NCBI RefSeq assembly: GCF_000832985.1
Contig: NZ_CP009920.1
Location: 3,280,501 to 3,344,500 of the forward strand
Direction: 5' to 3'
Source of the DNA: Priestia megaterium NBRC 15308 = ATCC 14581
GTDB taxonomy: Bacteria > Bacillota > Bacilli > Bacillales > Bacillaceae_H
DNA length: 64,000 nt
The notes beneath the pieces are model-generated. The model saw only the letters and a list, made by a program, of their open reading frames with translations, was not told the DNA's origin and made no database searches. Positions 1 to 64,000 of the stretch are shown piece by piece. The position numbers and the translations under genes were made by a program. How positions within the stretch are numbered: position 1 is the first letter of the stretch; the number at the start of each line of letters is the position of its first letter.

Positions 1-1367
1 GTGGATCTGGTAAGCGTCTATGGCCGTTATCAAATGATACGCGTTCGAAGCAGTTTTTAAAGGTATTAGAAGGACGAGATGGACAGAAAGAGTCAATGGT
101 TCAGCGCGTCTGGAGTCAAATTGAAGCGGTTGGGTTAAATGAGTCAACGGTTATTGCGACGTCTAAGCTTCAGCGTGATATGATTACAGGTCAGGTTGGC
201 ACCGATATTCCGTTGATTATTGAACCTGAGCGCCGCGATACGTTTCCAGCGATTGCTTTAGCTGCTTCATATCTTCATTCCGAAGAGCAAGCATCTGAAG
301 ATGAAATCGTTGTGGTGTTGCCAGTTGACCCTTATGTGGAAGACGGATTTTTTGAACGGGTAAAAGATTTAGAAAGTGTGCTTCGTGATTCAAAAGCGGA
401 TTTAGCGTTAATGGGTGTTACACCTACGTATCCTTCATCTAAGTACGGGTACATCGTGCCGGAAGGAAAGGTACAAGGGGACAGTTATTTTACAGTGGAT
501 TGTTTTACAGAAAAGCCGAGTGAAGAAGCAGCTGTTGGATTAATTAATCAGCGTGCGCTTTGGAACTGCGGCGTTTTTGCGTTTCGTTTAGGTTATTTGC
601 TTCAAATTTTACAAGAGAAAAAACTTCCACTTCAATTTGAAACGCTACATAAAGAATATGCAACATTGCCTAAAATTAGTTTTGACTATGAAGTGGTGGA
701 AAAGGCAAGTCATATTGTCGCGCTTCCGTATGATGGGTACTGGAAAGATCTTGGTACATGGAATACGTTAACGGAAGAAATGGCGACATCTCAAATTGGA
801 AAAGGTGTATTAACGGACGACTCAGCTAATACGCATTTAGTGAATGAATTAGATATTCCGGTTACGGTATTAGGCGTAAAAGATGTAGTTGTTGCCGCTA
901 GTCCAGATGGGATCTTAGTTGCGGATAAAGCATCTAGTCCTAAGATTAAAGAAATTATTGGCGACTGGAACTACCCTCCAATGTATGAAGAACGTCTTTG
1001 GGGCTGGTCACGCGTGTTAGATTATGCAAAGTATGATGAAGAAACTGAAATGGTGACAAAACGTATTCATATTTCAAAAGGAAAGAACTCGACGTATCAC
1101 TATCATAATTTACGTGATGAAGTATGGACGATTGTACGTGGAGAAGGAGAGCTTGCGCTTGATGACTACATTCGCCGCGTAAAAGCAGGGGATATTATTC
1201 ACTTGCCGGCTGGCAAAAAGCACGGAATTCATGCGTTAACCGACCTTGAATTTATTGAAGTACAAACGGGAAAAGTGATTTCAAATGAAGATAGTATTCG
1301 CCTTATTTATGACTGGAATGATGTGATCAAGCAATTCCAATCATCAAGACCGCAGGTGATTTTATAA
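1..1367 (+). CDS. manC: Mannose-1-phosphate guanylyltransferase with fused mannose-6-phosphate isomerase cupin (5'-truncated)
   Basis: This enzyme makes GDP-mannose from mannose-1-phosphate and GTP; the type II protein also carries an isomerase-type cupin. The reading frame is open from base 3, where it already encodes the nucleotidyltransferase signature GSGKRLWPLSNDTRSKQF, so the true start lies a few codons before the window. The middle part has FTEKPSEE and WNCGVFAF, both typical of the family. The last ~110 residues form the cupin (HISKGKNSTYHYH, then LPAGKKHGIHAL). A terminator follows directly. The manA gene two genes downstream would supply mannose-6-phosphate, so this is probably nucleotide-sugar supply for the polysaccharide genes that follow. 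The 5' end cannot be judged here. Confidence 0.9.
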   Translation, partial: GSGKRLWPLSNDTRSKQFLKVLEGRDGQKESMVQRVWSQIEAVGLNESTVIATSKLQRDMITGQVGTDIPLIIEPERRDTFPAIALAASYLHSEEQASEDEIVVVLPVDPYVEDGFFERVKDLESVLRDSKADLALMGVTPTYPSSKYGYIVPEGKVQGDSYFTVDCFTEKPSEEAAVGLINQRALWNCGVFAFRLGYLLQILQEKKLPLQFETLHKEYATLPKISFDYEVVEKASHIVALPYDGYWKDLGTWNTLTEEMATSQIGKGVLTDDSANTHLVNELDIPVTVLGVKDVVVAASPDGILVADKASSPKIKEIIGDWNYPPMYEERLWGWSRVLDYAKYDEETEMVTKRIHISKGKNSTYHYHNLRDEVWTIVRGEGELALDDYIRRVKAGDIIHLPAGKKHGIHALTDLEFIEVQTGKVISNEDSIRLIYDWNDVIKQFQSSRPQVIL

Positions 1368-1370
1368 AAA

Positions 1371-1407
1371 GTAGAAGCTTAGATACAGTAAAAGCTTCTA
1401 TTTTTTT
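1371..1407 (+). terminator. Rho-independent terminator after manC
   Basis: TAGAAGCTT (1372-1380) pairs with AAGCTTCTA (1392-1400) and is followed by a run of T. It separates manC from the next gene, which has its own strong ribosome binding site. Confidence 0.75.
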
Positions 1408-1434
1408 ATGTAACTAATGAGGAGGTGCTTCTGG

Positions 1435-2514
1435 TTGAAAACAATTGCCTATTACATTTCAGACTACGGATATGGCCACGCGACTAGAAGCACGGCCATT
1501 ATTCGTCAATTATTAAAGCAAAATGAAGAAATAGAAATTATTATTTGTCATTCATTTGCGATTGAGTTTCTCAGACAATCTTTTAGATATGAACGTCGTG
1601 TGAGGTTTCGAGAGATTTTAACGGATGTCGGCTACGTGCTAAAAGAAAATTCACTAGAACCAGACGCTGATTTGTTGAATCGTCAAGTTGCTTCTTATGT
1701 ATCAAGCTTTCATACGAAGCTTATGTATGAGAAGCACTTTATGAAAGTAGCCAACGTTTCATTCGTGATTTCGGATATTTCTCCGTTAGGGATCGCAGGT
1801 GCCTATCTATTAAAATTGCCTTCTTTAGGAATATCAAATTTCACTTGGTTTACAGCATACGAAGGGTTAATTGGAGAGCTATCGCTGGAATTTTTAGAAA
1901 AACGTTATAAGCAGATGACGTATCAGTTTTCGCTAGCATGTAGTGATGAGCCACATTGGGGTATCAAAGAAAATCAAAGCTTTGGTTTTTATTCAAGAGA
2001 AATAAACGATTCTGAAGTACAGCGTATTCGTAAAGAGATTGATCCTGAAGGTGAGAGTTACATCATCTACTTCGGTCTGGGTATGAAAGTAGATATTGGA
2101 ACGTTGTCGGACTTGCCTATTTGGCAAAGTCCAAACTGCAAGTTTATCGTTTCATCGAATGTTGATGTTACTCATCCCAATGTTTATAAAATTCCTCAAG
2201 ATGAAACAGAAACGCAGCACTATGTAGCAGCAGCTGATCTTGGTTTAACAAAAGCAGGCTGGGGCACGATTAGTGAAGCGGTTTGCGCTGGTGTGCCGCT
2301 GTTGATTACAAATCGCAGCAGCATGAAAGAAGATCGTCATACGATTGATTATTTAGTTCGTCATCAGCTATGCGACTTAATAGAGTGGAAAGAGTTAGAA
2401 GGTTTAGTAGTAACTCCTTCGCTTATTGAGACATGCAGGCGGCAGCAAATCAATCGCTATAAAAATGAAGCGATGCATATCGCCGAAGAAATCAATAAAA
2501 AAATAAACAGTTAG
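1435..2514 (+). CDS. GT-B fold glycosyltransferase-like protein
   Basis: A 359-residue protein predicted to be a GT-B fold glycosyltransferase. The N-terminal SDYGYGHATRSTAIIRQL resembles the nucleotide-sugar-transferase-like domain of the arabinokinase/MGT type. Near the C terminus KAGWGTISEAVCAGVPLL matches the donor-binding loop of such enzymes. The start is TTG at 1435, nine bases after AGGAGG (1420-1425); an upstream in-frame ATG at 1417 overlaps that ribosome binding site and is rejected. No signal peptide or membrane segment is evident. It sits between manC and manA, so a role in mannose-containing surface glycan synthesis is plausible. The acceptor and donor are unknown. Confidence 0.65.
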   Translation: MKTIAYYISDYGYGHATRSTAIIRQLLKQNEEIEIIICHSFAIEFLRQSFRYERRVRFREILTDVGYVLKENSLEPDADLLNRQVASYVSSFHTKLMYEKHFMKVANVSFVISDISPLGIAGAYLLKLPSLGISNFTWFTAYEGLIGELSLEFLEKRYKQMTYQFSLACSDEPHWGIKENQSFGFYSREINDSEVQRIRKEIDPEGESYIIYFGLGMKVDIGTLSDLPIWQSPNCKFIVSSNVDVTHPNVYKIPQDETETQHYVAAADLGLTKAGWGTISEAVCAGVPLLITNRSSMKEDRHTIDYLVRHQLCDLIEWKELEGLVVTPSLIETCRRQQINRYKNEAMHIAEEINKKINS

Positions 2515-2534
2515 TAAGGAGTTCATTCAAAACG

Positions 2535-3545
2535 ATGAAAAAAGCACCTATTTTTTTAGCGCCTCTATTTCAAGAACGTATCTGGGGTGGAACGGAGTTG
2601 GAGAGTCAGTACGGGTATCGTATACCTTCTGCTCAGACGGGCGAGTGCTGGGCGATTTCAGCTCATCCAAACGGCCCGAATACAGTTCGAGAAGGTTATT
2701 ATGCCGGCAAAACGCTAGGTGAGCTTTGGGATGAGCATCCAGAGATATTTGGGCATTTTAATAGTCCTTGCTTTCCGCTTTTAACAAAAATTTTAGATGC
2801 CAATGATGATTTATCCATTCAAGTGCATCCAGGTGATGAGTATGCACAGGAGTTCGAAAATGGTGAGCTCGGGAAAACAGAATGCTGGTATATCTTAGAC
2901 TGTAAAGAAGATGCGACGATGATTTTTGGTCACCGTGCACAAAGTAAAGAAGAATTTATGCAGTTAGTAAACGAAGGTCACTGGAATGATTTATTGCAGC
3001 GTGTAAAAATCAAGCCCGGTGATTTTTTCTATGTTCCAAGCGGTACGCTGCATGCTCTTTGTGAAGGAACTCTCGTTCTTGAAACACAGCAAAGTTCAGA
3101 TACAACGTATCGTGTGTATGACTATAATCGCCTCGGACAAGAAGGAAAGCTGCGAGAACTTCACTTAGAAAAAGCGATTGACGTGACAACCATTCCTCAC
3201 ACTGAATCACATATAGAGCCTATTAGTATTCAAGAAAAAGGCGGCACCATCACTACTTTTTTAGAAGAAGATTATTTTTCTGTCTACAAATGGGACATAC
3301 AGTCTTCCCTTGAGCTAGTTCAAACGCAGCACTTTACACTAGGAAGCGTCATTGAAGGAAACGGAATGCTTTTGACAGAAGAAGGAGAGTTTCCGCTGCA
3401 AAAAGGAGATCATTTTATTTTGCCAAGTTCGATTGAAGCATTTACTTTAACAGGCCAGCTCGAAGTTATTGCTTCTCATCCAAATGAGAAGGTTAAACGT
3501 ATATACGAAGCTGCAAATGTTGCTGGAGCTATGGCAAAAATCTAA
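2535..3545 (+). CDS. manA: Mannose-6-phosphate isomerase, class I
   Basis: Zinc enzyme interconverting fructose-6-phosphate and mannose-6-phosphate. The 336-residue protein has the class I cupin landmarks: LSIQVHPGDEYA and TECWYIL supply zinc ligands, and FYVPSGTLHAL is the second metal/substrate block. Length is close to Bacillus ManA (about 315). The start follows AAGGAGT by a normal distance, 20 bases after the preceding gene, so the two are probably cotranscribed. Together with manC this gives a short route from fructose-6-phosphate to GDP-mannose, with phosphomannomutase encoded elsewhere. Confidence 0.93.
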   Translation: MKKAPIFLAPLFQERIWGGTELESQYGYRIPSAQTGECWAISAHPNGPNTVREGYYAGKTLGELWDEHPEIFGHFNSPCFPLLTKILDANDDLSIQVHPGDEYAQEFENGELGKTECWYILDCKEDATMIFGHRAQSKEEFMQLVNEGHWNDLLQRVKIKPGDFFYVPSGTLHALCEGTLVLETQQSSDTTYRVYDYNRLGQEGKLRELHLEKAIDVTTIPHTESHIEPISIQEKGGTITTFLEEDYFSVYKWDIQSSLELVQTQHFTLGSVIEGNGMLLTEEGEFPLQKGDHFILPSSIEAFTLTGQLEVIASHPNEKVKRIYEAANVAGAMAKI

Positions 3546-3689
3546 CGGACCGTGTAAGAACATAATAGGCCATTTATCATAAATGGTATAAATATTTTAC
3601 ATGCTATGCCGATATAAAGATAGAAAGAAAAAATAAGAACTGTCAATATGTCATTTAATTTACAAAAGAATATAGTAAAAGAATCTTTT

Positions 3690-3701
3690 GTCAACTATAA
3701 T
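3690..3701 (+). promoter_or_regulatory. Probable -10 box of the tkmA-ptkA promoter
   Basis: TATAAT lies at 3696-3701, 47 bases before the tkmA start. No good -35 hexamer is visible 16-18 bases upstream, so activation or another promoter type is possible. A short CCATTTA/TAAATGG hairpin (3570-3586) follows manA and may end the previous transcript. Confidence 0.4.
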
Positions 3702-3748
3702 GAACAGTATATTGAATTTTTAGAAGTTACTAAGTTCGGAGGTCAACT

Positions 3749-4501
3749 ATGGAAGAGACAATTAGTTTGCGAGAGTTGTTTGCAGTGCTTCGTAAGCGTC
3801 TTTGGCTTATTGTACTGATTACAATTATCGCTGCAACCGTAAGTGGAGTGATTAGCTTTTTTGTGCTAACGCCTGTGTACGAATCAAAGACACAAATTTT
3901 AGTCAATCAAGCGAAAAATGATCAGCAATTGTACAATACGCAAACCGTTCAAACGAACGTACAGCTGATTAACACGTACAATGATATTATTAAAAGTCCG
4001 GCTATCTTAGATAAAGTGATTAAAGAGCTAAAACTTGATACGTCCGCTCAATCCCTAAGCGGTCAAATTCAAGTAACAAACGCACAGGACTCGCAGGTAG
4101 CACAGATTGTCGTACAAGATACAAGTGCGAAGCGTGCGACTGATATTGCGAATACAACGGCTTCGGTTTTCAAAAAAGAAGTGCCTAAGATTATGAATGT
4201 GGATAATGTGAGCGTGCTGTCAAAAGCAACGCTTGGCGAAAGTGCAAGTCCGGTTAAGCCTCAGCCTCTTTTAAATATTGCGATTGCGGTCGTAGTTGGT
4301 TTGATGGTAGGTATCGGGTTGTCATTCTTACTTGAATACTTAGACAACACGTTAAAGACCGAGCAAGATATTGAAAATATTCTAGATCTTCCTGTGATTG
4401 GAATTGTGACGAACATTAAAGATGTACCTAAGCCATCAAACGTATCGCGACCAGATGTAGCTGCTCGCGTACCGCAAAGAGGTGAGACGTATGGCTCGTA
4501 A
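3749..4501 (+). CDS. tkmA: Tyrosine kinase modulator (Wzz/CapA-type chain-length protein)
   Basis: A 250-residue membrane protein of the Wzz family that activates the cytoplasmic BY-kinase and influences polysaccharide chain length. It has one transmembrane helix near residues 18-40, an extracytoplasmic Wzz domain (VYESKTQILVNQAKND, then many VQTNVQLINTYNDIIKSP-type residues) and a second helix near 172-195 preceded by the proline-rich SPVKPQPLL. The cytoplasmic C tail is where B. subtilis TkmA contacts PtkA. The gene follows a GGAGG site and overlaps ptkA by 11 bases, consistent with translational coupling. Function by family is well supported; the polymer it serves is not known. Confidence 0.88.
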   Translation: MEETISLRELFAVLRKRLWLIVLITIIAATVSGVISFFVLTPVYESKTQILVNQAKNDQQLYNTQTVQTNVQLINTYNDIIKSPAILDKVIKELKLDTSAQSLSGQIQVTNAQDSQVAQIVVQDTSAKRATDIANTTASVFKKEVPKIMNVDNVSVLSKATLGESASPVKPQPLLNIAIAVVVGLMVGIGLSFLLEYLDNTLKTEQDIENILDLPVIGIVTNIKDVPKPSNVSRPDVAARVPQRGETYGS

Positions 4502-5201
4502 AAACAAAGCTCAAAAAAATGATAAAATGCTGACGTTAAAAAGACGTTTGCTTGCTCATAACAGTCCAAAAGATCCGGTAGCGGAACAGTACCGTACAAT
4601 TCGTACAAATATTCAGTTCTCAAACGTTGATCAAGACATTAAAACGATTGTTGTCACATCAAGCGGTGCTGAAGAAGGGAAGTCCACAACAGCTTCTAAT
4701 CTAGCAACGGTTTACGCACAGCAAGGTTTAAAGGTACTACTAATTGATGCTGATTTACGTAAACCAACGGGTCATTACACGTTCCGATTAGAAAACCATA
4801 TTGGTCTTACGAATGTGTTAACTCGTCAATCTACGTTAGCGCAAGCGGTTCAAGAATCAGAAATTCCTCATCTTTCTGTTTTAACAAGCGGTCCTATTCC
4901 GCCAAATCCATCTGAACTGTTAGCATCTGCTCAGATGGCCGAACTGTTAAAAGAAATGAAAGAGCAGTTTGATATGATCATTTTTGATACGCCTCCGATT
5001 TTAGCTGTGGCTGATGCGCAGATTTTAGCGAATCAAGTAGACGGTACGATTTTAGTAGTCAGCAGCGGTAAAACAGAGAAAGACGCTGCGTTAAAATCGA
5101 AAGAGCTGTTAAGCAACGCGCAAGGCAAGCTGCTTGGGGTTGTGTTAAATAACCGAAAAGTAGAAGAAGGTAACTACTATTATTATTATGGTACCAATTA
5201 A
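4491..5201 (+). CDS. ptkA: Bacterial protein-tyrosine kinase (BY-kinase)
   Basis: A 236-residue BY-kinase, the cytoplasmic half of the two-protein kinase seen in Firmicutes. Visible parts: the EQYRTIRTNIQF segment, Walker A GAEEGKSTTASN (about residues 57-68), Walker A' LLIDADLRKP (about 82-91), Walker B MIIFDTPPI (about 161-169), and a C-terminal cluster of five consecutive tyrosines that serves as the autophosphorylation site. I start it at ATG 4491, six bases after AAAGAGGTG; the GTG nine bases earlier lies in that site. It overlaps tkmA and ends in a strong terminator. The phosphatase ptpZ downstream would reverse its action. Confidence 0.9.
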   Translation: MARKNKAQKNDKMLTLKRRLLAHNSPKDPVAEQYRTIRTNIQFSNVDQDIKTIVVTSSGAEEGKSTTASNLATVYAQQGLKVLLIDADLRKPTGHYTFRLENHIGLTNVLTRQSTLAQAVQESEIPHLSVLTSGPIPPNPSELLASAQMAELLKEMKEQFDMIIFDTPPILAVADAQILANQVDGTILVVSSGKTEKDAALKSKELLSNAQGKLLGVVLNNRKVEEGNYYYYYGTN

Positions 5202-5203
5202 TC

Positions 5204-5243
5204 AAAGCCTCCTCGCTAGCATGTGCTAGCGAGGAGGCTTTTT
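5204..5243 (+). terminator. Strong terminator after ptkA
   Basis: A 17-bp perfect stem (AAAGCCTCCTCGCTAGC, 5204-5220, with its complement at 5225-5241) with a four-base loop, followed by T residues. It separates the kinase genes from the phosphatase gene. Confidence 0.9.
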
Positions 5244-5529
5244 GGCGTATTTTTATAGAAGAAACGTATAAGAAATTATGACTATTGTTATAAAAAAATT
5301 AAAATGTGAGATTTTTCATGGTTGAAGTATTTGTAAGGAATTAGTAAAAATTTGCTGTTTATTCATGTGCTTACATTATAGCTAAAAAGTAGGTTTTTCT
5401 CGATGAACAGCACATTTTAGGGCTTGTTTAGTAGTTCGAATGAAATGAATAGATGTATTCAGACTATTCTTAAATATTTACAGGGCGTTGGTTTGCAGAT
5501 GTTTCGACAAAAAAAGACATAGAAATACA

Positions 5530-5538
5530 TGTTATAAT
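5530..5538 (+). promoter_or_regulatory. Extended -10 promoter before ptpZ
   Basis: TGTTATAAT is a TGn extended -10 box with no convincing -35 hexamer. It lies 57 bases before ptpZ. The rest of the 5244-5529 gap is AT-rich with no gene. Confidence 0.55.
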
Positions 5539-5594
5539 ATGCTAACATAAGTATTGCTTTTATTAGGTCTTAAGAAGGATAGGGGTGAGAGTAG

Positions 5595-6362
5595 ATGATT
5601 GACTTACATTGTCACATTTTGCCTGAAGTGGATGATGGTTCTGCAAGTAACGAGATGAGTATTGAAATGGCGAAGCGAGCCGTATCAGAAGGCATCACGG
5701 CAATTGTTGCCACGCCTCATCATCAGAATGGCAGATATCTCAATGAAAAAGAAGCTATTTTACAGAGTGTTGAACAGTTAAATAGTTTATTAGTTCGTGA
5801 AGGAGTGCCATTAACCATTTTACCTGGTCAAGAAAACCGTATTTACGGTGAACTCTTAGACGACTATAATCAAGGCAAAATTCTCACTTTAAATAATACG
5901 GGAAAATACTTGTTTGTTGAATTTCCTTCGAGCCAAGTCCCTCGATATGCGGAGCGGCTGCTGTTTGATATTCAATCACAGGGAATCATCCCTATTATTG
6001 TCCATCCAGAACGAAACAGTCGATTGTTAGAAGATCCTAATCTTCTCTATAACTTTATTAATAAAGGAGCATTAGCTCAAGTTACAGCTTCTAGCTTGGT
6101 TGGACACTTTGGAAAGAAAATAACGAAATTTTCTCACCAGTTAATAGACGCCAACCTCGTGCACTTTGTTTCCTCAGACGCCCATAATCTCCAGCATCGC
6201 TCTTTTCATATGCAAGATGCGATTGATGTGATTGAAAGTGAGCATGGAAGAGATTATTATTATATGTTTCTAGAAAACGCTCAATGTGTTGTCGACGGTA
6301 CACAGTGTTACAAAGAATCTCCAGAAAAAATTATGCGGAAAAAGTTTCTAGGCATTTTTTAA
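5595..6362 (+). CDS. ptpZ: PHP-family protein-tyrosine phosphatase
   Basis: A 255-residue manganese-dependent phosphatase of the CpsB/YwqE type that dephosphorylates BY-kinases. The metal ligands are all visible: DLHCH (His5, His7), VDDG, TPHH (about 40-43), PGQE (about 77-80), VHPER (about 136) and SSDAHN (about 194). It follows the tkmA-ptkA pair but has its own promoter. It ends in KKFLGIF, a motif also found at the end of the degenerate homolog at 13.8 kb. This intact copy is the reference for judging the two catalytically degraded paralogs described below. Confidence 0.9.
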   Translation: MIDLHCHILPEVDDGSASNEMSIEMAKRAVSEGITAIVATPHHQNGRYLNEKEAILQSVEQLNSLLVREGVPLTILPGQENRIYGELLDDYNQGKILTLNNTGKYLFVEFPSSQVPRYAERLLFDIQSQGIIPIIVHPERNSRLLEDPNLLYNFINKGALAQVTASSLVGHFGKKITKFSHQLIDANLVHFVSSDAHNLQHRSFHMQDAIDVIESEHGRDYYYMFLENAQCVVDGTQCYKESPEKIMRKKFLGIF

Positions 6363-6382
6363 TGTATAGAGGGTAGAAGCTA

Positions 6383-6553
6383 TTGAGCAGTATAGAAACC
6401 ATGAAAGAATTTAATCATTTACCTAAGAGTGTGAAAAAGGCTGTGCGGTATATGTACCAAGATGCATCTTACGATCAGCTGCTGATTTTAAAGAAACATT
6501 TAGCACATGCCATTCAGCAGAAAGAACAAGAACTTTATAAAAAAAGAGACTAG
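6383..6553 (+). CDS. Small hypothetical protein, 56 residues
   Basis: A small open frame starting TTG at 6383, nine bases after AGAGGG. The product is charged and mostly helical by inspection (for example DQLLILKKHLAHAIQQKEQ), with no membrane segment or cysteines. It begins 20 bases after ptpZ and is followed by a hairpin, so it is probably cotranscribed with the phosphatase gene. I do not recognise the family. Support comes from position, ribosome binding site and compact fit between neighbours only. Confidence 0.5.
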   Translation: MSSIETMKEFNHLPKSVKKAVRYMYQDASYDQLLILKKHLAHAIQQKEQELYKKRD

Positions 6554-6582
6554 TATTTTCTATTAAAAATACTAGTGCTTTT
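6549..6582 (+). terminator. Hairpin, weak terminator after the small gene
   Basis: ACTAGTATTTT (6549-6559) pairs perfectly with AAAATACTAGT (6566-6576), followed by GCTTTT. The U-tract is poor, so it may only partly stop transcription toward mnaA. Confidence 0.5.
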
Positions 6583-6613
6583 ATACATAATTTAATGAAA
6601 CTAGGTGACTACA

Positions 6614-7738
6614 TTGCAACAGCGTATTAAAGTAATGACGATTTTTGGAACACGTCCAGAAGCCATTAAAATGGCTCCCCTTGTATTAGAATTAAATAAA
6701 CGTTCAGAAGAATTTGAATCTATCGTGACAGTAACCGCTCAGCACCGTGAAATGCTAGATCAAGTGCTGCGTGTGTTTGATATTACACCGGATCACGACT
6801 TGAACATTATGAAAGACCGTCAAACGCTTATGGACGTCACAACACGCGGACTTCAAGGACTAGATCAAGTCATGAAAGAAGTTCAGCCTGATATCGTACT
6901 TGTTCACGGCGATACAACAACAACCTTCATCGCAGGTCTTGCGGCTTTTTATAATCAAATCAAAGTAGGTCATGTAGAAGCGGGTCTTCGTACATGGAAT
7001 AAATATTCTCCGTACCCGGAAGAAATGAACCGCCAGTTAACAGGAGTATTAGCGGACCTTCATTTTGCTCCTACTACAAAATCTGCTCATAACTTATTGA
7101 AGGAAAATAAAAAAGAAGAAACGTTGTTTATTACAGGAAACACAGCAATTGATGCACTGAAAACGACCGTGTTAGAAGAATATTCTCATCCGGTATTAGA
7201 TCGTGTAGGCGACGACCGCCTAATTCTGTTAACTGCTCACCGCCGTGAAAATCTTGGTGAACCAATGCGCAATATGTTCCGCGCGATTAAACGAATTGTA
7301 GAGGAACATGATGACGTACAAGTTGTCTATCCTGTGCATTTAAATCCTGTTGTTCGTGAATTGGCAGATGAAGTGTTAGGAAATGATCCTCGCATTCAAT
7401 TAATTGAACCTCTAGAAGTAGTGGACTTCCATAATTTCGCTTCGCGTGCTCATATCATTTTAACGGATTCAGGCGGCGTGCAAGAAGAGGCTCCTTCATT
7501 AGGTGTACCGGTATTAGTGCTGCGTGATACAACAGAACGTCCTGAAGGCATTGAAGCTGGAACGTTGAAGCTTGCAGGTGTAGAAGAAGAAACTATTTAT
7601 TCACTTGCTAAAGAGCTTCTAACAAATGAAGAAGAATATGCTCGTATGTCTAAAGCATCTAACCCGTACGGTGATGGCTTTGCTTCAAAACGTATTGCTG
7701 ATGCGATTAGCGAATATTTTAGTGCTCAAAATAAGTAA
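6614..7738 (+). CDS. mnaA: UDP-N-acetylglucosamine 2-epimerase (non-hydrolysing)
   Basis: Interconverts UDP-GlcNAc and UDP-ManNAc, the precursor for the teichoic-acid linkage unit and for ManNAc-containing polymers. The 374-residue protein is very similar to B. subtilis MnaA by recall: VMTIFGTRPEAIKMAP at the N terminus, HGDTTTTF, GHVEAGLRT, LLTAHRRENLGEP and LTDSGGVQEEAP. The start is TTG 6614, six bases after AGGTG; the GTG at 6605 overlaps that site. gtaB follows after 24 bases, so the two probably share a transcript. Confidence 0.93.
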   Translation: MQQRIKVMTIFGTRPEAIKMAPLVLELNKRSEEFESIVTVTAQHREMLDQVLRVFDITPDHDLNIMKDRQTLMDVTTRGLQGLDQVMKEVQPDIVLVHGDTTTTFIAGLAAFYNQIKVGHVEAGLRTWNKYSPYPEEMNRQLTGVLADLHFAPTTKSAHNLLKENKKEETLFITGNTAIDALKTTVLEEYSHPVLDRVGDDRLILLTAHRRENLGEPMRNMFRAIKRIVEEHDDVQVVYPVHLNPVVRELADEVLGNDPRIQLIEPLEVVDFHNFASRAHIILTDSGGVQEEAPSLGVPVLVLRDTTERPEGIEAGTLKLAGVEEETIYSLAKELLTNEEEYARMSKASNPYGDGFASKRIADAISEYFSAQNK

Positions 7739-7762
7739 TTAGTAGATGGGGGAAGTTTAATC

Positions 7763-8644
7763 ATGTCAAAAGTAAAAAAAGCGATTATTCCAGCTGCGGG
7801 ATTAGGTACACGTTTCTTGCCAGCAACAAAAGCAATGCCAAAAGAAATGCTTCCAATTGTAGACAAACCGACTATTCAGTACATCATTGAAGAAGCAATT
7901 GAATCTGGTATTGAAGATATCATTATCGTAACGGGTAAAGGAAAGCGTGCGATTGAAGATCATTTTGATAATGCTCCTGAACTAGAACAAAACCTTGTAG
8001 AAAAAGAAAAGTTCGAGCTTCTAGAAAAAGTGCGTCAATCAGCGAATGTAGAAATTCACTACATCCGTCAAAAAGAGCCAAAAGGATTAGGGCATGCGGT
8101 TTGGTGTGCGCGCAAATTTATTGGAGATGAGCCGTTTGCTGTGCTGCTCGGAGACGACATTGTTCAAGCAGAAACACCTTGCCTGCGCCAGCTGATGAAT
8201 CAGTATGACGAAACATTATCTTCTGTGATCGGTGTGCAGACGGTTCCAGAAAACGAAACGAATCGTTATGGAATTGTAGATCCTATTTCAAGCAATGGAC
8301 GCCGCTACCAAGTGGATACATTCGTTGAAAAGCCAGCGCTAGGAACAGCACCTTCTAATCTAGCTATTATGGGACGCTATATCTTCACGCCTGAAATCTT
8401 CAAGTTTTTAGAACAGCAGGAAATAGGCGCAGGCGGAGAGATTCAATTAACGGATGCGATTCAAAAGCTTAACGAAATTCAGCGCGTATTTGCTTACGAC
8501 TTTGAAGGGAAACGTTACGATGTGGGTGAAAAGCTCGGATTTATTCAAACGTCGCTAGAATTTGCTCTTCAGCATGAAGATTTACGTGATGATTTACTTA
8601 CATTTATGGATGAGCTATTACAGAGAGAAAACGTAAAAGCTTAA
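7763..8644 (+). CDS. gtaB: UTP-glucose-1-phosphate uridylyltransferase
   Basis: Makes UDP-glucose for wall teichoic acid glucosylation, glycolipids and exopolysaccharide. The 293-residue protein has the family signature [19 protein letters not shown] near the N terminus, [22 protein letters not shown] and VDTFVEKP. The start follows GATGGGGGAAG at a normal distance. It sits between mnaA and two glycosyltransferases and so supplies one likely donor sugar for them. P. megaterium-like genomes usually carry several paralogs, so this copy may be dedicated to the local polymer. Confidence 0.93.
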
Positions 8645-8650
8645 TTGATG

Positions 8651-8681
8651 TTTCACTAGTTCGCTTGGCGAGCTAGTGAAA
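8651..8681 (+). terminator. Stable intergenic hairpin between gtaB and the next glycosyltransferase
   Basis: TTTCACTAG (8651-8659) pairs with CTAGTGAAA (8673-8681), and the inner TTCGC/GCGAG bases extend the stem. There is no T-run. It ends eight bases before the ribosome binding site of the gene at 8703, so it could be an mRNA stability or attenuation element rather than a terminator. Confidence 0.5.
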
Positions 8682-8702
8682 TTGTATTGGAGTGAAGTTG
8701 CT

Positions 8703-9956
8703 TTGACAAAAAGGGTACTTGTGATTTCTCAACATTTTTATCCTGAAATCGGTAGTGCAGGAAATCGTATAAAAAATATATATAAACTCTTAAAAGATGA
8801 AAATTATGACGTAAATGTACTGACGACTGAGCCCACATATCCAAATAAAAAGATCTATCATGACGAACAGTTTTGGGATGATGAGTCAATTGATGAAGAA
8901 AATGATGTAACGCGCATTGGTGTGAAAAATCGCAAGTATTCTAGAAGTATTATCAATCGTTTAATGTATTATTTAGAAATTGCTTTTAAAATGATGCTAT
9001 TCATTTTAACCGACCGAAAACAGTACGATGTGATTTTCGTTACATCTCCGCCTATTTTTATTGCTGTCGTCGGGCTGCTTGCCAAATACCGTTACCGGAG
9101 GCCACTTATTTTAGACATTCGAGATTTATGGCCCGAATCGTTAAAAGGCGTAGGGGTATTCAATTACCCAGTCGTTATTTCTGTGTTCAGCCGCCTAGAA
9201 AAAATTCTCTATGTGAAAGCTGATCATATTATTGTAAACAGCGAAGGCTTTATTCGGTTTATGACAGAGAAATATGCTATTCCGTTAAATAAAATTCATT
9301 TTATGCCTAATGCTGCAAATCGTAATGAAATTTCGATGATTGAATCTGGAAGCGACGTATTTAAAGTTATGTATGCAGGCAATATTGGTTTAGCACAAGA
9401 TGTAACGGTTCTAATGGAACTTGCAAAAGAATTAAATGAGTATAGTATTGAATTGACAGTCATGGGATATGGGTTTAAAAAGAAAGAATTTGTACGTTTT
9501 GCCAAAGAGCATAAGTTAACAAATGTTCGATTTATTAAACCGACTACTCGTCAAGAATGTTTACATATTATTTCTGAACACCATATTGGAATTGTGACGT
9601 TGAACGGTAATCGAGTATTTGAAACGGTTCTTCCTGGTAAAATCATTGATTATATGACGTGTGGTATTCCTATTGTCGCTTCGGTTTCTGGCTATGCTAA
9701 AGACGTGATTGTTTCACATGAAGCTGGAATTGTATCAGATACGAATACAGCAGATGACATGCTAAGACATATCTTATACTTGTATCAGAATCCTTCTAAA
9801 AGAAGTGAAATGTCTCGTAATAGCTTAAATTATGTGAAAAATCATTTCTTCTGGGAGAAAAATATTGAAGTATTAATACGTTTAATTGAGAATAAAAGTT
9901 CTGAGCAGCTGCATATAGAGCAGCCAGAATCAGTGGATAAGGTTGAAGTGTTATGA
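8703..9956 (+). CDS. Glycosyltransferase family 4
   Basis: A 417-residue GT4 enzyme of the WbuB type. The N terminus VLVISQHFYPEIGSAGNRI is the typical first strand and glycine-rich loop. Mid-protein DIRDLWPES and HIIVNSEGF follow, then the C-terminal donor domain with MYAGNIGLAQD and VLPGKIIDYMTCGIPIVAS. A hydrophobic stretch near residues 90-125 suggests membrane association. The start is TTG 8703, eight bases after GGAGTG; the upstream in-frame GTG at 8676 is rejected. The stop overlaps the next start by four bases, so the two transferases are translationally coupled. Donor and acceptor are unknown. Confidence 0.85.
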   Translation: MTKRVLVISQHFYPEIGSAGNRIKNIYKLLKDENYDVNVLTTEPTYPNKKIYHDEQFWDDESIDEENDVTRIGVKNRKYSRSIINRLMYYLEIAFKMMLFILTDRKQYDVIFVTSPPIFIAVVGLLAKYRYRRPLILDIRDLWPESLKGVGVFNYPVVISVFSRLEKILYVKADHIIVNSEGFIRFMTEKYAIPLNKIHFMPNAANRNEISMIESGSDVFKVMYAGNIGLAQDVTVLMELAKELNEYSIELTVMGYGFKKKEFVRFAKEHKLTNVRFIKPTTRQECLHIISEHHIGIVTLNGNRVFETVLPGKIIDYMTCGIPIVASVSGYAKDVIVSHEAGIVSDTNTADDMLRHILYLYQNPSKRSEMSRNSLNYVKNHFFWEKNIEVLIRLIENKSSEQLHIEQPESVDKVEVL

Positions 9957-11236
9957 GAAAAAATGTTTGTATGTTTGTATGGAATCATTTTACCAATGAC
10001 GCGCGTGTCCTGCGCGAATGTACGGCTTTATCAGAGAATGGTTATGCCGTTGATTTAATTTGTATTCACGACCCGAACAATCCGGATTTGAAACAGTATG
10101 AAGAAGTAAACGAACATTTTCACGTTCATCGCGTAAAGCGTTATCCTTCCTCGCTGCTTTTTATGAAAAAAGCGTATCGTGCACTTCTAAAATATAAAGT
10201 GCTTGCTCTGATCGCTTTTTTACTGTGGTTAGGAGCAGCGTACGTAGCTCCTTACGTAGTCCTTCCTGTTACAATTGTAGCTGCTCTGTTATTAAAAACG
10301 AAGCTGCAAGTGGTCTGGGTAAGAGGAAGTATTATCTTAAGGATGATTTTAAAAGGCAGGAAGAAGAAATACGAGATTTATCACTCGAATGATTTAAATA
10401 CGTTGCCTCAAGGATTTATCTGTTCAAAGCTTCGCTTTAAGCGTAAGTATCTTGTCTATGATTCTCACGAGGTGCAAACGAGCAGGACGGGCTACGACAG
10501 CGGTGTATACGCAAAGATGGAATCTTTCTTTATTAATAAAATTGACTCTATGATTGTAGAAAATCATACGCGTGCAAAATACAATGAAGATTTATATGGT
10601 TTTTATCCGAACGTCGTTTACAACTATCCATTTCAACCCAAAAAGCGTGATCAAGAAACGATTGATTTACATGAACGTTTAGGGCTTCCTGAAAATGAAA
10701 AGATTCTGTTGTATCAAGGTGGTATTCAAACGGGAAGAGGCCTTGAAAAGCTTGTTCAAGCAGCGCCGTTATTTAAAGAGGGGACACTAGTCTTTATTGG
10801 AGATGGACGTATTAAACCAGAGCTAGAGCGTATGGTAGCGGAAATGAAGTTAGAAGATAAAGTGAAATTCATTCCGAAAGTACCGCTACAAGATTTACCG
10901 AAGTATACAAAAAGTGCGTACTTAGGTTTTCAAGTATTAAATAATGTTTGTTTCAATCATTACTCAGCTTCTTCAAATAAATTATTTGAATATATCATGA
11001 GCGATGTGCCTGTGGTAGCATGTGATTTCCCGGAGATTAAAAAAGTAGTAGAAGGCGAGCACATAGGATTGTGTGTAGACTCGCATGATTACGAAGAGAT
11101 TGCTAGTGCTGTCAATCAGTTGTTAAGAGATCCTATGTTACGTACAACGATGAGTCATAACTGTAAAACGGCTAAGTTTAAATACAATTGGGAAAATGAG
11201 CAAATGGAGTTTTTAAAAGTCTATCAGGCAATATAA
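9953..11236 (+). CDS. Glycosyltransferase family 4, membrane-associated
   Basis: A 427-residue GT4 protein. The N terminus has NDARVLREC and the second domain has LLYQGGIQTGRGLEKLVQA, FIGDGRIKPELER and SSNKLFEYIMSDVPVVACD, the usual donor-binding elements. Two hydrophobic helices (about residues 75-120) in the N-terminal half suggest membrane anchoring. The ATGA overlap with the preceding transferase couples their translation. It is the last gene of the plus-strand polysaccharide operon and is followed by a terminator shared with the convergent LCP gene. Confidence 0.85.
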   Translation: MRKNVCMFVWNHFTNDARVLRECTALSENGYAVDLICIHDPNNPDLKQYEEVNEHFHVHRVKRYPSSLLFMKKAYRALLKYKVLALIAFLLWLGAAYVAPYVVLPVTIVAALLLKTKLQVVWVRGSIILRMILKGRKKKYEIYHSNDLNTLPQGFICSKLRFKRKYLVYDSHEVQTSRTGYDSGVYAKMESFFINKIDSMIVENHTRAKYNEDLYGFYPNVVYNYPFQPKKRDQETIDLHERLGLPENEKILLYQGGIQTGRGLEKLVQAAPLFKEGTLVFIGDGRIKPELERMVAEMKLEDKVKFIPKVPLQDLPKYTKSAYLGFQVLNNVCFNHYSASSNKLFEYIMSDVPVVACDFPEIKKVVEGEHIGLCVDSHDYEEIASAVNQLLRDPMLRTTMSHNCKTAKFKYNWENEQMEFLKVYQAI

Positions 11237-11314
11237 AATAGATGAAAATAACTTCTTTTTTTGGTTCTTTTATTACTGTTATTAAAGCTAGGGACAAATA
11301 AGAAAAATAAAAGC

Positions 11315-11347
11315 AAAAAGACGACATTTTAAGGATGTCGTCTTTTT
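11315..11347. terminator. Bidirectional terminator between the glycosyltransferase and LCP genes
   Basis: AAAAAGACGACAT (11315-11327) pairs with ATGTCGTCTTTTT (11335-11347). A-run and T-run on both sides suit both convergent genes. Confidence 0.85.
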
Positions 11348-11387
11348 ATGTCCGTTTTAGAAAGGCAATTTAAGATTCTAAAATTTT

Positions 11388-12350
11388 TTATTTTAGATTT
11401 AAACTTTCTTTTAATTCAGTAGATAGTTGGTTACGGGTGTCATCAGATACGGCATAATAGTAGATACCGTTAATCTTTTCGCCTTTTCCATTTATTTGCA
11501 GCTGTTCTGAATTTTTACGTGCGTCTTTATAGTTTGATTGAATCTGTTTCATATCATCAAATGTAAGGTTTGTTTTTACATTTTGACCAATCGCATCTAA
11601 GATCGTACCGTAGTTTGTTAAAGATTGAACGCTAGCTCCTTCGTCAATAACGCCTTCAATTACTTGACGCTGGCGCTGTTGACGTCCAAAGTCACCGCGA
11701 GGGTCTTGTTTACGCATACGGGTGAAAGCCAATGCTTCTTTACCATCTAATTTCAAAGGTCCTTTTTGGAAGCTGTAGCCGTCGTAATTAAACGCAAGGT
11801 TATTATTTACAGTTACGCCCCCAACAGCGTCTACAATGTCTTTAAAGCTTTCCATATTCACTTGAACATAATAGTCTACAGGAACATCTAAGAATTTTTC
11901 TACCGTATTTACAGCCATATCTACGCCACCAAAAGCATAAGCATGGTTGATTTTATCTTGTGTTCCTTTTCCTACAATTTCAGTTCGCGTATCACGTGGA
12001 ATACTTACCATCTTCATAGACTGTGTCTTTGGGTTTACCGTCATTAAAATAGTAGAATCTGAACGTCCTCGGTCACCGGCACGCTGATCTACTCCTAACA
12101 GTAAAATAGAAATAGGATCGCCATTTTCCAAACTCACTTTATTTGAACGTTTTTCAGATACATCACGTTTTAACGGTTCATGAGTTTGTGTGAATGTCTT
12201 TTCAACGGAATGCCATATGCTATATGCATAGCCTGCTACACCTAGAATTAATACTAAAATAATACCAAGAATAATTTTGAACGCGCGTTTCTTTTTCGGT
12301 TTCTTTCGCTTGCGTCTGCGCGCATTTGAAGGTTGTACTTGTTCTTCCAT
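11388..12350 (-). CDS. LytR-CpsA-Psr (LCP) family cell-wall glycopolymer ligase
   Basis: LCP proteins transfer undecaprenyl-linked teichoic acids or capsule to peptidoglycan. The 320-residue protein has a very basic cytoplasmic N terminus, one membrane helix (about residues 26-46) and the LCP domain outside. Key residues are intact: LLLGVDQR, GRSDSTILM, SIPRDTR and the FGRQQRQRQ block that binds the pyrophosphate lipid. The start is ATG at 12350, six bases after GAGAGG on the minus strand. It faces a divergent SGNH-like gene and converges with the polysaccharide operon, so it probably attaches that polymer to the wall. The exact paralog (TagT/U/V or other) cannot be told. Confidence 0.88.
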   Translation of the reverse strand: MEEQVQPSNARRRKRKKPKKKRAFKIILGIILVLILGVAGYAYSIWHSVEKTFTQTHEPLKRDVSEKRSNKVSLENGDPISILLLGVDQRAGDRGRSDSTILMTVNPKTQSMKMVSIPRDTRTEIVGKGTQDKINHAYAFGGVDMAVNTVEKFLDVPVDYYVQVNMESFKDIVDAVGGVTVNNNLAFNYDGYSFQKGPLKLDGKEALAFTRMRKQDPRGDFGRQQRQRQVIEGVIDEGASVQSLTNYGTILDAIGQNVKTNLTFDDMKQIQSNYKDARKNSEQLQINGKGEKINGIYYYAVSDDTRNQLSTELKESLNLK

Positions 12351-12479
12351 ATGAAGCCTCTCTTCCTTTTCCTTATGTATTGATAAAATAAATGTCTTCT
12401 ATGTAAGCCATTATTCTTATCTTTTTCATCAGAAAATACGTCAAAATGATTAAAAAAATGACAAATTTAATCAAATTTC

Positions 12480-12507
12480 TTCATGTACTTTAAAATTATA
12501 TTATAAT
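12480..12507 (+). promoter_or_regulatory. Probable promoter of the SGNH-like gene
   Basis: TATAAT at 12502-12507 with a weak TTCATG at 12480-12485 (16-bp spacer), 38 bases before the gene start. Confidence 0.4.
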
Positions 12508-12545
12508 AAAAGAAAAAAAGAAAGATATAGTAAGGGAGACAATTT

Positions 12546-13307
12546 ATGAAAATTTTAATTAACGTATTTGCTATTCTCATCTTTGTTTCATCTTTAGTAG
12601 CAGGAAAGATGTATTGGAATCATCAATTAGATAAACAATTTGAAACAAAGCCTACAAAAGTAAGCGCAGCAGAAACAGAAAAAGATATGCAAACCGAGAC
12701 TAAGAATCTGCCAGAATCAATTGTAAAGAAATTAGAGAATGCAAAGAAAATAGGAAATCCTGTAAAACTTGTAATTGTCGGATCCGCTCCTGAGAAAGAC
12801 GTACAGACGTGGGGAACTTTACTGAAAGATAAAGTAGAAGATACATATGGAACGGATTTAATAAATGTAGAGTTGTATGAATACAAACAGATGAATACAT
12901 TACAATTTGTGAAAACAAAAACGTATGAAGAAATTACAAAAGCAAAGCCTGATATCTTGCTTTTTGAACCATTTTTATTAAATGATAACGGCGTAGTAGG
13001 TATTAACAATACAATTGATAACTTGCAAATTATTATGAAGCATATTGAAAGTGAAAATAAAGACCTAGTTACTATTTTTCAACCATCAGCTCCGGTCTAT
13101 CAAGCTCAAAATTACCCTAACGATGTAAATGCTTTAGAAACCTTTGCTAAAGAAAATGGATACGAGTTTGTAAATCATTGGAGTGCATGGCCAAATTATA
13201 ATGAGGAAGACATTTTAAAGTATTTATCTGATGAAAATGGTCAACCGAATGAAGAGGGAGAAAAGATATGGTTTAAATTTCTCTCTGAGTATTTTACTAA
13301 TTCATAA
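12546..13307 (+). CDS. Membrane-anchored SGNH/GDSL-like protein
   Basis: A 253-residue protein with an N-terminal signal anchor (about residues 3-22) and an extracytoplasmic domain that looks like the SGNH-hydrolase fold. LVIVGSAPEKD stands where the nucleophile block is expected, LLND resembles the Asn block, and GQPNEEGEKIW corresponds to the final DxxH block, but with Gln where His is usual. Members of the fold de-O-acetylate or O-acetylate glycans. The divergent position beside an LCP ligase and the polysaccharide operon suggests work on surface polymer. A paralog lies at 25.4 kb with the same missing His. Activity is uncertain. Confidence 0.6.
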   Translation: MKILINVFAILIFVSSLVAGKMYWNHQLDKQFETKPTKVSAAETEKDMQTETKNLPESIVKKLENAKKIGNPVKLVIVGSAPEKDVQTWGTLLKDKVEDTYGTDLINVELYEYKQMNTLQFVKTKTYEEITKAKPDILLFEPFLLNDNGVVGINNTIDNLQIIMKHIESENKDLVTIFQPSAPVYQAQNYPNDVNALETFAKENGYEFVNHWSAWPNYNEEDILKYLSDENGQPNEEGEKIWFKFLSEYFTNS

Positions 13308-13309
13308 TG

Positions 13310-13350
13310 AAAAAGCACGCTACCTTATAAAAAGGGTGCGTGCTTTTATT
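13310..13350 (+). terminator. Terminator after the SGNH-like gene
   Basis: AAAAGCACGC with TACC pairs with GGGTGCGTGCTTTT (one bulged T), followed by ATTTTTTAA. Confidence 0.75.
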
Positions 13351-13757
13351 TTTTAATTTGTTACAACAGGTAAAAGTAAAGCGTTAAGCTGTTCTAAAAA
13401 TCTTTCATAGTATGCTGGCTAAGAATGCCTGTGCTTAAGGCTCCATCTATTTATGCTTTTCATCTGACATGAACGCTTGGAGGTAAGTAATATTATTAAT
13501 TTATTTATAAATATACTTTAATTGTTAAACAGGAAGCCAGAATTTGGACTCAATACGGAGATCTCGAAGGGAATATCCAATTAACATTTAGGTACATTTA
13601 CTCATTATGATGCTCTAACTATTTTAGTTCATTTCTTTTTAACATTTTCTTCAAGAAAAGAATGCTACATTTCAATACAAAAGGAACGTCTATCAATCCC
13701 AAAAGAGAGCATGAGCAAAAATAGATACTTATGCTAGAAGATAGAAAAAAAGCCCTG
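13351..13757. other. Intergenic stretch without a recognisable gene
   Basis: About 400 AT-rich bases with stops in all frames and no ribosome binding site with a following frame. No repeat or structured element stands out. Confidence 0.5.
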
Positions 13758-13766
13758 TGATATAAT
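13758..13766 (+). promoter_or_regulatory. Extended -10 promoter before the first degenerate PHP gene
   Basis: TGATATAAT is a TGn extended -10 box, 52 bases before the gene at 13819. This is the same promoter style as in front of ptpZ. Confidence 0.5.
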
Positions 13767-13818
13767 ATAATTCATGGAATACTATCCATGATCTGAGGCA
13801 TAGAAAGAGGAGAAAAAA

Positions 13819-14571
13819 ATGATAGATATATATACCAATATCTTGCCAAATGTGAACAGTGGTCCCAAAAGTGTAGAAGAATTTTTAGAAATGGCAAATG
13901 TATTAGTGAAACAAGGAGTAACAGAAGTCGTAGCAGCACCTCTTTATGACGGAAAAGATTCCAGCTGTAGAGAAGGTGTTGATCTTGCAAATGAATGGTT
14001 AAGAAAATCTTCTATTTCGTTAAGCGTTTTACCAGGTCAAAAAGTAATTGCCTCTACCAATATGATTATATCAAATGAAGAGTATTACACGATGACAATA
14101 AATGAAAATGAAAAATATATGTTTTTACACATTCCACAAGACGTGGAAATTGAAGTGTTAGAAAATATTGCATACGAGCTTCAGCTAAAAGGTATTGTAC
14201 CGGTTTTAAATGAGCCTGAGTGCCATTCATTATTTGTAGAGAATCCCGCGCACTTGTACAAGCTCGTAAAAAATGGAGCAGTCGTTCAGCTGTCTGCACA
14301 AAGTGTGCTGGGAGGCAACGGCAGTAAAGCTAAAAAAGCAGCTTATCAGTTCATTGATCACGGATTAGCACACGTTATTGCATCAGGTGTAAATCGTGAA
14401 AACTACCAGCAGTACGGCTTGCAAAAAGCTTATTCTGCCGTTTCTAAAAAATACGGCAACAGCAAGCTTTATCATTTTATGGAAAATGCTGAGGCCATTG
14501 CGAGCGGGAAAGCTGTTTATAAACAAGAGCCTGAACGCATCAAAAAAACAAAATTTCTAGGAATCTTTTAA
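13819..14571 (+). CDS. PHP-phosphatase homolog with lost metal ligands (pseudo-phosphatase A)
   Basis: A 250-residue protein clearly homologous to PtpZ in length and order of motifs, but with the catalytic metal site destroyed. Against PtpZ, DLHCH has become DIYTN, VDDG has become VNSG, TPHH has become APLY, PGQE has become PGQK, HPER has become EPEC and SDAHN has become SGVNR. Structural residues such as ILP, LPGQ and the C-terminal FLGIF persist, and the frame is fully open with a GAGGAG ribosome binding site, so it is a maintained protein and not a pseudogene. It may bind a BY-kinase or other partner without hydrolysis. That role is inference. Confidence 0.8.
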   Translation: MIDIYTNILPNVNSGPKSVEEFLEMANVLVKQGVTEVVAAPLYDGKDSSCREGVDLANEWLRKSSISLSVLPGQKVIASTNMIISNEEYYTMTINENEKYMFLHIPQDVEIEVLENIAYELQLKGIVPVLNEPECHSLFVENPAHLYKLVKNGAVVQLSAQSVLGGNGSKAKKAAYQFIDHGLAHVIASGVNRENYQQYGLQKAYSAVSKKYGNSKLYHFMENAEAIASGKAVYKQEPERIKKTKFLGIF

Positions 14572-14582
14572 ATTTCCCTTTG

Positions 14583-14616
14583 TACCCTGATTAACTTCTG
14601 TTTAATCAGGGTATTT
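14583..14616 (+). terminator. Terminator after pseudo-phosphatase A
   Basis: TACCCTGATTAA (14583-14594) pairs perfectly with TTAATCAGGGTA (14602-14613), followed by a short T-run. Confidence 0.75.
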
Positions 14617-14683
14617 GCATACAAAGACCTATTTCAATCCCTTCTTTTATCATCATTATTTGGAGTTATTTTACAAATTATGT

Positions 14684-14713
14684 TTGCGTTTTCACATAGA
14701 GTGATAGTAAAAT
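14684..14713 (+). promoter_or_regulatory. Candidate promoter of pseudo-phosphatase B
   Basis: TTGCGT (14684-14689) and TAAAAT (14708-14713) with an 18-bp spacer. This would leave a leader of about 130 bases before the gene at 14850. Confidence 0.35.
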
Positions 14714-14849
14714 ATTGTTAGTTGAGTAGATGACAGGAAAGTACGCAGTTTTCCGGGGTTCGTGGTGGTAAATGTCGAGAAGAATACATAGTTTCACACG
14801 AGAAATCGTCGTAGAATAGAGCTATACAAAACGCAGGGAGGGAAATAAA

Positions 14850-15617
14850 GTGATTGATATTCATACGTACATATTGCCTAATATCGATAGCGGACCTGAG
14901 GAAGTAGACGGCTTTTTGAAGATGGCACGCTCCTTAGCGGATCAAGGCGTTCAGTCCGTTGTGGCTACGCCGCTTTATGACAGCGATCAAGAGTTTATGA
15001 AACACCATTTATTTCTCTATGTGAACGCAGCTAATGAATGGCTTACAAATTCATATATTCCTCTTCAAGTATTACCAGGTCAGCTTGTCCCTTTATCGCC
15101 TCAGCTTCTGCGAAACTATGAGCGAAATCAGCTTCTTACGCTTAATCACACGGATAAATATTTGTTTCTTTCACTGCCTGAATATGATATCTCACCTTAT
15201 TTTGAAAAAACGCTGTATGATCTTCTCACAAAAGGCGTTGTGCCTATTCTACGTTCACCAGAATGTCATCCGATTTTCCGAGATCACCCTGAGCGTTTGT
15301 ATGAGCTTGTTAAAAAAGGCGTACTTGTTCAGCTAAGCGCCGCTAGTATTCTCGGTTTAAACGGAAAAAAAGAAAGAAAAGCGGCGTGTACATTTATTAA
15401 ATACCGCTTAGCCCACGTGATTGCCTCTGGCGTTCATGCTCGCAATTACCACGACTATTCACTTTCAAAAGCGTATGATTATATTTCCGATATGTACGGT
15501 GCTTCAGAACTTTATTTTTTTATTGAAAATGCGGAAGCGATTATCGACGGTCGTCCGGTGCATCAATTAGACCCTGAGCCGATGAAAAAATTTAGTTTAT
15601 TTAAATTATTTAGCTGA
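14850..15617 (+). CDS. PHP-phosphatase homolog with lost metal ligands (pseudo-phosphatase B)
   Basis: A 255-residue second degenerate paralog, starting GTG 14850 after AGGGAGGG. It keeps His5 (DIHTY) but loses His7, changes VDDG to IDSG, TPHH to TPLY, PGQE to PGQL, HPER to SPEC and SDAHN to SGVHA. It shares SPECHP, QLSA and SGV with the paralog at 13.8 kb, so the two descend from one already altered ancestor or changed together. It has its own terminator and probably its own promoter. The open frame and conserved surroundings argue for function without phosphatase chemistry. Confidence 0.8.
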   Translation: MIDIHTYILPNIDSGPEEVDGFLKMARSLADQGVQSVVATPLYDSDQEFMKHHLFLYVNAANEWLTNSYIPLQVLPGQLVPLSPQLLRNYERNQLLTLNHTDKYLFLSLPEYDISPYFEKTLYDLLTKGVVPILRSPECHPIFRDHPERLYELVKKGVLVQLSAASILGLNGKKERKAACTFIKYRLAHVIASGVHARNYHDYSLSKAYDYISDMYGASELYFFIENAEAIIDGRPVHQLDPEPMKKFSLFKLFS

Positions 15618-15660
15618 AAACAAGGGACTTTTCCATAAAAACGGGAAAGTCCCTTGTTTT
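15617..15660 (+). terminator. Strong terminator after pseudo-phosphatase B
   Basis: AAAACAAGGGACTTTTCC (15617-15634) pairs with GGGAAAGTCCCTTGTTTT (15643-15660) with one wobble. Confidence 0.9.
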
Positions 15661-15717
15661 GTCTTTCTTTCATTGTGGTATGGAATAGAAACAACGTTAA
15701 AGAAAGGAAGGCTGAAT

Positions 15718-17439
15718 ATGATAAAAACTACAGCTGGCAAAGCAGCTATGTCGGTATTAAAAGAATGGAATATTGATCACATTTTCGGTATGCCAGGAGA
15801 TTCCATCAATCATTTTATGGACAATCTGCGCAGTGAAAAAGATGAAATTGAATTTATTCAAGTCCGTCACGAGGAAGTAGGCGCACTGGCGGCATCTTCT
15901 TACGCTAAAATTACAGGCAAAATCGGTGTGTGTCTGTCAATTGGAGGGCCGGGTGCGATTCATTTATTAAACGGCTTATACGATGCAAAAGCAGACGGTG
16001 CACCGGTGCTAGTGCTAGCGGGACAGGTGCCTCGTGCGAAGCTTGGTAATGAATCGTTTCAAGAAGTGAATTTAGAACGTGTTTTTGACGATGTGTCGGT
16101 GTTTAATCACCGAGTAGATTCACCTGAATCATTTCCGCATCTGCTGCAGCAAGCGATTCGAACGGCTTATGCGAAAAAAGGCGTCGCGGTATTAGTTATT
16201 CCAGATGATATTCCGTCTTCAACGATTAAAATTGATGAAAAAACGCCAATTGCGAATGTATCAAAATCCATTTCTCATAGTGACCCGGAAGATGTAGCTA
16301 AAGCGCTTCTAGCGATTAAATATGCAAAAAAACCGGTTATTTTAGCAGGAACAGGTGCAAAGCATGCGAAGCTCGAACTAGCGCAGTTTGCGGAGAAAAT
16401 CGCAGCGCCGGTTATTTTTACGCTGCCCGCTAAAGGAATACTGCCTGACCGTCACCCTTATAATCTAGGCCAGCTCGGGCAGCTTGGGACGAAGCCTGCG
16501 TATGAAGCAATGGAAGAAACCGATTTGCTGATTATGGTTGGAACTTCGTATCCATACCGTGAGTTTTTACCAGATGGAGCCGAAGCAATACAGCTTGATT
16601 CCGATGCCACACAAATCGGCAGACGCTATCCTGTATCGATCGGGTTAGTCGGTGACTCTAAAACGACGCTGTCGCAGCTTACGCATAATTTAGATTATCA
16701 AGAAAACCGCCGTTTCTTAGAAGAGTGTCAAGTTAATATGGAAAACTGGTGGAAGCACGTAGAAAAAGAAGAAAACGAAGTGAGTACGCCAATCAAGCCG
16801 CAGCAAGTCATTCCTAAGCTGCAAAAAATCGTTGAGGATGATGCGATTGTATCTGTTGATGTCGGGAACGTTACGGTATGGATGGCAAGACATTTCCGCA
16901 TGACGAATCAAAAATTTGTGGTTTCAAGCTGGCTGGCAACGATGGGCTGCGGACTTCCGGCAGCCATTGCAGGAAAGCTTGCTCATCCTGAAAAACAATC
17001 GGTAGCCGTATGCGGTGACGGAGGCTTTACGATGGTCATGCAAGATTTTGTGACGGCTGTGAAGTACAAGCTGCCGATTGTTGTCGTCGTCCTTAATAAC
17101 AGTGAAATCGGCATGATTAAATATGAACAAGCGCTTCAAGGTCACTTGGATTACCAAACGCAGCTTGGTGAAATGAACTTTGCGAAGTTTGCTGAATCAT
17201 GCGGAGGAATTGGCTACCGCGTTGAAAAATACGAGGAGCTCGAAACAGCGTTTGAAAAAGCAGCGCTTGCGAATGTCCCAGTGGTAATTGATGTTGTTAT
17301 TGCGGATGAACCGCCGCTTCCAGGCAAAATTTCATTCGGACAAGCAGCCAATTATTCAAAACATATCATGAAAAAATTCTTTAAAGAACATGAGCTCGAA
17401 ATGCCGCCGCTTCGTAAAGGACTAAGCAGAATGCTTTAA
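15718..17439 (+). CDS. ydaP: Thiamine-diphosphate-dependent pyruvate oxidase
   Basis: A 573-residue TPP enzyme of the pyruvate oxidase/acetolactate synthase superfamily, closest by recall to B. subtilis YdaP, a general-stress protein. The N-terminal domain has GMPGDSINHFMD and the catalytic Glu in QVRHEEVGALAA. The middle FAD-type domain has VLAGTGAKHA. The C-terminal domain has the TPP motif CGDGGFTMVMQDFVTAVKY with VLNNSEIGMIKYEQ. The start is ATG 15718, seven bases after AAAGGAAG; an in-frame upstream ATG is rejected. A small terminator separates it from yerD. Confidence 0.88.
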   Translation: MIKTTAGKAAMSVLKEWNIDHIFGMPGDSINHFMDNLRSEKDEIEFIQVRHEEVGALAASSYAKITGKIGVCLSIGGPGAIHLLNGLYDAKADGAPVLVLAGQVPRAKLGNESFQEVNLERVFDDVSVFNHRVDSPESFPHLLQQAIRTAYAKKGVAVLVIPDDIPSSTIKIDEKTPIANVSKSISHSDPEDVAKALLAIKYAKKPVILAGTGAKHAKLELAQFAEKIAAPVIFTLPAKGILPDRHPYNLGQLGQLGTKPAYEAMEETDLLIMVGTSYPYREFLPDGAEAIQLDSDATQIGRRYPVSIGLVGDSKTTLSQLTHNLDYQENRRFLEECQVNMENWWKHVEKEENEVSTPIKPQQVIPKLQKIVEDDAIVSVDVGNVTVWMARHFRMTNQKFVVSSWLATMGCGLPAAIAGKLAHPEKQSVAVCGDGGFTMVMQDFVTAVKYKLPIVVVVLNNSEIGMIKYEQALQGHLDYQTQLGEMNFAKFAESCGGIGYRVEKYEELETAFEKAALANVPVVIDVVIADEPPLPGKISFGQAANYSKHIMKKFFKEHELEMPPLRKGLSRML

Positions 17440-17444
17440 TCAGT

Positions 17445-17470
17445 GACTCTCCGCATAGGAGAGTCTTTTT
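17445..17470 (+). terminator. Short terminator or attenuator between ydaP and yerD
   Basis: GACTCTCC (17445-17452) pairs with GGAGAGTC (17458-17465), then five T. It ends just before the AGGAGGG ribosome binding site of yerD, with no room for a new promoter, so readthrough is likely used to set yerD level. Confidence 0.75.
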
Positions 17471-17482
17471 AGGAGGGATATC

Positions 17483-19063
17483 ATGGGAGTGTTTGAAATC
17501 ATTTTACTTATTTTTGGCGCGGTCATGATGCTTGTGATTGTAGTGCCGGTTATTATCGCTATTATTCTTTGGATAAAAGATGAAAAACAAGAAGAGCATT
17601 CGGTTTTGAGAAACTATCCGCTGCTCGGTAAAATGCGCTATATTTCTGAGAAAATGGGGCCTGAACTGCGTCAGTATTTATTTTTAAATAATAACGAAGG
17701 CAAGCCGTTTTCTAGAAATCAATATGAACAAACCGTTAAGTCAGGTAAATACCTCAACCGAATGATGGGGTTTGGCTCAGAGCGTGATTTTAATGAACCG
17801 GGCTATTATATTCGAAACGCGGTGTTTCCAAAGCAGCGCGATGAAATGAAAGCGGATAATACGCAAAAAATTAAAACAAAAGTATATAAAATGGACGCCG
17901 ATAACTTATTTAGCCGAAGAGAGCACCGAGAAGAAAAAGAAGCGGATCCATTTTATTTGCGGGATGAAGATGCGATCGTTATAGGGCCTTCATGCAAAAA
18001 TCCGTTTGTTGTAAAAGGATTAATCGGTCAATCAGCCATGAGCTTTGGAGCGCTTGGTGACCACGCGATTACCGCTTTATCACTAGGATTAGGACGAGCA
18101 GGCGGCACGTGGATGAACACGGGAGAAGGCGGACTGTCACCTTATCATTTAAAAGGAAACGTCGATATTATTTTTCAAATTGGTCCAGGACTCTATGGCG
18201 TTCGGACAAAAGAAGGCGAATTTTCATGGGAAGAATTTAAAAAGAAAAGCGAAATGAAGCAAATCAAAGCGTTTGAAATCAAGCTCGCCCAAGGAGCTAA
18301 AACGCGAGGCGGTCATGTAGACGGTTCAAAAGTAACGGAAGAAATCGCAGAAATCCGCAACTTGAAGCCGGGAGAGTCTGTAGACAGTCCAAACCGCTTT
18401 AAAGAGTTTGCATCGTATCCTGAAATGTTCCAGTTTATTGAAAAACTTCGAGATGTGGGCGGCAAGCCAGTAGGTATTAAAATGGTTGTTGGAAACACAA
18501 ATGATCTTGAAGAAATGGCAGCGTATATGAAAGAGACGGGAAGCGGTCCTGATTTTATTACAATCGACGGAGCAGAAGGCGGAACCGGCGCATCGTTTCA
18601 AGAATTAGCGGACGGAGCGGGCGTACCGCTGTTTTCAGGACTTCCTTTTGTGGATGAACTGCTTAAAAAGTATGGCGTTCGTGATGAAGTGAAGCTTTTT
18701 GCATCGGGCAAGCTGTTAACGGCTGATAAAATTGCGACGGCTTTATCATTAGGTGCCGACTGCGTTAATATTGCCAGAGGCTTTATGTTTTCTGTTGGCT
18801 GTATTCAAGCGGAGGTTTGTCACAACAATAAGTGCCCAGTCGGTGTAGCCACAACAGATCCTAAGCGGCAAAAAGCGCTTATTATTGAAGAAAAGTCATA
18901 CCGCGTGTGCAACTACGTGCTGTCATTACGTGAAGGATTGTTTAATTTGGCCGCAGCAGCCGGTATTGATTCGCCAACGAAGTTTTCAAAAAAACACGTG
19001 GTGTTCAACAACAGCAGCGGACAGTTAGCTGATATTTCTACAAAAGAAAAGATGTATGTATAA
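17483..19063 (+). CDS. yerD: FMN-binding glutamate synthase-like protein
   Basis: A 526-residue protein with an N-terminal membrane helix (about residues 5-28) followed by a domain like the FMN/synthase part of GltB. QSAMSFGALGD, NTGEGGLSPYH, TIDGAEGGTGASF, and the iron-sulfur cysteines in CHNNKCPVGVATTDP are all present. It lacks the amidotransferase domain, so it is not a full glutamate synthase and the substrate is unknown. It matches B. subtilis YerD in size and make-up by recall. It sits 43 bases behind ydaP and probably shares its transcript. Confidence 0.85.
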   Translation: MGVFEIILLIFGAVMMLVIVVPVIIAIILWIKDEKQEEHSVLRNYPLLGKMRYISEKMGPELRQYLFLNNNEGKPFSRNQYEQTVKSGKYLNRMMGFGSERDFNEPGYYIRNAVFPKQRDEMKADNTQKIKTKVYKMDADNLFSRREHREEKEADPFYLRDEDAIVIGPSCKNPFVVKGLIGQSAMSFGALGDHAITALSLGLGRAGGTWMNTGEGGLSPYHLKGNVDIIFQIGPGLYGVRTKEGEFSWEEFKKKSEMKQIKAFEIKLAQGAKTRGGHVDGSKVTEEIAEIRNLKPGESVDSPNRFKEFASYPEMFQFIEKLRDVGGKPVGIKMVVGNTNDLEEMAAYMKETGSGPDFITIDGAEGGTGASFQELADGAGVPLFSGLPFVDELLKKYGVRDEVKLFASGKLLTADKIATALSLGADCVNIARGFMFSVGCIQAEVCHNNKCPVGVATTDPKRQKALIIEEKSYRVCNYVLSLREGLFNLAAAAGIDSPTKFSKKHVVFNNSSGQLADISTKEKMYV

Positions 19064-19090
19064 AAAAGCTGCCAATCGGCAGCTTTTTTA
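19062..19090. terminator. Bidirectional terminator between yerD and the GntR-family gene
   Basis: AAAAAAGCTGCC and GGCAGCTTTTTT with a four-base loop; A- and T-runs serve both directions. Confidence 0.85.
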
Positions 19091-19714
19091 TTGTCTTCTT
19101 TGAAGCAAATGCAGGCAAAACTCTAAGTCTTTTTGAAGATGCTCTTGCATTAAAGCTTCGGCTTTTTCGGCATTGCGTTCTTTAATAGCGTTATAAATGT
19201 CTTCGTGTTCGTCGATTAAAAACGGGCGGTTGTAAAATACGACCGTATGACGGAATAAGTAAATGATCGACTGCATGCGGTCGATGATATTAATCATTAC
19301 CTCATTGTTGCTTGCGTTCACAATAATGGCGTGGAAACGTTCATTTGCGCTCATAATTTCTTCAAACGAGCCGTTTCTTCCGATATCTACGCATTCCTTT
19401 AATTCTTCTAATTCGTTGTCAGACAAAAAAGTTGCGGCAGCTTTAGAAGCTGAGCCTTCTAATAACATTCGTACTTCAAACAAGTTGCGTAAGTCTTTTT
19501 CTGTCGGTGACACCACTTTTTTTCGAACAATCAGTCCTTCATATTCTAAGCGTCTGATGGAGTCACGAATCGGCGTTCGGCTGAATCCAAGCTCGCTCGC
19601 TAATTTTTCTTCGACAATTTTTGTACCGCCTTCAAGCTCACCATTTAAAATTTTATCTCGAATCATTTCATAAGAAGGGTGATGAGACGAACGAGAACCT
19701 TGATTTCTTAACAT
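19088..19714 (-). CDS. GntR-family regulator, FadR/FCD type
   Basis: A 208-residue regulator. The N-terminal winged helix (EEKLASELGFSRTPIRDSIRRLEYEGL) is the GntR signature, and the C-terminal half is an all-helical FCD domain with the metal/ligand residues in ERFHAIIVNAS and the terminal H-x-QKDLEFC helix. The start is ATG 19714, eight bases after GAGGTGA; a longer frame from 19735 is rejected. It is divergent from the dehydrogenase-kinase-permease operon, whose control region holds several GTATAC palindromes. It most likely represses that operon until a sugar acid binds. The effector is unknown. Confidence 0.88.
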   Translation of the reverse strand: MLRNQGSRSSHHPSYEMIRDKILNGELEGGTKIVEEKLASELGFSRTPIRDSIRRLEYEGLIVRKKVVSPTEKDLRNLFEVRMLLEGSASKAAATFLSDNELEELKECVDIGRNGSFEEIMSANERFHAIIVNASNNEVMINIIDRMQSIIYLFRHTVVFYNRPFLIDEHEDIYNAIKERNAEKAEALMQEHLQKDLEFCLHLLQRRQ

Positions 19715-19790
19715 ACTCTGCTTCACCTCTAGCATTCGACACGAGGAAATCTCGTCTCTTTCTCTCTTTAGTTTTTATCATTTTGTACGC

Positions 19791-19796
19791 GTATAC
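19791..19796. promoter_or_regulatory. GTATAC palindrome upstream of the GntR gene
   Basis: One GTATAC lies 77 bases upstream of the regulator start, in position for autoregulation. Confidence 0.4.
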
Positions 19797-19906
19797 CCAA
19801 ATCATACTATAACTTGTGAAAAGGTGGGACGGAAAGTTTCGCTTTTGGAAATAAATTTCATTTTAAAAAAGGCTAGACAAATAAATAGAATGCGAATATG
19901 ATGAGT

Positions 19907-19987
19907 GTATACAAAATTATCAGAAATGTATACAAAAAATATTTTAACGTATACATTATTTTTTAAAACGTATTTGAAAACGTATAC
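19907..19987. promoter_or_regulatory. Array of GTATAC operators with 21-bp spacing
   Basis: GTATAC occurs at 19907, 19928 and 19949, exactly 21 bp apart. A degenerate GTATTT sits at 19970 (again 21 bp on), and a last GTATAC is at 19982. Two-turn spacing places the sites on one face of the helix. They are the likely binding sites of the adjacent FadR-type regulator. Confidence 0.65.
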
Positions 19988-19988
19988 A
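19974..19988. promoter_or_regulatory. Catabolite-responsive element (cre) overlapping the last GTATAC
   Basis: TTGAAAACGTATACA matches the CcpA consensus WTGNAANCGNWNNCW at every fixed position. It lies just before the dehydrogenase ribosome binding site. Confidence 0.65.
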
Positions 19989-20007
19989 ACAAGGGGAGGA
20001 AACGAAA

Positions 20008-20910
20008 ATGACAAAACGCGTTGGATTTATTGGACTTGGAATTATGGGAAAACCGATGACGCTCAATTTATTAAAAGCAGGTTTTGAGGTAACGGTTTAC
20101 GATATTAATAAAGCAGCAGTAGAAGAAGTGAAGACAGCAGGAGGATTTGGAGCAGAAAGCCTTGCTGAAGTTGCGGTGAACAGCGACGTGATGATCACGA
20201 TGCTTCCGGCTTCACATCATGTAAAAAGCGTAGTGCTTGGAGAAGAAGGGTTAATTCATAGCGCAAAAAAAGGAAGCGTTATCATTGATATGAGCTCCAT
20301 TTCACCGGTAGCATCAAAAGAAATTGCCGCTGAGCTCGCACAAAAAGGAATTCACATGCTAGACGCTCCGGTTAGCGGCGGAGAGCCAAAAGCAATTGAT
20401 GGTACGCTTGCGATTATGGTTGGAGGAAATGAACATATCTTTGAAAGCGTTTCACCTATTCTTCATGCGATGGGAGCAGAAGTAACGCTTGTTGGTGACA
20501 ACGGAAGCGGCGTAACGGCTAAGCTTGCAAACCAAGTCATTGTAAACTTAAATATCGCAGCGATGTCTGAAGCACTTGTACTAGCAGCCAAAGCAGGCAT
20601 TGACGTTGAAAAAATGTATCAAGCGATTCGCGGCGGATTAGCAGGAAGCGCTGTATTAGATGCAAAAGTACCGCTGATTTTAGACCGCAACTTTGTAGCA
20701 GGCGGACGCATTGATATTAACTTAAAAGATATGACAAACGTGATGGAAACGGCTCATGACATTGGCGTACCGCTTCCGCTTTCAAGTCAGCTTGTGGAAA
20801 TTTTCCATGCGTTAAAAGTAGACGGAAAAGCAAGCGATGATCACGGCGGAATTGTGCAGTACTATGAAAAATTAGCAAACGTTGAAGTGAAAAAGAAGGT
20901 GGAAGCATGA
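20008..20910 (+). CDS. Beta-hydroxyacid dehydrogenase (GarR/LtnD-like)
   Basis: A 300-residue NAD(P)-dependent dehydrogenase of the 3-hydroxyisobutyrate/tartronate semialdehyde reductase family. It has the Rossmann loop GFIGLGIMGKPM, the substrate block DAPVSGGEPKA, and the catalytic Lys in AKLANQ (Lys about 172). Beside an OtnK-type kinase the best fit is oxidation of L-threonate or another four-carbon sugar acid at C2, as in LtnD. Tartronate semialdehyde reduction is the alternative. Its stop overlaps the kinase start by four bases. Control is probably by the divergent GntR protein and CcpA. Confidence 0.82.
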   Translation: MTKRVGFIGLGIMGKPMTLNLLKAGFEVTVYDINKAAVEEVKTAGGFGAESLAEVAVNSDVMITMLPASHHVKSVVLGEEGLIHSAKKGSVIIDMSSISPVASKEIAAELAQKGIHMLDAPVSGGEPKAIDGTLAIMVGGNEHIFESVSPILHAMGAEVTLVGDNGSGVTAKLANQVIVNLNIAAMSEALVLAAKAGIDVEKMYQAIRGGLAGSAVLDAKVPLILDRNFVAGGRIDINLKDMTNVMETAHDIGVPLPLSSQLVEIFHALKVDGKASDDHGGIVQYYEKLANVEVKKKVEA

Positions 20911-22346
20911 TTAAACAGCAGGAAAAACGTCTTGTAAGCGATGTGTTTAAAGACATTCCAGGGGTCGATGAGGCACTTGTACAAAAAATGCTTGATGAAG
21001 AGCTGCTGACGTTTAATCAAAAAATCATCGTACTGGATGATGATCCGACGGGTGTTCAAACGGTTAACGGTATTTCCGTGTACACAGACTGGAGCAAAGA
21101 CAGCATTAAGCAAGGATTTTTAGAAGAAAACTCCATGTTTTTTATTCTAACAAATTCACGCGGATTTACCGCTTCTGAAACGGAAAAAGCCCATGCGGAC
21201 ATTGCTGCTGTTATTACAGAGGTGGCGGCTGAAGTAAATAAAGAGTTTTTAATTATCAGCAGAGGTGATTCGACTCTTCGCGGTCACTATCCGTTAGAAA
21301 CAGAAGTGTTAAAGAAAACGGTTGAACAGCACTCCAATCAAGTGCTTGACGGCGAAGTGATCTTTCCTTTCTTTAAAGAAGGCGGACGATTCACCATTGA
21401 TAACATTCACTACGTGCAAGATGAAGACTACTTAGTGCCGGCAGGAGAAACGGAATTTGCAAAAGACCGTACGTTTGGCTACAGTAAATCTCATTTAGGC
21501 GAGTGGGTAGAAGAAAAGTCAGAAGGAAAATTCAAAGCAAGTCATACGACGTATATTTCGCTTGGAAGCATTCGTGCACTTGATTTAGTGACGATTACCA
21601 ATCAGTTAATGGAAGTGAAAGACTTTAACAAAGTGATCGTGAACGCAGTAGATTATGTGGACGTGAAAGTTGTGACGATTGCACTTCTTCGCGCGATGAA
21701 GCTTGGAAAGCACTTTATGTATCGTAGCGCTGCGGCTCTAACAAAAGTGATGGGCGGCGTGAGCGACAAAGACCTTTTAACAAAAGAAGAGCTCATTAAA
21801 GAAAAGTCGTCAAACGGCGGATTAATTATGGTTGGTTCGCATGTTAAAAAAACAACAGAGCAGTTAGAAGAATTAAAGAAATGCAGCTTCATTGAATTTA
21901 TTGAATTTGATTGTCATCTTGTCTTAGAACCTGAAAAGTTTGAAGCAGAAGTGAACCGTATTATCAATGAAGCAGAGAAGCTTATTTCACAAGGTCAAAC
22001 GGTAGCTGTGTATACAAGACGCGAGCGCTTAGATCTTGGCGAAGGCAAAAAAGAAGAAGAGCTTAAATTATCGGTAAAAATTTCAGATGCGGTTACAAGC
22101 ATTGTTCGCCGCTTAAACGTTCGTCCAAACTTTATCGTCGCAAAAGGCGGCATTACGTCAAGTGATATTGGCGTAAACGGCTTATCCGTAAAGCGTGCGA
22201 CCGTTGCTGGACAAATCAAGCCGGGCATTCCGGTATGGGTAACGGGAGACGAAAGTAAGTTTCCGGGCATTGCGTACATCATTTTCCCTGGAAACGTCGG
22301 AGCCAAAACAACGCTTCGAGAAACGGTTGAATTACTAAGTAAATAG
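20907..22346 (+). CDS. Four-carbon acid sugar kinase (OtnK/DUF1537 family)
   Basis: A 479-residue kinase of the two-domain DUF1537 family, which phosphorylates 3-oxo-tetronates or D-threonate. The N-terminal domain has LDDDPTGVQTVNG and ISRGDSTLRGHYPLE, the acid-binding parts. The C-terminal nucleotide domain has AKGGITSSDIGVNGL and the VTGDESKFPG region. Translation is coupled to the dehydrogenase through an ATGA overlap. In described pathways an aldolase/decarboxylase (OtnC) or PdxA2 acts next; neither is in the neighbourhood, so that step must be encoded elsewhere or this is a different route. Confidence 0.85.
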   Translation: MIKQQEKRLVSDVFKDIPGVDEALVQKMLDEELLTFNQKIIVLDDDPTGVQTVNGISVYTDWSKDSIKQGFLEENSMFFILTNSRGFTASETEKAHADIAAVITEVAAEVNKEFLIISRGDSTLRGHYPLETEVLKKTVEQHSNQVLDGEVIFPFFKEGGRFTIDNIHYVQDEDYLVPAGETEFAKDRTFGYSKSHLGEWVEEKSEGKFKASHTTYISLGSIRALDLVTITNQLMEVKDFNKVIVNAVDYVDVKVVTIALLRAMKLGKHFMYRSAAALTKVMGGVSDKDLLTKEELIKEKSSNGGLIMVGSHVKKTTEQLEELKKCSFIEFIEFDCHLVLEPEKFEAEVNRIINEAEKLISQGQTVAVYTRRERLDLGEGKKEEELKLSVKISDAVTSIVRRLNVRPNFIVAKGGITSSDIGVNGLSVKRATVAGQIKPGIPVWVTGDESKFPGIAYIIFPGNVGAKTTLRETVELLSK

Positions 22347-22387
22347 AAAGAAGTGAACGTACGAGGTGCGTTCACTTTAGAAAATAT

Positions 22388-22402
22388 TTGAAAGCGTATA
22401 CA
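22388..22402. promoter_or_regulatory. cre with embedded GTATAC before the GntP permease
   Basis: TTGAAAGCGTATACA is a perfect cre match that contains a GTATAC operator (22396-22401). It is nearly identical to the composite site at 19974, which indicates shared control of the permease by CcpA and the GntR regulator. Confidence 0.65.
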
Positions 22403-22452
22403 TTATTTGGATGTACGTACATGAAAAATGGTCACACTAAGGGGATGAACAT

Positions 22453-23811
22453 ATGAATTCAGTATTCGGATTAAGTCATGAAGCAAGTCTTTTGCTGTAT
22501 GCGATTGTATCGATTGTCGGACTTATCTTTTTAATTGCTAAATTTAAAACAAATCCGTTCGTAGCACTGATTGTCGCGGCTTTGTTTATGGGTCTTATTT
22601 CAGGTATGAAGCTGCCTGATATCGTAACGGCGTTCCAAGAAGGAGTAGCGAGCGTCTTAGGATTTATCGCGATTGTTCTTGGTCTTGGAACGATGTTAGG
22701 TAAAATGATGGCAGAGTCAGGCGGAGCCGAGCGTATTGCCCGCACGTTAATTAACGTATTCGGTGAAAAGAACGTACACTGGGCAATGATGGTTGTAGCC
22801 GTTATTTGCGGTATCCCGGTCTTTTTCCAAGTTGGTGTTGTGTTATTAATTCCGCTTGTGTTTGTAATTGCCAAGCATACGGGTACGTCACTTATTAAAA
22901 TTGGTTTATCATTAATTGCCGGTTTAGCCGTTGTTCACAGTTTAGTGCCTCCGCATCCGGCAGCGATGCTAGCGGTGGATATCTTTAAAGCAGATTTAGG
23001 TAAAACAATTTTGTATTCATTAGTTGTGGCCTTTCCAGCTGCAGCCGTAGCAGGTCCGATTTACGGATCGTTCATTTCACGCCGTGTTCACGTAGAGCCA
23101 ACGGGTGAAATTATGGAGCAGTTCACAGAGTCAAAGCATAAAGATCTTCCTGGTTTCGGGATTACGTTATTCACGATTTTACTTCCAGTACTATTAATGC
23201 TTTTAGCAACGATCACTGGGTTTGTTTATCCAGAAACAAGTACGATTCGCTACGTAACAAATTTTATTGGAAGTCCAATCGTTGCGCTGTTAATTTCGCT
23301 AGTGTTTGCTTTTTATTCGTTCGGCTTTGCAAGAGGGTACAACAAAGATGATTTATTAAAATTCACAAACGAATGTCTTGGACCCGTTGCTTCGATCATT
23401 TTAATCATCGGTGCAGGCGGCGGTTTTAATAAAATTTTAACAGCAAGCGGTGTGGGTGACGCGATTGCAGGATTTGCTCAAGATGCACATCTTTCTCCTA
23501 TCATACTAGCGTTTGTGATTGCCGGGTTAATTCGTGCAGCAGTTGGTTCAGCAACAGTAGCAATGACAACAGCAGCAGGTATTGTCGCACCCATTGCAGC
23601 AACGATGCCAAACGTAAGTCCAGAGCTATTGGTGCTAGCAACAGGCGCAGGTTCGGTGATGCTATCGCACGTAAATGATTCTGGCTTCTGGTTAATCAAA
23701 GAATTCTTTAACATGTCAGTTGCCCAAACGTTAAAAACGTGGACAGTGATGGAAACGATTCTATCATTTGCGGCGTTTGCGATGGTTCTTATTTTAGACA
23801 TTTTTATTTAA
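22453..23811 (+). CDS. GntP-family gluconate/sugar-acid permease
   Basis: A 452-residue, highly hydrophobic transporter with about 12 membrane segments. Family features include ALFMGLISGMKL, SGGAERIARTL, VHSLVPPHPAAM and GAGSVMLSHVNDSGFW. GntP proteins import gluconate or related sugar acids by proton symport. It follows the kinase by about 100 bases that hold the composite cre/GTATAC site, so it may have its own promoter under the same regulators. It is the uptake step for whatever acid the dehydrogenase and kinase use. Confidence 0.9.
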   Translation: MNSVFGLSHEASLLLYAIVSIVGLIFLIAKFKTNPFVALIVAALFMGLISGMKLPDIVTAFQEGVASVLGFIAIVLGLGTMLGKMMAESGGAERIARTLINVFGEKNVHWAMMVVAVICGIPVFFQVGVVLLIPLVFVIAKHTGTSLIKIGLSLIAGLAVVHSLVPPHPAAMLAVDIFKADLGKTILYSLVVAFPAAAVAGPIYGSFISRRVHVEPTGEIMEQFTESKHKDLPGFGITLFTILLPVLLMLLATITGFVYPETSTIRYVTNFIGSPIVALLISLVFAFYSFGFARGYNKDDLLKFTNECLGPVASIILIIGAGGGFNKILTASGVGDAIAGFAQDAHLSPIILAFVIAGLIRAAVGSATVAMTTAAGIVAPIAATMPNVSPELLVLATGAGSVMLSHVNDSGFWLIKEFFNMSVAQTLKTWTVMETILSFAAFAMVLILDIFI

Positions 23812-23839
23812 AAAAAAGCGCTGGTTTCAGCGCTTTTTT
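23812..23839 (+). terminator. Terminator after the GntP permease
   Basis: AAAAAAGCGCTG and CAGCGCTTTTTT with a GTTT loop. Confidence 0.9.
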
Positions 23840-23948
23840 CTTTGATATAAAATATGTTCAAAATATTTAAAATAATGAGAAAAAAAGACTAGATTTTTCC
23901 CGTTTCGATAGTATAGAATAGTTATAAAGTAGCAAAGGGGGTAGATGT

Positions 23949-24428
23949 ATGACAAATGATGAAAAATATCAAATTGGTTTGACGACAAAAGCATTGATTC
24001 CAGTGAACGATCCTATTCACCGCACAAAGGTGCTGGATGAAGCAGGAGAATACATGCTAAGCAAGACGTGTAAGCAATTATTAGAAGAAGCGTGCATTCG
24101 AGAATTAAGTACGTTTAAGGGATCGATTGCCGCCGTTCGAAAAATGTTTCCGTACAAACAGCTTACACCTCTTGTCATTAGTCGTTCACAAGCGATTATT
24201 GCGTTTCCTACATCTTCGCCCAATGACTACAGCTGCGCTTGGATTTTCTCCTCTCACGTTCATACTTCACATACGCTTGCTACAGTTCATTCATCCTCCA
24301 TGCTAATTCACTTCAAAGACGGAACGTTCATTCCAGTTAAGCTTTCTTATTATAGTTTAGAAAAAAAACTGGCCAGAGCAGCTGTTATTCGCAATTACTG
24401 TTTAGAAAGTCCGGTTGTCTTGGCATAA
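23949..24428 (+). CDS. comK: ComK-family competence transcription factor homolog
   Basis: A 159-residue protein with ComK family landmarks: an early TTKALIPV strand region, GSIAAVRKMF near the middle, IIAFPTSSPND, CAWIFSSHVH (compare the CGWISHVHV region of B. subtilis ComK) and a C-terminal IPVKLSYYSLEKKLARA segment. It is shorter than B. subtilis ComK (192) and lacks the long C-terminal tail used for degradation control, so it may be a ComK2-type paralog. The start follows AAAGGGGG. A good AAAA-N5-TTTT K-box pair was not found upstream. It converges with a small sigma factor gene. Confidence 0.78.
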   Translation: MTNDEKYQIGLTTKALIPVNDPIHRTKVLDEAGEYMLSKTCKQLLEEACIRELSTFKGSIAAVRKMFPYKQLTPLVISRSQAIIAFPTSSPNDYSCAWIFSSHVHTSHTLATVHSSSMLIHFKDGTFIPVKLSYYSLEKKLARAAVIRNYCLESPVVLA

Positions 24429-24498
24429 TGCGTTCGATTTATCGAATAAACTTGTCCTACATATGAACAATCGTTTGGACTACACATATGAACGGAAG

Positions 24499-24528
24499 GA
24501 GGAAGCTTATCATAAGCTTCCTCTTTTT
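24499..24528 (+). terminator. Terminator after the comK homolog
   Basis: GAGGAAGCTTA (24499-24509) and TAAGCTTCCTC (24513-24523) followed by five T. Confidence 0.8.
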
Positions 24529-24529
24529 C

Positions 24530-25021
24530 TTACTCTTGAAGAAGCGAGGCCTTTAGCTTTTTGCGAGCTGCTTTTCCCCAGTTTTTAACGGCTCCCGTAG
24601 AGACTCCGTATTTATAGGCAATATCTCTATACGAGTAGCCTTCTAGCAGATGTTCGAGTACATAGATTTTTTCTCTTCCTGTTAAGTGTTCGATATGCTG
24701 CTCAATGATTTCACTTTCTAGCGGAACGGGAAGAGCGGGATCTTCGTTTAGTGAAAGCAGGTTTTGCTCAGCAGGTGTTTCACGTTCTTCGTATAAAATG
24801 GTGCCTTTTAAATGAGAAAGGATCGTACCGCGCACGGTTGTGTAGGCATAAGCGGAAAAAGAGCCTTTGTTTTCATCAAATTTTTGATACGCTCTCCATA
24901 AACCAATCAACGCAATTTGATAATATTCGTCGTAGTCTTTGTAAATGTGAAACTTTTTAATCATCGATACAATTAATGGATGAAAAGATGAAGCGATTTG
25001 ATCAAACGAGCTTTTTTGCAT
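24530..25021 (-). CDS. Small sigma-70 family RNA polymerase sigma factor
   Basis: A 163-residue protein with sigma region 2 (DYDEYYQIALIGLWRAYQKF, then FSAYAYTTVRGTILSHL for -10 recognition) and region 4 (LTGREKIYVLEHLLEGYSY with the helix-turn-helix YGVSTGAVKNWGKAA). Region 3 is absent, as in ECF and competence-type sigma factors. I start it at ATG 25021, seven bases after AAGGA; a TTG six codons earlier overlaps that site. It is convergent with the comK homolog. No anti-sigma gene is adjacent, so control must be at expression or stability. Its regulon is unknown. Confidence 0.85.
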   Translation of the reverse strand: MQKSSFDQIASSFHPLIVSMIKKFHIYKDYDEYYQIALIGLWRAYQKFDENKGSFSAYAYTTVRGTILSHLKGTILYEERETPAEQNLLSLNEDPALPVPLESEIIEQHIEHLTGREKIYVLEHLLEGYSYRDIAYKYGVSTGAVKNWGKAARKKLKASLLQE

Positions 25022-25266
25022 GTAGCATTCCTTTTTCAAAAACGCGTTTTTGCTGTATTCCGCCGGTATCTCTACTGTACAAGGAGAAGATCACATGCGC
25101 GAATGAGGGTACATTATGTTTTCTTTTTAAGAAACGTGACGTAATTTCCCCAGAAACTTCACGTTTCGCTAGGAAATATGCGAAGTATATACGTATTTGT
25201 AGAGATTTTACGTACGAAAGGTCCCCCATTCCAAATTCTACTAATCTATACTATTTATATATCTAT

Positions 25267-25359
25267 TATCGATGTAGCAACTCTACCATCACGGAAGAGC
25301 AGTGATGGTAGAGTTGCTAGACCTATCCGGATGAGCCTTTGAGGGTATATTCGCAGGAG
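25267..25359 (+). repeat. Two-hairpin repeat element, copy A
   Basis: Starts with TATCGATGTAG, then a 15-bp perfect hairpin (CAACTCTACCATCAC and complement, 25278-25316). CTAGACCTA follows at 25317, then a reduced second segment, and the 3' box GAGCCTTTGAGGGTATATTC. It lies between the divergent sigma gene and the SGNH-like gene. Three relatives are at 33.6, 34.7 and 42.3 kb. Confidence 0.7.
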
Positions 25360-25371
25360 CTACTAATTTTG

Positions 25372-25416
25372 AGTTCTTCTTTATGAAAGCAAGCTGCTGA
25401 GATTGTAAGAAGAACT
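25372..25416 (+). promoter_or_regulatory. 10-bp stem in the leader of the second SGNH-like gene
   Basis: AGTTCTTCTT (25372-25381) pairs perfectly with AAGAAGAACT (25407-25416), ending four bases before the AAAGGGGAG ribosome binding site. It could limit translation or be a relic of a longer element. Confidence 0.45.
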
Positions 25417-25433
25417 TGTAAAGGGGAGATTGA

Positions 25434-26180
25434 ATGAAGGCGATGGTTGGGATAAATGTGGCGGCGGCTGTTTTGTGCGGGGCGGTGATGTATGCGGGGA
25501 CGCAGCACTGGCAGAAGCAAACGGAAGCGCAGGCAAGTGAAGTAAAAACTGCTGTTGTACATAAAGAAAAACAGTTTTCTGATGTATCTGCTTACACAAA
25601 AAATCTTCCGGACTTTATTACAAAGCAAATCCAGTCATCTATCGCAAATAAAAAGCCTCTGACTCTTGTGCTTGCCACATCCGCGAAGGAAGCAGGGTGG
25701 CCACAGCAGTTAAAAAAAGAGCTAGCAGCTACATATGGAAGTGATGTATTTACGGTTAAAACACTTTCATATGGTAACGGGACAACTGATAAGCTTTTAT
25801 CCTCACATATTGCCGATCAAATTGATCAACTTCAGCCAAACATTATTCTGTTTGAAGCACCTCTTAAAAATGATTATCAGCATCTTACGCTAGATGAGAC
25901 GCTTGAAAATACAGACAAGCTGATTCATCAGCTTAAAGACTTGAAAAAAACCCTTATGATTCAGCCTTCACAGCCTTACATTTCACAAACGGAGTCCTAT
26001 GAAGAAGGGGTAGAAGCGATCAGGGGAGTATCTGAAGCAAACTGGGTATATTATATGAATCACTCGCTCATTTGGCCCTTTCATTTAGGAGAATATATAA
26101 ATAAAGACAGCGGTAATTTAACGAAAAAAGGAAATGAAGTGTGGGGAGAGTACGTTGTGAATTGGTTTACAGGAGAATAA
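25434..26180 (+). CDS. Membrane-anchored SGNH/GDSL-like protein, second copy
   Basis: A 248-residue paralog of the protein at 12.5 kb, with the same layout: N-terminal signal anchor (about 5-22), short linker, then LTLVLATSAKEAG, IILFEAPLKND, IQPSQPY and the end block LTKKGNEVWGEY. The family His of the last block is replaced (the aligned stretch reads GNLTKKGN). The start is ATG 25434 after AAAGGGGAG. It stands alone behind repeat element A and ends in a strong terminator. An extracytoplasmic role on glycans is suggested only by the paralog's surroundings. Confidence 0.55.
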   Translation: MKAMVGINVAAAVLCGAVMYAGTQHWQKQTEAQASEVKTAVVHKEKQFSDVSAYTKNLPDFITKQIQSSIANKKPLTLVLATSAKEAGWPQQLKKELAATYGSDVFTVKTLSYGNGTTDKLLSSHIADQIDQLQPNIILFEAPLKNDYQHLTLDETLENTDKLIHQLKDLKKTLMIQPSQPYISQTESYEEGVEAIRGVSEANWVYYMNHSLIWPFHLGEYINKDSGNLTKKGNEVWGEYVVNWFTGE

Positions 26181-26222
26181 AAAGACAAGCCCTATTTAAA
26201 AAGGAATAGGGCTTGTCTTTTA
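26181..26222 (+). terminator. Strong terminator after the second SGNH-like gene
   Basis: AAAGACAAGCCCTATT (26181-26196) pairs perfectly with AATAGGGCTTGTCTTT (26205-26220). Confidence 0.9.
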
Positions 26223-26365
26223 TAATTTTATTAGATTATGACTTTTCCTCGTTTTATAGTAGTAGCTTTTTGTATCTCTACACTTATAAAGCTTAAAGCC
26301 AAAGATTTCTAAAGGAGTCCAAAGTTTTTTAATGTTTACGAGTGGCATTTTAATTCTCTGTTCTG

Positions 26366-26463
26366 TTCTTTATAAAGGTTATGTATTTTCATTATAAAGA
26401 ATATAGGAGTGATAGTAAATACTATAAAGAACAGTTTATCTAAAAAATTCTTTATAAAGAATT
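26366..26463. repeat. Four TATAAAG(A) repeats in the nasD upstream region
   Basis: TATAAAG recurs at 26371, 26393, 26423 and 26453, each inside a small palindrome such as CTTTATAAAG. The last is the centre of a 26-bp palindrome of A-, TTCTT- and T-runs (26445-26470). No gene is visible in 26223-26909, so this stretch is regulatory or silent. Confidence 0.45.
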
Positions 26464-26666
26464 TTTTGGGATTGTTATTTTTGACGTATATACATTTAGA
26501 ATTGCTTGGTCTGCGATACAGGCAATAATCAATTTACATATTGATGAAAAGATAGATGATAGATACTAACCAAAGTCTTTAGAACAAGACGATCAAACTA
26601 TCGCTCATTTTTAATAGGAGTGATTTTTATCATAGCTCAGGTTATTTATTCTTGCTAAATTAATGT

Positions 26667-26682
26667 TGTGAAAAAGATCACA
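26667..26682. promoter_or_regulatory. FNR-type box upstream of nasD
   Basis: TGTGAAAAAGATCACA is an exact TGTGA-N6-TCACA palindrome. Its centre lies at about 26674, so an FNR-activated start would fall near 26716, where TTAATT at 26705-26710 could act as the -10 box. Confidence 0.7.
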
Positions 26683-26847
26683 AAATAAAATGCAAAGGAT
26701 GATCTTAATTAAGACGTAGTGAGACTACTTATTTTTTTTTACTTGCTGTTAAAGCAATGGAATCGCATACATACCATAACTATGTTAGATAACCTAACAC
26801 ATAAGTTGAACGATTCAGAAAATTCATATATCTTAAATGTATCTTTA

Positions 26848-26870
26848 AAGATGCATAGAAAATATATCTT
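26848..26870. promoter_or_regulatory. NsrR-like inverted repeat before nasD
   Basis: The 23 bases start AAGATGCAT and end ATATATCTT, matching the recalled Bacillus NsrR consensus AAGATGYATTTTARATRCATCTT in 19 of 23 positions. It lies 40 bases before nasD. NsrR represses nasD in B. subtilis. Confidence 0.5.
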
Positions 26871-26909
26871 TGAAACAAGCAGGTATAGACGCCAGGGGAG
26901 GAATGGAAG

Positions 26910-29324
26910 ATGCAAAAAAAGAAACTCGTATTGATTGGAAATGGAATGGCTGGAGTTCGAGCGATTGAAGAAGTATTGAAGGTTTCAAACGAAGCGTTTG
27001 AAATTACGATTTTCGGAAGCGAGCCGCATCCGAACTATAATCGTATTTTACTATCAAAAGTGCTGCAAGGAGATACGAATGTTGAAGACATTACGCTAAA
27101 CGATTGGAACTGGTATCAAGAAAACAATATTACATTATATACGGGCGAAACGGTTACTAGTATCGATTCAGTGAAAAAAGAAGTAGCGACAAACAGCGGC
27201 AGAGTAGAATCGTATGATGAGTTGATTTTAGCAACGGGGTCTCTTCCTTTTATTCTTCCGATTCCAGGGTCTGATAAAAAAGGAGTTACGGCTTTTCGAG
27301 ATATAAAAGACACGGATGAAATGCTGCAAGCATCTCAGCAGTATAAAAAAGCAGCGGTTATTGGAGGCGGACTGCTTGGATTAGAAGCGGCGCGCGGACT
27401 GTTAAATCTAGGAATGGACGTATCTGTCATTCATTTAGCTCCGTATTTAATGGAACGTCAGCTTGATCCAACAGCGGGCAAATTGCTTCAAAACGAATTA
27501 GAAAAACAAGGCATGAAGTTTTTGCTTGAAAAACAAACGGCGGAAATCGTCGGCGATGAGCGAGTTGAAGGATTATCTTTTAAAGACGGTACGTTTTTAG
27601 AAGCCGATTTAGTCGTGATGGCCGTTGGAATTAAGCCAAATGTTCAGCTTGCAAAAGAAGCGGGACTTAACGTAAACCGAGGAATTGTTGTAAATGACTA
27701 TATGCAAACGGATATCCCAAACATCTACGCGGTTGGAGAATGTGCAGAGCATAGAGGAATGGTATATGGACTGGTAGCACCTTTGTATGAGCAAGGAAAA
27801 GCATTAGCAAAAGCGATTTGCGGGGCAGAAAAAGTGCCTTATGAAGGATCAGTTTTATCAACGCAGTTAAAAGTATCAGGTGTTGAAGTGTTTTCGGCAG
27901 GCGACTTCACGGAAGATGAAGAGAAAAAAGCGATCAAAGTGTTCGATGAACAAGACGGCATTTATAAAAAGCTTGTTTTGCGAGGCAATCAAATCGTAGG
28001 AGCCGTTCTTTTTGGAGACAGCAGCGACGGAAATCGACTGTTTTCAATGATACAAAAGCAAGAAGACGTATCGGATGTCGCAAAAGTGTCAATTTTACAG
28101 CCATCTGGCGGTAACGCGGGTGAAAGCTTAGTAGCAAGCATGAGCGCCGATGATATTATTTGCGGCTGTAACGGCGTAACAAAAGGTACGATTGTGGAAG
28201 CTATCCAAAAACAAGGATGCTCATCGGTTGATGAAATCAAAGCTTGTACAAGTGCCTCTCGCTCTTGCGGAGGATGTAAACCGCTTGTAGCGGAAGTGCT
28301 TCAGCATACTCTTGGCGCTGACTTTGACGCGGCAGCTCAAAAAGAAGCGATTTGCGGCTGTACGACTTTGTCACGAGATGAAGTTGTCGAAGAAATTAAA
28401 GCAAAAGGTCTTTCGCATACGCGTGAAGTTATGAATGTACTTGGGTGGAATAATGAAGAAGGCTGTTCGAAATGCCGTCCGGCGCTGAATTATTATTTAG
28501 GTATGGTGAATCCAACCGGATACGTTGATGAACGCGAATCACGATTTGTGAATGAACGCATGCACGCGAATATTCAAAAAGACGGCACGTATTCTGTTGT
28601 TCCTCGTATGTACGGAGGCGTCACAAATGCAGAAGATTTACGAAAAATTGCAGATGTTGTTGATAAATATGAAATTCCCCTCGTAAAAGTGACGGGTGGT
28701 CAGCGTCTTGACTTGTTTGGTGTTAAAAAAGAAGATTTGCCTAGCGTATGGGAAGAGTTAGATATGCCTTCTGGCTACGCGTACGGTAAGTCGCTGCGAA
28801 CGGTGAAAACATGCGTCGGCGAACAGTTTTGCCGTTTTGGAACGCAGGATTCAATGGGCGTTGGAATTGCGCTTGAGAAAAAATTTGAAGGACTATGGAC
28901 GCCTCATAAAGTGAAAATGGCTGTATCTGCTTGTCCGAGAAGCTGTGCTGAGTCAGGTATTAAAGATATTGGCTTTATTGGAATTGACGGCGGCTGGGAA
29001 ATTTACGTGGGCGGAAATGGAGGTACGCATCTTCGCGGCGGAGATTTGTTGTATAAAGTAAAAACAGACGAAGAATTGATGGACATCACAGGAGCGTATT
29101 TGCAGTATTACCGAGAAACGGCTAATTATTTAGAACGTACCTCTGCATGGATTGAGCGCATGGGACTTTCGCACATTCAATCAGTGCTTGATGACGCCCA
29201 GACGAGAAGAGAGCTGAATATGCGTATGGACGAAGCGTTATCTACGTACCGTGATCCTTGGAAAGAAATCGTCGAAAGCAAAAAGACGAAAAAAGAGCTG
29301 TTCGAAACAGTTGTCACATCATAA
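26910..29324 (+). CDS. nasD: Assimilatory nitrite reductase [NAD(P)H], large subunit
   Basis: An 804-residue enzyme reducing nitrite to ammonium with six electrons from NAD(P)H. The N-terminal half holds the FAD/NAD domains (GNGMAGVRAIEEV; VIGGGLLGLEAARGL; YAVGECAEHRG). Two BFD-type iron-sulfur blocks follow (CGCNGVTKG at about 417, then CGGC; and CGCTTLSRDEV at about 479). The siroheme/[4Fe-4S] domain carries TCVGEQFCRFG (about 633) and ACPRSCAESG (about 673). Start and GGGGAGG site agree. It leads an operon with nasE, sumT and an FNT transporter. Upstream FNR and NsrR-like sites suggest oxygen and NO control. Confidence 0.96.
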   Translation: MQKKKLVLIGNGMAGVRAIEEVLKVSNEAFEITIFGSEPHPNYNRILLSKVLQGDTNVEDITLNDWNWYQENNITLYTGETVTSIDSVKKEVATNSGRVESYDELILATGSLPFILPIPGSDKKGVTAFRDIKDTDEMLQASQQYKKAAVIGGGLLGLEAARGLLNLGMDVSVIHLAPYLMERQLDPTAGKLLQNELEKQGMKFLLEKQTAEIVGDERVEGLSFKDGTFLEADLVVMAVGIKPNVQLAKEAGLNVNRGIVVNDYMQTDIPNIYAVGECAEHRGMVYGLVAPLYEQGKALAKAICGAEKVPYEGSVLSTQLKVSGVEVFSAGDFTEDEEKKAIKVFDEQDGIYKKLVLRGNQIVGAVLFGDSSDGNRLFSMIQKQEDVSDVAKVSILQPSGGNAGESLVASMSADDIICGCNGVTKGTIVEAIQKQGCSSVDEIKACTSASRSCGGCKPLVAEVLQHTLGADFDAAAQKEAICGCTTLSRDEVVEEIKAKGLSHTREVMNVLGWNNEEGCSKCRPALNYYLGMVNPTGYVDERESRFVNERMHANIQKDGTYSVVPRMYGGVTNAEDLRKIADVVDKYEIPLVKVTGGQRLDLFGVKKEDLPSVWEELDMPSGYAYGKSLRTVKTCVGEQFCRFGTQDSMGVGIALEKKFEGLWTPHKVKMAVSACPRSCAESGIKDIGFIGIDGGWEIYVGGNGGTHLRGGDLLYKVKTDEELMDITGAYLQYYRETANYLERTSAWIERMGLSHIQSVLDDAQTRRELNMRMDEALSTYRDPWKEIVESKKTKKELFETVVTS

Positions 29325-29342
29325 TGCAGGGGGGAAATAAAG

Positions 29343-29669
29343 ATGGTGAATAAAAACATTACAAAAGTATGCGTGGGGTCTATTCATGATTTTCCGGTAA
29401 GCCTGGGTAAAACAGTGAAAGTAAACGGAAAAGAAATTGCGGTGTTTAAGCTATCAAGCGGAAAAATACGAGCAATTGAAAATCGCTGTCCGCATAAAGG
29501 CGGGGTGCTAAGTGAAGGAATCGTGAGCGGCGACTCGGTGTTCTGTCCGATGCACGACTGGAAAATTTGCCTGCATGACGGTAACGTACAAGAGCCAGAC
29601 AGCGGCTGTGTAGACACGTACGAAGCGTCTGTTGAAGGAGATTTGCTGTATCTTTTAATTGAAGAATAA
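29343..29669 (+). CDS. nasE: Nitrite reductase small subunit, Rieske type
   Basis: A 108-residue partner of NasD with a Rieske [2Fe-2S] fold. The ligands are in [12 protein letters not shown] and [13 protein letters not shown]. It begins 18 bases after nasD behind a GGGGGG-rich ribosome binding site and is certainly cotranscribed. It is needed for electron transfer or stability of the reductase. Confidence 0.95.
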
Positions 29670-29676
29670 GTAACGA

Positions 29677-29699
29677 GGCGCGTTGATTTTCAACGCGCC
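29677..29699 (+). other. Intergenic hairpin between nasE and sumT
   Basis: GGCGCGTTG (29677-29685) pairs with CAACGCGCC (29691-29699). There is no T-run, so it is more likely an mRNA processing or stability stem than a terminator. Confidence 0.55.
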
Positions 29700-29741
29700 A
29701 CAAAAATTCAAGGGGACATACTCAAAGGAGCGAAGCAGAAG

Positions 29742-30512
29742 ATGAGACAAGGAAAAGTGTACATTGTAGGAGCCGGACCAGGAGATCCAGATTTGCTAAC
29801 GATAAAAGCAGCAAAATGTTTAGAAAAAGCAGACGTTATTTTATATGACCGACTAGTGAACCCTGTTCTTCTTCAGTATGCAAAAGAAGGAGCCGAACTC
29901 GTCTACTGCGGGAAAAAGCCTGGTGATCACTGCGTTTCTCAAGATGATATTCATGATTTGCTTGTATACTACGCAAGAAAAGGAAACACCGTCGTGCGGT
30001 TAAAAGGCGGAGATCCGTTTATTTTCGGAAGAGGCGGGGAAGAAGCAGAAGTGCTCGTTCAAAACGGAATTTCGTTTGAAGTCGTTCCGGGTATTACAGC
30101 GGGCATCGCGGCACCTGCTTATGCTGGAATTCCTGTGACGCATCGTGAGCTGAGCCGTTCATTTGCCGTTGTGACGGGACACTGTTTAAGCGGCAAGCCG
30201 GAAAGTATTCGCTGGGAGCATTTAGCAAAAGGAGTTGATACGCTTGCGATTTATATGGGCGTTAAAAACTTGCCGTATATTTGCCGTCAGCTTTTAGACG
30301 CGGGAAAAAGCGCGGATACGCCGGTCGCTCTTATTGAACAAGGCACGACGGTTTATCAGCGCACGGTTACAGGCACGCTTGGCACAATCGTAGACACGGC
30401 TGCGGAGCAGCAAGTCAGCAACCCCGCGATGATTGTGATTGGTGAAGTGGTGAAGCAAGCTTCTGCTCTTTCCTGGTTTTTGGAAAAAACAGAAGAAAAA
30501 GTATGCGTCTAA
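29742..30512 (+). CDS. nasF: Uroporphyrinogen-III C-methyltransferase
   Basis: A 256-residue SUMT enzyme that makes precorrin-2 from uroporphyrinogen III for siroheme, the cofactor of NasD. SAM-binding landmarks are VGAGPGDPDLLTIKA at the N terminus, VVRLKGGDPFIFGRGGEE, VPGITAGIAAPAYAGIPVTHR and the C-terminal NPAMIVIGEVV. Placement in the nitrite operon matches B. subtilis nasF. The dehydrogenase/ferrochelatase steps are not encoded nearby. Confidence 0.93.
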   Translation: MRQGKVYIVGAGPGDPDLLTIKAAKCLEKADVILYDRLVNPVLLQYAKEGAELVYCGKKPGDHCVSQDDIHDLLVYYARKGNTVVRLKGGDPFIFGRGGEEAEVLVQNGISFEVVPGITAGIAAPAYAGIPVTHRELSRSFAVVTGHCLSGKPESIRWEHLAKGVDTLAIYMGVKNLPYICRQLLDAGKSADTPVALIEQGTTVYQRTVTGTLGTIVDTAAEQQVSNPAMIVIGEVVKQASALSWFLEKTEEKVCV

Positions 30513-30536
30513 GACGAATAAAAGGAGGAAACGCTT

Positions 30537-31373
30537 TTGCTTAAGAATTCACTGCAGTCAATGAATGAGTTAGCCCGTGAAAAAACGAAGCTTGTGAATG
30601 ATCATTTGCCGAGTTATTTGCTGTTAGCTGTGCTAGCGGGTGCTTACGTAGGACTGGGCGTTATATTAGCTCTATCGGTAGGAGCGCCTTTAGCTTCTGC
30701 TTCTTTACCGGTCGTTTCTCTTGTCATGGGATTATCTTTTGCTGTTGCTCTCCTGCTTGTCGTATTTGCAGGAGCTGAATTGTTTACGGGAAATCATATG
30801 GTTTATACAGTCAGTACGCTATCGGGAGTCACCACATGGAAAGATACGTTCAAAAACTGGACGTGGTGTTTTATCGGAAATGCGATAGGTGCGTTTGGAC
30901 TTTGTTTGTTAATTACCGGAACCGGTTTGTTTAAAGGAATTGAACCGAACCATTTACTTATGACGCTGGCAGCTAAAAAAATGAATTTGCCGGTCAGTGA
31001 ATTATTTTTTCGCGGCATTCTTTGCAACTGGCTTGTTTGTCTTGCGATTTGGACGGCTGCGCGCACTAAAAGCGATGCGGCAAAGATCATGCTCATTTTT
31101 TGGATGCTGTTTGCATTTGTTGCATCAGGATACGAGCACAGCGTGGCAAATATGACGTTTCTTGGCCTAGCTTTATTGCTTCCGCATCCTGATGCGATTT
31201 CGGCTGCTGGACTATTTCATAATTTAATTCCTGTTACGCTCGGAAACATCGTAGGGGGAGGATTGTTTGTAGGAAGCATTTACTGGTTCGTGAACGCTAG
31301 ACAGCTAAAAGAAGCTAAAAAGCAGCCGGCTGCTCTCTCAGCTGACTTGGATTCTGTTAAACTGTCTAAATAG
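30537..31373 (+). CDS. Formate/nitrite transporter (FNT) family channel
   Basis: A 278-residue protein with six hydrophobic segments typical of the FocA/NirC family. FAGAELFTGNH and the helix-breaking block around FRGILCNWLVCLA are diagnostic, and ASGYEHSVANM is the second conserved helix break. It begins with TTG 30537 after AAAGGAGG, 24 bases after sumT. As the last gene of the nitrite operon it most likely imports nitrite or exports excess nitrite (NirC-like). Formate remains possible. Confidence 0.9.
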   Translation: MLKNSLQSMNELAREKTKLVNDHLPSYLLLAVLAGAYVGLGVILALSVGAPLASASLPVVSLVMGLSFAVALLLVVFAGAELFTGNHMVYTVSTLSGVTTWKDTFKNWTWCFIGNAIGAFGLCLLITGTGLFKGIEPNHLLMTLAAKKMNLPVSELFFRGILCNWLVCLAIWTAARTKSDAAKIMLIFWMLFAFVASGYEHSVANMTFLGLALLLPHPDAISAAGLFHNLIPVTLGNIVGGGLFVGSIYWFVNARQLKEAKKQPAALSADLDSVKLSK

Positions 31374-31374
31374 C

Positions 31375-31445
31375 AAAAAACCGCTCTTTGTACCATATAG
31401 TCTGCTTTTAAAGCTAACATAACGGTATTTTAGAGCGGTTTTCTT
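31375..31445 (+). terminator. Terminator of the nitrite operon
   Basis: AAAAAACCGCTCT and AGAGCGGTTTTCTTC pair across a long, partly structured loop. Confidence 0.65.
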
Positions 31446-31589
31446 CTATATAATATAAACTGCTTAAAGCGTATTCACATCTATACGTATCGAACAAGCA
31501 GTATCGTTCTTCATTTTATAGAAACAGGAAGTCTGTGAGAATTGAATCCGGACAGATTCTGTTGAAATGAATGTGTGAGGGTGCAGATA

Positions 31590-31916
31590 TCATCGAAGAG
31601 GCAGAGGGCATCTTAGAATTTTAATGTTGTTTGGCATTTTATGCTCTTTTTGAGCATCCTTAAAGCAGTTGTACATTGCTTTGCTGCCTAAATGATTAGC
31701 GGAGTGAATCGTAATTCGATCGGCATATAAATGATGCTTTACCATAAAATGCACGAGCATTAATCCATTCCGTGTCTTGCTGAGTAAATCGTGATCGAGC
31801 GACAAATGTTCAACATCGAATGACCTTAGCAGATCAATACATTCGTCAATCGTTTCGGCTAAAACATGACCGTCAGGGCACTTGCGATAGTCGTCTAGAA
31901 AAACATTGATTTTCAT
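31590..31916 (-). CDS. Cyclic-phosphate processing receiver-domain protein (cREC)
   Basis: A 108-residue stand-alone domain resembling the cREC receiver-like family: VFLDDYRKCPDGHVLAETI at the N terminus, LSLDHDLLSKTRNGLMLV in the middle and ITIHSANHLGSKAM toward the end. The acidic DD and DHD residues take the place of a receiver's phosphoacceptor pocket. Family members are proposed to sense or process cyclic-phosphate or nucleotide signals in conflict systems. Here it stands alone, with no nuclease or effector beside it. Function is unknown. Confidence 0.65.
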   Translation of the reverse strand: MKINVFLDDYRKCPDGHVLAETIDECIDLLRSFDVEHLSLDHDLLSKTRNGLMLVHFMVKHHLYADRITIHSANHLGSKAMYNCFKDAQKEHKMPNNIKILRCPLPLR

Positions 31917-32275
31917 GACTGATTCTCCCTTCCTTGCCTTGTATTTAGTGTAACATACATAATGTCATATACCTACCTAAGTCTATTCGACACGTTTTAA
32001 GCTATTCCTTCTTAAATAGGGGTAAAAACACGAATTTTTATCATTATTTGCATATTCATGGCGAATAAACAGGAAATAAGGAAAGAGATGTCGAACGAAA
32101 AATGAATAGATAAACAGTTTAAACTGGAAATTAACTTTTTTTATTCTGTGATCTTTATTTAAGAAGGTCATTTAAATCCCAGATTTGACAAGGGATGGAA
32201 GGGGGCTAACCCATAAAAGATTGTGAGAAAAAAACGATAATTTACGATTTTTTTAAAATAAATTGGAAATTTCTC
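31917..32275. other. Intergenic stretch without a recognisable gene
   Basis: AT-rich, with no frame preceded by a ribosome binding site and no long stem. A TTGACA at about 32184 lacks a paired -10 box. Confidence 0.45.
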
Positions 32276-32305
32276 TTTACGAAAAAGATGTTTGGGACGT
32301 ATAAT
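32276..32305 (+). promoter_or_regulatory. Promoter of the fructokinase-like gene
   Basis: TTTACG (32276-32281) and TATAAT (32300-32305) with an 18-bp spacer, 67 bases before the start. Confidence 0.5.
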
Positions 32306-32371
32306 TTGATTTAAGGATTTTTTGGAACATAGTATGACAATATGACAAAAAAGAAAAGTAAGGTGAATAGA

Positions 32372-33349
32372 ATGGGTAAGTTATTTAGTATCGGTGAAGT
32401 ATTAATTGATATGATTCCAGCTCAAAAAGGTCTTCAATTGAAAGAAGTGGAATCGTTTACGCGTGTGCCAGGCGGAGCGCCGGCAAACGTTGCAGCAGTT
32501 GTTGCTACATACGGTAATGAGTCAGCGCTTATTACAAAAGTTGGGGAAGATGCGTTTGGAGACTTTCTAGTAGATACGCTTCGTGAAGTAGGAGTAGGTA
32601 CTGATATGGTCTATCGTACGGAAGAAGCAAATACAGCTTTAGCTTTCGTTTCTCTGCGCGAAGACGGAGAAAGAGATTTCAGCTTCTATCGTAATCCTTC
32701 AGCAGATTTATTGCTAACTGAAGACGAAATTAACCCAGATTGGTTTGCAAGCAACGATGTTCTTCACTTCTGTTCGGTTGATTTAGTTGAAAGTCCTATG
32801 AAATACGCTCATATGAAAGCGATTAAAAGCATGAAAGAAAAAGGCGGCGTTATCAGCTTTGATCCAAATGTACGTCTTCCGCTTTGGAAAGACCATGAGC
32901 TATGCCGTCAAACAATTTTAGAATTTATCCCACAAGCGCACATTGTCAAAATTTCAGACGACGAGCTATCGTTTATCACAGGAATTGAAGATGAACAGCA
33001 AGCGATTCAGTCTCTATTTACAGGTGACGTTCAAGTAGTTGTATTCACAAAAGGTGCAGAAGGTGCAACGCTTTATACAAAACAAGCAGTCTATGAATCA
33101 AACGGTTACAAAGTAGCAGTTGTTGATACAACAGGTGCAGGAGATGCATTTATTGGCGGATTCCTTTATCAGCTATTAAGCCGCGATGTGTCACAAGAAA
33201 ACTTAACCGCTATTCTTGACTCTGACCACGATGCTATTTTACGTTTTGCAAATGCAAGCGGTGCCTTAACGACAACTGGAAAAGGTGCGATCAGCTCAAT
33301 TCCAGCCAAAGAAGTAGTAGAGCAATTTTGTAAGCCTGTAGCTAACTAA
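32372..33349 (+). CDS. PfkB-family sugar kinase, probable fructokinase
   Basis: A 325-residue ribokinase-family enzyme. FSIGEVLIDMIP and VPGGAPANVAAVVATYG are the N-terminal sugar-binding signature, and VVDTTGAGDAFIGGFLYQL near the C terminus holds the catalytic Asp and anion hole. The sequence type fits ATP:fructose 6-phosphotransferase (ScrK). I start it at ATG 32372, five bases after AAGGTGA, not at an in-frame ATG 30 bases earlier. It has its own promoter and no sucrose genes nearby. A glucose permease gene follows after 460 bases. Confidence 0.85.
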   Translation: MGKLFSIGEVLIDMIPAQKGLQLKEVESFTRVPGGAPANVAAVVATYGNESALITKVGEDAFGDFLVDTLREVGVGTDMVYRTEEANTALAFVSLREDGERDFSFYRNPSADLLLTEDEINPDWFASNDVLHFCSVDLVESPMKYAHMKAIKSMKEKGGVISFDPNVRLPLWKDHELCRQTILEFIPQAHIVKISDDELSFITGIEDEQQAIQSLFTGDVQVVVFTKGAEGATLYTKQAVYESNGYKVAVVDTTGAGDAFIGGFLYQLLSRDVSQENLTAILDSDHDAILRFANASGALTTTGKGAISSIPAKEVVEQFCKPVAN

Positions 33350-33373
33350 AATGAAAAGGCTTTATCTCTTCTT

Positions 33374-33415
33374 ATTTGCAATCAGCAGAGGCGTCCGTTT
33401 CTGCTGATTGCAAAT
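33374..33415 (+). terminator. Large hairpin after the fructokinase-like gene
   Basis: ATTTGCAATCAGCAGA (33374-33389) pairs perfectly with its complement at 33400-33415. There is no strong T-run, but it is the only stem that could end the transcript. Confidence 0.6.
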
Positions 33416-33562
33416 CACATAAGAGGGAGAAGCGAGCTGCAGAGCAAGAAGAAAAAATTTTTTTCTGTTTTTAAAAAATAATCAAAAAAATTTCTAGCTA
33501 AATAATAAATGTTCGTGTTAGTATAGTACGAGCAGCAAGAAATAGCAGTTTTACCACCATTT

Positions 33563-33577
33563 ATGAAAACGTTATAT
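33563..33577. promoter_or_regulatory. cre-like site upstream of glcU
   Basis: ATGAAAACGTTATAT agrees with the CcpA consensus except for A at the conserved C near the 3' end. It directly precedes repeat element B. Confidence 0.35.
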
Positions 33578-33580
33578 ATT

Positions 33581-33711
33581 TATCGATGTAGAACATTTAA
33601 TAGGACTAAAGAGCGATCCTATCAAATTTTCTAGACCTAAGCGGTTGCTGCCCCCCTTGTGGGGTAGGCATCATCCGCATAAGTGGACCTTTGGGGGAAT
33701 ATTCGAGGGAG
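33581..33711 (+). repeat. Two-hairpin repeat element, copy B
   Basis: TATCGATGTAG opens it, then an imperfect hairpin (AATAGGA with TCCTATC and the outer TAGAA/TTCTA). CTAGACCTAA follows at 33631, then a second stem GCGG/CCGC with CCCCCCTTGTGGGG at its top, and the 3' box GGACCTTTGGGGGAATATTC. It lies 99 bases before glcU, in a position to form its 5' leader. Confidence 0.7.
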
Positions 33712-33809
33712 TATGAGTGCTTGGTCCTTAGCCCTTAATGAAAGAAAAGCAGCAGGTCGTTACATACGATGTACATAGATTAGAAATAGGAAAGTAGGTT
33801 AAGAGAAAG

Positions 33810-34673
33810 ATGGATATTTTGCTAGGTGTTCTTCCTTCCGTTGCGTGGGGAAGCATGATTTTAGTTAGTATGAAGATGGGCGGTGGACCTTACAGTCAAA
33901 CGCTTGGAACAATTATTGGAGCTTTGATTCTTTCATTTGTTCAGTTTATGATTGTGCAGCCGGTGTTAACGCCAACGCTTGTTATTGTCGGAATTGTTTC
34001 AGGTTTGTTCTGGTCAGTAGGTCAAAGCAATCAGTTTAAAAGTGTTCCATACCTTGGTGTTTCAAAGTCAATGCCGATTTCAACAGGTATGCAATTAGTA
34101 TCAACAGCTCTTTTTGGTGTTATTGTATTTAAAGAATGGTCAACGCTTCAAACGATTGTGCTTGGATCTATTGCGATTCTTTTAATACTAGCAGGAGTTG
34201 TGCTTTCTTCATTAGACGGTAAAAAAGAAGGAGCACAAGGGGCTCCAGGACAAACGAAAAAAGGAGTTATCACTCTTATCATTTCAAGTCTTGGATTCTT
34301 AGTTTACGTAGTTATCGCACGTATTTTCAACGTAGACGCATGGGCAGCACTATTCCCGCAAGCAATCGGTATGTTAATTGGCGGCTTAATCATTACATAC
34401 AAACATAAGCCATTTAACAAATATACGATTCGTAATATTTTACCAGGTCTAATTTGGGCATCTGGAAACATGTTCTTATTCTTATCTCAATCAAGACTAG
34501 GCGTAGCAACAAGCTTTTCATTATCGCAAATGGGTATCGTTATTTCAATTTTTGGCGGTATTGTCTTCTTGGGAGAAAAGAAAACAAAGCGTCAATTATT
34601 CTATGTATCTCTTGCGAGTGTACTGATTATTTCAGGCGGTATCTGTATCGGCCTCGCAAAAGCTCACGTTTAA
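33810..34673 (+). CDS. glcU: Glucose uptake protein (GRP/RbsU-type transporter)
   Basis: A 287-residue membrane protein with about ten helices, starting MDILLGVLPSVAWGSMIL. It has the GRP family landmarks MKMGGGPYSQTLGT, SGLFWSVGQSNQFKS and SKSMPISTGMQLVSTALFG. It resembles GlcU of B. megaterium and B. subtilis, a proton-linked glucose importer, by recall. In those species glcU is often beside glucose dehydrogenase; here it stands alone between repeat copies B and C. A cre-like site lies upstream. Confidence 0.9.
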   Translation: MDILLGVLPSVAWGSMILVSMKMGGGPYSQTLGTIIGALILSFVQFMIVQPVLTPTLVIVGIVSGLFWSVGQSNQFKSVPYLGVSKSMPISTGMQLVSTALFGVIVFKEWSTLQTIVLGSIAILLILAGVVLSSLDGKKEGAQGAPGQTKKGVITLIISSLGFLVYVVIARIFNVDAWAALFPQAIGMLIGGLIITYKHKPFNKYTIRNILPGLIWASGNMFLFLSQSRLGVATSFSLSQMGIVISIFGGIVFLGEKKTKRQLFYVSLASVLIISGGICIGLAKAHV

Positions 34674-34686
34674 TTTATCCTTAATT

Positions 34687-34792
34687 TATCGATGTAGAAA
34701 AAACCTCATGGCTAAAGTGCAGCCATGAGGTTTTTTCTAGAACTATGGTTTTGAGGCCACCCCTTGCGGGATGGCCTCAAAACCGTAGTTAA
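34687..34792 (+). repeat. Two-hairpin repeat element, copy C, acting as glcU terminator
   Basis: TATCGATGTAG is followed by a perfect hairpin (AAAAAACCTCATGGC and complement, 34698-34736) ending in a T-run, then CTAGAACTA. A second strong stem follows (AACTATGGTTTTGAGGCCA, 34741-34759, with a near-complement at 34772-34790) and carries CCCCTTGCGGGA at its top. The 3' box of copies A, B and D is missing. It lies 14 bases after glcU. Confidence 0.7.
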
Positions 34793-34959
34793 GGTCAAAA
34801 CCGTAGTCAAAACCAAACCTATAGTGCTCTTCTGAATTTCAAAGCTGTATGTTCCTGTTGGGGGTTCTCGTTCTTAAGGCTGATTGTTTTTCATTCTTTG
34901 TTAGGAAGCTGTTTGGTGTGAGATGGCTTATAGTAGTAGAAAAGGATGGAGGGAAGGCT

Positions 34960-35418
34960 ATGATTAAGAGTATTTATGAGACGCATGTGCATGTGCGGAG
35001 TTTGGAGGATTCGATTGAATTTTATAGACGTCTTGGGCTGACGTTTGTTCATAAAATTGAAGAGAGGCGCTGTGCTTTTTTCTTTGTTGGGGAACAAAAG
35101 CAGATGCTTGGACTTTGGGAAACCGATGAAAAAGAGTTGAAAAGTAGTCATTTTGCTTTTGGAATTGAAGCAGCAGATATTCATGAAGCGTTAACGTGGC
35201 TGCGTTCAAAAGGCATTGAACCGGAAGAGACGTCGTTTGGAAAGCCCCAAACAGAGCCGATTGTTCATACGTGGATGCCAGCGGCTTGCGTTTATTTTAA
35301 TGACCCTGACGGCAACCGCTTGGAGTTGATTACGCTTTTGAATGATAAGCCCGTTATATCTAAGGATTTTCCTTATTTAAGTGAATGGAATAAAGAAACC
35401 GGGACGAAATTATTTTAG
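34960..35418 (+). CDS. VOC (glyoxalase/bleomycin-resistance) family protein
   Basis: A 152-residue protein of the vicinal oxygen chelate superfamily. The first half has YETHVHVRSLEDSIEFYRRLGL and the second half has CVYFNDPDGNRLELITLL with the family Glu ligand; FGIEAADIHEALTWL links them. The start is ATG 34960 behind GGAGGG. A longer frame reaching 34849 runs through non-coding DNA and is rejected. Substrate is unknown; candidates include fosfomycin-type or lactoylglutathione-like lyases. It stands alone with its own terminator. Confidence 0.82.
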   Translation: MIKSIYETHVHVRSLEDSIEFYRRLGLTFVHKIEERRCAFFFVGEQKQMLGLWETDEKELKSSHFAFGIEAADIHEALTWLRSKGIEPEETSFGKPQTEPIVHTWMPAACVYFNDPDGNRLELITLLNDKPVISKDFPYLSEWNKETGTKLF

Positions 35419-35426
35419 CTCAAGTG

Positions 35427-35474
35427 AAAAACGCACCATTGATCAACGTGTTTGATTAGCGGTGCGTTTTTTTT
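35427..35474 (+). terminator. Terminator after the VOC gene
   Basis: AAAAACGCACC (35427-35437) and GGTGCGTTTTT (35461-35471), with an inner TTGATCAA-type stem, then T residues. Confidence 0.85.
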
Positions 35475-35644
35475 GTTATGGTTAACGTAGGTTTGATCTG
35501 TTTTGTTCCTTCTAGCAGTTGATTGGAGTCATTTCGTTATGTCTCCATCTTTTTATGTATCATAAACGTAGAATTGACATATTTATAAACATATAATATA
35601 TTTGTTTATAAATTAATAAACAAAATAGAAAGGTGTCTATTTAT

Positions 35645-36778
35645 ATGGTAAACGATTTGTTTTGGGAATCATCTTTTGAAGAGATGAAGAAAGGGTACGG
35701 GGAAAGCGAAGATCACTACCACTGCTTACTGTGCGGTGAAAACATTGAAAAAGGCATTATTTATCCGGTGGAAGGTGTTTTTTATGAAGCAAAACGCTAT
35801 ATGAAGCTTCATGTGGAACAGCAGCACGGGTCTGTATTCCATCATTTAATAGGGCTAGATAAAGAGGTAACGGGTCTTTCTGATCATCAAAAAAATTTAG
35901 TGAAGTTTTTTAAGGAAGGAAAAAGTGACAGCGATATTCAAAAAGAAATGGGAATTGGCAGTTCATCGACCATTCGAAACCACCGCTTTACGTTAAAGAA
36001 AAAAGAGCGTCAGGCCAAAGTGTTTTTAACGCTGATGGAACTGTTGAACGACGGAGAAGAAGAGAAGAAGCTACCGGCATCCACTGCAGCGCCTAGAAGA
36101 AGTCAGCGCTACAGCATCAGTGATGAAGAGCGTGAAAAAATTTTAGCGAAGAACTTTCCGCAAGGTTTAAACGGACCTCTTCGCACCTTTCACTTGCAAG
36201 AGAAACACCGTCTTGTTGTTCTTGAAGAATTAAGCGGACATTTTGAGTTTGGCAGCACGTATACCGAAAAAGAAGTGAACGATAGGTTAACACCTTTTTA
36301 TGACGACTACGCCGTGCTGCGACGCTATTTAATTGAATACGGTTTCTTAGAGCGCAGCGCAGACGGAAGCAGCTACTGGAGAAAAGGAGAGACAGAGATG
36401 AGTATGGACTCAAAAGACTATAAAAAACAAATGAAGCAGCTAGCGAAAGAAGTAAAAACAGAAGGCGGCGTGTATCAAATTAAAAACCTTCACAACGATA
36501 AGATTTACATTGGCTCTACGCCTAACATCAAAACGTTAAACGGCGTAAAGTTCACGTTAAAGACGAATACTCATCAAAATAAAGAGCTTCAAAACGAGTG
36601 GAATACGTACGGGGCGGATGCTTTTTCAATTGAGATGCTGGAAACGATTAAAAGAGAAGAAGAAAAAGCACTTTCAAAAAAGGATTTGCTGAAACTGGAA
36701 GCGAAATGGTTAGAGAAGCTGCAGCCTTACGGCGAAAAAGGCTATCATTCGCCGAAAGCTGATACAAAGGAGAAATAG
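35645..36778 (+). CDS. Zinc-finger/HTH/DUF2087/GIY-YIG multidomain protein
   Basis: A 377-residue protein with four recognisable parts. Near residues 20-65 is a CLLCGEN...HVEQQH zinc-finger-like pair. Around 75-120 is a LuxR-like helix-turn-helix (VKFFKEGKSDSDIQKEMGI). About 160-245 is DUF2087 (LAKNFPQGLNGPLRTFHLQE ending in SSYWRKGE). The C-terminal 100 residues are GIY-YIG-like (GGVYQIKNLHNDKIYIGSTP with a late EAKWLEKL Glu). It suggests a DNA-binding regulator fused to a nuclease fold, though the full GIY-YIG catalytic set cannot be confirmed by eye. The start at 35645 follows AAAGGTG. The MATE gene follows after two bases. Confidence 0.75.
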   Translation: MVNDLFWESSFEEMKKGYGESEDHYHCLLCGENIEKGIIYPVEGVFYEAKRYMKLHVEQQHGSVFHHLIGLDKEVTGLSDHQKNLVKFFKEGKSDSDIQKEMGIGSSSTIRNHRFTLKKKERQAKVFLTLMELLNDGEEEKKLPASTAAPRRSQRYSISDEEREKILAKNFPQGLNGPLRTFHLQEKHRLVVLEELSGHFEFGSTYTEKEVNDRLTPFYDDYAVLRRYLIEYGFLERSADGSSYWRKGETEMSMDSKDYKKQMKQLAKEVKTEGGVYQIKNLHNDKIYIGSTPNIKTLNGVKFTLKTNTHQNKELQNEWNTYGADAFSIEMLETIKREEEKALSKKDLLKLEAKWLEKLQPYGEKGYHSPKADTKEK

Positions 36779-36780
36779 GT

Positions 36781-38163
36781 GTGAAGAATCAAGATGTTAA
36801 AAGTGAAGTAGTGGAATCAGAAAAATCCGTCAGTAAGCTGATGCTTGTGTTTTTGATTCCGCTCATGTTAAGTAACGCCATGCAGTCAGTTGGGCAGCTG
36901 GCGGGAAGTATTATTGTCGGAAGAGCGCTTGGAGTTGATGCGTTAGCCGCTATTTCTGCTTTTTTTCCTCTGTTTTTTCTGCTCGTGTCGTTTTCGATTG
37001 GAATTGGTTCAGGAAGTTCCATTTTAATCGGGCAAGCGTACGGGGCACAAAACGAAAAACGAGTCAAAGAAATTATCGGTACCACGCTCACGTTTACATT
37101 TCTAGTCGGAATTGTGCTTGCTGTTTTGGGAAGCATATTTGCTCCGGATATTCTTCGGATTATGGGAACGCCGGCTAATATTATTGACGTAACGGTTCAC
37201 TACGCGCGCATTTTGTTTGTGGCGATTCCTGTTTTGTTTTTATACTTTGTTTATACGACGTTTATGCGCGGAACCGGAGACTCTAAAACGCCTTTTTACT
37301 TTTTAGTTGTGAGTACGGTCTTAAACATCATTTTTCTTCCGATTTTAATTTTTGGATGGATCGGAGTGCCAAAGCTTGGAGTGTACGGCGCTGCGTATGC
37401 AACGGTGTTTTCAACCGTATTAACGTTCATTATTATGATTATCTATTTACGCAAGAAAAATCATCCGTTGAAGTTTGACTCATCTATTTCATTAAAAATG
37501 GACGGAACGCTTTTAAAGCTGCTTATGCGTTTAGGGATTCCAGCGAGTATCAATATGATTTTAGTTTCTCTTTCTGAAATTGCGGTTATTACGTTTGTGA
37601 ACGGATTTGGCTCAGACGCTACAGCAGCGTACGGAGCGGTGAACCAAGTGGCAAGCTATGTACAAATGCCGGCAATCAGCTTAGGAATTGCGGTTTCTAT
37701 TTTTGCGGCGCAGTCGATTGGCGCCAATAAATTTGAGCGTTTAAAAGAAGTTATTCGCTCTGGAATTATGCTGAATTACGTTATTGGCAGCGTATTGATT
37801 TTACTTATTTATCTCTTTTCCAATCAAATTTTAGCTCTGTTTTTAACAAGTCAGCATACGCTCCGTATTGCCGAAGAGCTGTTAGTGATCACGCTTTGGA
37901 GCTATTTGATTTTCGGTCATGCGCAAATTATTACCGCCACGATGCGAGCAAGCGGTACGGTGCTTTGGCCTACGGTATTTAGTATTATGGCTATTTGGTG
38001 TGTAGAAGTGCCCGTAGCCTACGTGCTGTCGCAGTTTACGTCTCTTGAAATTAAAGGGATTTGGATTGGGTATCCAGCGGCGTTTGTGGTTAGCTTAATC
38101 CTGCAGTACAGCTATTATCAATTTGTATGGAAGAAAAAGAAAATTGAACGCCTTGTCGGATGA
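36781..38163 (+). CDS. MATE-family multidrug efflux transporter
   Basis: A 460-residue transporter with twelve predicted membrane helices in two similar halves. Typical parts are LSNAMQSVGQLAGSIIVGRAL, SGSSILIGQAYGAQNEKRVKE and FMRGTGDSKTPFYF in the N half, and YGAVNQVASYVQMPAISLGIA in the C half. It likely exports cationic drugs or metabolites by sodium or proton antiport. It starts GTG 36781, six bases after AAAGGAG inside the end of the GIY-YIG gene, so the two are cotranscribed. Substrate is unknown. Confidence 0.9.
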   Translation: MKNQDVKSEVVESEKSVSKLMLVFLIPLMLSNAMQSVGQLAGSIIVGRALGVDALAAISAFFPLFFLLVSFSIGIGSGSSILIGQAYGAQNEKRVKEIIGTTLTFTFLVGIVLAVLGSIFAPDILRIMGTPANIIDVTVHYARILFVAIPVLFLYFVYTTFMRGTGDSKTPFYFLVVSTVLNIIFLPILIFGWIGVPKLGVYGAAYATVFSTVLTFIIMIIYLRKKNHPLKFDSSISLKMDGTLLKLLMRLGIPASINMILVSLSEIAVITFVNGFGSDATAAYGAVNQVASYVQMPAISLGIAVSIFAAQSIGANKFERLKEVIRSGIMLNYVIGSVLILLIYLFSNQILALFLTSQHTLRIAEELLVITLWSYLIFGHAQIITATMRASGTVLWPTVFSIMAIWCVEVPVAYVLSQFTSLEIKGIWIGYPAAFVVSLILQYSYYQFVWKKKKIERLVG

Positions 38164-38190
38164 AAAACGAGTGGAAACGCTCGTTTTTTA
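38163..38190 (+). terminator. Terminator after the MATE gene
   Basis: AAAAACGAG (38163-38171) and CTCGTTTTT (38180-38188), then T/A. Confidence 0.75.
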
Positions 38191-38273
38191 TTTTTCCTAA
38201 TTAAAACACCCTTAGCTAAAAGTTTTAATAGGATAGTGCATATAACTTTTTGATGAAAAGAGGGTATGACACT

Positions 38274-38939
38274 ATGAGTAAATCTGGATTTGTGCCGGAT
38301 AATTCAAATATTAAAAAAAGCTCAGGAACGCCTAATCTGTCAGTGAACTATAAGCAAAACGTCCTGTTCAAACGAAATGACCAAAATATAGCGTATCAGC
38401 TAACCTCAACTCAGCTGCCTGCCATGCTCGGAGGTGCGTTTGTTGATTTATATATGACGAAAGGGCATATGAGAGAACCGCACTGGCATCCAAACGCGTG
38501 GGAATTAGATGTCGTCGTTTCAGGTGAAGTGCAGGTGTCTGTCTTAGACCCTGATACAAGCAGCATGCACAATTACCGAATAAAAGAAGGCGAAGTTGTT
38601 TTTATACCGATGGGCTGGTGGCATTGGATTGAACCGCTATCGGAAGAAGCGCATCTGCATCTCTTTTTTAACAATGATCAATTTGAGTCTACAGAAGGAT
38701 CCGACGTGCTGCGCTTAACGCCTCCTGTTGTGTTTCAAAAAGCGTATGGAGTAAGTGCAAGCGAAGTAGCAGAAGCCATTGCTCCGATTACGGATACGGT
38801 TATCATTGGGCCGCCTGAGAGTAAGCAATACTATAAGATGAAACAAGCAAATGAGTATAAAAGTGATGGAAATGATGAAAGAATTATCGTCAAAATTAAC
38901 GAGAAAATACTTGCTTCTGAAGAGGGGCAAGATGTGTAA
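38274..38939 (+). CDS. Cupin-domain protein (oxalate decarboxylase-like single cupin)
   Basis: A 221-residue single cupin. The metal-binding first motif is in REPHWHPNAWELDVVVSGE (two His and Glu), and the second is FIPMGWWHWIEP. This layout is that of the OxdC/germin-like bicupins, but only one cupin domain is present and the C tail (about 60 residues) is unlike them. The start is ATG 38274 after AAGAGGG; a TTG frame eight codons earlier is rejected. Possible roles are a manganese enzyme or a spore-coat-type protein. Substrate is unknown. Confidence 0.75.
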   Translation: MSKSGFVPDNSNIKKSSGTPNLSVNYKQNVLFKRNDQNIAYQLTSTQLPAMLGGAFVDLYMTKGHMREPHWHPNAWELDVVVSGEVQVSVLDPDTSSMHNYRIKEGEVVFIPMGWWHWIEPLSEEAHLHLFFNNDQFESTEGSDVLRLTPPVVFQKAYGVSASEVAEAIAPITDTVIIGPPESKQYYKMKQANEYKSDGNDERIIVKINEKILASEEGQDV

Positions 38940-39351
38940 GGATTTTTTTAAATGAGTTTAACGGAAATTCTGCTTTACCTCTATATCTTTACTTCCGAGC
39001 CAAATAAATTGGCTCAAGAAATCAAGTAAACAAACCTATGACTTATCATAGGTAAGAAACATCACGATCATGGTATCTTTGATTAATCTACTATATGACT
39101 AGGTTTGACTATTTGTATAATACACAAACCTAGTTTATTTAACCAGAATTATCAGTAGTTAATTTGGTTAAAATTCTATAAAAATAGCGTTTTGAGGGAA
39201 TTTTCCAACACCAAAAATTCTCTGTGAAAGGTATACGCTTAGGTAGATTTGCATGTTTTTAAGTTAGTAGATAATTTGTCCAAGAGCTTGTCAAAACCCT
39301 GCATATACTAGTATTGGCAATTAAATATCTAGTAGGAGTGGAGTATAGTAT
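38940..39351. other. Intergenic stretch with two hairpins
   Basis: No gene is visible. GAGCCAA/TTGGCTC forms a small stem at 38997-39015. ACTAGGTTTG (39098-39107) pairs with CAAACCTAGT (39125-39134), followed by TTATTT, and may be the cupin-gene terminator. Confidence 0.45.
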
Positions 39352-40698
39352 ATGGGATTAACACATCTAACAGGGCGAGTAATCTTTAAGGGTGATCCTG
39401 GTTATAAAGAGGCAGTTAAGAACTGGAACCCTTATGTTGATGTCTTTCCTCTTGTCTTTGTTTTTGCACAAAATTCATATGATATTAGTAATGCTATTAA
39501 ATGGGCTCGTGAGAATAATATACCCTTGCGCGTCAGAAGTGGTCGTCATGCTCTCGATAAGAACCTTTCAGTAGTAAATGGAGGGCTTGTTATTGATGTG
39601 AGCGACATGAATAAAGTTCACTTAGATAAAAAAAATGCAATTGCCACTGTTCAAACTGGAGTGCACGTAGGCCCGCTTGTAAAAGGTTTGGCTCGAGAAG
39701 GTTTTATGGCGCCGTTTGGGGATAGCCCAACTGTTGGAATCGGAGGAATTACGATGGGAGGAGGATTTGGCGTACTCTCACGGTCGATTGGCCTTATAAG
39801 CGATAACCTTGTCGGCTTGAAAATGGTAGATGCACATGGCAGGATTATTGAAGCAAATAAATTTTGCAATGAAGATTTATTTTGGGCATCTAGAGGCGGT
39901 GGAGGCGGTAACTTTGGATATAATACTCAATACGCGTTTCAAGTTCGTCGTGCACCTAAAACCGCAACCGTTTTCAACATTATTTGGCCATGGGAACAGC
40001 TAGAAGCGGTATTTAAAACGTGGCAGAATTGGGCCCCGTTTGTAGACTCACGACTAGGATGCATCCTCGAGATTTTCAGCAAAGTAAATGGTCTGTGTCA
40101 TGCAGAAGGTATCTTTTTGGGTTCAAAAAAGGAGCTAATTCAATTATTAGAGCCTTTAACAAATACAGGTACTCCATCACAAATCGTGATAGAAACATTA
40201 CCTTATCCAGATGCTATAGATTTCTTAGACCCTGACGAACCAATCCCTGGCAGATCGGATCAAAGCGTTAAATTTTCCTCATCATGGGGACTTGATTTAT
40301 GGCCGGAAGAGCCCATTTCAATTATGAAGAAATTCTTGGAAGAAGCTCCCGGTACAGAATCCAACTTCTTTTTTATAAATTGGGGCGGTGCGATCAGTAA
40401 AGTACCAAGCCACAAAACAGCCTTTTTCTGGCGCAGCCCCTTGTTTTATACTGAATGGACTGCTAGTTGGGAAAAGAAATCACAAGAAGCTGCTAGCCTT
40501 GCATCAGTTGAAAAAGTACGTCAGATGATGAAGCCTTATGTAACAGGTTCATATGTTAATGTTCCTGACCAAAATATTGAAAATTTCGGAAAAGCCTATT
40601 ATGGATCAAACTTTTCAAGGCTTCGAGAGGTAAAGGCGAAATATGATCCGGAAAATTTATTTCGTTTTCCGCAAAGCATACCGCCATCATCATGCTGA
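39352..40698 (+). CDS. FAD-linked oxidase, berberine-bridge type (CotQ/YvdP-like)
   Basis: A 448-residue oxidoreductase with an N-terminal PCMH FAD domain and a C-terminal BBE segment (YYGSNFSRLREVKAKYDPENLF). VRSGRHALDKN holds the His for covalent flavin linkage. The second linkage Cys of bicovalent relatives is Ser here (FGDSPTVGIGG), so flavin is probably held by one bond. GGGFGVLSRSIGL binds the cofactor. B. subtilis CotQ (YvdP) is a spore-coat member; whether this one is coat-associated is inference. It has a GGAGTGGAG site and stands alone. Confidence 0.85.
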   Translation: MGLTHLTGRVIFKGDPGYKEAVKNWNPYVDVFPLVFVFAQNSYDISNAIKWARENNIPLRVRSGRHALDKNLSVVNGGLVIDVSDMNKVHLDKKNAIATVQTGVHVGPLVKGLAREGFMAPFGDSPTVGIGGITMGGGFGVLSRSIGLISDNLVGLKMVDAHGRIIEANKFCNEDLFWASRGGGGGNFGYNTQYAFQVRRAPKTATVFNIIWPWEQLEAVFKTWQNWAPFVDSRLGCILEIFSKVNGLCHAEGIFLGSKKELIQLLEPLTNTGTPSQIVIETLPYPDAIDFLDPDEPIPGRSDQSVKFSSSWGLDLWPEEPISIMKKFLEEAPGTESNFFFINWGGAISKVPSHKTAFFWRSPLFYTEWTASWEKKSQEAASLASVEKVRQMMKPYVTGSYVNVPDQNIENFGKAYYGSNFSRLREVKAKYDPENLFRFPQSIPPSSC

Positions 40699-40734
40699 AG
40701 TTTTTATTCATTAAATAAGATCTCTTAGGGTTGG

Positions 40735-40785
40735 AACTGACCTTTGATTGGTAAGCCGCATCTATCAATCGAAGGTCAGTTTTTA
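40735..40785 (+). terminator. Terminator after the FAD oxidase gene
   Basis: AACTGACCTTTGATTG (40735-40750) pairs with CAATCGAAGGTCAGTT (40766-40781) with one wobble, then T residues. Confidence 0.85.
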
Positions 40786-40891
40786 TATAGAAAAATCACA
40801 TTCTCTATAAGTTAGCAAAAATCAAAAAGGATTTAATTATGCATCTACATATAACTCATACGCAATAATCGCAGGAATCAATCTCCTGCGG

Positions 40892-41722
40892 TTATAAAAA
40901 CAGCTCCTTGCGTTCTAAGTGCTTATACAGCCGCGTTGTGACTTGTTTTTGATTCCATTCGTTTTGCGGAAACTGCTGCTTGTCTACGTGAGCAACGGCC
41001 GGTTTGTAGGTTTTTTGAATCCGTTTGATATCATTAAAGGGTGCATTGGTTTCAATGTGATCAGCGAGCGTAAATACAAGAGAATGCAGCTTTGCAACAT
41101 TGGGAATCGTAGCTGCTTGGCTGAAAATGGCTTTTGCTACAGACAGCTGCCTTTCATGGGCAGTAAAGATGTCTTGCTCATTACGCTCCTTTAAATAAAC
41201 AAGCGCTTCTTTTCCGGTAAGGCGAATTGATCCTTTTGGAAAAACAATGTTGCTGTGTTCAAAAGCACGTTTGTTTGTGACGATAATGCCGCCTAATTTA
41301 TTTACAGCATCGACGACTGACTGCTGATCCATTTTGACATAATAATCAACAGGAAGCTTTGCATACGTTTCGACGTTCTTTACGACAGCATTCATATTTC
41401 CTCGATGATAAATGGTTCGCAGTGTTTCATTGCCGAGCTGAGTTGACCCTGGCAAGTGGGTCATTTTTATTGATTCATGCTGTTTATTAACAGTCATATA
41501 TACAAATGACGTATTTTGATGGTTCTCTTGAATTAAAAGCAGGGAAAACGGTTGCCCTTTTTTTAAATTGACGTGTGTTTTGTTCCCATGCTCAAGCGGT
41601 ACATACGTTTGATCAACGGCAGCTTTCACCGTATGATAGCCTGCAAATGTGATGCTGACAAAACTGACGAGTAAAAATAGTACGAGACCGCCAATCCACT
41701 CTTTTTTTGCTTTGCTGCTCAT
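40892..41722 (-). CDS. LCP-family paralog with altered catalytic residues
   Basis: A 276-residue membrane-anchored LCP-like protein (helix about residues 12-32). It keeps structural blocks such as LPVDYYVKMDQQSVVDAVNKLGG and IRLTGKEALVYLKER. The lipid-pyrophosphate site is changed: where the intact LCP at 11.4 kb has LLLGVDQR, RSDST and SIPRDTR, this one has LLLIQENHQ, NTSFV and HLPGSTQ, with a deletion between. Only the later ERQ block survives. It may be a non-catalytic partner. The start is ATG 41722 after AAAAAGGTGA. The PilZ gene lies just upstream on the same strand. Confidence 0.8.
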   Translation of the reverse strand: MSSKAKKEWIGGLVLFLLVSFVSITFAGYHTVKAAVDQTYVPLEHGNKTHVNLKKGQPFSLLLIQENHQNTSFVYMTVNKQHESIKMTHLPGSTQLGNETLRTIYHRGNMNAVVKNVETYAKLPVDYYVKMDQQSVVDAVNKLGGIIVTNKRAFEHSNIVFPKGSIRLTGKEALVYLKERNEQDIFTAHERQLSVAKAIFSQAATIPNVAKLHSLVFTLADHIETNAPFNDIKRIQKTYKPAVAHVDKQQFPQNEWNQKQVTTRLYKHLERKELFL

Positions 41723-41798
41723 CGTCTCACCTTTTTCTATCGAAGTCGTTCGTAGTATTGCCATCTTAAAAGGGGAGTAAAACAAATGAGCGCTATTT

Positions 41799-42170
41799 TT
41801 ATTGCTTATCTTGCTTTTTCTTGGCGTAGGTTTTGAGCTCTGTAATTAAAATCGCTTGTTCTTCCGCATCGTTAAATGCTTCAATGCCATAAAGGTATTC
41901 GGTGTGCCGTTTTTCTTTCCACACGCAAAGTCCGGTAATATGAATGGGTTTTTCATTTAAATAAAAGCTGATTTTTAGCTGAATTTGATGGTTGAAAATA
42001 GGTAAATCAAGCGGCGTAATTATTTTGATTCCTTTTGGTGAAAGGTCGATAACGGACAAAGGACGTGGCTTAGAATCGATTTCTTTGTTGTCGTATTTAG
42101 CAATGGAAAACGTTCCAACAATGGGAGTCTCAAATAAAAAGCGAAACGGTTCTTCACGTTTAAAATGCAT
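41799..42170 (-). CDS. PilZ-domain protein (candidate c-di-GMP receptor)
   Basis: A 123-residue protein consisting of one PilZ domain. The RxxxR-like motif is near the N terminus (FKREEPFRF), and the second motif DLSPKGIKI fits D/NxSxxG. VWKEKRHTEYLYGIEAF is the typical late strand pair. PilZ domains bind cyclic di-GMP and control motility or polymer export. It lies 76 bases upstream of the degenerate LCP gene on the same strand, which suggests a link between c-di-GMP and cell-wall glycopolymers. Start and AAAGGAC site agree. Confidence 0.8.
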   Translation of the reverse strand: MHFKREEPFRFLFETPIVGTFSIAKYDNKEIDSKPRPLSVIDLSPKGIKIITPLDLPIFNHQIQLKISFYLNEKPIHITGLCVWKEKRHTEYLYGIEAFNDAEEQAILITELKTYAKKKQDKQ

Positions 42171-42259
42171 GTATCATCAGTCCTTTTCGTAATCTAAGTT
42201 TGTTAAGTAAGTATTCGATGAAAGTCCAAAAATTCCTACACGTTTTTCCCCATCACACA

Positions 42260-42265
42260 TATAAT
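42260..42265 (+). promoter_or_regulatory. -10 box at the 5' edge of repeat element D
   Basis: TATAAT ends three bases before the element opens, so transcription would begin at or in its first box. No good -35 hexamer is visible. Confidence 0.45.
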
Positions 42266-42268
42266 GTT

Positions 42269-42391
42269 TATCGGTGTAGAAAATCTACCATGGCCGGTCT
42301 TTGGCCATGGTAGATTTTCTAGACCTAATCGTAGGCGATCCCCCTTGGCTGATCGTCTACGATTAGGTGAACCTTTGCGGGAGGATTCAAG
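42269..42391 (+). repeat. Two-hairpin repeat element, copy D
   Basis: TATCGGTGTAG is followed by a long perfect hairpin (AAAATCTACCATGGCC and complement, 42280-42318). CTAGACCTAA (42319) leads into a second stem, CCTAATCGTAG with CTACGATTAGG, that has CCCCTTG in its loop. The 3' box is GAACCTTTGCGGGAGGATTC. It is the most complete copy and lies upstream of the corA leader. Confidence 0.75.
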
Positions 42392-42509
42392 CTTTATTAG
42401 TTATCGATTGCCGATTATAACTGCTTTTATAGTATCGGAAGTTTTGTTTGAAACTTTAAAAGGTGAGGAAAAGGTTTTGAAAAAAGCGCTACGCTAGAGT
42501 TGGATTGTA

Positions 42510-42518
42510 TGTTAAAAT
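42510..42518 (+). promoter_or_regulatory. Extended -10 promoter of the corA leader
   Basis: TGTTAAAAT is a TGn-type extended -10 box; transcription would begin near 42525. Confidence 0.4.
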
Positions 42519-42582
42519 TAAACTTTGTGAAGTAGCTGTATTACAAGTCAGCGTTCCTTCAACTAATTAGGAGGTGAGATGA

Positions 42583-42687
42583 ATGGGCACTGATGACCCC
42601 ATTTCGATGAAGGTTACTGCAAAACAAGATAGGGGCAACAAAGGTGTATGTGTTCCTCTCATTTCAACGAAGGAAAATACTCCTTAA
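42583..42687 (+). CDS. Probable corA leader peptide, 34 residues
   Basis: A small frame with a near-perfect AGGAGGTGA ribosome binding site six bases before its ATG. The product begins MGTDDPISMKVTAKQ and ends LISTKENTP; the segments PISMKVT and LISTKENT arise from a direct DNA repeat (CATTTC-N4-AAGG). Three bases after its stop, CCTCA (42690-42694) can pair with TGAGG (42701-42705), which is the corA ribosome binding site. This layout suggests that translation of the peptide controls access to corA, as for the corL leader of Salmonella corA. The peptide sequence itself is not one I recognise. Confidence 0.6.
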   Translation: MGTDDPISMKVTAKQDRGNKGVCVPLISTKENTP

Positions 42688-42689
42688 TG

Positions 42690-42705
42690 CCTCAATGATG
42701 TGAGG
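42690..42705 (+). promoter_or_regulatory. Small hairpin covering the corA ribosome binding site
   Basis: CCTCA and TGAGG pair around ATGATG, placing the GAGGTGA of corA in the 3' arm. The stem begins three bases after the leader peptide stop codon, within reach of a terminating ribosome. Confidence 0.5.
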
Positions 42706-42715
42706 TGAAAAATCA

Positions 42716-43687
42716 ATGATTAAAACATACTTATATGATGATGAAACAAAAGAAATGGTAACGAATCTTGATTTAGGAGACGTGCATGAGAAATTGCGCA
42801 ATCCTGATAATTTGCTGTGGATTGATTTGTATGATGTCCACGGACAAGAGCTTGCTCAAATTGCTAAATTATTCGATTTTCACCCATTGGCGATTGAAGA
42901 CTGCTTACACGACAGTCCTCGCGCTAAAATGGATGATTACGAAGACTATAAATTTTTCGTTTTTCACGCGCTTCGCTATAACGAAGAAAGTGATGACGAG
43001 ATTACGACGCTTGAGTTAAATGCCTTTGTCGGATCAAATTACGTAGTAACAATTCACAAACATAAAATGGGCTGGCTTCGCAAAATGGATGCTGTGTGCT
43101 CACGTTATCCAAAGTTTATGAACCGCGGCGCCGACTTTTTATTATATGCTTTGATTGATGGCATCACGGACGAATACTTCCCGATTTTAGACCGAATCGA
43201 CATGCGTATTGATGAATTAGAAGATGAAATCTACAACAAAGAAGTGCGCGGAGTGACAGAAGAGTTCTTGGCGTTAAAAAGAACGATTATCTTAATCCGT
43301 CGCGTTATTCTGCCTCAGCGCCGAATTTTCTTAACGGTTAATGGAAAGTGGAAATTCGATATACGAGAAGAAAATGTTCCTTTCTACATTGATTTGCTTG
43401 ACCACTTAGAGCGTATTGTAGATTCTGCTGAAACGTTTAGAGACCTCGTAAACAGTGCGCTTGATACGTATTATTCTATTACCAATGCAACTTCATCTGA
43501 AAAGCTGAATGTCTTAACGCTGATTTCAACAATTATGCTTCCGCTAACGTTCGTAACCGGATTTTTTGGAATGAACGTACCGATTCCATATCAGAATTCC
43601 CACTGGGCTACTGCTGTTATTATCGTTATGTTAATTGTGTTAACGTGGGGAATGTGGAAATACTTTAAAAACAAACAGCTGTTATAA
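42716..43687 (+). CDS. corA: CorA-family magnesium/cobalt transporter
   Basis: A 323-residue channel-type divalent cation transporter. The N-terminal two thirds form the cytoplasmic alpha/beta domain and long stalk helix (LDRIDMRIDELEDEIYNKEV). The C terminus has two membrane helices, the first ending in the invariant GMN motif (FFGMNVPIPYQN, about residues 284-295), and a basic tail KYFKNKQ. Start and GAGGTGA site agree. A leader peptide frame precedes it and probably regulates it. A bidirectional terminator follows. Confidence 0.93.
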   Translation: MIKTYLYDDETKEMVTNLDLGDVHEKLRNPDNLLWIDLYDVHGQELAQIAKLFDFHPLAIEDCLHDSPRAKMDDYEDYKFFVFHALRYNEESDDEITTLELNAFVGSNYVVTIHKHKMGWLRKMDAVCSRYPKFMNRGADFLLYALIDGITDEYFPILDRIDMRIDELEDEIYNKEVRGVTEEFLALKRTIILIRRVILPQRRIFLTVNGKWKFDIREENVPFYIDLLDHLERIVDSAETFRDLVNSALDTYYSITNATSSEKLNVLTLISTIMLPLTFVTGFFGMNVPIPYQNSHWATAVIIVMLIVLTWGMWKYFKNKQLL

Positions 43688-43688
43688 C

Positions 43689-43724
43689 AAAAAGGCACTT
43701 GGCCATAAGCCAAGCGCCTTTTTT
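43689..43724. terminator. Bidirectional terminator between corA and the subtilase gene
   Basis: AAAAAGGCACTTGGC (43689-43703) and GCCAAGCGCCTTTTTT (43709-43724) form a stem with one C-A mismatch, with A- and T-runs on both sides. Confidence 0.85.
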
Positions 43725-43726
43725 CT

Positions 43727-46700
43727 TTATTTTGTCACCGTTTTTGTTGTTGCTTTACTCGTATTGTTCGCTTTGTCTTTTGCGGTTACGCTTAAGACTG
43801 TTTTTTCTTTTTGCTTTTTAATTTTTACTGAGTACTGTCCTTTGCTGTTAGCAGCAGCAGAGCCGATGCTTTTTTTGTTGACTGTTACCGTTACGGTAGC
43901 ATTTGCTTCTGCTTTACCTGTTACAGCCGTGCTTTTTGTTGTGACAGCATTTACGCTTGGTGCAGCAGGAGGAGTTTTATCGCTCACTTTTACAGTCGCA
44001 GCTTTACTTGTGTTGTTGGCTGCGTCTGCTGCTGTTACGCTGATTGCTGTACCTGCTTTTTGTTTTTTTATCGTAATGCTGTACTGACCTTTTGCATTGG
44101 CTTTTGCTTTGCCGATTTCTTTGTTGTTCACTTTCGCTACAACAGATGCATTTGCTTCTGCTGTTCCTTTAATAGCTGTATCCGCATCGTTGACTGGATT
44201 TACTTTAGGTGCATTTGGAGCAATAACGTCACGCACCGTTACTTTTACTTCTTCACTTTCTTGTTGTTGGCTGTTTGTAGCCGTGATGTACAAGACTGTG
44301 TTTTCTTTTTGTTTTGGAATTTTTACTTTGAACGCGCCTTTTGCATCAGCCTTTGCTGAAGCAATCACTTTCTTAGCGCTGTTTTTAACATTTACCGTAA
44401 AATTCGCTTTAGACGTTCCTGTTACATACTCATCTTTATTCGTCACCGCTTTTACCGCTGGTTTGGCAGGTACTTTTTGAACAACTGCACGAATGCTCGT
44501 ACTTGCTTTTCCGTTTGTGACAACTACTTGTAAAACGGTATCAGCTTTTTGAGCTGGAATGTTCACAGAGAACGTATTTTTTGCATCAGCTTTAACTGTG
44601 CCAAGTGTTTTTGAACCGTTCATTACTTTAACAGTTGAACCGCTTTGAGCTTTACCTGTAATAATTTTTTGCGTGCTGACAAATGGATTTACCTGCGCTT
44701 GCAGCTGCTGTGCACTTACAGCGCTGTACGCATTTAAACGTCCCCATCCTGATACGTAATCATAGCCTGGAGCAGGGGGTTCTGCTGGACTTTCTTCGTC
44801 ATCGTATACAGGAGCATCTTTTTCATCAAATTTAATATCTTTAGCTGTATCGGTTAGGCGTTTTTCAACGTCTTTTGGCTTTAAGCCTGGGTTTTGGGAT
44901 AGCAATAATCCCGCAACGGCTGCCACGTGAGGTGTTGCCATGGATGTTCCGCTTAAATAAGTGACGTTTCCGTCTGGAACAAGACTTGGAATATCAGAGC
45001 CAGGAGCTGTAATATCTAATCCTTTTCCATAGTTTGAGTAGTCAGATACGATATCTAAACGGTTTGATGCGCCTACTGAAATCGCATAGGCAGATGAAGC
45101 AGGGTAAGAAAGCTCTTCCATACCGTCGTTTCCACTTGCAGCTACAACCGTTACGTTATGGTCGTATGCATATTTTAATGAATATTCAAGCACGCGGCTG
45201 TAAGATCCGCCAAGGCTTAAGTTAATGACTTTTGCACCGTGATCAACCGCGTATTTAATACCGTACGCAATTTGTTCTGTATCTCCGCTACCAGATGCGT
45301 CTAGAATTTTAACCGGTAAAATTTTCGCATGAGAATTAATGCCGGCCATTGAATAGTTATTGTTTGCAGAGGCTGCGATAATACCTGCTACGTGAGTTCC
45401 GTGTCCATTGTCATCAGTTGCATTTGACGAACGATCCACGTAGTTATAGCCTGTTTTTGTATCCACCACGCCTTTTAAATCAGCTAGTGATGAATCGACA
45501 CCCGTATCGGCAACGGCAATAACCGTATCTTTTAACTTTTGACCATTTAGTAATTTTTCAAGTGATTCGTATTGAATATCGGCATGCTGAGTACCGTCAT
45601 TTTTACCCGTGTTATTTAATGACCATTGATACGGATATTGTGAATCCATTGAAAGAGCGTGGTACTCTTGAACCGGCTCGATAAATTCAGTTTCAGGAAG
45701 TGCCTGAATTTGTTTTGCCGTCATTTTACCTTGAGCAGATGACGTGCTGAAGCTTTTTCCATTGCTGTCATCTAATTGAATAACAAACATATTATCAAAA
45801 GAAGCAGCTGATTGTTTTAATGGATTAATAGATTCAATGCTTGCTGATTTTGACTGTGCTTTTGTTTTAAATGATTTAGCATTTGCACCATCTTTTAATT
45901 TAACAATATAGCGAGTTTCAGCTTTTGTTGAAACGCTGTTTGCGCTGACTAACTTAGCTCTTACTAATACAGACGATACGTTTAAGTCCGTTACGTCTTT
46001 TAATTTGGTCTGTGCTGCTACTTTTTCTAAATCTTTCTTTAAAGCAGCCGGAACAGATTTGTATGCGATGCTGTATAAATCATTGATTGCTTTTTGATCA
46101 GCACTTGTAATCATGTACGTGCTTGATGCGCCGTTTTTCGCTACATCTGTAAATAGACCTTTTAGCTGAACTAAATCTTTGTATACTTGTTCGCGCATCG
46201 ATTTATCAATAATCATTTTAGAGCTGATAAACGGAGCGGCTTTGTAATAAAGAGAAGAAAGGTCTTTTCCGCTTGCTGTTTTTGAAAGCACAGCGTCACG
46301 AATCGTACGCAAATCTTTTAAAATACCTTTTCCGTTTTCTTTTTGGCTTGTACTTAATTCAGCCGGGCATTCTTCTGCCTCCATTTGAGAAGGGGGAAGT
46401 GAAGCGCCTTCATAGCTGATTGTGTAAGGAACTTCTGTTTTTAATTCCGGCTCAGGTTCCGAAGGAGTTTGTCCACCTTCTTCGGTATCATCTTCAACAA
46501 TAAGATCTCCATCTCCGTAATACTCAACCTTTACATAATAAGGGCCAGTCCAAGCGATTGGAAAATCTAGCTGAGCAGGTTCATCTTTGTAAGAGTATCC
46601 CATATAACGGTCAAATGCCACGTTGTTTTTGGCATTTTCAAGACTAGAATAAACCGTGATATTTACTTCATCATCACTTTGAAGCTTAATTCGGTAGTGT

Positions 46701-46918
46701 GAAAACTTTGCTACATCTTGCTTAGAAGGATTAATTTTGTACCAATGTGCTTGTTCTGGTTCTGTAAATGTTCCTTTTGCTGCTTTACCAATGCTTAATG
46801 TTTTTTCATTAGCAGGAGGATTGCCTGCCGCTTGTGTTTTGAGTAAGCCTAATTGGCTAAAACACAAGGTGAACATTAAAGCAAAAGCAATAAAACGATA
46901 AATTGACCCTTTTTTCAT
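43727..46918 (-). CDS. Large secreted subtilisin-like (S8) protease with C-terminal Ig-like repeats
   Basis: A 1063-residue exoprotease. It has a Sec signal (residues 1-31, cleaved after TQAAG), a PPC-like beta domain (about 40-145), a linker, and a long pro-region with an I9-like inhibitor part (ETRYIVKLKDG, about 334-420). The catalytic domain follows, with Asp471 (VADTGVD), His506 (NGHGTHVAG), Asn597 (AASGNDG) and Ser659 (SGTSMATPH). Residues about 745-1063 are four related Ig-like modules (GxAxANAxVxV, KANAKGQYSxxIKKQK). No LPXTG sorting signal is seen, so it is secreted or wall-associated by the repeats. It starts after GGAGG and converges with corA. Confidence 0.92.
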   Translation of the reverse strand: MKKGSIYRFIAFALMFTLCFSQLGLLKTQAAGNPPANEKTLSIGKAAKGTFTEPEQAHWYKINPSKQDVAKFSHYRIKLQSDDEVNITVYSSLENAKNNVAFDRYMGYSYKDEPAQLDFPIAWTGPYYVKVEYYGDGDLIVEDDTEEGGQTPSEPEPELKTEVPYTISYEGASLPPSQMEAEECPAELSTSQKENGKGILKDLRTIRDAVLSKTASGKDLSSLYYKAAPFISSKMIIDKSMREQVYKDLVQLKGLFTDVAKNGASSTYMITSADQKAINDLYSIAYKSVPAALKKDLEKVAAQTKLKDVTDLNVSSVLVRAKLVSANSVSTKAETRYIVKLKDGANAKSFKTKAQSKSASIESINPLKQSAASFDNMFVIQLDDSNGKSFSTSSAQGKMTAKQIQALPETEFIEPVQEYHALSMDSQYPYQWSLNNTGKNDGTQHADIQYESLEKLLNGQKLKDTVIAVADTGVDSSLADLKGVVDTKTGYNYVDRSSNATDDNGHGTHVAGIIAASANNNYSMAGINSHAKILPVKILDASGSGDTEQIAYGIKYAVDHGAKVINLSLGGSYSRVLEYSLKYAYDHNVTVVAASGNDGMEELSYPASSAYAISVGASNRLDIVSDYSNYGKGLDITAPGSDIPSLVPDGNVTYLSGTSMATPHVAAVAGLLLSQNPGLKPKDVEKRLTDTAKDIKFDEKDAPVYDDEESPAEPPAPGYDYVSGWGRLNAYSAVSAQQLQAQVNPFVSTQKIITGKAQSGSTVKVMNGSKTLGTVKADAKNTFSVNIPAQKADTVLQVVVTNGKASTSIRAVVQKVPAKPAVKAVTNKDEYVTGTSKANFTVNVKNSAKKVIASAKADAKGAFKVKIPKQKENTVLYITATNSQQQESEEVKVTVRDVIAPNAPKVNPVNDADTAIKGTAEANASVVAKVNNKEIGKAKANAKGQYSITIKKQKAGTAISVTAADAANNTSKAATVKVSDKTPPAAPSVNAVTTKSTAVTGKAEANATVTVTVNKKSIGSAAANSKGQYSVKIKKQKEKTVLSVTAKDKANNTSKATTKTVTK

Positions 46919-47363
46919 GTTAAACCTCCAAAAAAATATAGTAAAAAACAGGAATTACATACCTATTAAACCATAAAGTTTAAAAATTTGTAAATAATTA
47001 CTGTTGCTTATTTTAGTATTTTGTCAAGTTATTAATCTCGCATAAGAAATGGTGAGATAAGTCCTAGTTGCAAAAAGTAGAAAAAATTGGAATAATAAAG
47101 ATTGAGCCTGTTTATAAGAGGCGAGAGTACGCTGAAAAGGGAAGAAGGGAATGAGAATTATTTTTCAAAGCAGAATTTACTGGAGAAAATCTGATCGGTT
47201 TCTTTTTACCTGTGTTTATAAAGAGGAAATCGGGCTATATAAATAAAGATTGGAAAAATTTTCAGTCTAATTAAGTTCATTTGTAGCATATAATACGAGC
47301 TGGATTTCTTTTATAATAAACAAAAGCAAAGAAAGAGCAAATGGTGAAAAGGAGTGAAAGAAG
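46919..47363. other. Divergent intergenic region
   Basis: It contains the upstream regions of the protease gene (minus-strand TTGACA at 47022-47027, no clear -10 partner) and the SUKH-like gene. A 31-codon basic frame at 47151-47246 has only a weak site and is not called. TATAAT at about 47292 could serve the SUKH-like gene. Confidence 0.45.
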
Positions 47364-47882
47364 TTGTCAAATGTGATGCAACGACAGGAAAAACGAATGA
47401 AGTTTGATGCCGAACAGCTTGCACCCCTTGATATTGATGAAGAGATAAAGAAGTTGCTAACAGAAAAAGGATTGCCCAAAGAAGCTTCACCATTTCTAGA
47501 GTTCGTTTCATCCAAAGGAAAGCTAACAACGCTATGCGAAACATTTGAGTTATCATCTCGCTATCAACAATACTGGTTTTTAGGAACAACAGGCGCTGGA
47601 GATCCAATTTGTCTTCACCACCAAAACGGTTCTGTTGTACTGCTCGATACGTCCAACGATGACTGCGAGCGCTTTATTAATACAACTTTTCCACAGTTTT
47701 TAGCATGCTTAGATGTGTTTGAAGAACTAGTAGAAGAAACGATTCAAGCGAACGGAGAATCTGCATACTTAGAGCGACACATTCCTGCTGAGGTGCTTCA
47801 GCGATGCAAAAAACGTATGAATGAAATTGATGAAGCTTGTTTAGCCCCTTATTCTTTTTGGTTCAAAGAACTTTCTTTTTAA
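47364..47882 (+). CDS. SUKH (SMI1/KNR4-like) family protein
   Basis: A 172-residue acidic protein resembling the SUKH group, probably SUKH-4: LPKEASPFLEFVSSKG near the N terminus, YWFLGTTGAGDPICLH in the middle, then SVVLLDTSNDDCERFINTTF and a helical end. SUKH proteins are often immunity proteins against polymorphic or contact-dependent toxins. No toxin gene is adjacent, so it could be an orphan immunity protein or have another role. The start is TTG 47364 after AAAAGGAGTGA. A hairpin terminator follows. Confidence 0.65.
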   Translation: MSNVMQRQEKRMKFDAEQLAPLDIDEEIKKLLTEKGLPKEASPFLEFVSSKGKLTTLCETFELSSRYQQYWFLGTTGAGDPICLHHQNGSVVLLDTSNDDCERFINTTFPQFLACLDVFEELVEETIQANGESAYLERHIPAEVLQRCKKRMNEIDEACLAPYSFWFKELSF

Positions 47883-47892
47883 TATAGTAGAA

Positions 47893-47926
47893 AAATAGAC
47901 ATGGCCATTTTGGTCATGTCTATTTA
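47893..47926 (+). terminator. Terminator after the SUKH-like gene
   Basis: AAATAGACATGGCCA and TGGTCATGTCTATTT (one G-U pair). Confidence 0.75.
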
Positions 47927-48021
47927 GTTGTGGCTGCAGGGCTAGTAATATAGATAGAATAAATAAAAATGATAGTATATAATGGATATAAATTCCTTTT
48001 TTGGAGGGGAGGAGGGTGTAA

Positions 48022-48300
48022 ATGATTTCTTTATTTGGATTAATGGGTGCCTTCTTTGTGCTGCTGTTTGGTGCGTCGTACTTCTTCTATAGAAGGAACT
48101 CGCCCGTGCAGTACGGGATTTCACTTAGCAGCATGCTAATAAGCATATTTCTATTTCTATATAGCATGTTTGGAGTTGGCGGCTTTGAAGGAATGGGTCT
48201 TGGTGCTTTAGCGGCTGCTTTGTTTGTAGCATCGGTTTTGAGCTTGTTCGTCAGCGTTCTTTTTAATATCATAAATAGACACGGGAAAGGTGCTGTGTGA
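48022..48300 (+). CDS. Small membrane protein, YesK-like
   Basis: A 92-residue protein with three hydrophobic segments (about residues 4-22, 32-50 and 57-83) joined by short loops, one of which is YFFYRRNSPVQYG. Size and helix layout resemble YesK-like proteins; the assignment is tentative. It starts after a very strong GGGGAGGAGGG site. The GNAT gene begins just after its stop and the two are probably coupled. Function is unknown. Confidence 0.6.
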   Translation: MISLFGLMGAFFVLLFGASYFFYRRNSPVQYGISLSSMLISIFLFLYSMFGVGGFEGMGLGALAAALFVASVLSLFVSVLFNIINRHGKGAV

Positions 48301-48301
48301 A

Positions 48302-48760
48302 ATGGGAGAAATAACCTTTAGAGAAGCAGTGCGGGAAGATTTAAATCAAATTGTTGGAATGCTTGCTGATGATATGCTTGGAAGCAAACGAGAGCGCTAC
48401 GAATCACCGCTTCCAGCCTGTTATGTTCAAGCATTTCAGGCAATTGATGCGGATCCAAACAATGAACTGATTGTCGCATGTAAAGATAGTAAAGTAATAG
48501 GGGTTCAACAAATAACCTTTACACCCCACCTTGCACGACAAGGCGGGTGGAGAGCCACGATTGAAGGAGTTCGAACAGCTTCATCACAGCGCGGAAAAGG
48601 GGTTGGATATCAGCTGATTACATGGGCGATTGAACGAGCGAAAGAACGTAATTGTCAGTTAGTACAACTAACCACGGATAAAGAGCGGTCAGAGGCATTG
48701 CGTTTTTATCAAAAGCTTGGATTCACAGCTTCTCATGAAGGATTAAAGCTCCATTTGTAA
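48302..48760 (+). CDS. GNAT-family N-acetyltransferase
   Basis: A 152-residue acetyl-CoA-dependent acetyltransferase. It starts ITFREAVREDLNQI. It has the acetyl-CoA loop RTASSQRGKGVGYQL (fits Q/RxxGxG/A) and the closing ALRFYQKLGFTASHEGLKL strand. A stretch around FTPHLARQGGWRATIEGV is shared with many uncharacterised bacterial GNATs that act on small molecules or protein N termini. I start it at ATG 48302 rather than a GTG 12 bases earlier. It overlaps transcriptionally with the small membrane protein gene. Confidence 0.88.
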   Translation: MGEITFREAVREDLNQIVGMLADDMLGSKRERYESPLPACYVQAFQAIDADPNNELIVACKDSKVIGVQQITFTPHLARQGGWRATIEGVRTASSQRGKGVGYQLITWAIERAKERNCQLVQLTTDKERSEALRFYQKLGFTASHEGLKLHL

Positions 48761-49085
48761 TTCGCTGTTAATGGGTGTAGCCCTGTGGTAAGAATTTTTT
48801 GATTAAAGTAAATTTTTTAGTTTAGTTCAATTGAAACGTGGTATACAAATAGTACAGAGCCGATAGAAATTTTTCTAAGGCTACTGTGAAAGGTAAATAC
48901 TTAGCTTCATGAAGGGACTGGTTTAGTTTTGGAATACTTAACAGCAACTTCAGCAAACGTATTACCTCACATGAAAAGCAGATATTCTGATCTCACAATG
49001 GGTACTCTCGTTATGAACCGATATACGTAGCGAAAGGGCCTCACAAGGGCAAATGAACATGAAATAATTAGCATGATATGAAGGG
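48761..49085. other. Gene-free stretch that may encode a transcribed leader or RNA
   Basis: No convincing gene. A 34-codon frame (TTG at about 48930 to TAG at about 49030) has a poorly spaced site. The stretch ends in a strong terminator at 49086, which implies that some transcript arrives there, either from the GNAT operon or from an unseen promoter. Confidence 0.4.
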
Positions 49086-49121
49086 AAGAAGCTGCATCAG
49101 TTTTGATGCAGCTTCTTTTTT
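49086..49121 (+). terminator. Strong terminator in a gene-free region
   Basis: GAAGCTGCATCA (about 49088-49099) pairs with TGATGCAGCTTC around a GTTT loop, then six T. The nearest upstream stop codon is 325 bases away. Confidence 0.85.
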
Positions 49122-49320
49122 GTGAGATGCGGCAGGAAATCGTATACAAAATTTTGGCGGAAATTTATATGTAAAATCTATAAATTAAGTATAGTAAATT
49201 ATTTTACCATCACGGATGAAATCATACATACAACAATTATGAAAGAAGCTAAAAGGCAGCTGGAACATTACCGCAAAAAAATCTTCAAATGAATGCACTA
49301 CGAAATTTCTTATAACTTAT

Positions 49321-49349
49321 TTGACACCTAAGGTATAAAAGAGTATAAT
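49321..49349 (+). promoter_or_regulatory. Consensus sigma-A promoter
   Basis: TTGACA (49321-49326), a 17-bp spacer and TATAAT (49344-49349): both hexamers match perfectly. No protein gene follows on this strand. Confidence 0.85.
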
Positions 49350-49355
49350 TATGTT

Positions 49356-49482
49356 AAACATAGTAATTATGTCGGATAAGTAGGTTATGGTGCTGTGAAC
49401 AAGACTTCTACTGATAAAGAGGAGATCTAGTCCAAATCGTACAGTCCGACTTTGATGAGATGCTTTCAAGCATCTTTTTTTT
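49356..49482 (+). ncRNA. Candidate small RNA of about 125 nt
   Basis: It is bounded by a perfect consensus promoter upstream (start expected near 49356) and a terminator AGATGCT/AGCATCT with eight T at 49458-49482. The interval has no frame longer than a few codons. It contains CAAATCG and CGACTTTG, which can form a bulged stem (about 49432-49454), and an unpaired-looking AAAGAGGAGA. It lies convergent to the nag operon end. I do not recognise the sequence as a known Bacillus RNA. Confidence 0.6.
49458..49482 (+). terminator. Terminator of the candidate small RNA
   Basis: AGATGCT and AGCATCT with a short loop, followed by eight T. Confidence 0.8.
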
Positions 49483-49486
49483 GTGC

Positions 49487-49511
49487 AAAAAAACAGCCGC
49501 AGGGGCTGTTA
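49487..49511 (-). terminator. Terminator of the nag operon (minus strand)
   Basis: On the minus strand AACAGCC and GGCTGTT form the stem and a run of seven T follows. Confidence 0.8.
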
Positions 49512-50234
49512 TAGGGCAGTAATTCTTCCTTTGTAAGCATCAATCAACCGCTGGTTATGTTCATCTGAACCTTCCATGTTACCGCTTAAAAAGACAGGAG
49601 GCGTAATGCCACGGCTGAGCAGTTTTTGGATGGCTTTAGATAGGACATCGTTTAGGATAGCGCCTCCGATTACAGTAGAACCAGAAGCGAAAGAAATGTC
49701 TTGCTGATGAAGAAGAACGTCTCCTTTTGGAATGTGATTATTAATAACAAGATCCACGACATCATGAAGGTATTTTCCGCTTTTATGCCGCGAAGCCCGG
49801 CTCGTGGCATAAGAAGGAGAGGTAAGCCCGATCACAAAGGCGCCTTTTTCTTTTGCAATTAAGGCCACATCAATGGGAACAGGATTTACGCCTGACGTAG
49901 AAATGACAATCATAATATCGCCTGGTACGATATCTTCTTTTTCCATAAAGGTGGAAGCATAGTCGTTTTTACGCTCTAGCTGTGAAGAGCGCGAAGCTCC
50001 TTTATGAAGCATCAGTTCTTCTACAAAAATAGGATGAATCGGTGCAAGCCCTCCGGAACGGTAAAACACTTCTTCCGTTAAAATATGAGAATGACCGCAC
50101 CCAAATAAATGAATGAGGTGATGAGAAGCTAGTTGCTGTGAGATTTTCTCGGCTGCGGATTCCATTGCCTGCTGTTCATGCGCCTCCACTTTAGCAAGCA
50201 GTTTTGTTAGTTCCTGTAGATATAAACTAGACAT
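49509..50234 (-). CDS. SIS-domain sugar-phosphate-binding protein (UPF0309-like)
   Basis: A 241-residue SIS protein. LIHLFGCGHSHILTEEVFYRSGG and MIVISTSGVNPVPIDVALIAKEKG are the two phosphosugar-binding loops. The overall sequence type is the UPF0309 family, of unknown substrate. It is the last gene of the nagA-nagB-nagR operon, 15 bases after nagR. It may act on an amino-sugar phosphate, for example as an isomerase, or in anhydro- or N-acetylmuramic acid derived metabolism, but it is not MurQ by sequence. Start and AAGGAG site agree. Confidence 0.85.
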   Translation of the reverse strand: MSSLYLQELTKLLAKVEAHEQQAMESAAEKISQQLASHHLIHLFGCGHSHILTEEVFYRSGGLAPIHPIFVEELMLHKGASRSSQLERKNDYASTFMEKEDIVPGDIMIVISTSGVNPVPIDVALIAKEKGAFVIGLTSPSYATSRASRHKSGKYLHDVVDLVINNHIPKGDVLLHQQDISFASGSTVIGGAILNDVLSKAIQKLLSRGITPPVFLSGNMEGSDEHNQRLIDAYKGRITAL

Positions 50235-50249
50235 AAAAAAACTCCTTAG

Positions 50250-50975
50250 TTAAGATCGTGTCATGTTAATCGTAAACTTATAGCGGTCTGCTCGGTACGA
50301 AGACTTCACCACTTCAAGCGGCGTGCCGTCTTGCAAATACGTATTTCGTTGAATCAATAGAACGGGTGAATATGAGCTGATTCTAAGATGCTTCACTTCG
50401 GTTTCAGAAGCTAAAATGGATTCTAACGTTTGGTTGGCTTCGCCAATTTTCAGCCCGAGCTCTTCTTCAATATAGCGGTAAAGAGAGTCGTTAACAATGG
50501 ATTCTGTTAATCCTTTGACTAAGTTAGCAGATACATACACGCTTTCAAGCGCCATTGGTACGTCGTCAGCTAAACGAATACGCTTGATTTCATAAACAGG
50601 TGCATGAAGAGAAATGTGCAGCTGCTCGGCAATTTTTTCTGAAGCCGCAATAATTTCAAAGCTCAGCAGCTTACTGCTTGGTACCATTCCACGCGCTTTC
50701 ATATCTTCTGTAAAACTCGTTAATCCAACGAGCTGCTGCTCCAGTTTTTTTTCAGATACAAAGGTGCCGCGGCCTTTTTGACGGTATAAATAACCGTCGT
50801 TTACTAAATTGTTAATCGCTTGGCGAACGGTCATTCTGCTGATTTCAAATCGTTCTGCAAACTCTCGTTCAGAAGGAAGCGAATCATTTGGTTTTAACTC
50901 TCCGTTTTCAATTTGTCTTTTCAACTGTTCTTCAATTTGATAATAAATCGGAAGAGGTGAGCTTTTATCAATCAC
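50250..50975 (-). CDS. nagR: GntR/HutC-family repressor of GlcNAc use
   Basis: A 241-residue regulator with an N-terminal winged helix (LPSEREFAERFEISRMTVRQA) and a C-terminal UTRA effector domain (PVYEIKRIRLADDVPMALESVYV). It corresponds to B. subtilis NagR (YvoA), which binds glucosamine-6-phosphate or GlcNAc-6-phosphate and releases its operators. Two operator-like sites lie between nagA and the PTS gene. The start is GTG 50975, nine bases after AAAGGAG. Gene order nagA-nagB-nagR is as in B. subtilis. Confidence 0.93.
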   Translation of the reverse strand: MIDKSSPLPIYYQIEEQLKRQIENGELKPNDSLPSEREFAERFEISRMTVRQAINNLVNDGYLYRQKGRGTFVSEKKLEQQLVGLTSFTEDMKARGMVPSSKLLSFEIIAASEKIAEQLHISLHAPVYEIKRIRLADDVPMALESVYVSANLVKGLTESIVNDSLYRYIEEELGLKIGEANQTLESILASETEVKHLRISSYSPVLLIQRNTYLQDGTPLEVVKSSYRADRYKFTINMTRS

Positions 50976-50998
50976 TTAAGTTCTCTCCTTTATGTAAA

Positions 50999-51025
50999 CC
51001 TCCTCATCTAAAAAAGACGAGGAGG
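50999..51025 (-). other. Hairpin between nagB and nagR
   Basis: CCTCCTCGTC and GATGAGGAGG (minus-strand reading) with a TTTTTTA loop and no T-run after the stem. It probably protects or processes the nagAB mRNA. Confidence 0.5.
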
Positions 51026-51032
51026 CTATAAA

Positions 51033-51770
51033 TTAAACCGTAGTCGATACTTTAGCTAAAGCTTCTTGGTCCGCAATAATTGTAACACAGTGATGCTTCT
51101 TTAAAATAGAAGCAGGGAAGTCTTCTGTGATTTCTCCGTTAAGCAGCTGATACATCGCTTCTGCTTTGGCTTCCCCGGAGATAAGTAGTAAAATTTCTTT
51201 ACTTTTCATAATCGATTCAATTCCCATCGTAATAGCCTGAGTAGGCACTTCGTCAAGAGAATTAAAGTAGCGCGCATTGGCTTTTCGCGTTGACTCTTCT
51301 AACGTCACAATATGAGTAGGAGAGTTGAATGACGTACCAGGTTCGTTAAAGCCAATATGTCCGTTTTGGCCGATTCCAAGAATCTGAAGGTCAATCCCTC
51401 CGTGATTTTGAATCATTTCATCGTAGCGGCGGCATTCTTCTTCAGGCGTATCAGCTAGGCCGTTAGGAACGTGCGTGTTGCTTACGTCAATATCAATATG
51501 ATTAAATAACGCATCTGCCATATAGTAGTGATAGCTGTTTGGATCTTGCGGCTTCATACCGACATATTCATCTAAGTTAAAGGAAGTAACGTGTTTGTAA
51601 GACGTGCCGTGCTCTTTATGATCTTGAATTAAACGATCATATAATCCTTTCGGCGTGCCTCCCGTTGCAAGTCCCAGATTCATATTTGGCTTTTCATGAA
51701 GTTTGCTAATCAGCATATCAGCTGCTTTTGCACTCATTTCACTGTAATTTTTCACTTGGATGATATTCAT
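51033..51770 (-). CDS. nagB: Glucosamine-6-phosphate deaminase
   Basis: A 245-residue enzyme converting glucosamine-6-phosphate to fructose-6-phosphate and ammonia. Landmarks are GLATGGTPKGLYDRL, SFNLDEYVGM with the catalytic Asp, ILGIGQNGHIGFNEPGTSF and the late TMGIESIMKSKEILLLISG. It lacks the allosteric tail of the E. coli enzyme, as usual in Bacillus. I start it at ATG 51770 behind AAAGGAGGACT, rather than 13 codons upstream inside nagA. It follows nagA by two bases. Confidence 0.94.
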   Translation of the reverse strand: MNIIQVKNYSEMSAKAADMLISKLHEKPNMNLGLATGGTPKGLYDRLIQDHKEHGTSYKHVTSFNLDEYVGMKPQDPNSYHYYMADALFNHIDIDVSNTHVPNGLADTPEEECRRYDEMIQNHGGIDLQILGIGQNGHIGFNEPGTSFNSPTHIVTLEESTRKANARYFNSLDEVPTQAITMGIESIMKSKEILLLISGEAKAEAMYQLLNGEITEDFPASILKKHHCVTIIADQEALAKVSTTV

Positions 51771-51772
51771 TG

Positions 51773-52957
51773 TTAGTCCTCCTTTTGAAAGCTCAATGTG
51801 CCTCGGCAAAATGTCATTTCAACATCTAAGTTTTCATTTAACACCACGATATCCGCATCTTTTCCAATTTTAAGGCTTCCTTTTGTATCAAACAGATTAA
51901 GCTGTTTTGCTGGGTTTTCAGCGGTCATTTTTACGATGTCTTCTAATGAGCAGTTCGTAAAGCTCATCGTGTTTTTAATCGCATCGTTCATCTTTAAGAT
52001 GCTTCCCGCTAACGTTCCATCTGCAAGGGTAGCCGTTGTGTCATTTACGTGAACAGGCTGTCCGCCTAAATCATACGTACCGTTTTTTAGCCATTTGGCA
52101 CGAAGAGAATCCGTGATAAGAATCATGCGTTCACTTGTAATTTGATCGTACGCAAGCTTGACCATTTCAGGTCGGCAGTGGATGCCGTCTGTAATGAGCT
52201 CTACAAATAATTCATCTCTCAAATAAGCGGCGCCTAATACACCCGGCTCTCTATGGTGAAGGCCGCGCATGCCGTTATATAAATGTGTAATATGAGAAGC
52301 TCCTGCTTCGATGGCTTCACCAACTTGATCATATGTGCTGTCAGAATGGCCAATAGAAGCGACGACGTTTGTTTCTTTTAAATAAGAAGTAAGCGCTAAG
52401 CCGTTTGGCAGCTCGGGAGCTAACGTAACAAGTTTAATATGTCCTCCGGCTGCTTTTTGCCACTCTTGAAACAGTGCTACATTCGGATCTTGAATGTGAG
52501 TAGGCGGCTGTGCACCCGCACGTTTTGGTGAAATAAACGGACCTTCTAAGTGAATACCAACTACTTCAGCATCTGCATCTGTTTGTTCTTCTATATAAGC
52601 CCCCGCATTGCGAAGCGCTTTTTCAACCGCTTTATTCGACTGCGTCATAGTGGTTGCTAAAAAGCTTGTTGTCCCTTCTTTTGGGAGCGTACGTGCCATT
52701 GTTTTTAATGCTTCTGCTGTACCGTCCATCGCATCGGCATTGTTAACGCCATGAATATGCACATCAATGGCACCAGGAATCACTTTATAGGAAGGAGAAA
52801 GCTCAATCACATGGTCTTTCGGCTGACGTACGTATTGATGGATCTCTCCGATTTCAGTAATTTTCTTGTTCGTTAGTTTAATATACCCGTTTTTTAATGT
52901 CTGATTTTCACTATAAACGGTTACATTATAAATAATGATGGATGAATGTGTATCCAT
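51773..52957 (-). CDS. nagA: N-acetylglucosamine-6-phosphate deacetylase
   Basis: A 394-residue amidohydrolase that removes acetate from GlcNAc-6-phosphate. The metal and substrate residues are seen in DVHIHGVNN, HLEGPFISPKRAGAQ, ASIGHSDSTYDQ, THLYNGMRGLHHREPG and the catalytic Asp in LITDSLRAK. I start it at ATG 52957, seven bases after AGGAG; a longer frame extends 38 codons into the control region and would cover the NagR operator. It heads the minus-strand nag operon. Confidence 0.94.
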   Translation of the reverse strand: MDTHSSIIIYNVTVYSENQTLKNGYIKLTNKKITEIGEIHQYVRQPKDHVIELSPSYKVIPGAIDVHIHGVNNADAMDGTAEALKTMARTLPKEGTTSFLATTMTQSNKAVEKALRNAGAYIEEQTDADAEVVGIHLEGPFISPKRAGAQPPTHIQDPNVALFQEWQKAAGGHIKLVTLAPELPNGLALTSYLKETNVVASIGHSDSTYDQVGEAIEAGASHITHLYNGMRGLHHREPGVLGAAYLRDELFVELITDGIHCRPEMVKLAYDQITSERMILITDSLRAKWLKNGTYDLGGQPVHVNDTTATLADGTLAGSILKMNDAIKNTMSFTNCSLEDIVKMTAENPAKQLNLFDTKGSLKIGKDADIVVLNENLDVEMTFCRGTLSFQKED

Positions 52958-53009
52958 ACATACACTCCTTTGCTCGTTGTATTGATTTAAGTGTAACGCT
53001 TTTTGGAAT

Positions 53010-53025
53010 AGTTGTCTAGACCAGT
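53010..53025. promoter_or_regulatory. NagR operator (dre-type) before nagA
   Basis: AGTTGTCTAGACCAGT reads ACTGGTCTAGACAACT on the minus strand and contains the GGTCTAGAC core of DasR/NagR sites. It lies 53 bases upstream of the nagA start. Confidence 0.75.
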
Positions 53026-53098
53026 TGTTTCTTTTTTGTGAACTAGAAAGTTTTGTAAGGGCTTTTAACATTGATATAGAGAGGTTTTTAAAAAGAAA

Positions 53099-53114
53099 AT
53101 TGGTATAGACAACT
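53099..53114. promoter_or_regulatory. NagR operator (dre-type) before the PTS gene
   Basis: ATTGGTATAGACAACT matches the other site in 13 of 16 positions when both are read in the same direction. It lies 171 bases before the PTS gene on its promoter side. Confidence 0.75.
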
Positions 53115-53285
53115 ATATATTTTATGTGCTAGTATGAGTCCATGCAGTAAAACCGCCGTTATTTCAGCTGATGATGTAATCATAGGCCGGGGATGAATGC
53201 GGTAACTTGTCATCCGATAAATATTGTTACGAAAATCCTTGCTCGTAACATCGGGTTAAATACGTTATACAAAGGGGATAGAAAC

Positions 53286-55163
53286 ATGCTGAATTTTTTA
53301 CAACGTATTGGTAAATCGCTTATGCTGCCAATCGCAGTATTACCTGCTGCGGCATTGCTTCTTCGTTTGGGTCAAAAGGACTTATTAGATATTCCATTTA
53401 TGGCTCAAGCCGGAGATGCGATTTTTGCGAATTTAGCACTACTGTTTGCACTCGGAATTGCTGTAGGGCTTTCAAAAGATGGAAGCGGCGCAGCAGCACT
53501 TGCCGGAGTCGTTGGTTATTTTGTATTAACAAAAGGAACTGTAGCTATTGATAAAGATATTAACATGGGTGTACTCGGCGGGATTGTCTCAGGGGTAACG
53601 GCCGGTTTACTATACAATCGTTTCTCAGCGATTAAGCTGCCCGAGTGGCTTGGCTTCTTTGCAGGAAAGCGGTTTGTGCCGATTATTACGTCAGTCGTTA
53701 TGCTTGCGCTTGCAGGAATCTTTGGCGTTATCTGGCCCCCCATTCAAGATCAAATTAACAACTTAGGAACGTGGATTACAGGAGCAGGAGCGCTTGGGGC
53801 AGGTATATACGGATTTTTAAACCGTCTATTAATTCCAATTGGGCTGCATCACGTGTTAAACAGCTTAGTGTGGTTTGTATTCGGAGACTATCACGGCGTA
53901 ACGGGAGACTTGAATCGCTTCTTTAAAGGAGATCCAACGGCAGGAACCTTCATGTCTGGATTCTTCCCGGTTATGATGTTTGGTTTACCGGCAGCTGCGC
54001 TTGCGATGGTTGCAGCAGCTAAAAAAGAAAAGCGCAAACAAGTCAGCGGTATGTTAATTGGGCTTGCGGTTACTTCTTTTTTAACAGGAATTACGGAACC
54101 AATTGAATTTTTATTTATGTTCGTAGCACCGCTACTATACGTTATTCATGCCGTTTTAACAGGAATATCGATGGCTTTAGCCGTTGCTCTTGGCATTCAC
54201 GCTGGATTTGGATTTTCAGCAGGGGCCATTGATTTCTTCTTAAACTACGGAATTTCACAAAAACCGCTGCTGTTAGCGGGAATTGGAATTGTATATGCAG
54301 TGATTTACTTTATCATTTTCTACACGCTGATTAAAGCGTTAAATTTAAAAACACCGGGACGTGAAGATGATGAAGAAGTAGACACATCAAACGAAACGGT
54401 TGTAGCAACAGGCGATAAATATGTGGATATGGCATCGTATTTTATTGAAGATCTAGGCGGAAAAGAAAACTTAACCGTGATTGATAACTGTGCGACTCGT
54501 CTTCGCTTACAAGTAGCTGATGCCGGCAATATTAATGAAGCTGCCTTAAAGCGCCACGGAGCGAGAGGAATCATGAAGCTCAGCAAAACAAATGTTCAAG
54601 TCATTGTCGGAACAGAAGTAGAGTTTGTTGCAGACGCAATGAATCAATTAGTTAAATACGGCACGGCGTCAACCGGTGCACCTGTTGAACAACAGGCTGT
54701 TCAAGCAGACGCACACACAGAGTTTGTTTTACCGTTTGAAGGCGTTGTAAAGCCGCTTAGTGAAGTGGAAGATCAAGTGTTTTCACAAAAAATGATGGGC
54801 GACGGCTTTGCGATTGAACCAATTGAAGGAACGCTCGTATCACCGATTAACGGTGAAGTCATGACCGTGTTCCCAACAAAACATGCGATTGGCTTAAAAA
54901 CAGCAGAAGGAATTGAAATCCTCATTCACGTTGGATTAGATACCGTGAATTTAAAAGGCGAAGGATTCGAAGCGCTTGTTCGAGAAGGTGACAGCGTTCA
55001 ACAAGGGACGCCGCTTTTACAAGTGAATTTAGACTATGTTAAAAAGCATGCACCGTCTATTGTGACACCGGTTGTATTTACCAACTTGCCAGCGGATAAA
55101 GAAGTGAAGCTGTTAAAAACAGGCTACCAAAAGCAAGGCACAAAAGACGTTATTACATTTTAA
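53286..55163 (+). CDS. nagP: PTS N-acetylglucosamine permease, EIICBA
   Basis: A 625-residue PTS permease that imports and phosphorylates GlcNAc. The N-terminal EIIC membrane domain starts FLQRIGKSLMLPIAVLPAAALLLRL and contains LNRLLIPIGLHHVLNS and GITEPIEFLFMF. The EIIB domain follows with the phospho-Cys in IDNCATRLRL (Cys about 402), and a C-terminal EIIA domain with IEILIHVGLDTVNL (His about 548). B. subtilis NagP is EIICB only, so the fused EIIA is the NagE-like arrangement. I start it at ATG 53286 behind AAAGGGGAT, not 31 codons earlier. Its leader can form a stem TGTTACGA/TCGTAACA at 53225-53250. Confidence 0.94.
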   Translation: MLNFLQRIGKSLMLPIAVLPAAALLLRLGQKDLLDIPFMAQAGDAIFANLALLFALGIAVGLSKDGSGAAALAGVVGYFVLTKGTVAIDKDINMGVLGGIVSGVTAGLLYNRFSAIKLPEWLGFFAGKRFVPIITSVVMLALAGIFGVIWPPIQDQINNLGTWITGAGALGAGIYGFLNRLLIPIGLHHVLNSLVWFVFGDYHGVTGDLNRFFKGDPTAGTFMSGFFPVMMFGLPAAALAMVAAAKKEKRKQVSGMLIGLAVTSFLTGITEPIEFLFMFVAPLLYVIHAVLTGISMALAVALGIHAGFGFSAGAIDFFLNYGISQKPLLLAGIGIVYAVIYFIIFYTLIKALNLKTPGREDDEEVDTSNETVVATGDKYVDMASYFIEDLGGKENLTVIDNCATRLRLQVADAGNINEAALKRHGARGIMKLSKTNVQVIVGTEVEFVADAMNQLVKYGTASTGAPVEQQAVQADAHTEFVLPFEGVVKPLSEVEDQVFSQKMMGDGFAIEPIEGTLVSPINGEVMTVFPTKHAIGLKTAEGIEILIHVGLDTVNLKGEGFEALVREGDSVQQGTPLLQVNLDYVKKHAPSIVTPVVFTNLPADKEVKLLKTGYQKQGTKDVITF

Positions 55164-55190
55164 TAAAAAGGCTGGAACAAATGTGTTTTA

Positions 55191-55232
55191 GAAAAAGATC
55201 CGAATGATTCATCGTTCGGATCTTTTTCTTTT
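55191..55232 (+). terminator. Terminator after the PTS gene
   Basis: GAAAAAGATCCGAA (55191-55204) pairs with TTCGGATCTTTTTC (55215-55228), followed by TTTTC. Confidence 0.85.
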
Positions 55233-55352
55233 CTTCATAATTGCAAGAATTTTATGTTAAAATTTAGTGTGTTTGATACAGCTAGTGCAGAGCAGAGAGG
55301 AAGTAGAACAAATGAAAACAGAAACGGCATTATTCAAAGTAAAGGTGACAGC

Positions 55353-56072
55353 ATGTTTATTATAGGAGCATTAGTAAATGGACTAGCGATTGTTGTAGGA
55401 ACATTAATGGGCAAGCTTGCTCACCGCATTCCTGAAAAAGTAAGCGTGACGGTGATGCAAGTGATGGGGTTATCCGTTATCACGCTTGGTTTACAAATGG
55501 GTTTTAAAAGTCATCAGTTTTTAATTGTGATTTTGAGCTTAGCCATTGGAGCAGTTATTGGTGAGTTCATTGATTTAGATGAAAAGCTAAACCTTCTAGG
55601 CAATATAATTGAACGAAAATTTCAATCACAGCAAAATGACAAGCAAACATTCAGTATGTCACAGGGCTTTGTGACAGGAACGCTAATTTTTGTTATTGGA
55701 GCAATGGCAATCGTAGGAGCATTAGACAGCGGAATACGCGGCGATCACAGCGTATTGTTTACAAAAGCGGTGATGGATGGGTTTATCTCATTATTATTAA
55801 CGACTACGCTTGGAATAGGCGTCATTTTCTCAGCTGTGCCCGTGTTTCTATACGAAGGCATTATTGCGTTATTTGCCACGCAAATTAATGCGGTTGTGCC
55901 GCAAGATTTAATGAATAGTATCATTGCCGAAGTCACAGGAGTAGGGGGCGTATTAATTTTAGCAATTGGGATTAATTTATTAGAAATTATTAAAATTAAA
56001 GTTGCGAATTTATTGCCTTCGATTTTAATTGCGGTTGTGATTGTAGTTGTACAGCATACATATTTTTTATGA
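55353..56072 (+). CDS. DUF554 family membrane protein
   Basis: A 239-residue protein with about seven hydrophobic segments, beginning MFIIGALVNGLAIVVGTLMG. Family landmarks are VMQVMGLSVITLGLQM, LAIGAVIGEFIDLDEKLN, FVIGAMAIVGALDSG and GVGGVLILAIGINLL. It resembles B. subtilis YdfK by recall. The family is a putative transporter with unknown substrate. I start it at ATG 55353 after AAAGGTGA; a frame reaching 55254 runs into the upstream terminator area and is rejected. It is monocistronic. Confidence 0.88.
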   Translation: MFIIGALVNGLAIVVGTLMGKLAHRIPEKVSVTVMQVMGLSVITLGLQMGFKSHQFLIVILSLAIGAVIGEFIDLDEKLNLLGNIIERKFQSQQNDKQTFSMSQGFVTGTLIFVIGAMAIVGALDSGIRGDHSVLFTKAVMDGFISLLLTTTLGIGVIFSAVPVFLYEGIIALFATQINAVVPQDLMNSIIAEVTGVGGVLILAIGINLLEIIKIKVANLLPSILIAVVIVVVQHTYFL

Positions 56073-56074
56073 AG

Positions 56075-56108
56075 AAAAAGCTTGTGAATAGTATTCGCAA
56101 GCTTTTTG
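56075..56108 (+). terminator. Terminator after the DUF554 gene
   Basis: AAAAAGCTTGTGAATA and TATTCGCAAGCTTTTT with one G-U pair. Confidence 0.85.
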
Positions 56109-56200
56109 TATCTATGAGCAAAAGTTAAGGGAATAGCAGGTATAAAGCGATGCGTGGATAATGGTATAGAATGAACCAAAAGCAAAAAGGAGGATTAAAA

Positions 56201-56575
56201 ATGCCGAGTCCTGTTTTCAATAAAATGAATACGGTATTTATCCACGTATCTCATTTAAAAACTTCGGTAAAATGGTATAGCGAGTTATTGAATCAAGAAT
56301 ACAAGATCAGCGAAGTTAAGAACCCAGTTTATAATCTTAACATTGATGGAGAAACAGGATTAACGCTAGACGCAGGTCCTGAAGGAAAAGAAAAACAAAT
56401 AGCGGTTAGTCTCCATCCAATTTTTAATTTTCATACTGAAGATATTAAAGAAGCGTATGAATTTGTTAAAGGGCTGCACTATACGATTGATTCTCCGATT
56501 ACTTCTTTTGAAGATTTTTCGTTTTTTACCATAAAAGATCCGGATGGACATGTGGTCATGATTTGTACAGGTTAA
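56201..56575 (+). CDS. VOC family protein, second
   Basis: A 124-residue single VOC protein: FIHVSHLKTSVKWYSELLNQ at the N terminus, LTLDAGPEGKEKQIAV in the middle and FTIKDPDGHVVMICTG at the end. The usual Glu metal ligand near the C terminus is replaced by a hydrophobic/Met strand, so metal binding is uncertain. The start is ATG 56201 after AAAGGAGG. It shares only superfamily resemblance with the VOC gene at 34.9 kb. Substrate is unknown. Confidence 0.78.
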   Translation: MPSPVFNKMNTVFIHVSHLKTSVKWYSELLNQEYKISEVKNPVYNLNIDGETGLTLDAGPEGKEKQIAVSLHPIFNFHTEDIKEAYEFVKGLHYTIDSPITSFEDFSFFTIKDPDGHVVMICTG

Positions 56576-56654
56576 GTCGTTAGCTCCAAAAGTTTAAGGT
56601 ATAGTATACTAAGAAGAAAACCCTAATGAGATGAAGTAAGGAGAAATACTGCTT

Positions 56655-56972
56655 ATGAAAGACAATCAACAGATTACAGCTCTTATTGCTGCACAAGTGG
56701 AAAAGTTAGCACGTCAATTTGGCTATGACTTTTTATCTGAAAAACAAGGGAATCAAACGCTTTGTCAAATTCTTCAGCGAGATGAAGACGGATCTATTTT
56801 GGCAACGCCGCTTAGTTTTCATTTACATATGAATGAAGACAAAGGGACGGGAGATATTATTTACTACCATCAACAAGGAGAATTTAAGCGTCAGCAAGTG
56901 AATGTATATGAAGAAAACAGCCTTGTGAACGTGTTGTTATTTATCCAAGAGCGCTTAAAGGTCAATCGATAG
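56655..56972 (+). CDS. Hypothetical protein, 105 residues
   Basis: A soluble, acidic protein with an initial helix (ALIAAQVEKLARQFGYDFL), several strands (GSILATPLSFHLHMNED, GDIIYYHQQGEFKRQQV) and a final helix. I do not recognise the family. The frame has a TAAGGAG site and ends before a strong bidirectional terminator, so it is a credible gene. A possible promoter element GGTATAGTATACT lies about 60 bases upstream. Confidence 0.65.
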   Translation: MKDNQQITALIAAQVEKLARQFGYDFLSEKQGNQTLCQILQRDEDGSILATPLSFHLHMNEDKGTGDIIYYHQQGEFKRQQVNVYEENSLVNVLLFIQERLKVNR

Positions 56973-56997
56973 AAGCGAGTTTCCTAACATATGCAAG

Positions 56998-57030
56998 AAA
57001 AAAGCAGGGAGTTAGTTCCCTGCTTTTTTT
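56998..57030. terminator. Bidirectional terminator between two convergent genes
   Basis: AAAAAAGCAGGGA and TCCCTGCTTTTTTT around a short loop. Confidence 0.85.
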
Positions 57031-57348
57031 CTATGAATTGATATAGCGCAATCCTACGCGGTTATTAAAAATTTGGTTGTGATTTTTGAAGATAAAAGCA
57101 CCTGCTGCGTGATCAATCACCAGCTCGTTGTCGTACACTTCTTCCATGTCATCATCAACAATAAATTCTAAGTCTTCAACCGTTACAACTTTTTCATAGG
57201 ATTGAAGGCTGCGCTTTGAGATGATCTTCATTTCATAAATTGTATTAACAATATCGCAGCTTCCTCGATCAAAAGAAAGCTGAATCATTTGATTTTGTTC
57301 TACGTTCCGCAACGCTTCTTTTGCAGAAGGAGTGACGCGTATATTCAT
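57031..57348 (-). CDS. HesB/IscA-like iron-sulfur biosynthesis-type protein
   Basis: A 105-residue protein with the fold of the HesB-like family: MNIRVTPSAKEALRNV at the start, IQLSFDRGSCDIVN with the single conserved Cys, and VIDHAAGAFIFKNHNQIFNNRVGL at the end. The C-terminal CxC pair of true A-type carriers is absent, as in the YqkB-type proteins of Bacillus, so cluster transfer is doubtful. The ribosome binding site on the minus strand is GGAGG. It is monocistronic and convergent with the preceding gene. Confidence 0.75.
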   Translation of the reverse strand: MNIRVTPSAKEALRNVEQNQMIQLSFDRGSCDIVNTIYEMKIISKRSLQSYEKVVTVEDLEFIVDDDMEEVYDNELVIDHAAGAFIFKNHNQIFNNRVGLRYINS

Positions 57349-57838
57349 AATGATATCCTCCTTTTTCTATCCTCAAATTAAATTGTGTAAAATGTATTTA
57401 GCAATACTTTACTCGATTTTTATATCACCGGCAAGAAAAAAGCTTTCTTATATTATTTCCCTTTCGAACCAGAACAAAACGCTGCTTTTTTATCATCTTT
57501 TCATAAAGGCGTACATAGATATCACCTGTATATGATGAAAGGAAAAAGAATCGACTATAGAAAAAGTGCCGATTCGTAATTCTTAGGTGTAAATGCTTAA
57601 AAATAGGAATATATTGTAATAAAATAAGAAGTTAAGTCATTTACCTATTTTAATAGTTATTGAGATAGTTTTGAATAATTGGTTTTATTTTCAATATATT
57701 GGGTACTTAAGTAGAGTACTTTGCACACGGTATTGCACCGAAAGACATCGGTTTATCGAACTAATTATTGTCTTATTTTGTCGAAGTAGTAGAATTTATG
57801 GAAACCATTCCTTATCATGTACAAAGTGACTAACAAAA
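57349..57838. other. Intergenic stretch without a recognisable gene
   Basis: AT-rich with many stops. No frame has a ribosome binding site, no long stem is visible and no consensus promoter was found, although the operon at 57861 must be transcribed from within it. Confidence 0.45.
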
Positions 57839-57860
57839 TACATAGGAGGTTCTGGTGTAG

Positions 57861-59555
57861 ATGAGTGAGAAAGATCAAAACAGAACAACAGACGAAACAG
57901 CGGCTTCGCTAGAAACAGCGCCCGCTCCCAAAAAAGCACCGGCTAAATGGATTATCATTTTAGCAGCTTTAATTGTGATTATTGGAGGAGCAATTACATT
58001 TGCTACGGTATTTAAAAAATCTCCTAAGCAATTATACTTAATTTCTGAAGTAAATACGTATCAAAAAGCAGCTGATGAATTAGAAACAAAGTACAGTGAA
58101 ACGATGGCTTATCAGGAAAAAGCAATGAAGCAGCCTTCTACTACAAATGCTACTATCAAAGGCGGCTTTAACATGGATTCACTTTCCTATGATCCAAGCT
58201 TTAAAATGATTCAAGATCTTATTAGTAAAGCGGAAATTAAAATTAAAGCGGAACAAGATCCGAAAAAAAGTGAAGGATACGGTTCACTGGCTCTTAATAT
58301 CGGCGGTTCAAAAGCGCTTGACCTAGAAGGCTTTCAAACAAAAGAAAGAATAGGTTTTAAAGCCCCGATTCTTGCAAATGAATATTTCTATTTAAACTTA
58401 GACGAATATGGACAGGTAGCGCGTAAGTTCGATCCTTCTTATTCAGGTCCTGAAACGCTTGATATTAACACAAGCAACGTGAGTTTAGAAGACTTAAAGT
58501 TAACGGAAAAAGAAAAGACCTACATTGCAAAAGAGTACGGAACGTTCATTTATGATGAGCTAGACAGCGATTATTTTACCAAAGAAAAAAATGTGGATTA
58601 TAAAACAAATGGCAAAACGCTTCAGTTAACAAGCGTGACGCTTAACATGTCTGATAAAGAAACAAAACAATTTATGGATAAGCTTATTGCGAAGGTAGCA
58701 AAAGATGACAAGCTTCATACCATCTATGCAAATCATGTATCTAAGCTGTTTAAATCTTCGGCAGCAACGAATCCAGAATTAAAAGATATGGCGGATCCAA
58801 AAGAATTGAAAAAATCAGTAAAAGAAAGTCTTCAAGACTTCCAAAAAGAAGCAAAAGATACGACTTACCCTGGCGGTGTTAAATCAACTGTGTACGTTCA
58901 AGATGATGTTGTGGTAGCTCGCGATATGAACATGGGCGTAAAAAATGCTTCTAACGATAAAGGCAAACTTAACGTAGTAACTAAAAATATTCCGTATGAA
59001 GATAACAAAACGGCTAAGCAGTTTAAAGCAGTTTTAGCGGATAGCACTACCGATGATGCGTTTACGTTTGATATGAAAAATAACGTAACAACGGAAAGTG
59101 AAAAACGAAAAGAAAACATGTCTATTCATTTGTTAACAAAAGATTCAAAAGATGAAGACACGAATATGACGTTTAAAATGAATTCAGTAATTAACGGTAA
59201 AACCGATGCAAAACAAACGGCTGACCGTACTTTCTCTTTAGACTTAGGTGATCAAGAAGATCTAGTAGTAAACGGAGAAGTAAAGCAAAATCAAGCAATA
59301 AGTGCTTCAAAAGGAAAAGCAGATTATTCGTTTGATATTCGTACAAAAATAGGACCAAAAGCAGATCCGGCAAACGTTACGTTAAAAATCGACTCTGCTT
59401 CTCAATTAAAAAAATCAGCCACTATTCCAGAGCTTGATGCGTCTAATGCAACAAATGTAAAAGATGTAACGCCTGAAGATATGCTGTCGATTCAAGAAAA
59501 TTTCGCTAAAAATGTTCAAGGTCTCATGATGAATATGGGAACCGCTGGTTACTAA
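57861..59555 (+). CDS. Membrane-anchored protein, DUF6583-like
   Basis: A 564-residue protein with a short cytoplasmic N terminus rich in Thr, Ala and Pro, one transmembrane helix (about residues 30-50, WIIILAALIVIIGGAITFA) and a long extracytoplasmic, Lys- and Asp-rich domain of mixed strands and helices. Segments such as ADELETKYSETMAYQEKAM suggest a coiled region. I think it belongs to DUF6583 but this is by impression. It leads an operon with two ABC-2 permeases and an ATPase, so it may act as an extracytoplasmic partner of that exporter. The start follows AGGAGG. Confidence 0.65.
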   Translation: MSEKDQNRTTDETAASLETAPAPKKAPAKWIIILAALIVIIGGAITFATVFKKSPKQLYLISEVNTYQKAADELETKYSETMAYQEKAMKQPSTTNATIKGGFNMDSLSYDPSFKMIQDLISKAEIKIKAEQDPKKSEGYGSLALNIGGSKALDLEGFQTKERIGFKAPILANEYFYLNLDEYGQVARKFDPSYSGPETLDINTSNVSLEDLKLTEKEKTYIAKEYGTFIYDELDSDYFTKEKNVDYKTNGKTLQLTSVTLNMSDKETKQFMDKLIAKVAKDDKLHTIYANHVSKLFKSSAATNPELKDMADPKELKKSVKESLQDFQKEAKDTTYPGGVKSTVYVQDDVVVARDMNMGVKNASNDKGKLNVVTKNIPYEDNKTAKQFKAVLADSTTDDAFTFDMKNNVTTESEKRKENMSIHLLTKDSKDEDTNMTFKMNSVINGKTDAKQTADRTFSLDLGDQEDLVVNGEVKQNQAISASKGKADYSFDIRTKIGPKADPANVTLKIDSASQLKKSATIPELDASNATNVKDVTPEDMLSIQENFAKNVQGLMMNMGTAGY

Positions 59556-59569
59556 AAGGTGCAAAGCAG

Positions 59570-60793
59570 ATGAAGATATATTTCTCTTTGACTCTTTTTA
59601 CATGTAAAGCTCTATTGAAAAATATAAAATCTCTCATACTGCTAATAATGATCCCTGCTCTGTTTTTACTTGGAGCAGGGATCATTATTAGTCAGACCAT
59701 GCAAGGTGAGGAGAGAGTAAATCGGTTCGCCGTGGCAATTGTGGATAAAGATGACACTGCACAAACGAAGTACGTCATCGAACAGTTGACTGAAGGTAAG
59801 CTTCGCAAGATCATGAAGCCTCTTTACACGAATGAACAGAAAGCTAAACAGCTGCTGCAGCAAAATAAAGTGGCAGCCATTGTAACGCTGCCAAAAGGTT
59901 TTAGTCACGATATTGCTCATGGAAAAAATCAGCCTTTATACGTCATTGGAAATAGCAATAAGCCGCTTCAGTCACAGCTGTTTCGCTATGTGATGGAAAG
60001 TGCAGCCGACTACACGTCAGCTGCTCAAAGCGGTATTAATACGGTTGATGCCTTTTTAGAAAAAGAAAATGTTTCCGATGAAAATAGACGCGCAGAGTTT
60101 AAGAAGAGCTTGGTGACGTTTGGGCTTCACGTGTTAGATAGAGGAAGTTTATTTGATGAACAAATAGAAACGAGTTTCTTTCAGCAGGATATGAAGCAAT
60201 ATTATGTCCTGTCTTTGGCTGCTTTGCTGCTTATGATTTGGAGCTACGGCGGATGGCTGCTTGCTAGTGAAACGCAGACTTCTCCCGTGCTGGCTCGAAT
60301 GAAAACAAGAGGTGTATCGTTTGTCCACATTTATTTAGCGCAGCTGACGGCTCTGTATGTTCTTTTGCTACCGGTCTCTGTCGTTTTGTTTGGAAGTCTC
60401 CTTAGAGGACTAAAACTGCCTGTAACCGGTACGTACGGAGAGCTTTTTTTAGGGGTAAGCGGAAGCTTGTTTGCTTTTTTATGTTTGTTTTTACTGCTTC
60501 GGGTTCTTTTTTTATCACAAAAAGCTTATCAAATAACCGGTTTGCTGTTTATTTTGCTGAGTGCGATGTTAAGTGGACATGTTGTGCCGGTCGTCTATTT
60601 ACCGGACTGGGCGAGTGTTTTTCAGAAATGGTCACTCAACACCCGCGTCTTGGAGCTGTTATTTTATGAATTTGATGGATATAACACAAACGAAGCTTTT
60701 CTTTACCTTAAGCCTATTCTCATTACAGCAGCGGGAAGTTTTGTTCTTGCTGCTGGCTACGTGATGACGCTGCAAAGGCAGTGGAGAAAATGA
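59570..60793 (+). CDS. ABC-2 type transporter permease, first
   Basis: A 407-residue membrane protein of the ABC-2 family. One helix at the N terminus (about 17-38) is followed by a large external domain (about 45-200) with VAIVDKDDTAQTKYVIEQL and AAIVTLPKGFSHDIAHGK, then five or more C-terminal helices. This is the YhaP/YfiM-like layout. It starts 15 bases after the preceding gene behind AAAAGGTG, and its stop overlaps the next permease. With its partner and the ATPase it should form an exporter for an unknown lipid, peptide or toxin. Confidence 0.85.
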   Translation: MKIYFSLTLFTCKALLKNIKSLILLIMIPALFLLGAGIIISQTMQGEERVNRFAVAIVDKDDTAQTKYVIEQLTEGKLRKIMKPLYTNEQKAKQLLQQNKVAAIVTLPKGFSHDIAHGKNQPLYVIGNSNKPLQSQLFRYVMESAADYTSAAQSGINTVDAFLEKENVSDENRRAEFKKSLVTFGLHVLDRGSLFDEQIETSFFQQDMKQYYVLSLAALLLMIWSYGGWLLASETQTSPVLARMKTRGVSFVHIYLAQLTALYVLLLPVSVVLFGSLLRGLKLPVTGTYGELFLGVSGSLFAFLCLFLLLRVLFLSQKAYQITGLLFILLSAMLSGHVVPVVYLPDWASVFQKWSLNTRVLELLFYEFDGYNTNEAFLYLKPILITAAGSFVLAAGYVMTLQRQWRK

Positions 60794-61932
60794 TGAGTGA
60801 AAAAATAAAGCAGCTGCTGAAGCGCCCTATGCTTGTTATCATGATTTTCTTTTTACCTTTAATAGGAACGATTATTAGCAGCTCGTTTTTAGCAAAAGTA
60901 CAAAGTGATTCAAAAATACCTGTTGCTCTTGTCGATCAAGATCATAGCAAAATGTCTAAACAAGTGGTGGATCGACTACAGAAAACAACAGAAATTCAGT
61001 TTATTTCCCTAAATGAAGAACAAGCGAGAAAGCAGCTGGCCAAAAATAAAATTGACAGCATTTTTATGTTTCCTAACGGATTTCAACAAGAAGTAGAAGC
61101 GGGGAATTATCAAGGAGTCATTGATTTGCTCACGCTGCCTTCTTCAGTTGCCACAGAAGCGGTTCGAGAAGTCGTGGCGAGTGAAGTGACAAGGTTAACG
61201 ACAAATGTTAAAGCGGCAAATGAAGTGCGTTTTTTATATAGAGTTTATAACATTCATGCAGGACCGGATTTATGGAAAGAAGCGTATCGTTATACCGATA
61301 ACCAGTGGAAGCCAAAGCCGCTGATGACAATTGATTACGAGGCGCAAGGAACGAAGCATACGAAGCAAGGGAGCGCTCAAGTGACCGGATACGTGCCGCT
61401 ATGGGGATTCTTTACGCTTTTACTTTGCTGCCTCACATCAGATTGGATGATTAGAGAGAGGAAGCATCTTTTCAAACGAATGAAAACGATGCAAAAAGGG
61501 CTTTATGGTTATATTCGAAGCGTCAGCGCTGCTTATGCTGTGCTATACGTGTTTCAAGCTCTCATAAGCTTTGCTCTATTTAAATGGCTGTATGGAGTAG
61601 AGTCTTACAGTGTGCTGCTGTATATGTGTATCTATGTGATTGTGTGCGTTGCTTTTAGCACGTGGCTTGCAAGTGAAAGTCAGCGAGTTGGATCTTATTA
61701 TATGATCAGCGTTGTCATGGTCACAGGACTCAGTATAATAGGAGGGAGCTTTTTCCCAGTAGGAGAGCTTTCTGCAACGATTGAAAGAATAAGTCAGTGG
61801 CTTCCGCAGCATCTGCTTCTGTATCAGCATGCACTGCCGCTTACGTTCATTTGGAAAGAGATAGCTGTTTCCATTGCATGTATATGTTTGTGCGCGTTTA
61901 AAATAGTGTGGAATGTGAGGAGCATCAAATGA
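60790..61932 (+). CDS. ABC-2 type transporter permease, second
   Basis: A 380-residue relative of the preceding permease with the same layout: an N-terminal helix (about 13-34, MLVIMIFFLPLIGTIISSSF), an external domain with VALVDQDHSKMSKQVVDRL and SIFMFPNGFQQEVEAG, then a cluster of C-terminal helices. The start codon is one of two adjacent ATGs that overlap the previous stop. The similarity in the external domain shows that the two permeases are paralogs forming a heterodimer. Its own end overlaps the ATPase start by four bases. Confidence 0.85.
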   Translation: MMSEKIKQLLKRPMLVIMIFFLPLIGTIISSSFLAKVQSDSKIPVALVDQDHSKMSKQVVDRLQKTTEIQFISLNEEQARKQLAKNKIDSIFMFPNGFQQEVEAGNYQGVIDLLTLPSSVATEAVREVVASEVTRLTTNVKAANEVRFLYRVYNIHAGPDLWKEAYRYTDNQWKPKPLMTIDYEAQGTKHTKQGSAQVTGYVPLWGFFTLLLCCLTSDWMIRERKHLFKRMKTMQKGLYGYIRSVSAAYAVLYVFQALISFALFKWLYGVESYSVLLYMCIYVIVCVAFSTWLASESQRVGSYYMISVVMVTGLSIIGGSFFPVGELSATIERISQWLPQHLLLYQHALPLTFIWKEIAVSIACICLCAFKIVWNVRSIK

Positions 61933-62639
61933 TTGAAATTAACAATGTTAGCAAAACATACGGAAAAAAACGGTCGTTAGCAAATGTTACGCTGACTGTA
62001 GAAAGTGGAGAAGTCATTGGTCTTTTAGGACCAAACGGCGCTGGTAAGTCGACGCTTCTGTCTATTTTGTCTACCATTACGGCTCCTTCAAGCGGGAATG
62101 TCACGATTGGAGGCTTATCGCTTAAGAAAAATCAAAAAGCGATTCGAGAAGTCATTGGCTATGTTCCACAGGACATAGCGCTGTGGGAAGAGCTTAGCGT
62201 AAAAGAAAACATGAAAATGTGGAGCAAAATGACTTCACGCTCTCTGTCGAATGAACAGCTTCAGTCTCTTTGCTCAGCTGTACAGCTCGAAGGTAGATGG
62301 AAGGAAAAAGTGAAAAATTTATCAGGGGGCATGAAGCGAAAGCTAAACATAGCCGTTTCACTTATTCATGAACCGTCCGTTTTGTTAATGGACGAGCCGA
62401 CGGTCGGAATTGATTTGCAGTCCAAGCTTGAGATCATTCGTTATATTAAACAGCTGGCGGCAAAAGGAAAGACGATTATCTATATTACCCATGATTTGAA
62501 TGAAATATTAGATGTGTGTCATCGGTTTGCGGTCTTGAAGGAAGGAAAGCTGGAATTTGTCGGCACGATGGACCAAGCGAAGGAAAAGACTGGGGAAGAG
62601 GCAGAAGAGAACGTTGTGTATAAGCTGCTGCATGATTAA
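61929..62639 (+). CDS. ABC transporter ATP-binding protein
   Basis: A 236-residue ATPase. It has Walker A GLLGPNGAGKSTLL, Q-loop VIGYVPQDIALWEEL, signature LSGGMKRKLNIA, Walker B VLLMDEPTVGID and the switch His in IYITHDLNEI. This is the DrrA/CcmA-like class that pairs with ABC-2 permeases. I start it at ATG 61929, six bases after GAGGAG. It closes the four-gene exporter operon and is followed by a bidirectional terminator. Confidence 0.93.
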   Translation: MIEINNVSKTYGKKRSLANVTLTVESGEVIGLLGPNGAGKSTLLSILSTITAPSSGNVTIGGLSLKKNQKAIREVIGYVPQDIALWEELSVKENMKMWSKMTSRSLSNEQLQSLCSAVQLEGRWKEKVKNLSGGMKRKLNIAVSLIHEPSVLLMDEPTVGIDLQSKLEIIRYIKQLAAKGKTIIYITHDLNEILDVCHRFAVLKEGKLEFVGTMDQAKEKTGEEAEENVVYKLLHD

Positions 62640-62654
62640 GATAAAGTAATGATA

Positions 62655-62690
62655 AAAAAGAGCCGCTTCATGAAGAAGCGGCTCTTTCTA
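62655..62690. terminator. Bidirectional terminator between the ABC operon and the CBS protein
   Basis: AAAGAGCCGCTTC and GAAGCGGCTCTTT form a 13-bp perfect stem with A- and T-runs outside. Confidence 0.9.
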
Positions 62691-64000
62691 TTATGCTTGT
62701 GTAACTTCTTGTTCTGGTGAATGACTTTCAGGCTGCACGCGTTCTTCTTCAGGAAGGGCACGTACTTCTACTTCTTTCATTTGGTGACCGTCCATTTCTT
62801 TTGCAATAAACTCGTATCCGAAAAGTTTGAACGATTCGCTTTCCTGGATATCGATATTTTGCATTAACATCCAGCCGCCAATTGTATCGATATCGTCGTT
62901 TTCAATTTCGATATGAAGGACTTCGTTAACTTCTTCAAGCAGTACTTTTGAGTTAAAGACAAAGTGCTGATCGCTGATTTTTTGAACAAGCGGCTTTTCA
63001 TCTGTATCAAACTCATCTCGAATTTCTCCAACGATTTCTTCTAAAATATCTTCAACGGTAACGATACCAGCCGTACCGCCGTACTCATCAATCAACACAG
63101 CCATATGCGTACGTTTCTTTTGCATCGAGCGCAATAGGTCTTGAATCGCTACGGTTTCAATTACTTGAATAATAGGATTCATATAAAGCTTCACGCTTTG
63201 CTTTTTTAACGCATCGTTAATTACGACATCGTTTAGAATCTCTTTGACGTTGACTAAGCCGATAATGTTATCTTTGTCTCCGTCAACGGTAACAGGGTAA
63301 CGAGTGTAGCGATCTTCTACAGCAAGCTTTAAGAAATCTTCAATGCTGTCGTCTTCAGAAACAGCTGAAATTTCTGTTCTTGGTACCATGATTTCGCGAG
63401 CAACACGGTTATCGAATTCGAAAATGTTGTTCACGTACTTATATTCAGACTGGTTAATTTCCCCGCCTTTAAAACTTTCTGATAAAATAATGCGCAGCTC
63501 TTCTTCACTGTGCGCAAGTTCATGCTCTGAAGCTGGCTTTAATCCAAACATTCCAGTTAATAAACGGGCAGAACCATTTAGTAACCAAATGAAGGGGAAC
63601 ATAATTTTATAGAATAAAATTAACGGACGAGCAAACAATAACGTAACGGTTTCAGCTTTTTGAATCGCAAATGTTTTTGGCGCTAATTCACCAACGACTA
63701 CGTGAACAAACGTTACAAGCGCAAATGCGATAATGAATGAAAGAATATGTGTTAAAGATGCAGCAACGCCCATTTTTTCAAACAGGGGTTCTACAATCTT
63801 CGCAACAGTCGGTTCTCCTAACCAACCGAGTCCTAAAGCAGTAATCGTAATACCAAGCTGACACGCAGATAAATATTCATCTAAGTGTGTCGTCACGGTT
63901 TTAACCGCATTCGCTCCTTTTTTTCCTTCAGCAACAAGTTGATCTACCCGTGAACTACGAAGCTTCACAATTGCAAACTCTGAAGCAACGAAAAAAGCAG
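62691..64000 (-). CDS. Hemolysin-family CBS-domain membrane protein (CorC/YhdP type; 5'-truncated by the window)
   Basis: The frame stays open to the right edge, where it encodes [20 protein letters not shown], a family hallmark near the end of the first helix. The real start is therefore outside. Visible parts: the DUF21 membrane domain ([37 protein letters not shown]), then a CBS pair ([18 protein letters not shown] ... [20 protein letters not shown]) and a C-terminal CorC/HlyC domain ([13 protein letters not shown] onward). Relatives export magnesium or sodium or resist magnesium stress. The paralog cannot be named from this part. Confidence 0.9.

Follow-up and report, generated by a model that had tools for sequence, protein, structure and literature searches.

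The 64,000-nt stretch of Priestia megaterium DNA analysed here (the window) contains four intergenic copies, A to D, of a two-hairpin element whose arms vary between copies while still pairing, which raises the question of whether structure is being selected, a mobile repeat is spreading, or both. The box TATCGRTGTAG occurs in the window with zero mismatches solely at 25267, 33581, 34687 and 42269, and the boxes and hairpins sit where the initial annotation had placed them (Table 1). All four copies match covariance model R1 at 73–123 bits, scores that are not independent, as the 22 copies from which R1 was built include these four. RNA folding against 200 shuffles gave z scores of -5.1 for A, -1.8 for B (9 of the 200 shuffles were as good), -10.5 for C and -9.2 for D. 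The model gives the element a length of about 135 nt for the Priestia megaterium group; in P. abyssalis and its congener it is longer, at about 200 nt. Hairpin 1 plus its boxes measures 58 nt in 22 of 22 strict matches. Corrections to the box layout first described were necessary: hairpin 2 has been lost from copy A (the A orthologs of four other species keep it), and box CCTTTGNGGG is missing from C. A hairpin 1 stem-loop is present in all four copies, with an imperfect stem in B, and the description of its arms as completely different between copies went too far, since A and D have TCTACCAT in common.

Table 1. Element copies, their hairpins and an uninterrupted site in the window
Feature	Position	Strand	Evidence
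Copy A; full hairpin 1, deleted hairpin 2, 3' box retained (~25333-25352)	25263..25359	+	R1, 73.0 bits
Copy A hairpin 1 stem-loop	25275..25319	+	Inverted repeat, fold
Copy B; hairpins 1 and 2, 3' box (~33685-33704)	33577..33711	+	R1, 122.9 bits
Copy B hairpin 1 stem-loop, stem imperfect	33589..33633	+	Sequence, fold
Copy C; hairpins 1 and 2, without standard 3' box	34683..34815	+	R1, 112.4 bits
Copy C hairpin 1 stem-loop	34695..34739	+	Fold, inverted repeat
Copy D; hairpin 1 (loop inverted), hairpin 2, 3' box (~42369-42388)	42265..42395	+	R1, 114.8 bits
Copy D hairpin 1 stem-loop, loop inverted relative to G002, G007, G008 and plasmid pPmC-129-3	42277..42321	+	Ortholog comparison
Copy D hairpin 2	42323..42368	+	Inverted repeat
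Uninterrupted (empty) site directly behind the stop codon that ends a glucosamine-6-phosphate isomerase-type gene (minus strand, 51033-51809)	51026..51033	-	Genome comparison, Pfam

Further copies, the search for which had been proposed from the window, were found in the source genome and among its relatives. Model searches at E<=0.01 detected the element in 12 of 16 family genomes, with 0 to at least 145 matches per genome (totals that include some opposite-strand matches to a single copy), and at E<=1e-5 it was detected in 11 of 397 genomes of the order, every one inside the family. The 13 matches in G000 at E<=0.01 come from 10 places, of which three are weak and uninspected. As stretches were picked around the best-scoring matches, the copies examined are a biased sample, comprising 77 of at least 145 in G011 and 26 of at least 76 in G014. 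An exact pattern search of viral contigs and a blastn search of phages with one copy both returned no match, and a phage or virus origin was rejected. Two copies used as queries for distant blastn against a set of 72,556 plasmid records hit a single P. megaterium plasmid and no other; the copy inspected on it shares the gene block of window copy D, and spread by plasmids was likewise set aside.

Evidence of movement comes from two P. abyssalis copies that are 99.0% identical while their flanks are 47% and 40% identical. In addition, the site at 51026..51033 is uninterrupted in G000, G006 and G007 and holds a full copy in G002 and a shortened copy in G008. A second candidate for a fresh insertion, locus L149, was rejected because shortened copies occupy it in the other four species, and at locus L151 the alignments to other genomes covered just the sequence downstream of the element. 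The element is thus dispersed, near-identical between P. abyssalis copies in unrelated flanks, polymorphic among megaterium-like species and, as far as searched, restricted to the family, and it fits the mobile palindromic repeat that the initial annotation had listed among its suggestions. We consider it probable that this is a non-autonomous mobile DNA repeat of Priestia and close relatives, with arms renewed by template switching. Under this reading, boxes ATCGATGTAG, CTAGACCTA and CCTTTGNGGG would be recognised by a trans-supplied enzyme that may read hairpin shape and length, leaving the arm sequences unconstrained. The arms would remain complementary because the polymerase now and then copies one arm from the other, a step for which there is good support and which would alter both arms at once and occasionally flip the loop. 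Counted against this reading are the existence of one-arm changes, the lack of a definable target-site duplication, the sharing of most megaterium copies between species and the failure of Y1-type searches to reveal a mobilising enzyme. Matches to Y1 transposases occurred in 6 of the 16 family genomes and in none of G000, G002, G006, G007 and G008; of 21 Y1_Tnp matches, 20 had no element copy at their loci and none lay around the 21st (L198). What we read as RAYT-like genes appear to be present in G012, G014 and G015, and the 15 kb stretches around them contained no copy. A Y1/RAYT transposase was therefore rejected as the mover.

The position of the copies relative to genes bears on whether the element also acts where it lands. 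Among matches of at least 95 nt with called neighbours on both sides, 30 of 54 copies stood at the stop codons of same-strand genes against 8.1 expected, and a distance of 10 nt or less from a divergent gene was seen in just 1 of the 43 copies lying behind one. Dropping up to four overlapping opposite-strand matches (leaving 164 of 168) shifts these totals by one or two with the same conclusions. The excess is weaker in the megaterium group, at 3 of 4 against 2.3 expected in G000 and 13 of 16 against 5.9 in the other genomes of the group, which are non-independent. Overall, roughly two in five copies examined lie at a same-strand stop codon, and those placed there would be predicted to join the 3' end of the mRNA. 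In the window, the model match of copy C starts 10 positions beyond the end of the stop codon of a sugar transporter gene (33810-34673). Pfam identifies this gene and a PfkB-type carbohydrate kinase gene (32342-33349) as the neighbours of copy B, and places copy D between a CorA-type transporter gene and a divergently oriented PilZ-domain gene.

This orientation-specific adjacency is what would be seen if the element were a cis-acting 3'-UTR element that mobility spread and selection then kept, with hairpin 1 slowing translation termination or protecting the mRNA end. Most megaterium copies examined (loci A to G) are common to four or five of the five megaterium-like species, locus B being only a remnant in G006, and such sharing is also compatible with a retained function. 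There is a precedent in PMC12306157, where such effects are proposed for those REPs of E. coli that lie no more than 15 nt from a stop codon. However, purging of harmful insertions or a TAA-like target would give the same adjacency (the adjacent stop is TAA in 39 of 46 cases), and window copies A, B and D have no adjoining same-strand stop; we regard retention as a 3'-UTR element as unlikely.

The initial annotation had taken the covariation of the arms as an argument for selection on structure, and the covariation itself is strong, with a score of 0.496 against 0.138 in shuffles and 29 of 41 pairs altered on both sides. Together with the constant length of hairpin 1 and a promoter-like site ending at 33580, directly before copy B, this would suit a trans-acting small RNA or structured RNA class in which compensatory selection keeps the stems paired. 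The manner in which the arms change points elsewhere. In hairpin 1 of seven orthologous loci, 36 of 133 stem columns vary, 28 in both arms and 8 in one, counts that omit the G006 copy of D and the whole of locus G, where stem length differs. Transversions, which involve no G.U step, account for 18 of the 28 two-arm changes, and the loop is inverted at three of the seven loci. Across the 49 ortholog comparisons that remain after these omissions, two-arm differences number 91 against 40 one-arm differences; in an analysis that included the omitted copies, one-arm changes at locus B were the more numerous in three of six comparisons. Window copy D and its plasmid counterpart (L228) have only 13 differences in 800 nt of near flank, yet both sides of one stem pair have changed and the loop has flipped. 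Between loci, boxes differ at 7.3% of sites and arms at 50.5%. PMC8794818 and PMC8604942 describe arm homogenisation and spacer inversion in inverted repeats through template switching in DNA replication. Because two-arm changes, transversions and inverted loops match this signature and can arise unselected, the covariation argument is weakened and no longer serves as proof of structural selection.

A preference for G.U over A.C mismatches, considered as a marker of RNA selection, gave a mixed outcome across genomes, in counts that are non-independent since some mismatches are inherited. In 147 of 152 copies there were 62 G.U-type and 132 A.C-type mismatches, and orthologs had five of each; G.U prevailed in G005 and g4 (23 against 2), A.C in G011 and G014 (122 against 28), and the megaterium group came close to parity, with 11 G.U and 8 A.C. 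The region holds 33 promoter-like sites, no more than the 41.2 of shuffles. The lack of a known Rfam family was borne out, with no match over the gathering cut-off in the window; the 14 that 25200-42500 gave at E<=10 fell short of it, and a riboswitch or other known RNA was rejected. We therefore judge an RNA class very unlikely. Least probable of all is a relic that ceased to move in the distant past and whose differences are neutral decay, a reading that the shared megaterium copies, the loss of hairpin 2 from copy A and the locus B remnant would permit and that the near-identical P. abyssalis copies and the presence/absence polymorphism contradict.

Perfect pairing of arms that seem to have been copied from each other during replication is by itself no proof of RNA function, and the conserved boxes and the stop-codon placement are the likelier functional signals. 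By the usual view, no sequence evidence for RNA function is better than covariation, and here a repeat family displays textbook covariation that fits DNA copying. Many of its copies occupy matching locations in closely related species, which makes template switching measurable in bacteria, and Priestia, a biotechnology host, gains its own repeat family, often at gene 3' ends. A more specific form of the mobile repeat reading, which we hold to be less likely than not, is a shape-recognised element with self-renewing stems, its arms free but pairing, its stem length and boxes fixed, which by placement at stop codons would be a portable 3'-UTR module. If recognition by shape and self-renewal were true, the family would be a natural recorder of bacterial template switching and a caution for covariation-based RNA discovery.

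Among known systems, the element looks like the bcr1 or REP repeats, and it would work as they and hairpin-ended MITEs do. Klevan 2007 and Okstad 2004 are said to have described bcr1 as about 155 bp long, with a double-hairpin fold and compensatory changes. PMC6542083 and PMC3446304 class bcr1-bcr3 (group A) as intergenic repeats of the B. cereus group, 100-400 bp long and often in UTRs; the Priestia element is likewise an intergenic repeat bound to one Bacillaceae group. According to PMC6542083, each bcr1 end carries a single TTTAT or several in a row. Something similar to TTTAT is present on the left of window copies B, C and D and at the uninterrupted site; in contrast, the right end has no TTTAT, and P. 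abyssalis copies start after a TATATAG-like sequence. The comparison with bcr1 is by description, the one matched plasmid record being from Priestia and the B. cereus-group share of the 72,556 records uncounted; an exosporium leader, a B. cereus-group marker, was detected in 0 of 199 order genomes and likewise in 0 control genomes, and no B. cereus chromosome was identified among them.

REPs bear a GTAG tag (PMC3733652) at their palindrome, and PMC12306157 reports 260 of 496 (older study) and 446 of 4,072 (newer) E. coli REPs close to stop codons. Similarly, many copies of the element lie near stop codons, and its megaterium-group palindrome has a GTAG foot, found in 22 of 22 copies of alignment A2 (which excludes the truncated L017 copy as well as L016 and L018, both duplicates of C). 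Unlike REPs, it has two unlike hairpins and a 3' box, the TAG of its foot pairs with CTA, and in P. abyssalis the foot is GTAG in only 3 of 71 copies (TTAG 35, ATAA 12, CTAG 11). Y1 genes, in contrast to the REP/RAYT arrangement, are missing from the five megaterium-like genomes and elsewhere do not stand beside copies. PATE-like MITEs derived from IS200/IS605 are small non-autonomous elements with hairpins and no clear target duplication, and the Priestia element resembles them in this; among the 21 Y1_Tnp matches, looked at for Y1-type partners, no larger element with the same ends was found. Integron attC sites, whose arms also vary yet pair, were dropped by reasoning, as the copies here are spread singly. 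Finally, arm homogenisation and spacer inversion link the element to the template-switch mutations of PMC8794818 and PMC8604942, which concern rRNA genes, microRNA genes and yeast coding repeats, whereas in Priestia the process would have acted again and again on a dispersed bacterial repeat family.

Copies A to D of the two-hairpin element were confirmed in the window at the positions and with the boxes (the conserved stretches around the hairpins) described in the initial annotation. Every copy starts with TATCG(A/G)TGTAG, followed by the long hairpin 1 and then by the box CTAGACCTA, which has the variant form CTAGAACTA in copy C. Hairpin 2 is topped by CCCCTTG in copies B, C, and D, and (G/A)CCTTTGNGGG forms the 3' box of copies A, B, and D. 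Folded as single strands, copies A, C, and D are far better than their shuffles (z -5.1, -10.5, and -9.2), and the folding of copy B is weak (z -1.8, with 9 of 200 shuffles equally good). An Rfam scan of the window gave no family over its cut-off. Slippage after hairpin 2 is suggested by the unit repeated on the 3' side of copy C, since a similar unit is also repeated in a megaterium-like genome, G002.

Coordinates of element copies and associated features (loci A-H are orthologous element places in megaterium-like species)
Feature	Location	Coordinates	Remark
Copy A	window	25267-25359	
Copy B	window	33581-33711	
Copy C	window	34687-34792	
Copy D	window	42269-42391	
Strong model matches	own genome, C6	2420332; 1699226; 3170581	
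Three weak model matches	own genome		E<=0.01
Repeated TCAAAACCGTAG unit	window	34780-34820	3' side of copy C
Uninterrupted polymorphic site	window	51026-51033	
Sugar transporter gene	window	33810-34673	near loci B/C
Related sugar transporter gene	L137	6859-7735	near locus G; ~68-77% DNA identity
PilZ - element D - corA block	L228, 116-kb P. megaterium plasmid pPmC-129-3 (NZ_CP069400.1)	33640-41795	as on window chromosome
Second subfamily	P. abyssalis, L089; L104; L113	2062-2198; 1501-1637; 2471-2607	
Mix of both subfamily kinds	L076	15723-15859	

A strict pattern of two boxes, which copy C escapes with its variant box, occurs at three places in the own genome, all inside the window. Across 61 genomes it matched 22 places, spread over 6 of the genomes and spanning 58 nt in every case; it was not found in viral contigs. 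Scanning a collection of genome contigs, from which records close to the window's genome were possibly left out, gave six stretches, which belong to Priestia aryabhattai and P. abyssalis. An alignment of 22 copies was used to build a covariance model of 135 positions. With it, the searches of the genome and its relatives proposed in the initial annotation returned three strong and three weak places in addition to A-D, as well as matches in 12 of 16 family genomes (1 to at least 145 each, where large counts are lower bounds because at most 150 candidates were scored per genome; a single copy was sometimes matched on its opposite strand too). Across the order, searched with stricter filters, 11 of 397 genomes matched at E<=1e-5, all of them in the same family. 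A B. cereus-group marker search matched none of 199 order genomes, and the control genomes gave no match either. In L118, L124, and L116 (genome G005) and in L107 (P. abyssalis, G011), several copies are separated by no more than a few hundred bases to ~2 kb, some of them on one strand; clustering of the A-D kind thus also occurs outside the window.

Many copies in P. abyssalis and its congener G014 extend ~65 nt past the model, to GAGTTATTAAGTGGAATATATAG-like sequence, and the long copies of both begin after CTATATAG. The second subfamily, with ends ATCCACATAA ... TTTACGCATAAGCGG, has hairpin 2 and the 3' box in common with the main element; as one stretch combines both kinds, parts were apparently exchanged between subfamilies. 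At locus F in two of the five megaterium-like species (L146 and L154), the element contains well over 100 nt of additional sequence that includes a second, degenerate hairpin-2-like part, apparently a nested duplication.

Within the scope of the searches, the element is a previously undescribed mobile palindromic repeat confined to this family, and two observations support the mobile option of the initial annotation. The most similar pair among 77 long P. abyssalis matches (76 once one overlapping match is removed) is 99.0% identical over ~195 nt, and its flanks, at only 47% and 40% identity, are unrelated. Directly 3' of a glucosamine-6-phosphate isomerase-type gene, the element is present in full in G002 and in shortened form in G008, at a site that is uninterrupted, with identical TTTAATTTATAGCC, in the window genome, G006, and G007. 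Insertion is the preferred explanation, precise deletion in three species being less likely. In G008, the end of this gene has become fused with the element, and on visual reading the gene now stops at a TAG that the element itself supplies. No clear target duplication was found at the element. Loci A-G are present in four or five of the five megaterium-like species, and P. abyssalis and G014 have one hairpin 1 in common, down to its three mismatches. No account of the Priestia repeat was found among the open-access papers listed, 7 to 20 of up to 568 per search, judged by titles and abstract starts.

In the search for a mobilising enzyme, Y1 transposase gave 21 matches in 6 of 16 family genomes, including putative RAYT-like genes, judged by sequence, in G012, G014, and G015 and a short frame in P. 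abyssalis, and no match in any of the five megaterium-like genomes. No element copy was found in 20 of the loci around the 21 matches, nor in ~15-kb stretches around four matches. In L180 (G014), a RAYT-like Y1 transposase gene immediately follows a putative comM-like gene.

In the 22-copy alignment, standard pairs occupy 92.3% of pair cells and 29 of 41 pairs have changes on both sides, a result reached by none of 500 shuffles; taken alone, this covariation looks like selection on RNA. The initial annotation had taken covariation as an argument for selection on RNA or DNA structure; that inference is weakened by the orthologs, which show marks of DNA copying. Across seven loci (A-F and H; all of locus G and copy D of G006 were left out because their stems differ in length), 133 stem columns comprise 97 that are invariant, 28 in which at least two different Watson-Crick pairs occur, and 8 that vary on a single arm. 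Transversions, which pass through no G.U intermediate, are required in 18 of the 28 two-arm columns, and a mismatched state is also present in 4 of the 28. Mismatched states at these loci are five of G.U type, five of A.C type, and three others, and 20 of 30 ortholog copies have perfect stems. The loop is inverted at locus D (window), F (the window genome and G006), and H (G007). Between window D and its pPmC-129-3 counterpart, the nearest flanks differ at only 13 of 800 nt, yet the loop is inverted, a T-A stem pair has been replaced by A-T, and the hairpin 2 arms are unlike; at locus F, the window genome and G006 are 99.7% identical over the left 600 nt, and A-T has become C-G on both arms. 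If DNA polymerase used one arm as the template for its partner, both arms would change and the loop might be inverted. The ortholog two-arm changes, transversions, and inverted loops are marks of this process and give clear evidence that much of the element's covariation was made by DNA copying.

Some stem results point the other way. Over 49 ortholog comparisons kept, there are 40 one-arm vs 91 two-arm differences, the former chiefly at loci B and E, and the commonest P. abyssalis hairpin 1 retains three unrepaired mismatches. Mismatches in 147 of 152 copies are more often A.C (132) than G.U (62), and in G005 and the g4 genomes G.U exceeds A.C (23 vs 2), mismatches of both kinds being partly inherited.

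Among orthologs, differences affect 3.6% of the sites compared over the 20 box positions and 14.8% of those in the arms; between loci the figures are 7.3% and 50.5%. With box divergence so far below arm divergence in both comparisons, the boxes are held and the arms free to vary. Most simply, movement or processing would require the boxes, and the arms would matter only through their pairing and length.

Placement was determined relative to genes of 90 codons or more that had been called mechanically, pooling G011, G014, G005, and two g4 genomes. Of 114 copies placed, 71 lie behind a same-strand gene, whose stop is in 17 cases a few codons inside the element; 30 of the remaining 54 start at -3 to +10 nt of the stop codon, vs 8.1 expected from a uniform spread over intergenic space. 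Of 43 copies behind a divergent gene, only 1 lies 10 nt or less from that gene, and 4 of 42 with a convergent downstream gene are near its stop. In the megaterium group, whose copies are orthologs located in short intergenic spaces, the excess is weaker (3 of 4 vs 2.3 expected in the window genome, 13 of 16 vs 5.9 in the others). Counted over all genomes, the 46 adjacent stops are TAA 39, TGA 4, and TAG 3. This adjacency could come from target preference, from loss of harmful insertions, or from a beneficial contribution to the mRNA 3' end.

Arm copying by DNA polymerase is described for RNA genes in PMC8794818, and PMC8604942 describes arm homogenisation and spacer inversion by such copying in yeast and mentions a transversion preference in bacterial data. 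Comparison with bcr1 draws on PMC6542083 and PMC3446304. For REPs near stops in E. coli, PMC12306157 gives a proposed mRNA 3'-end role and places 446 of 4,072 REPs no more than 15 nt from a stop, with 260 of 496 in an older study.
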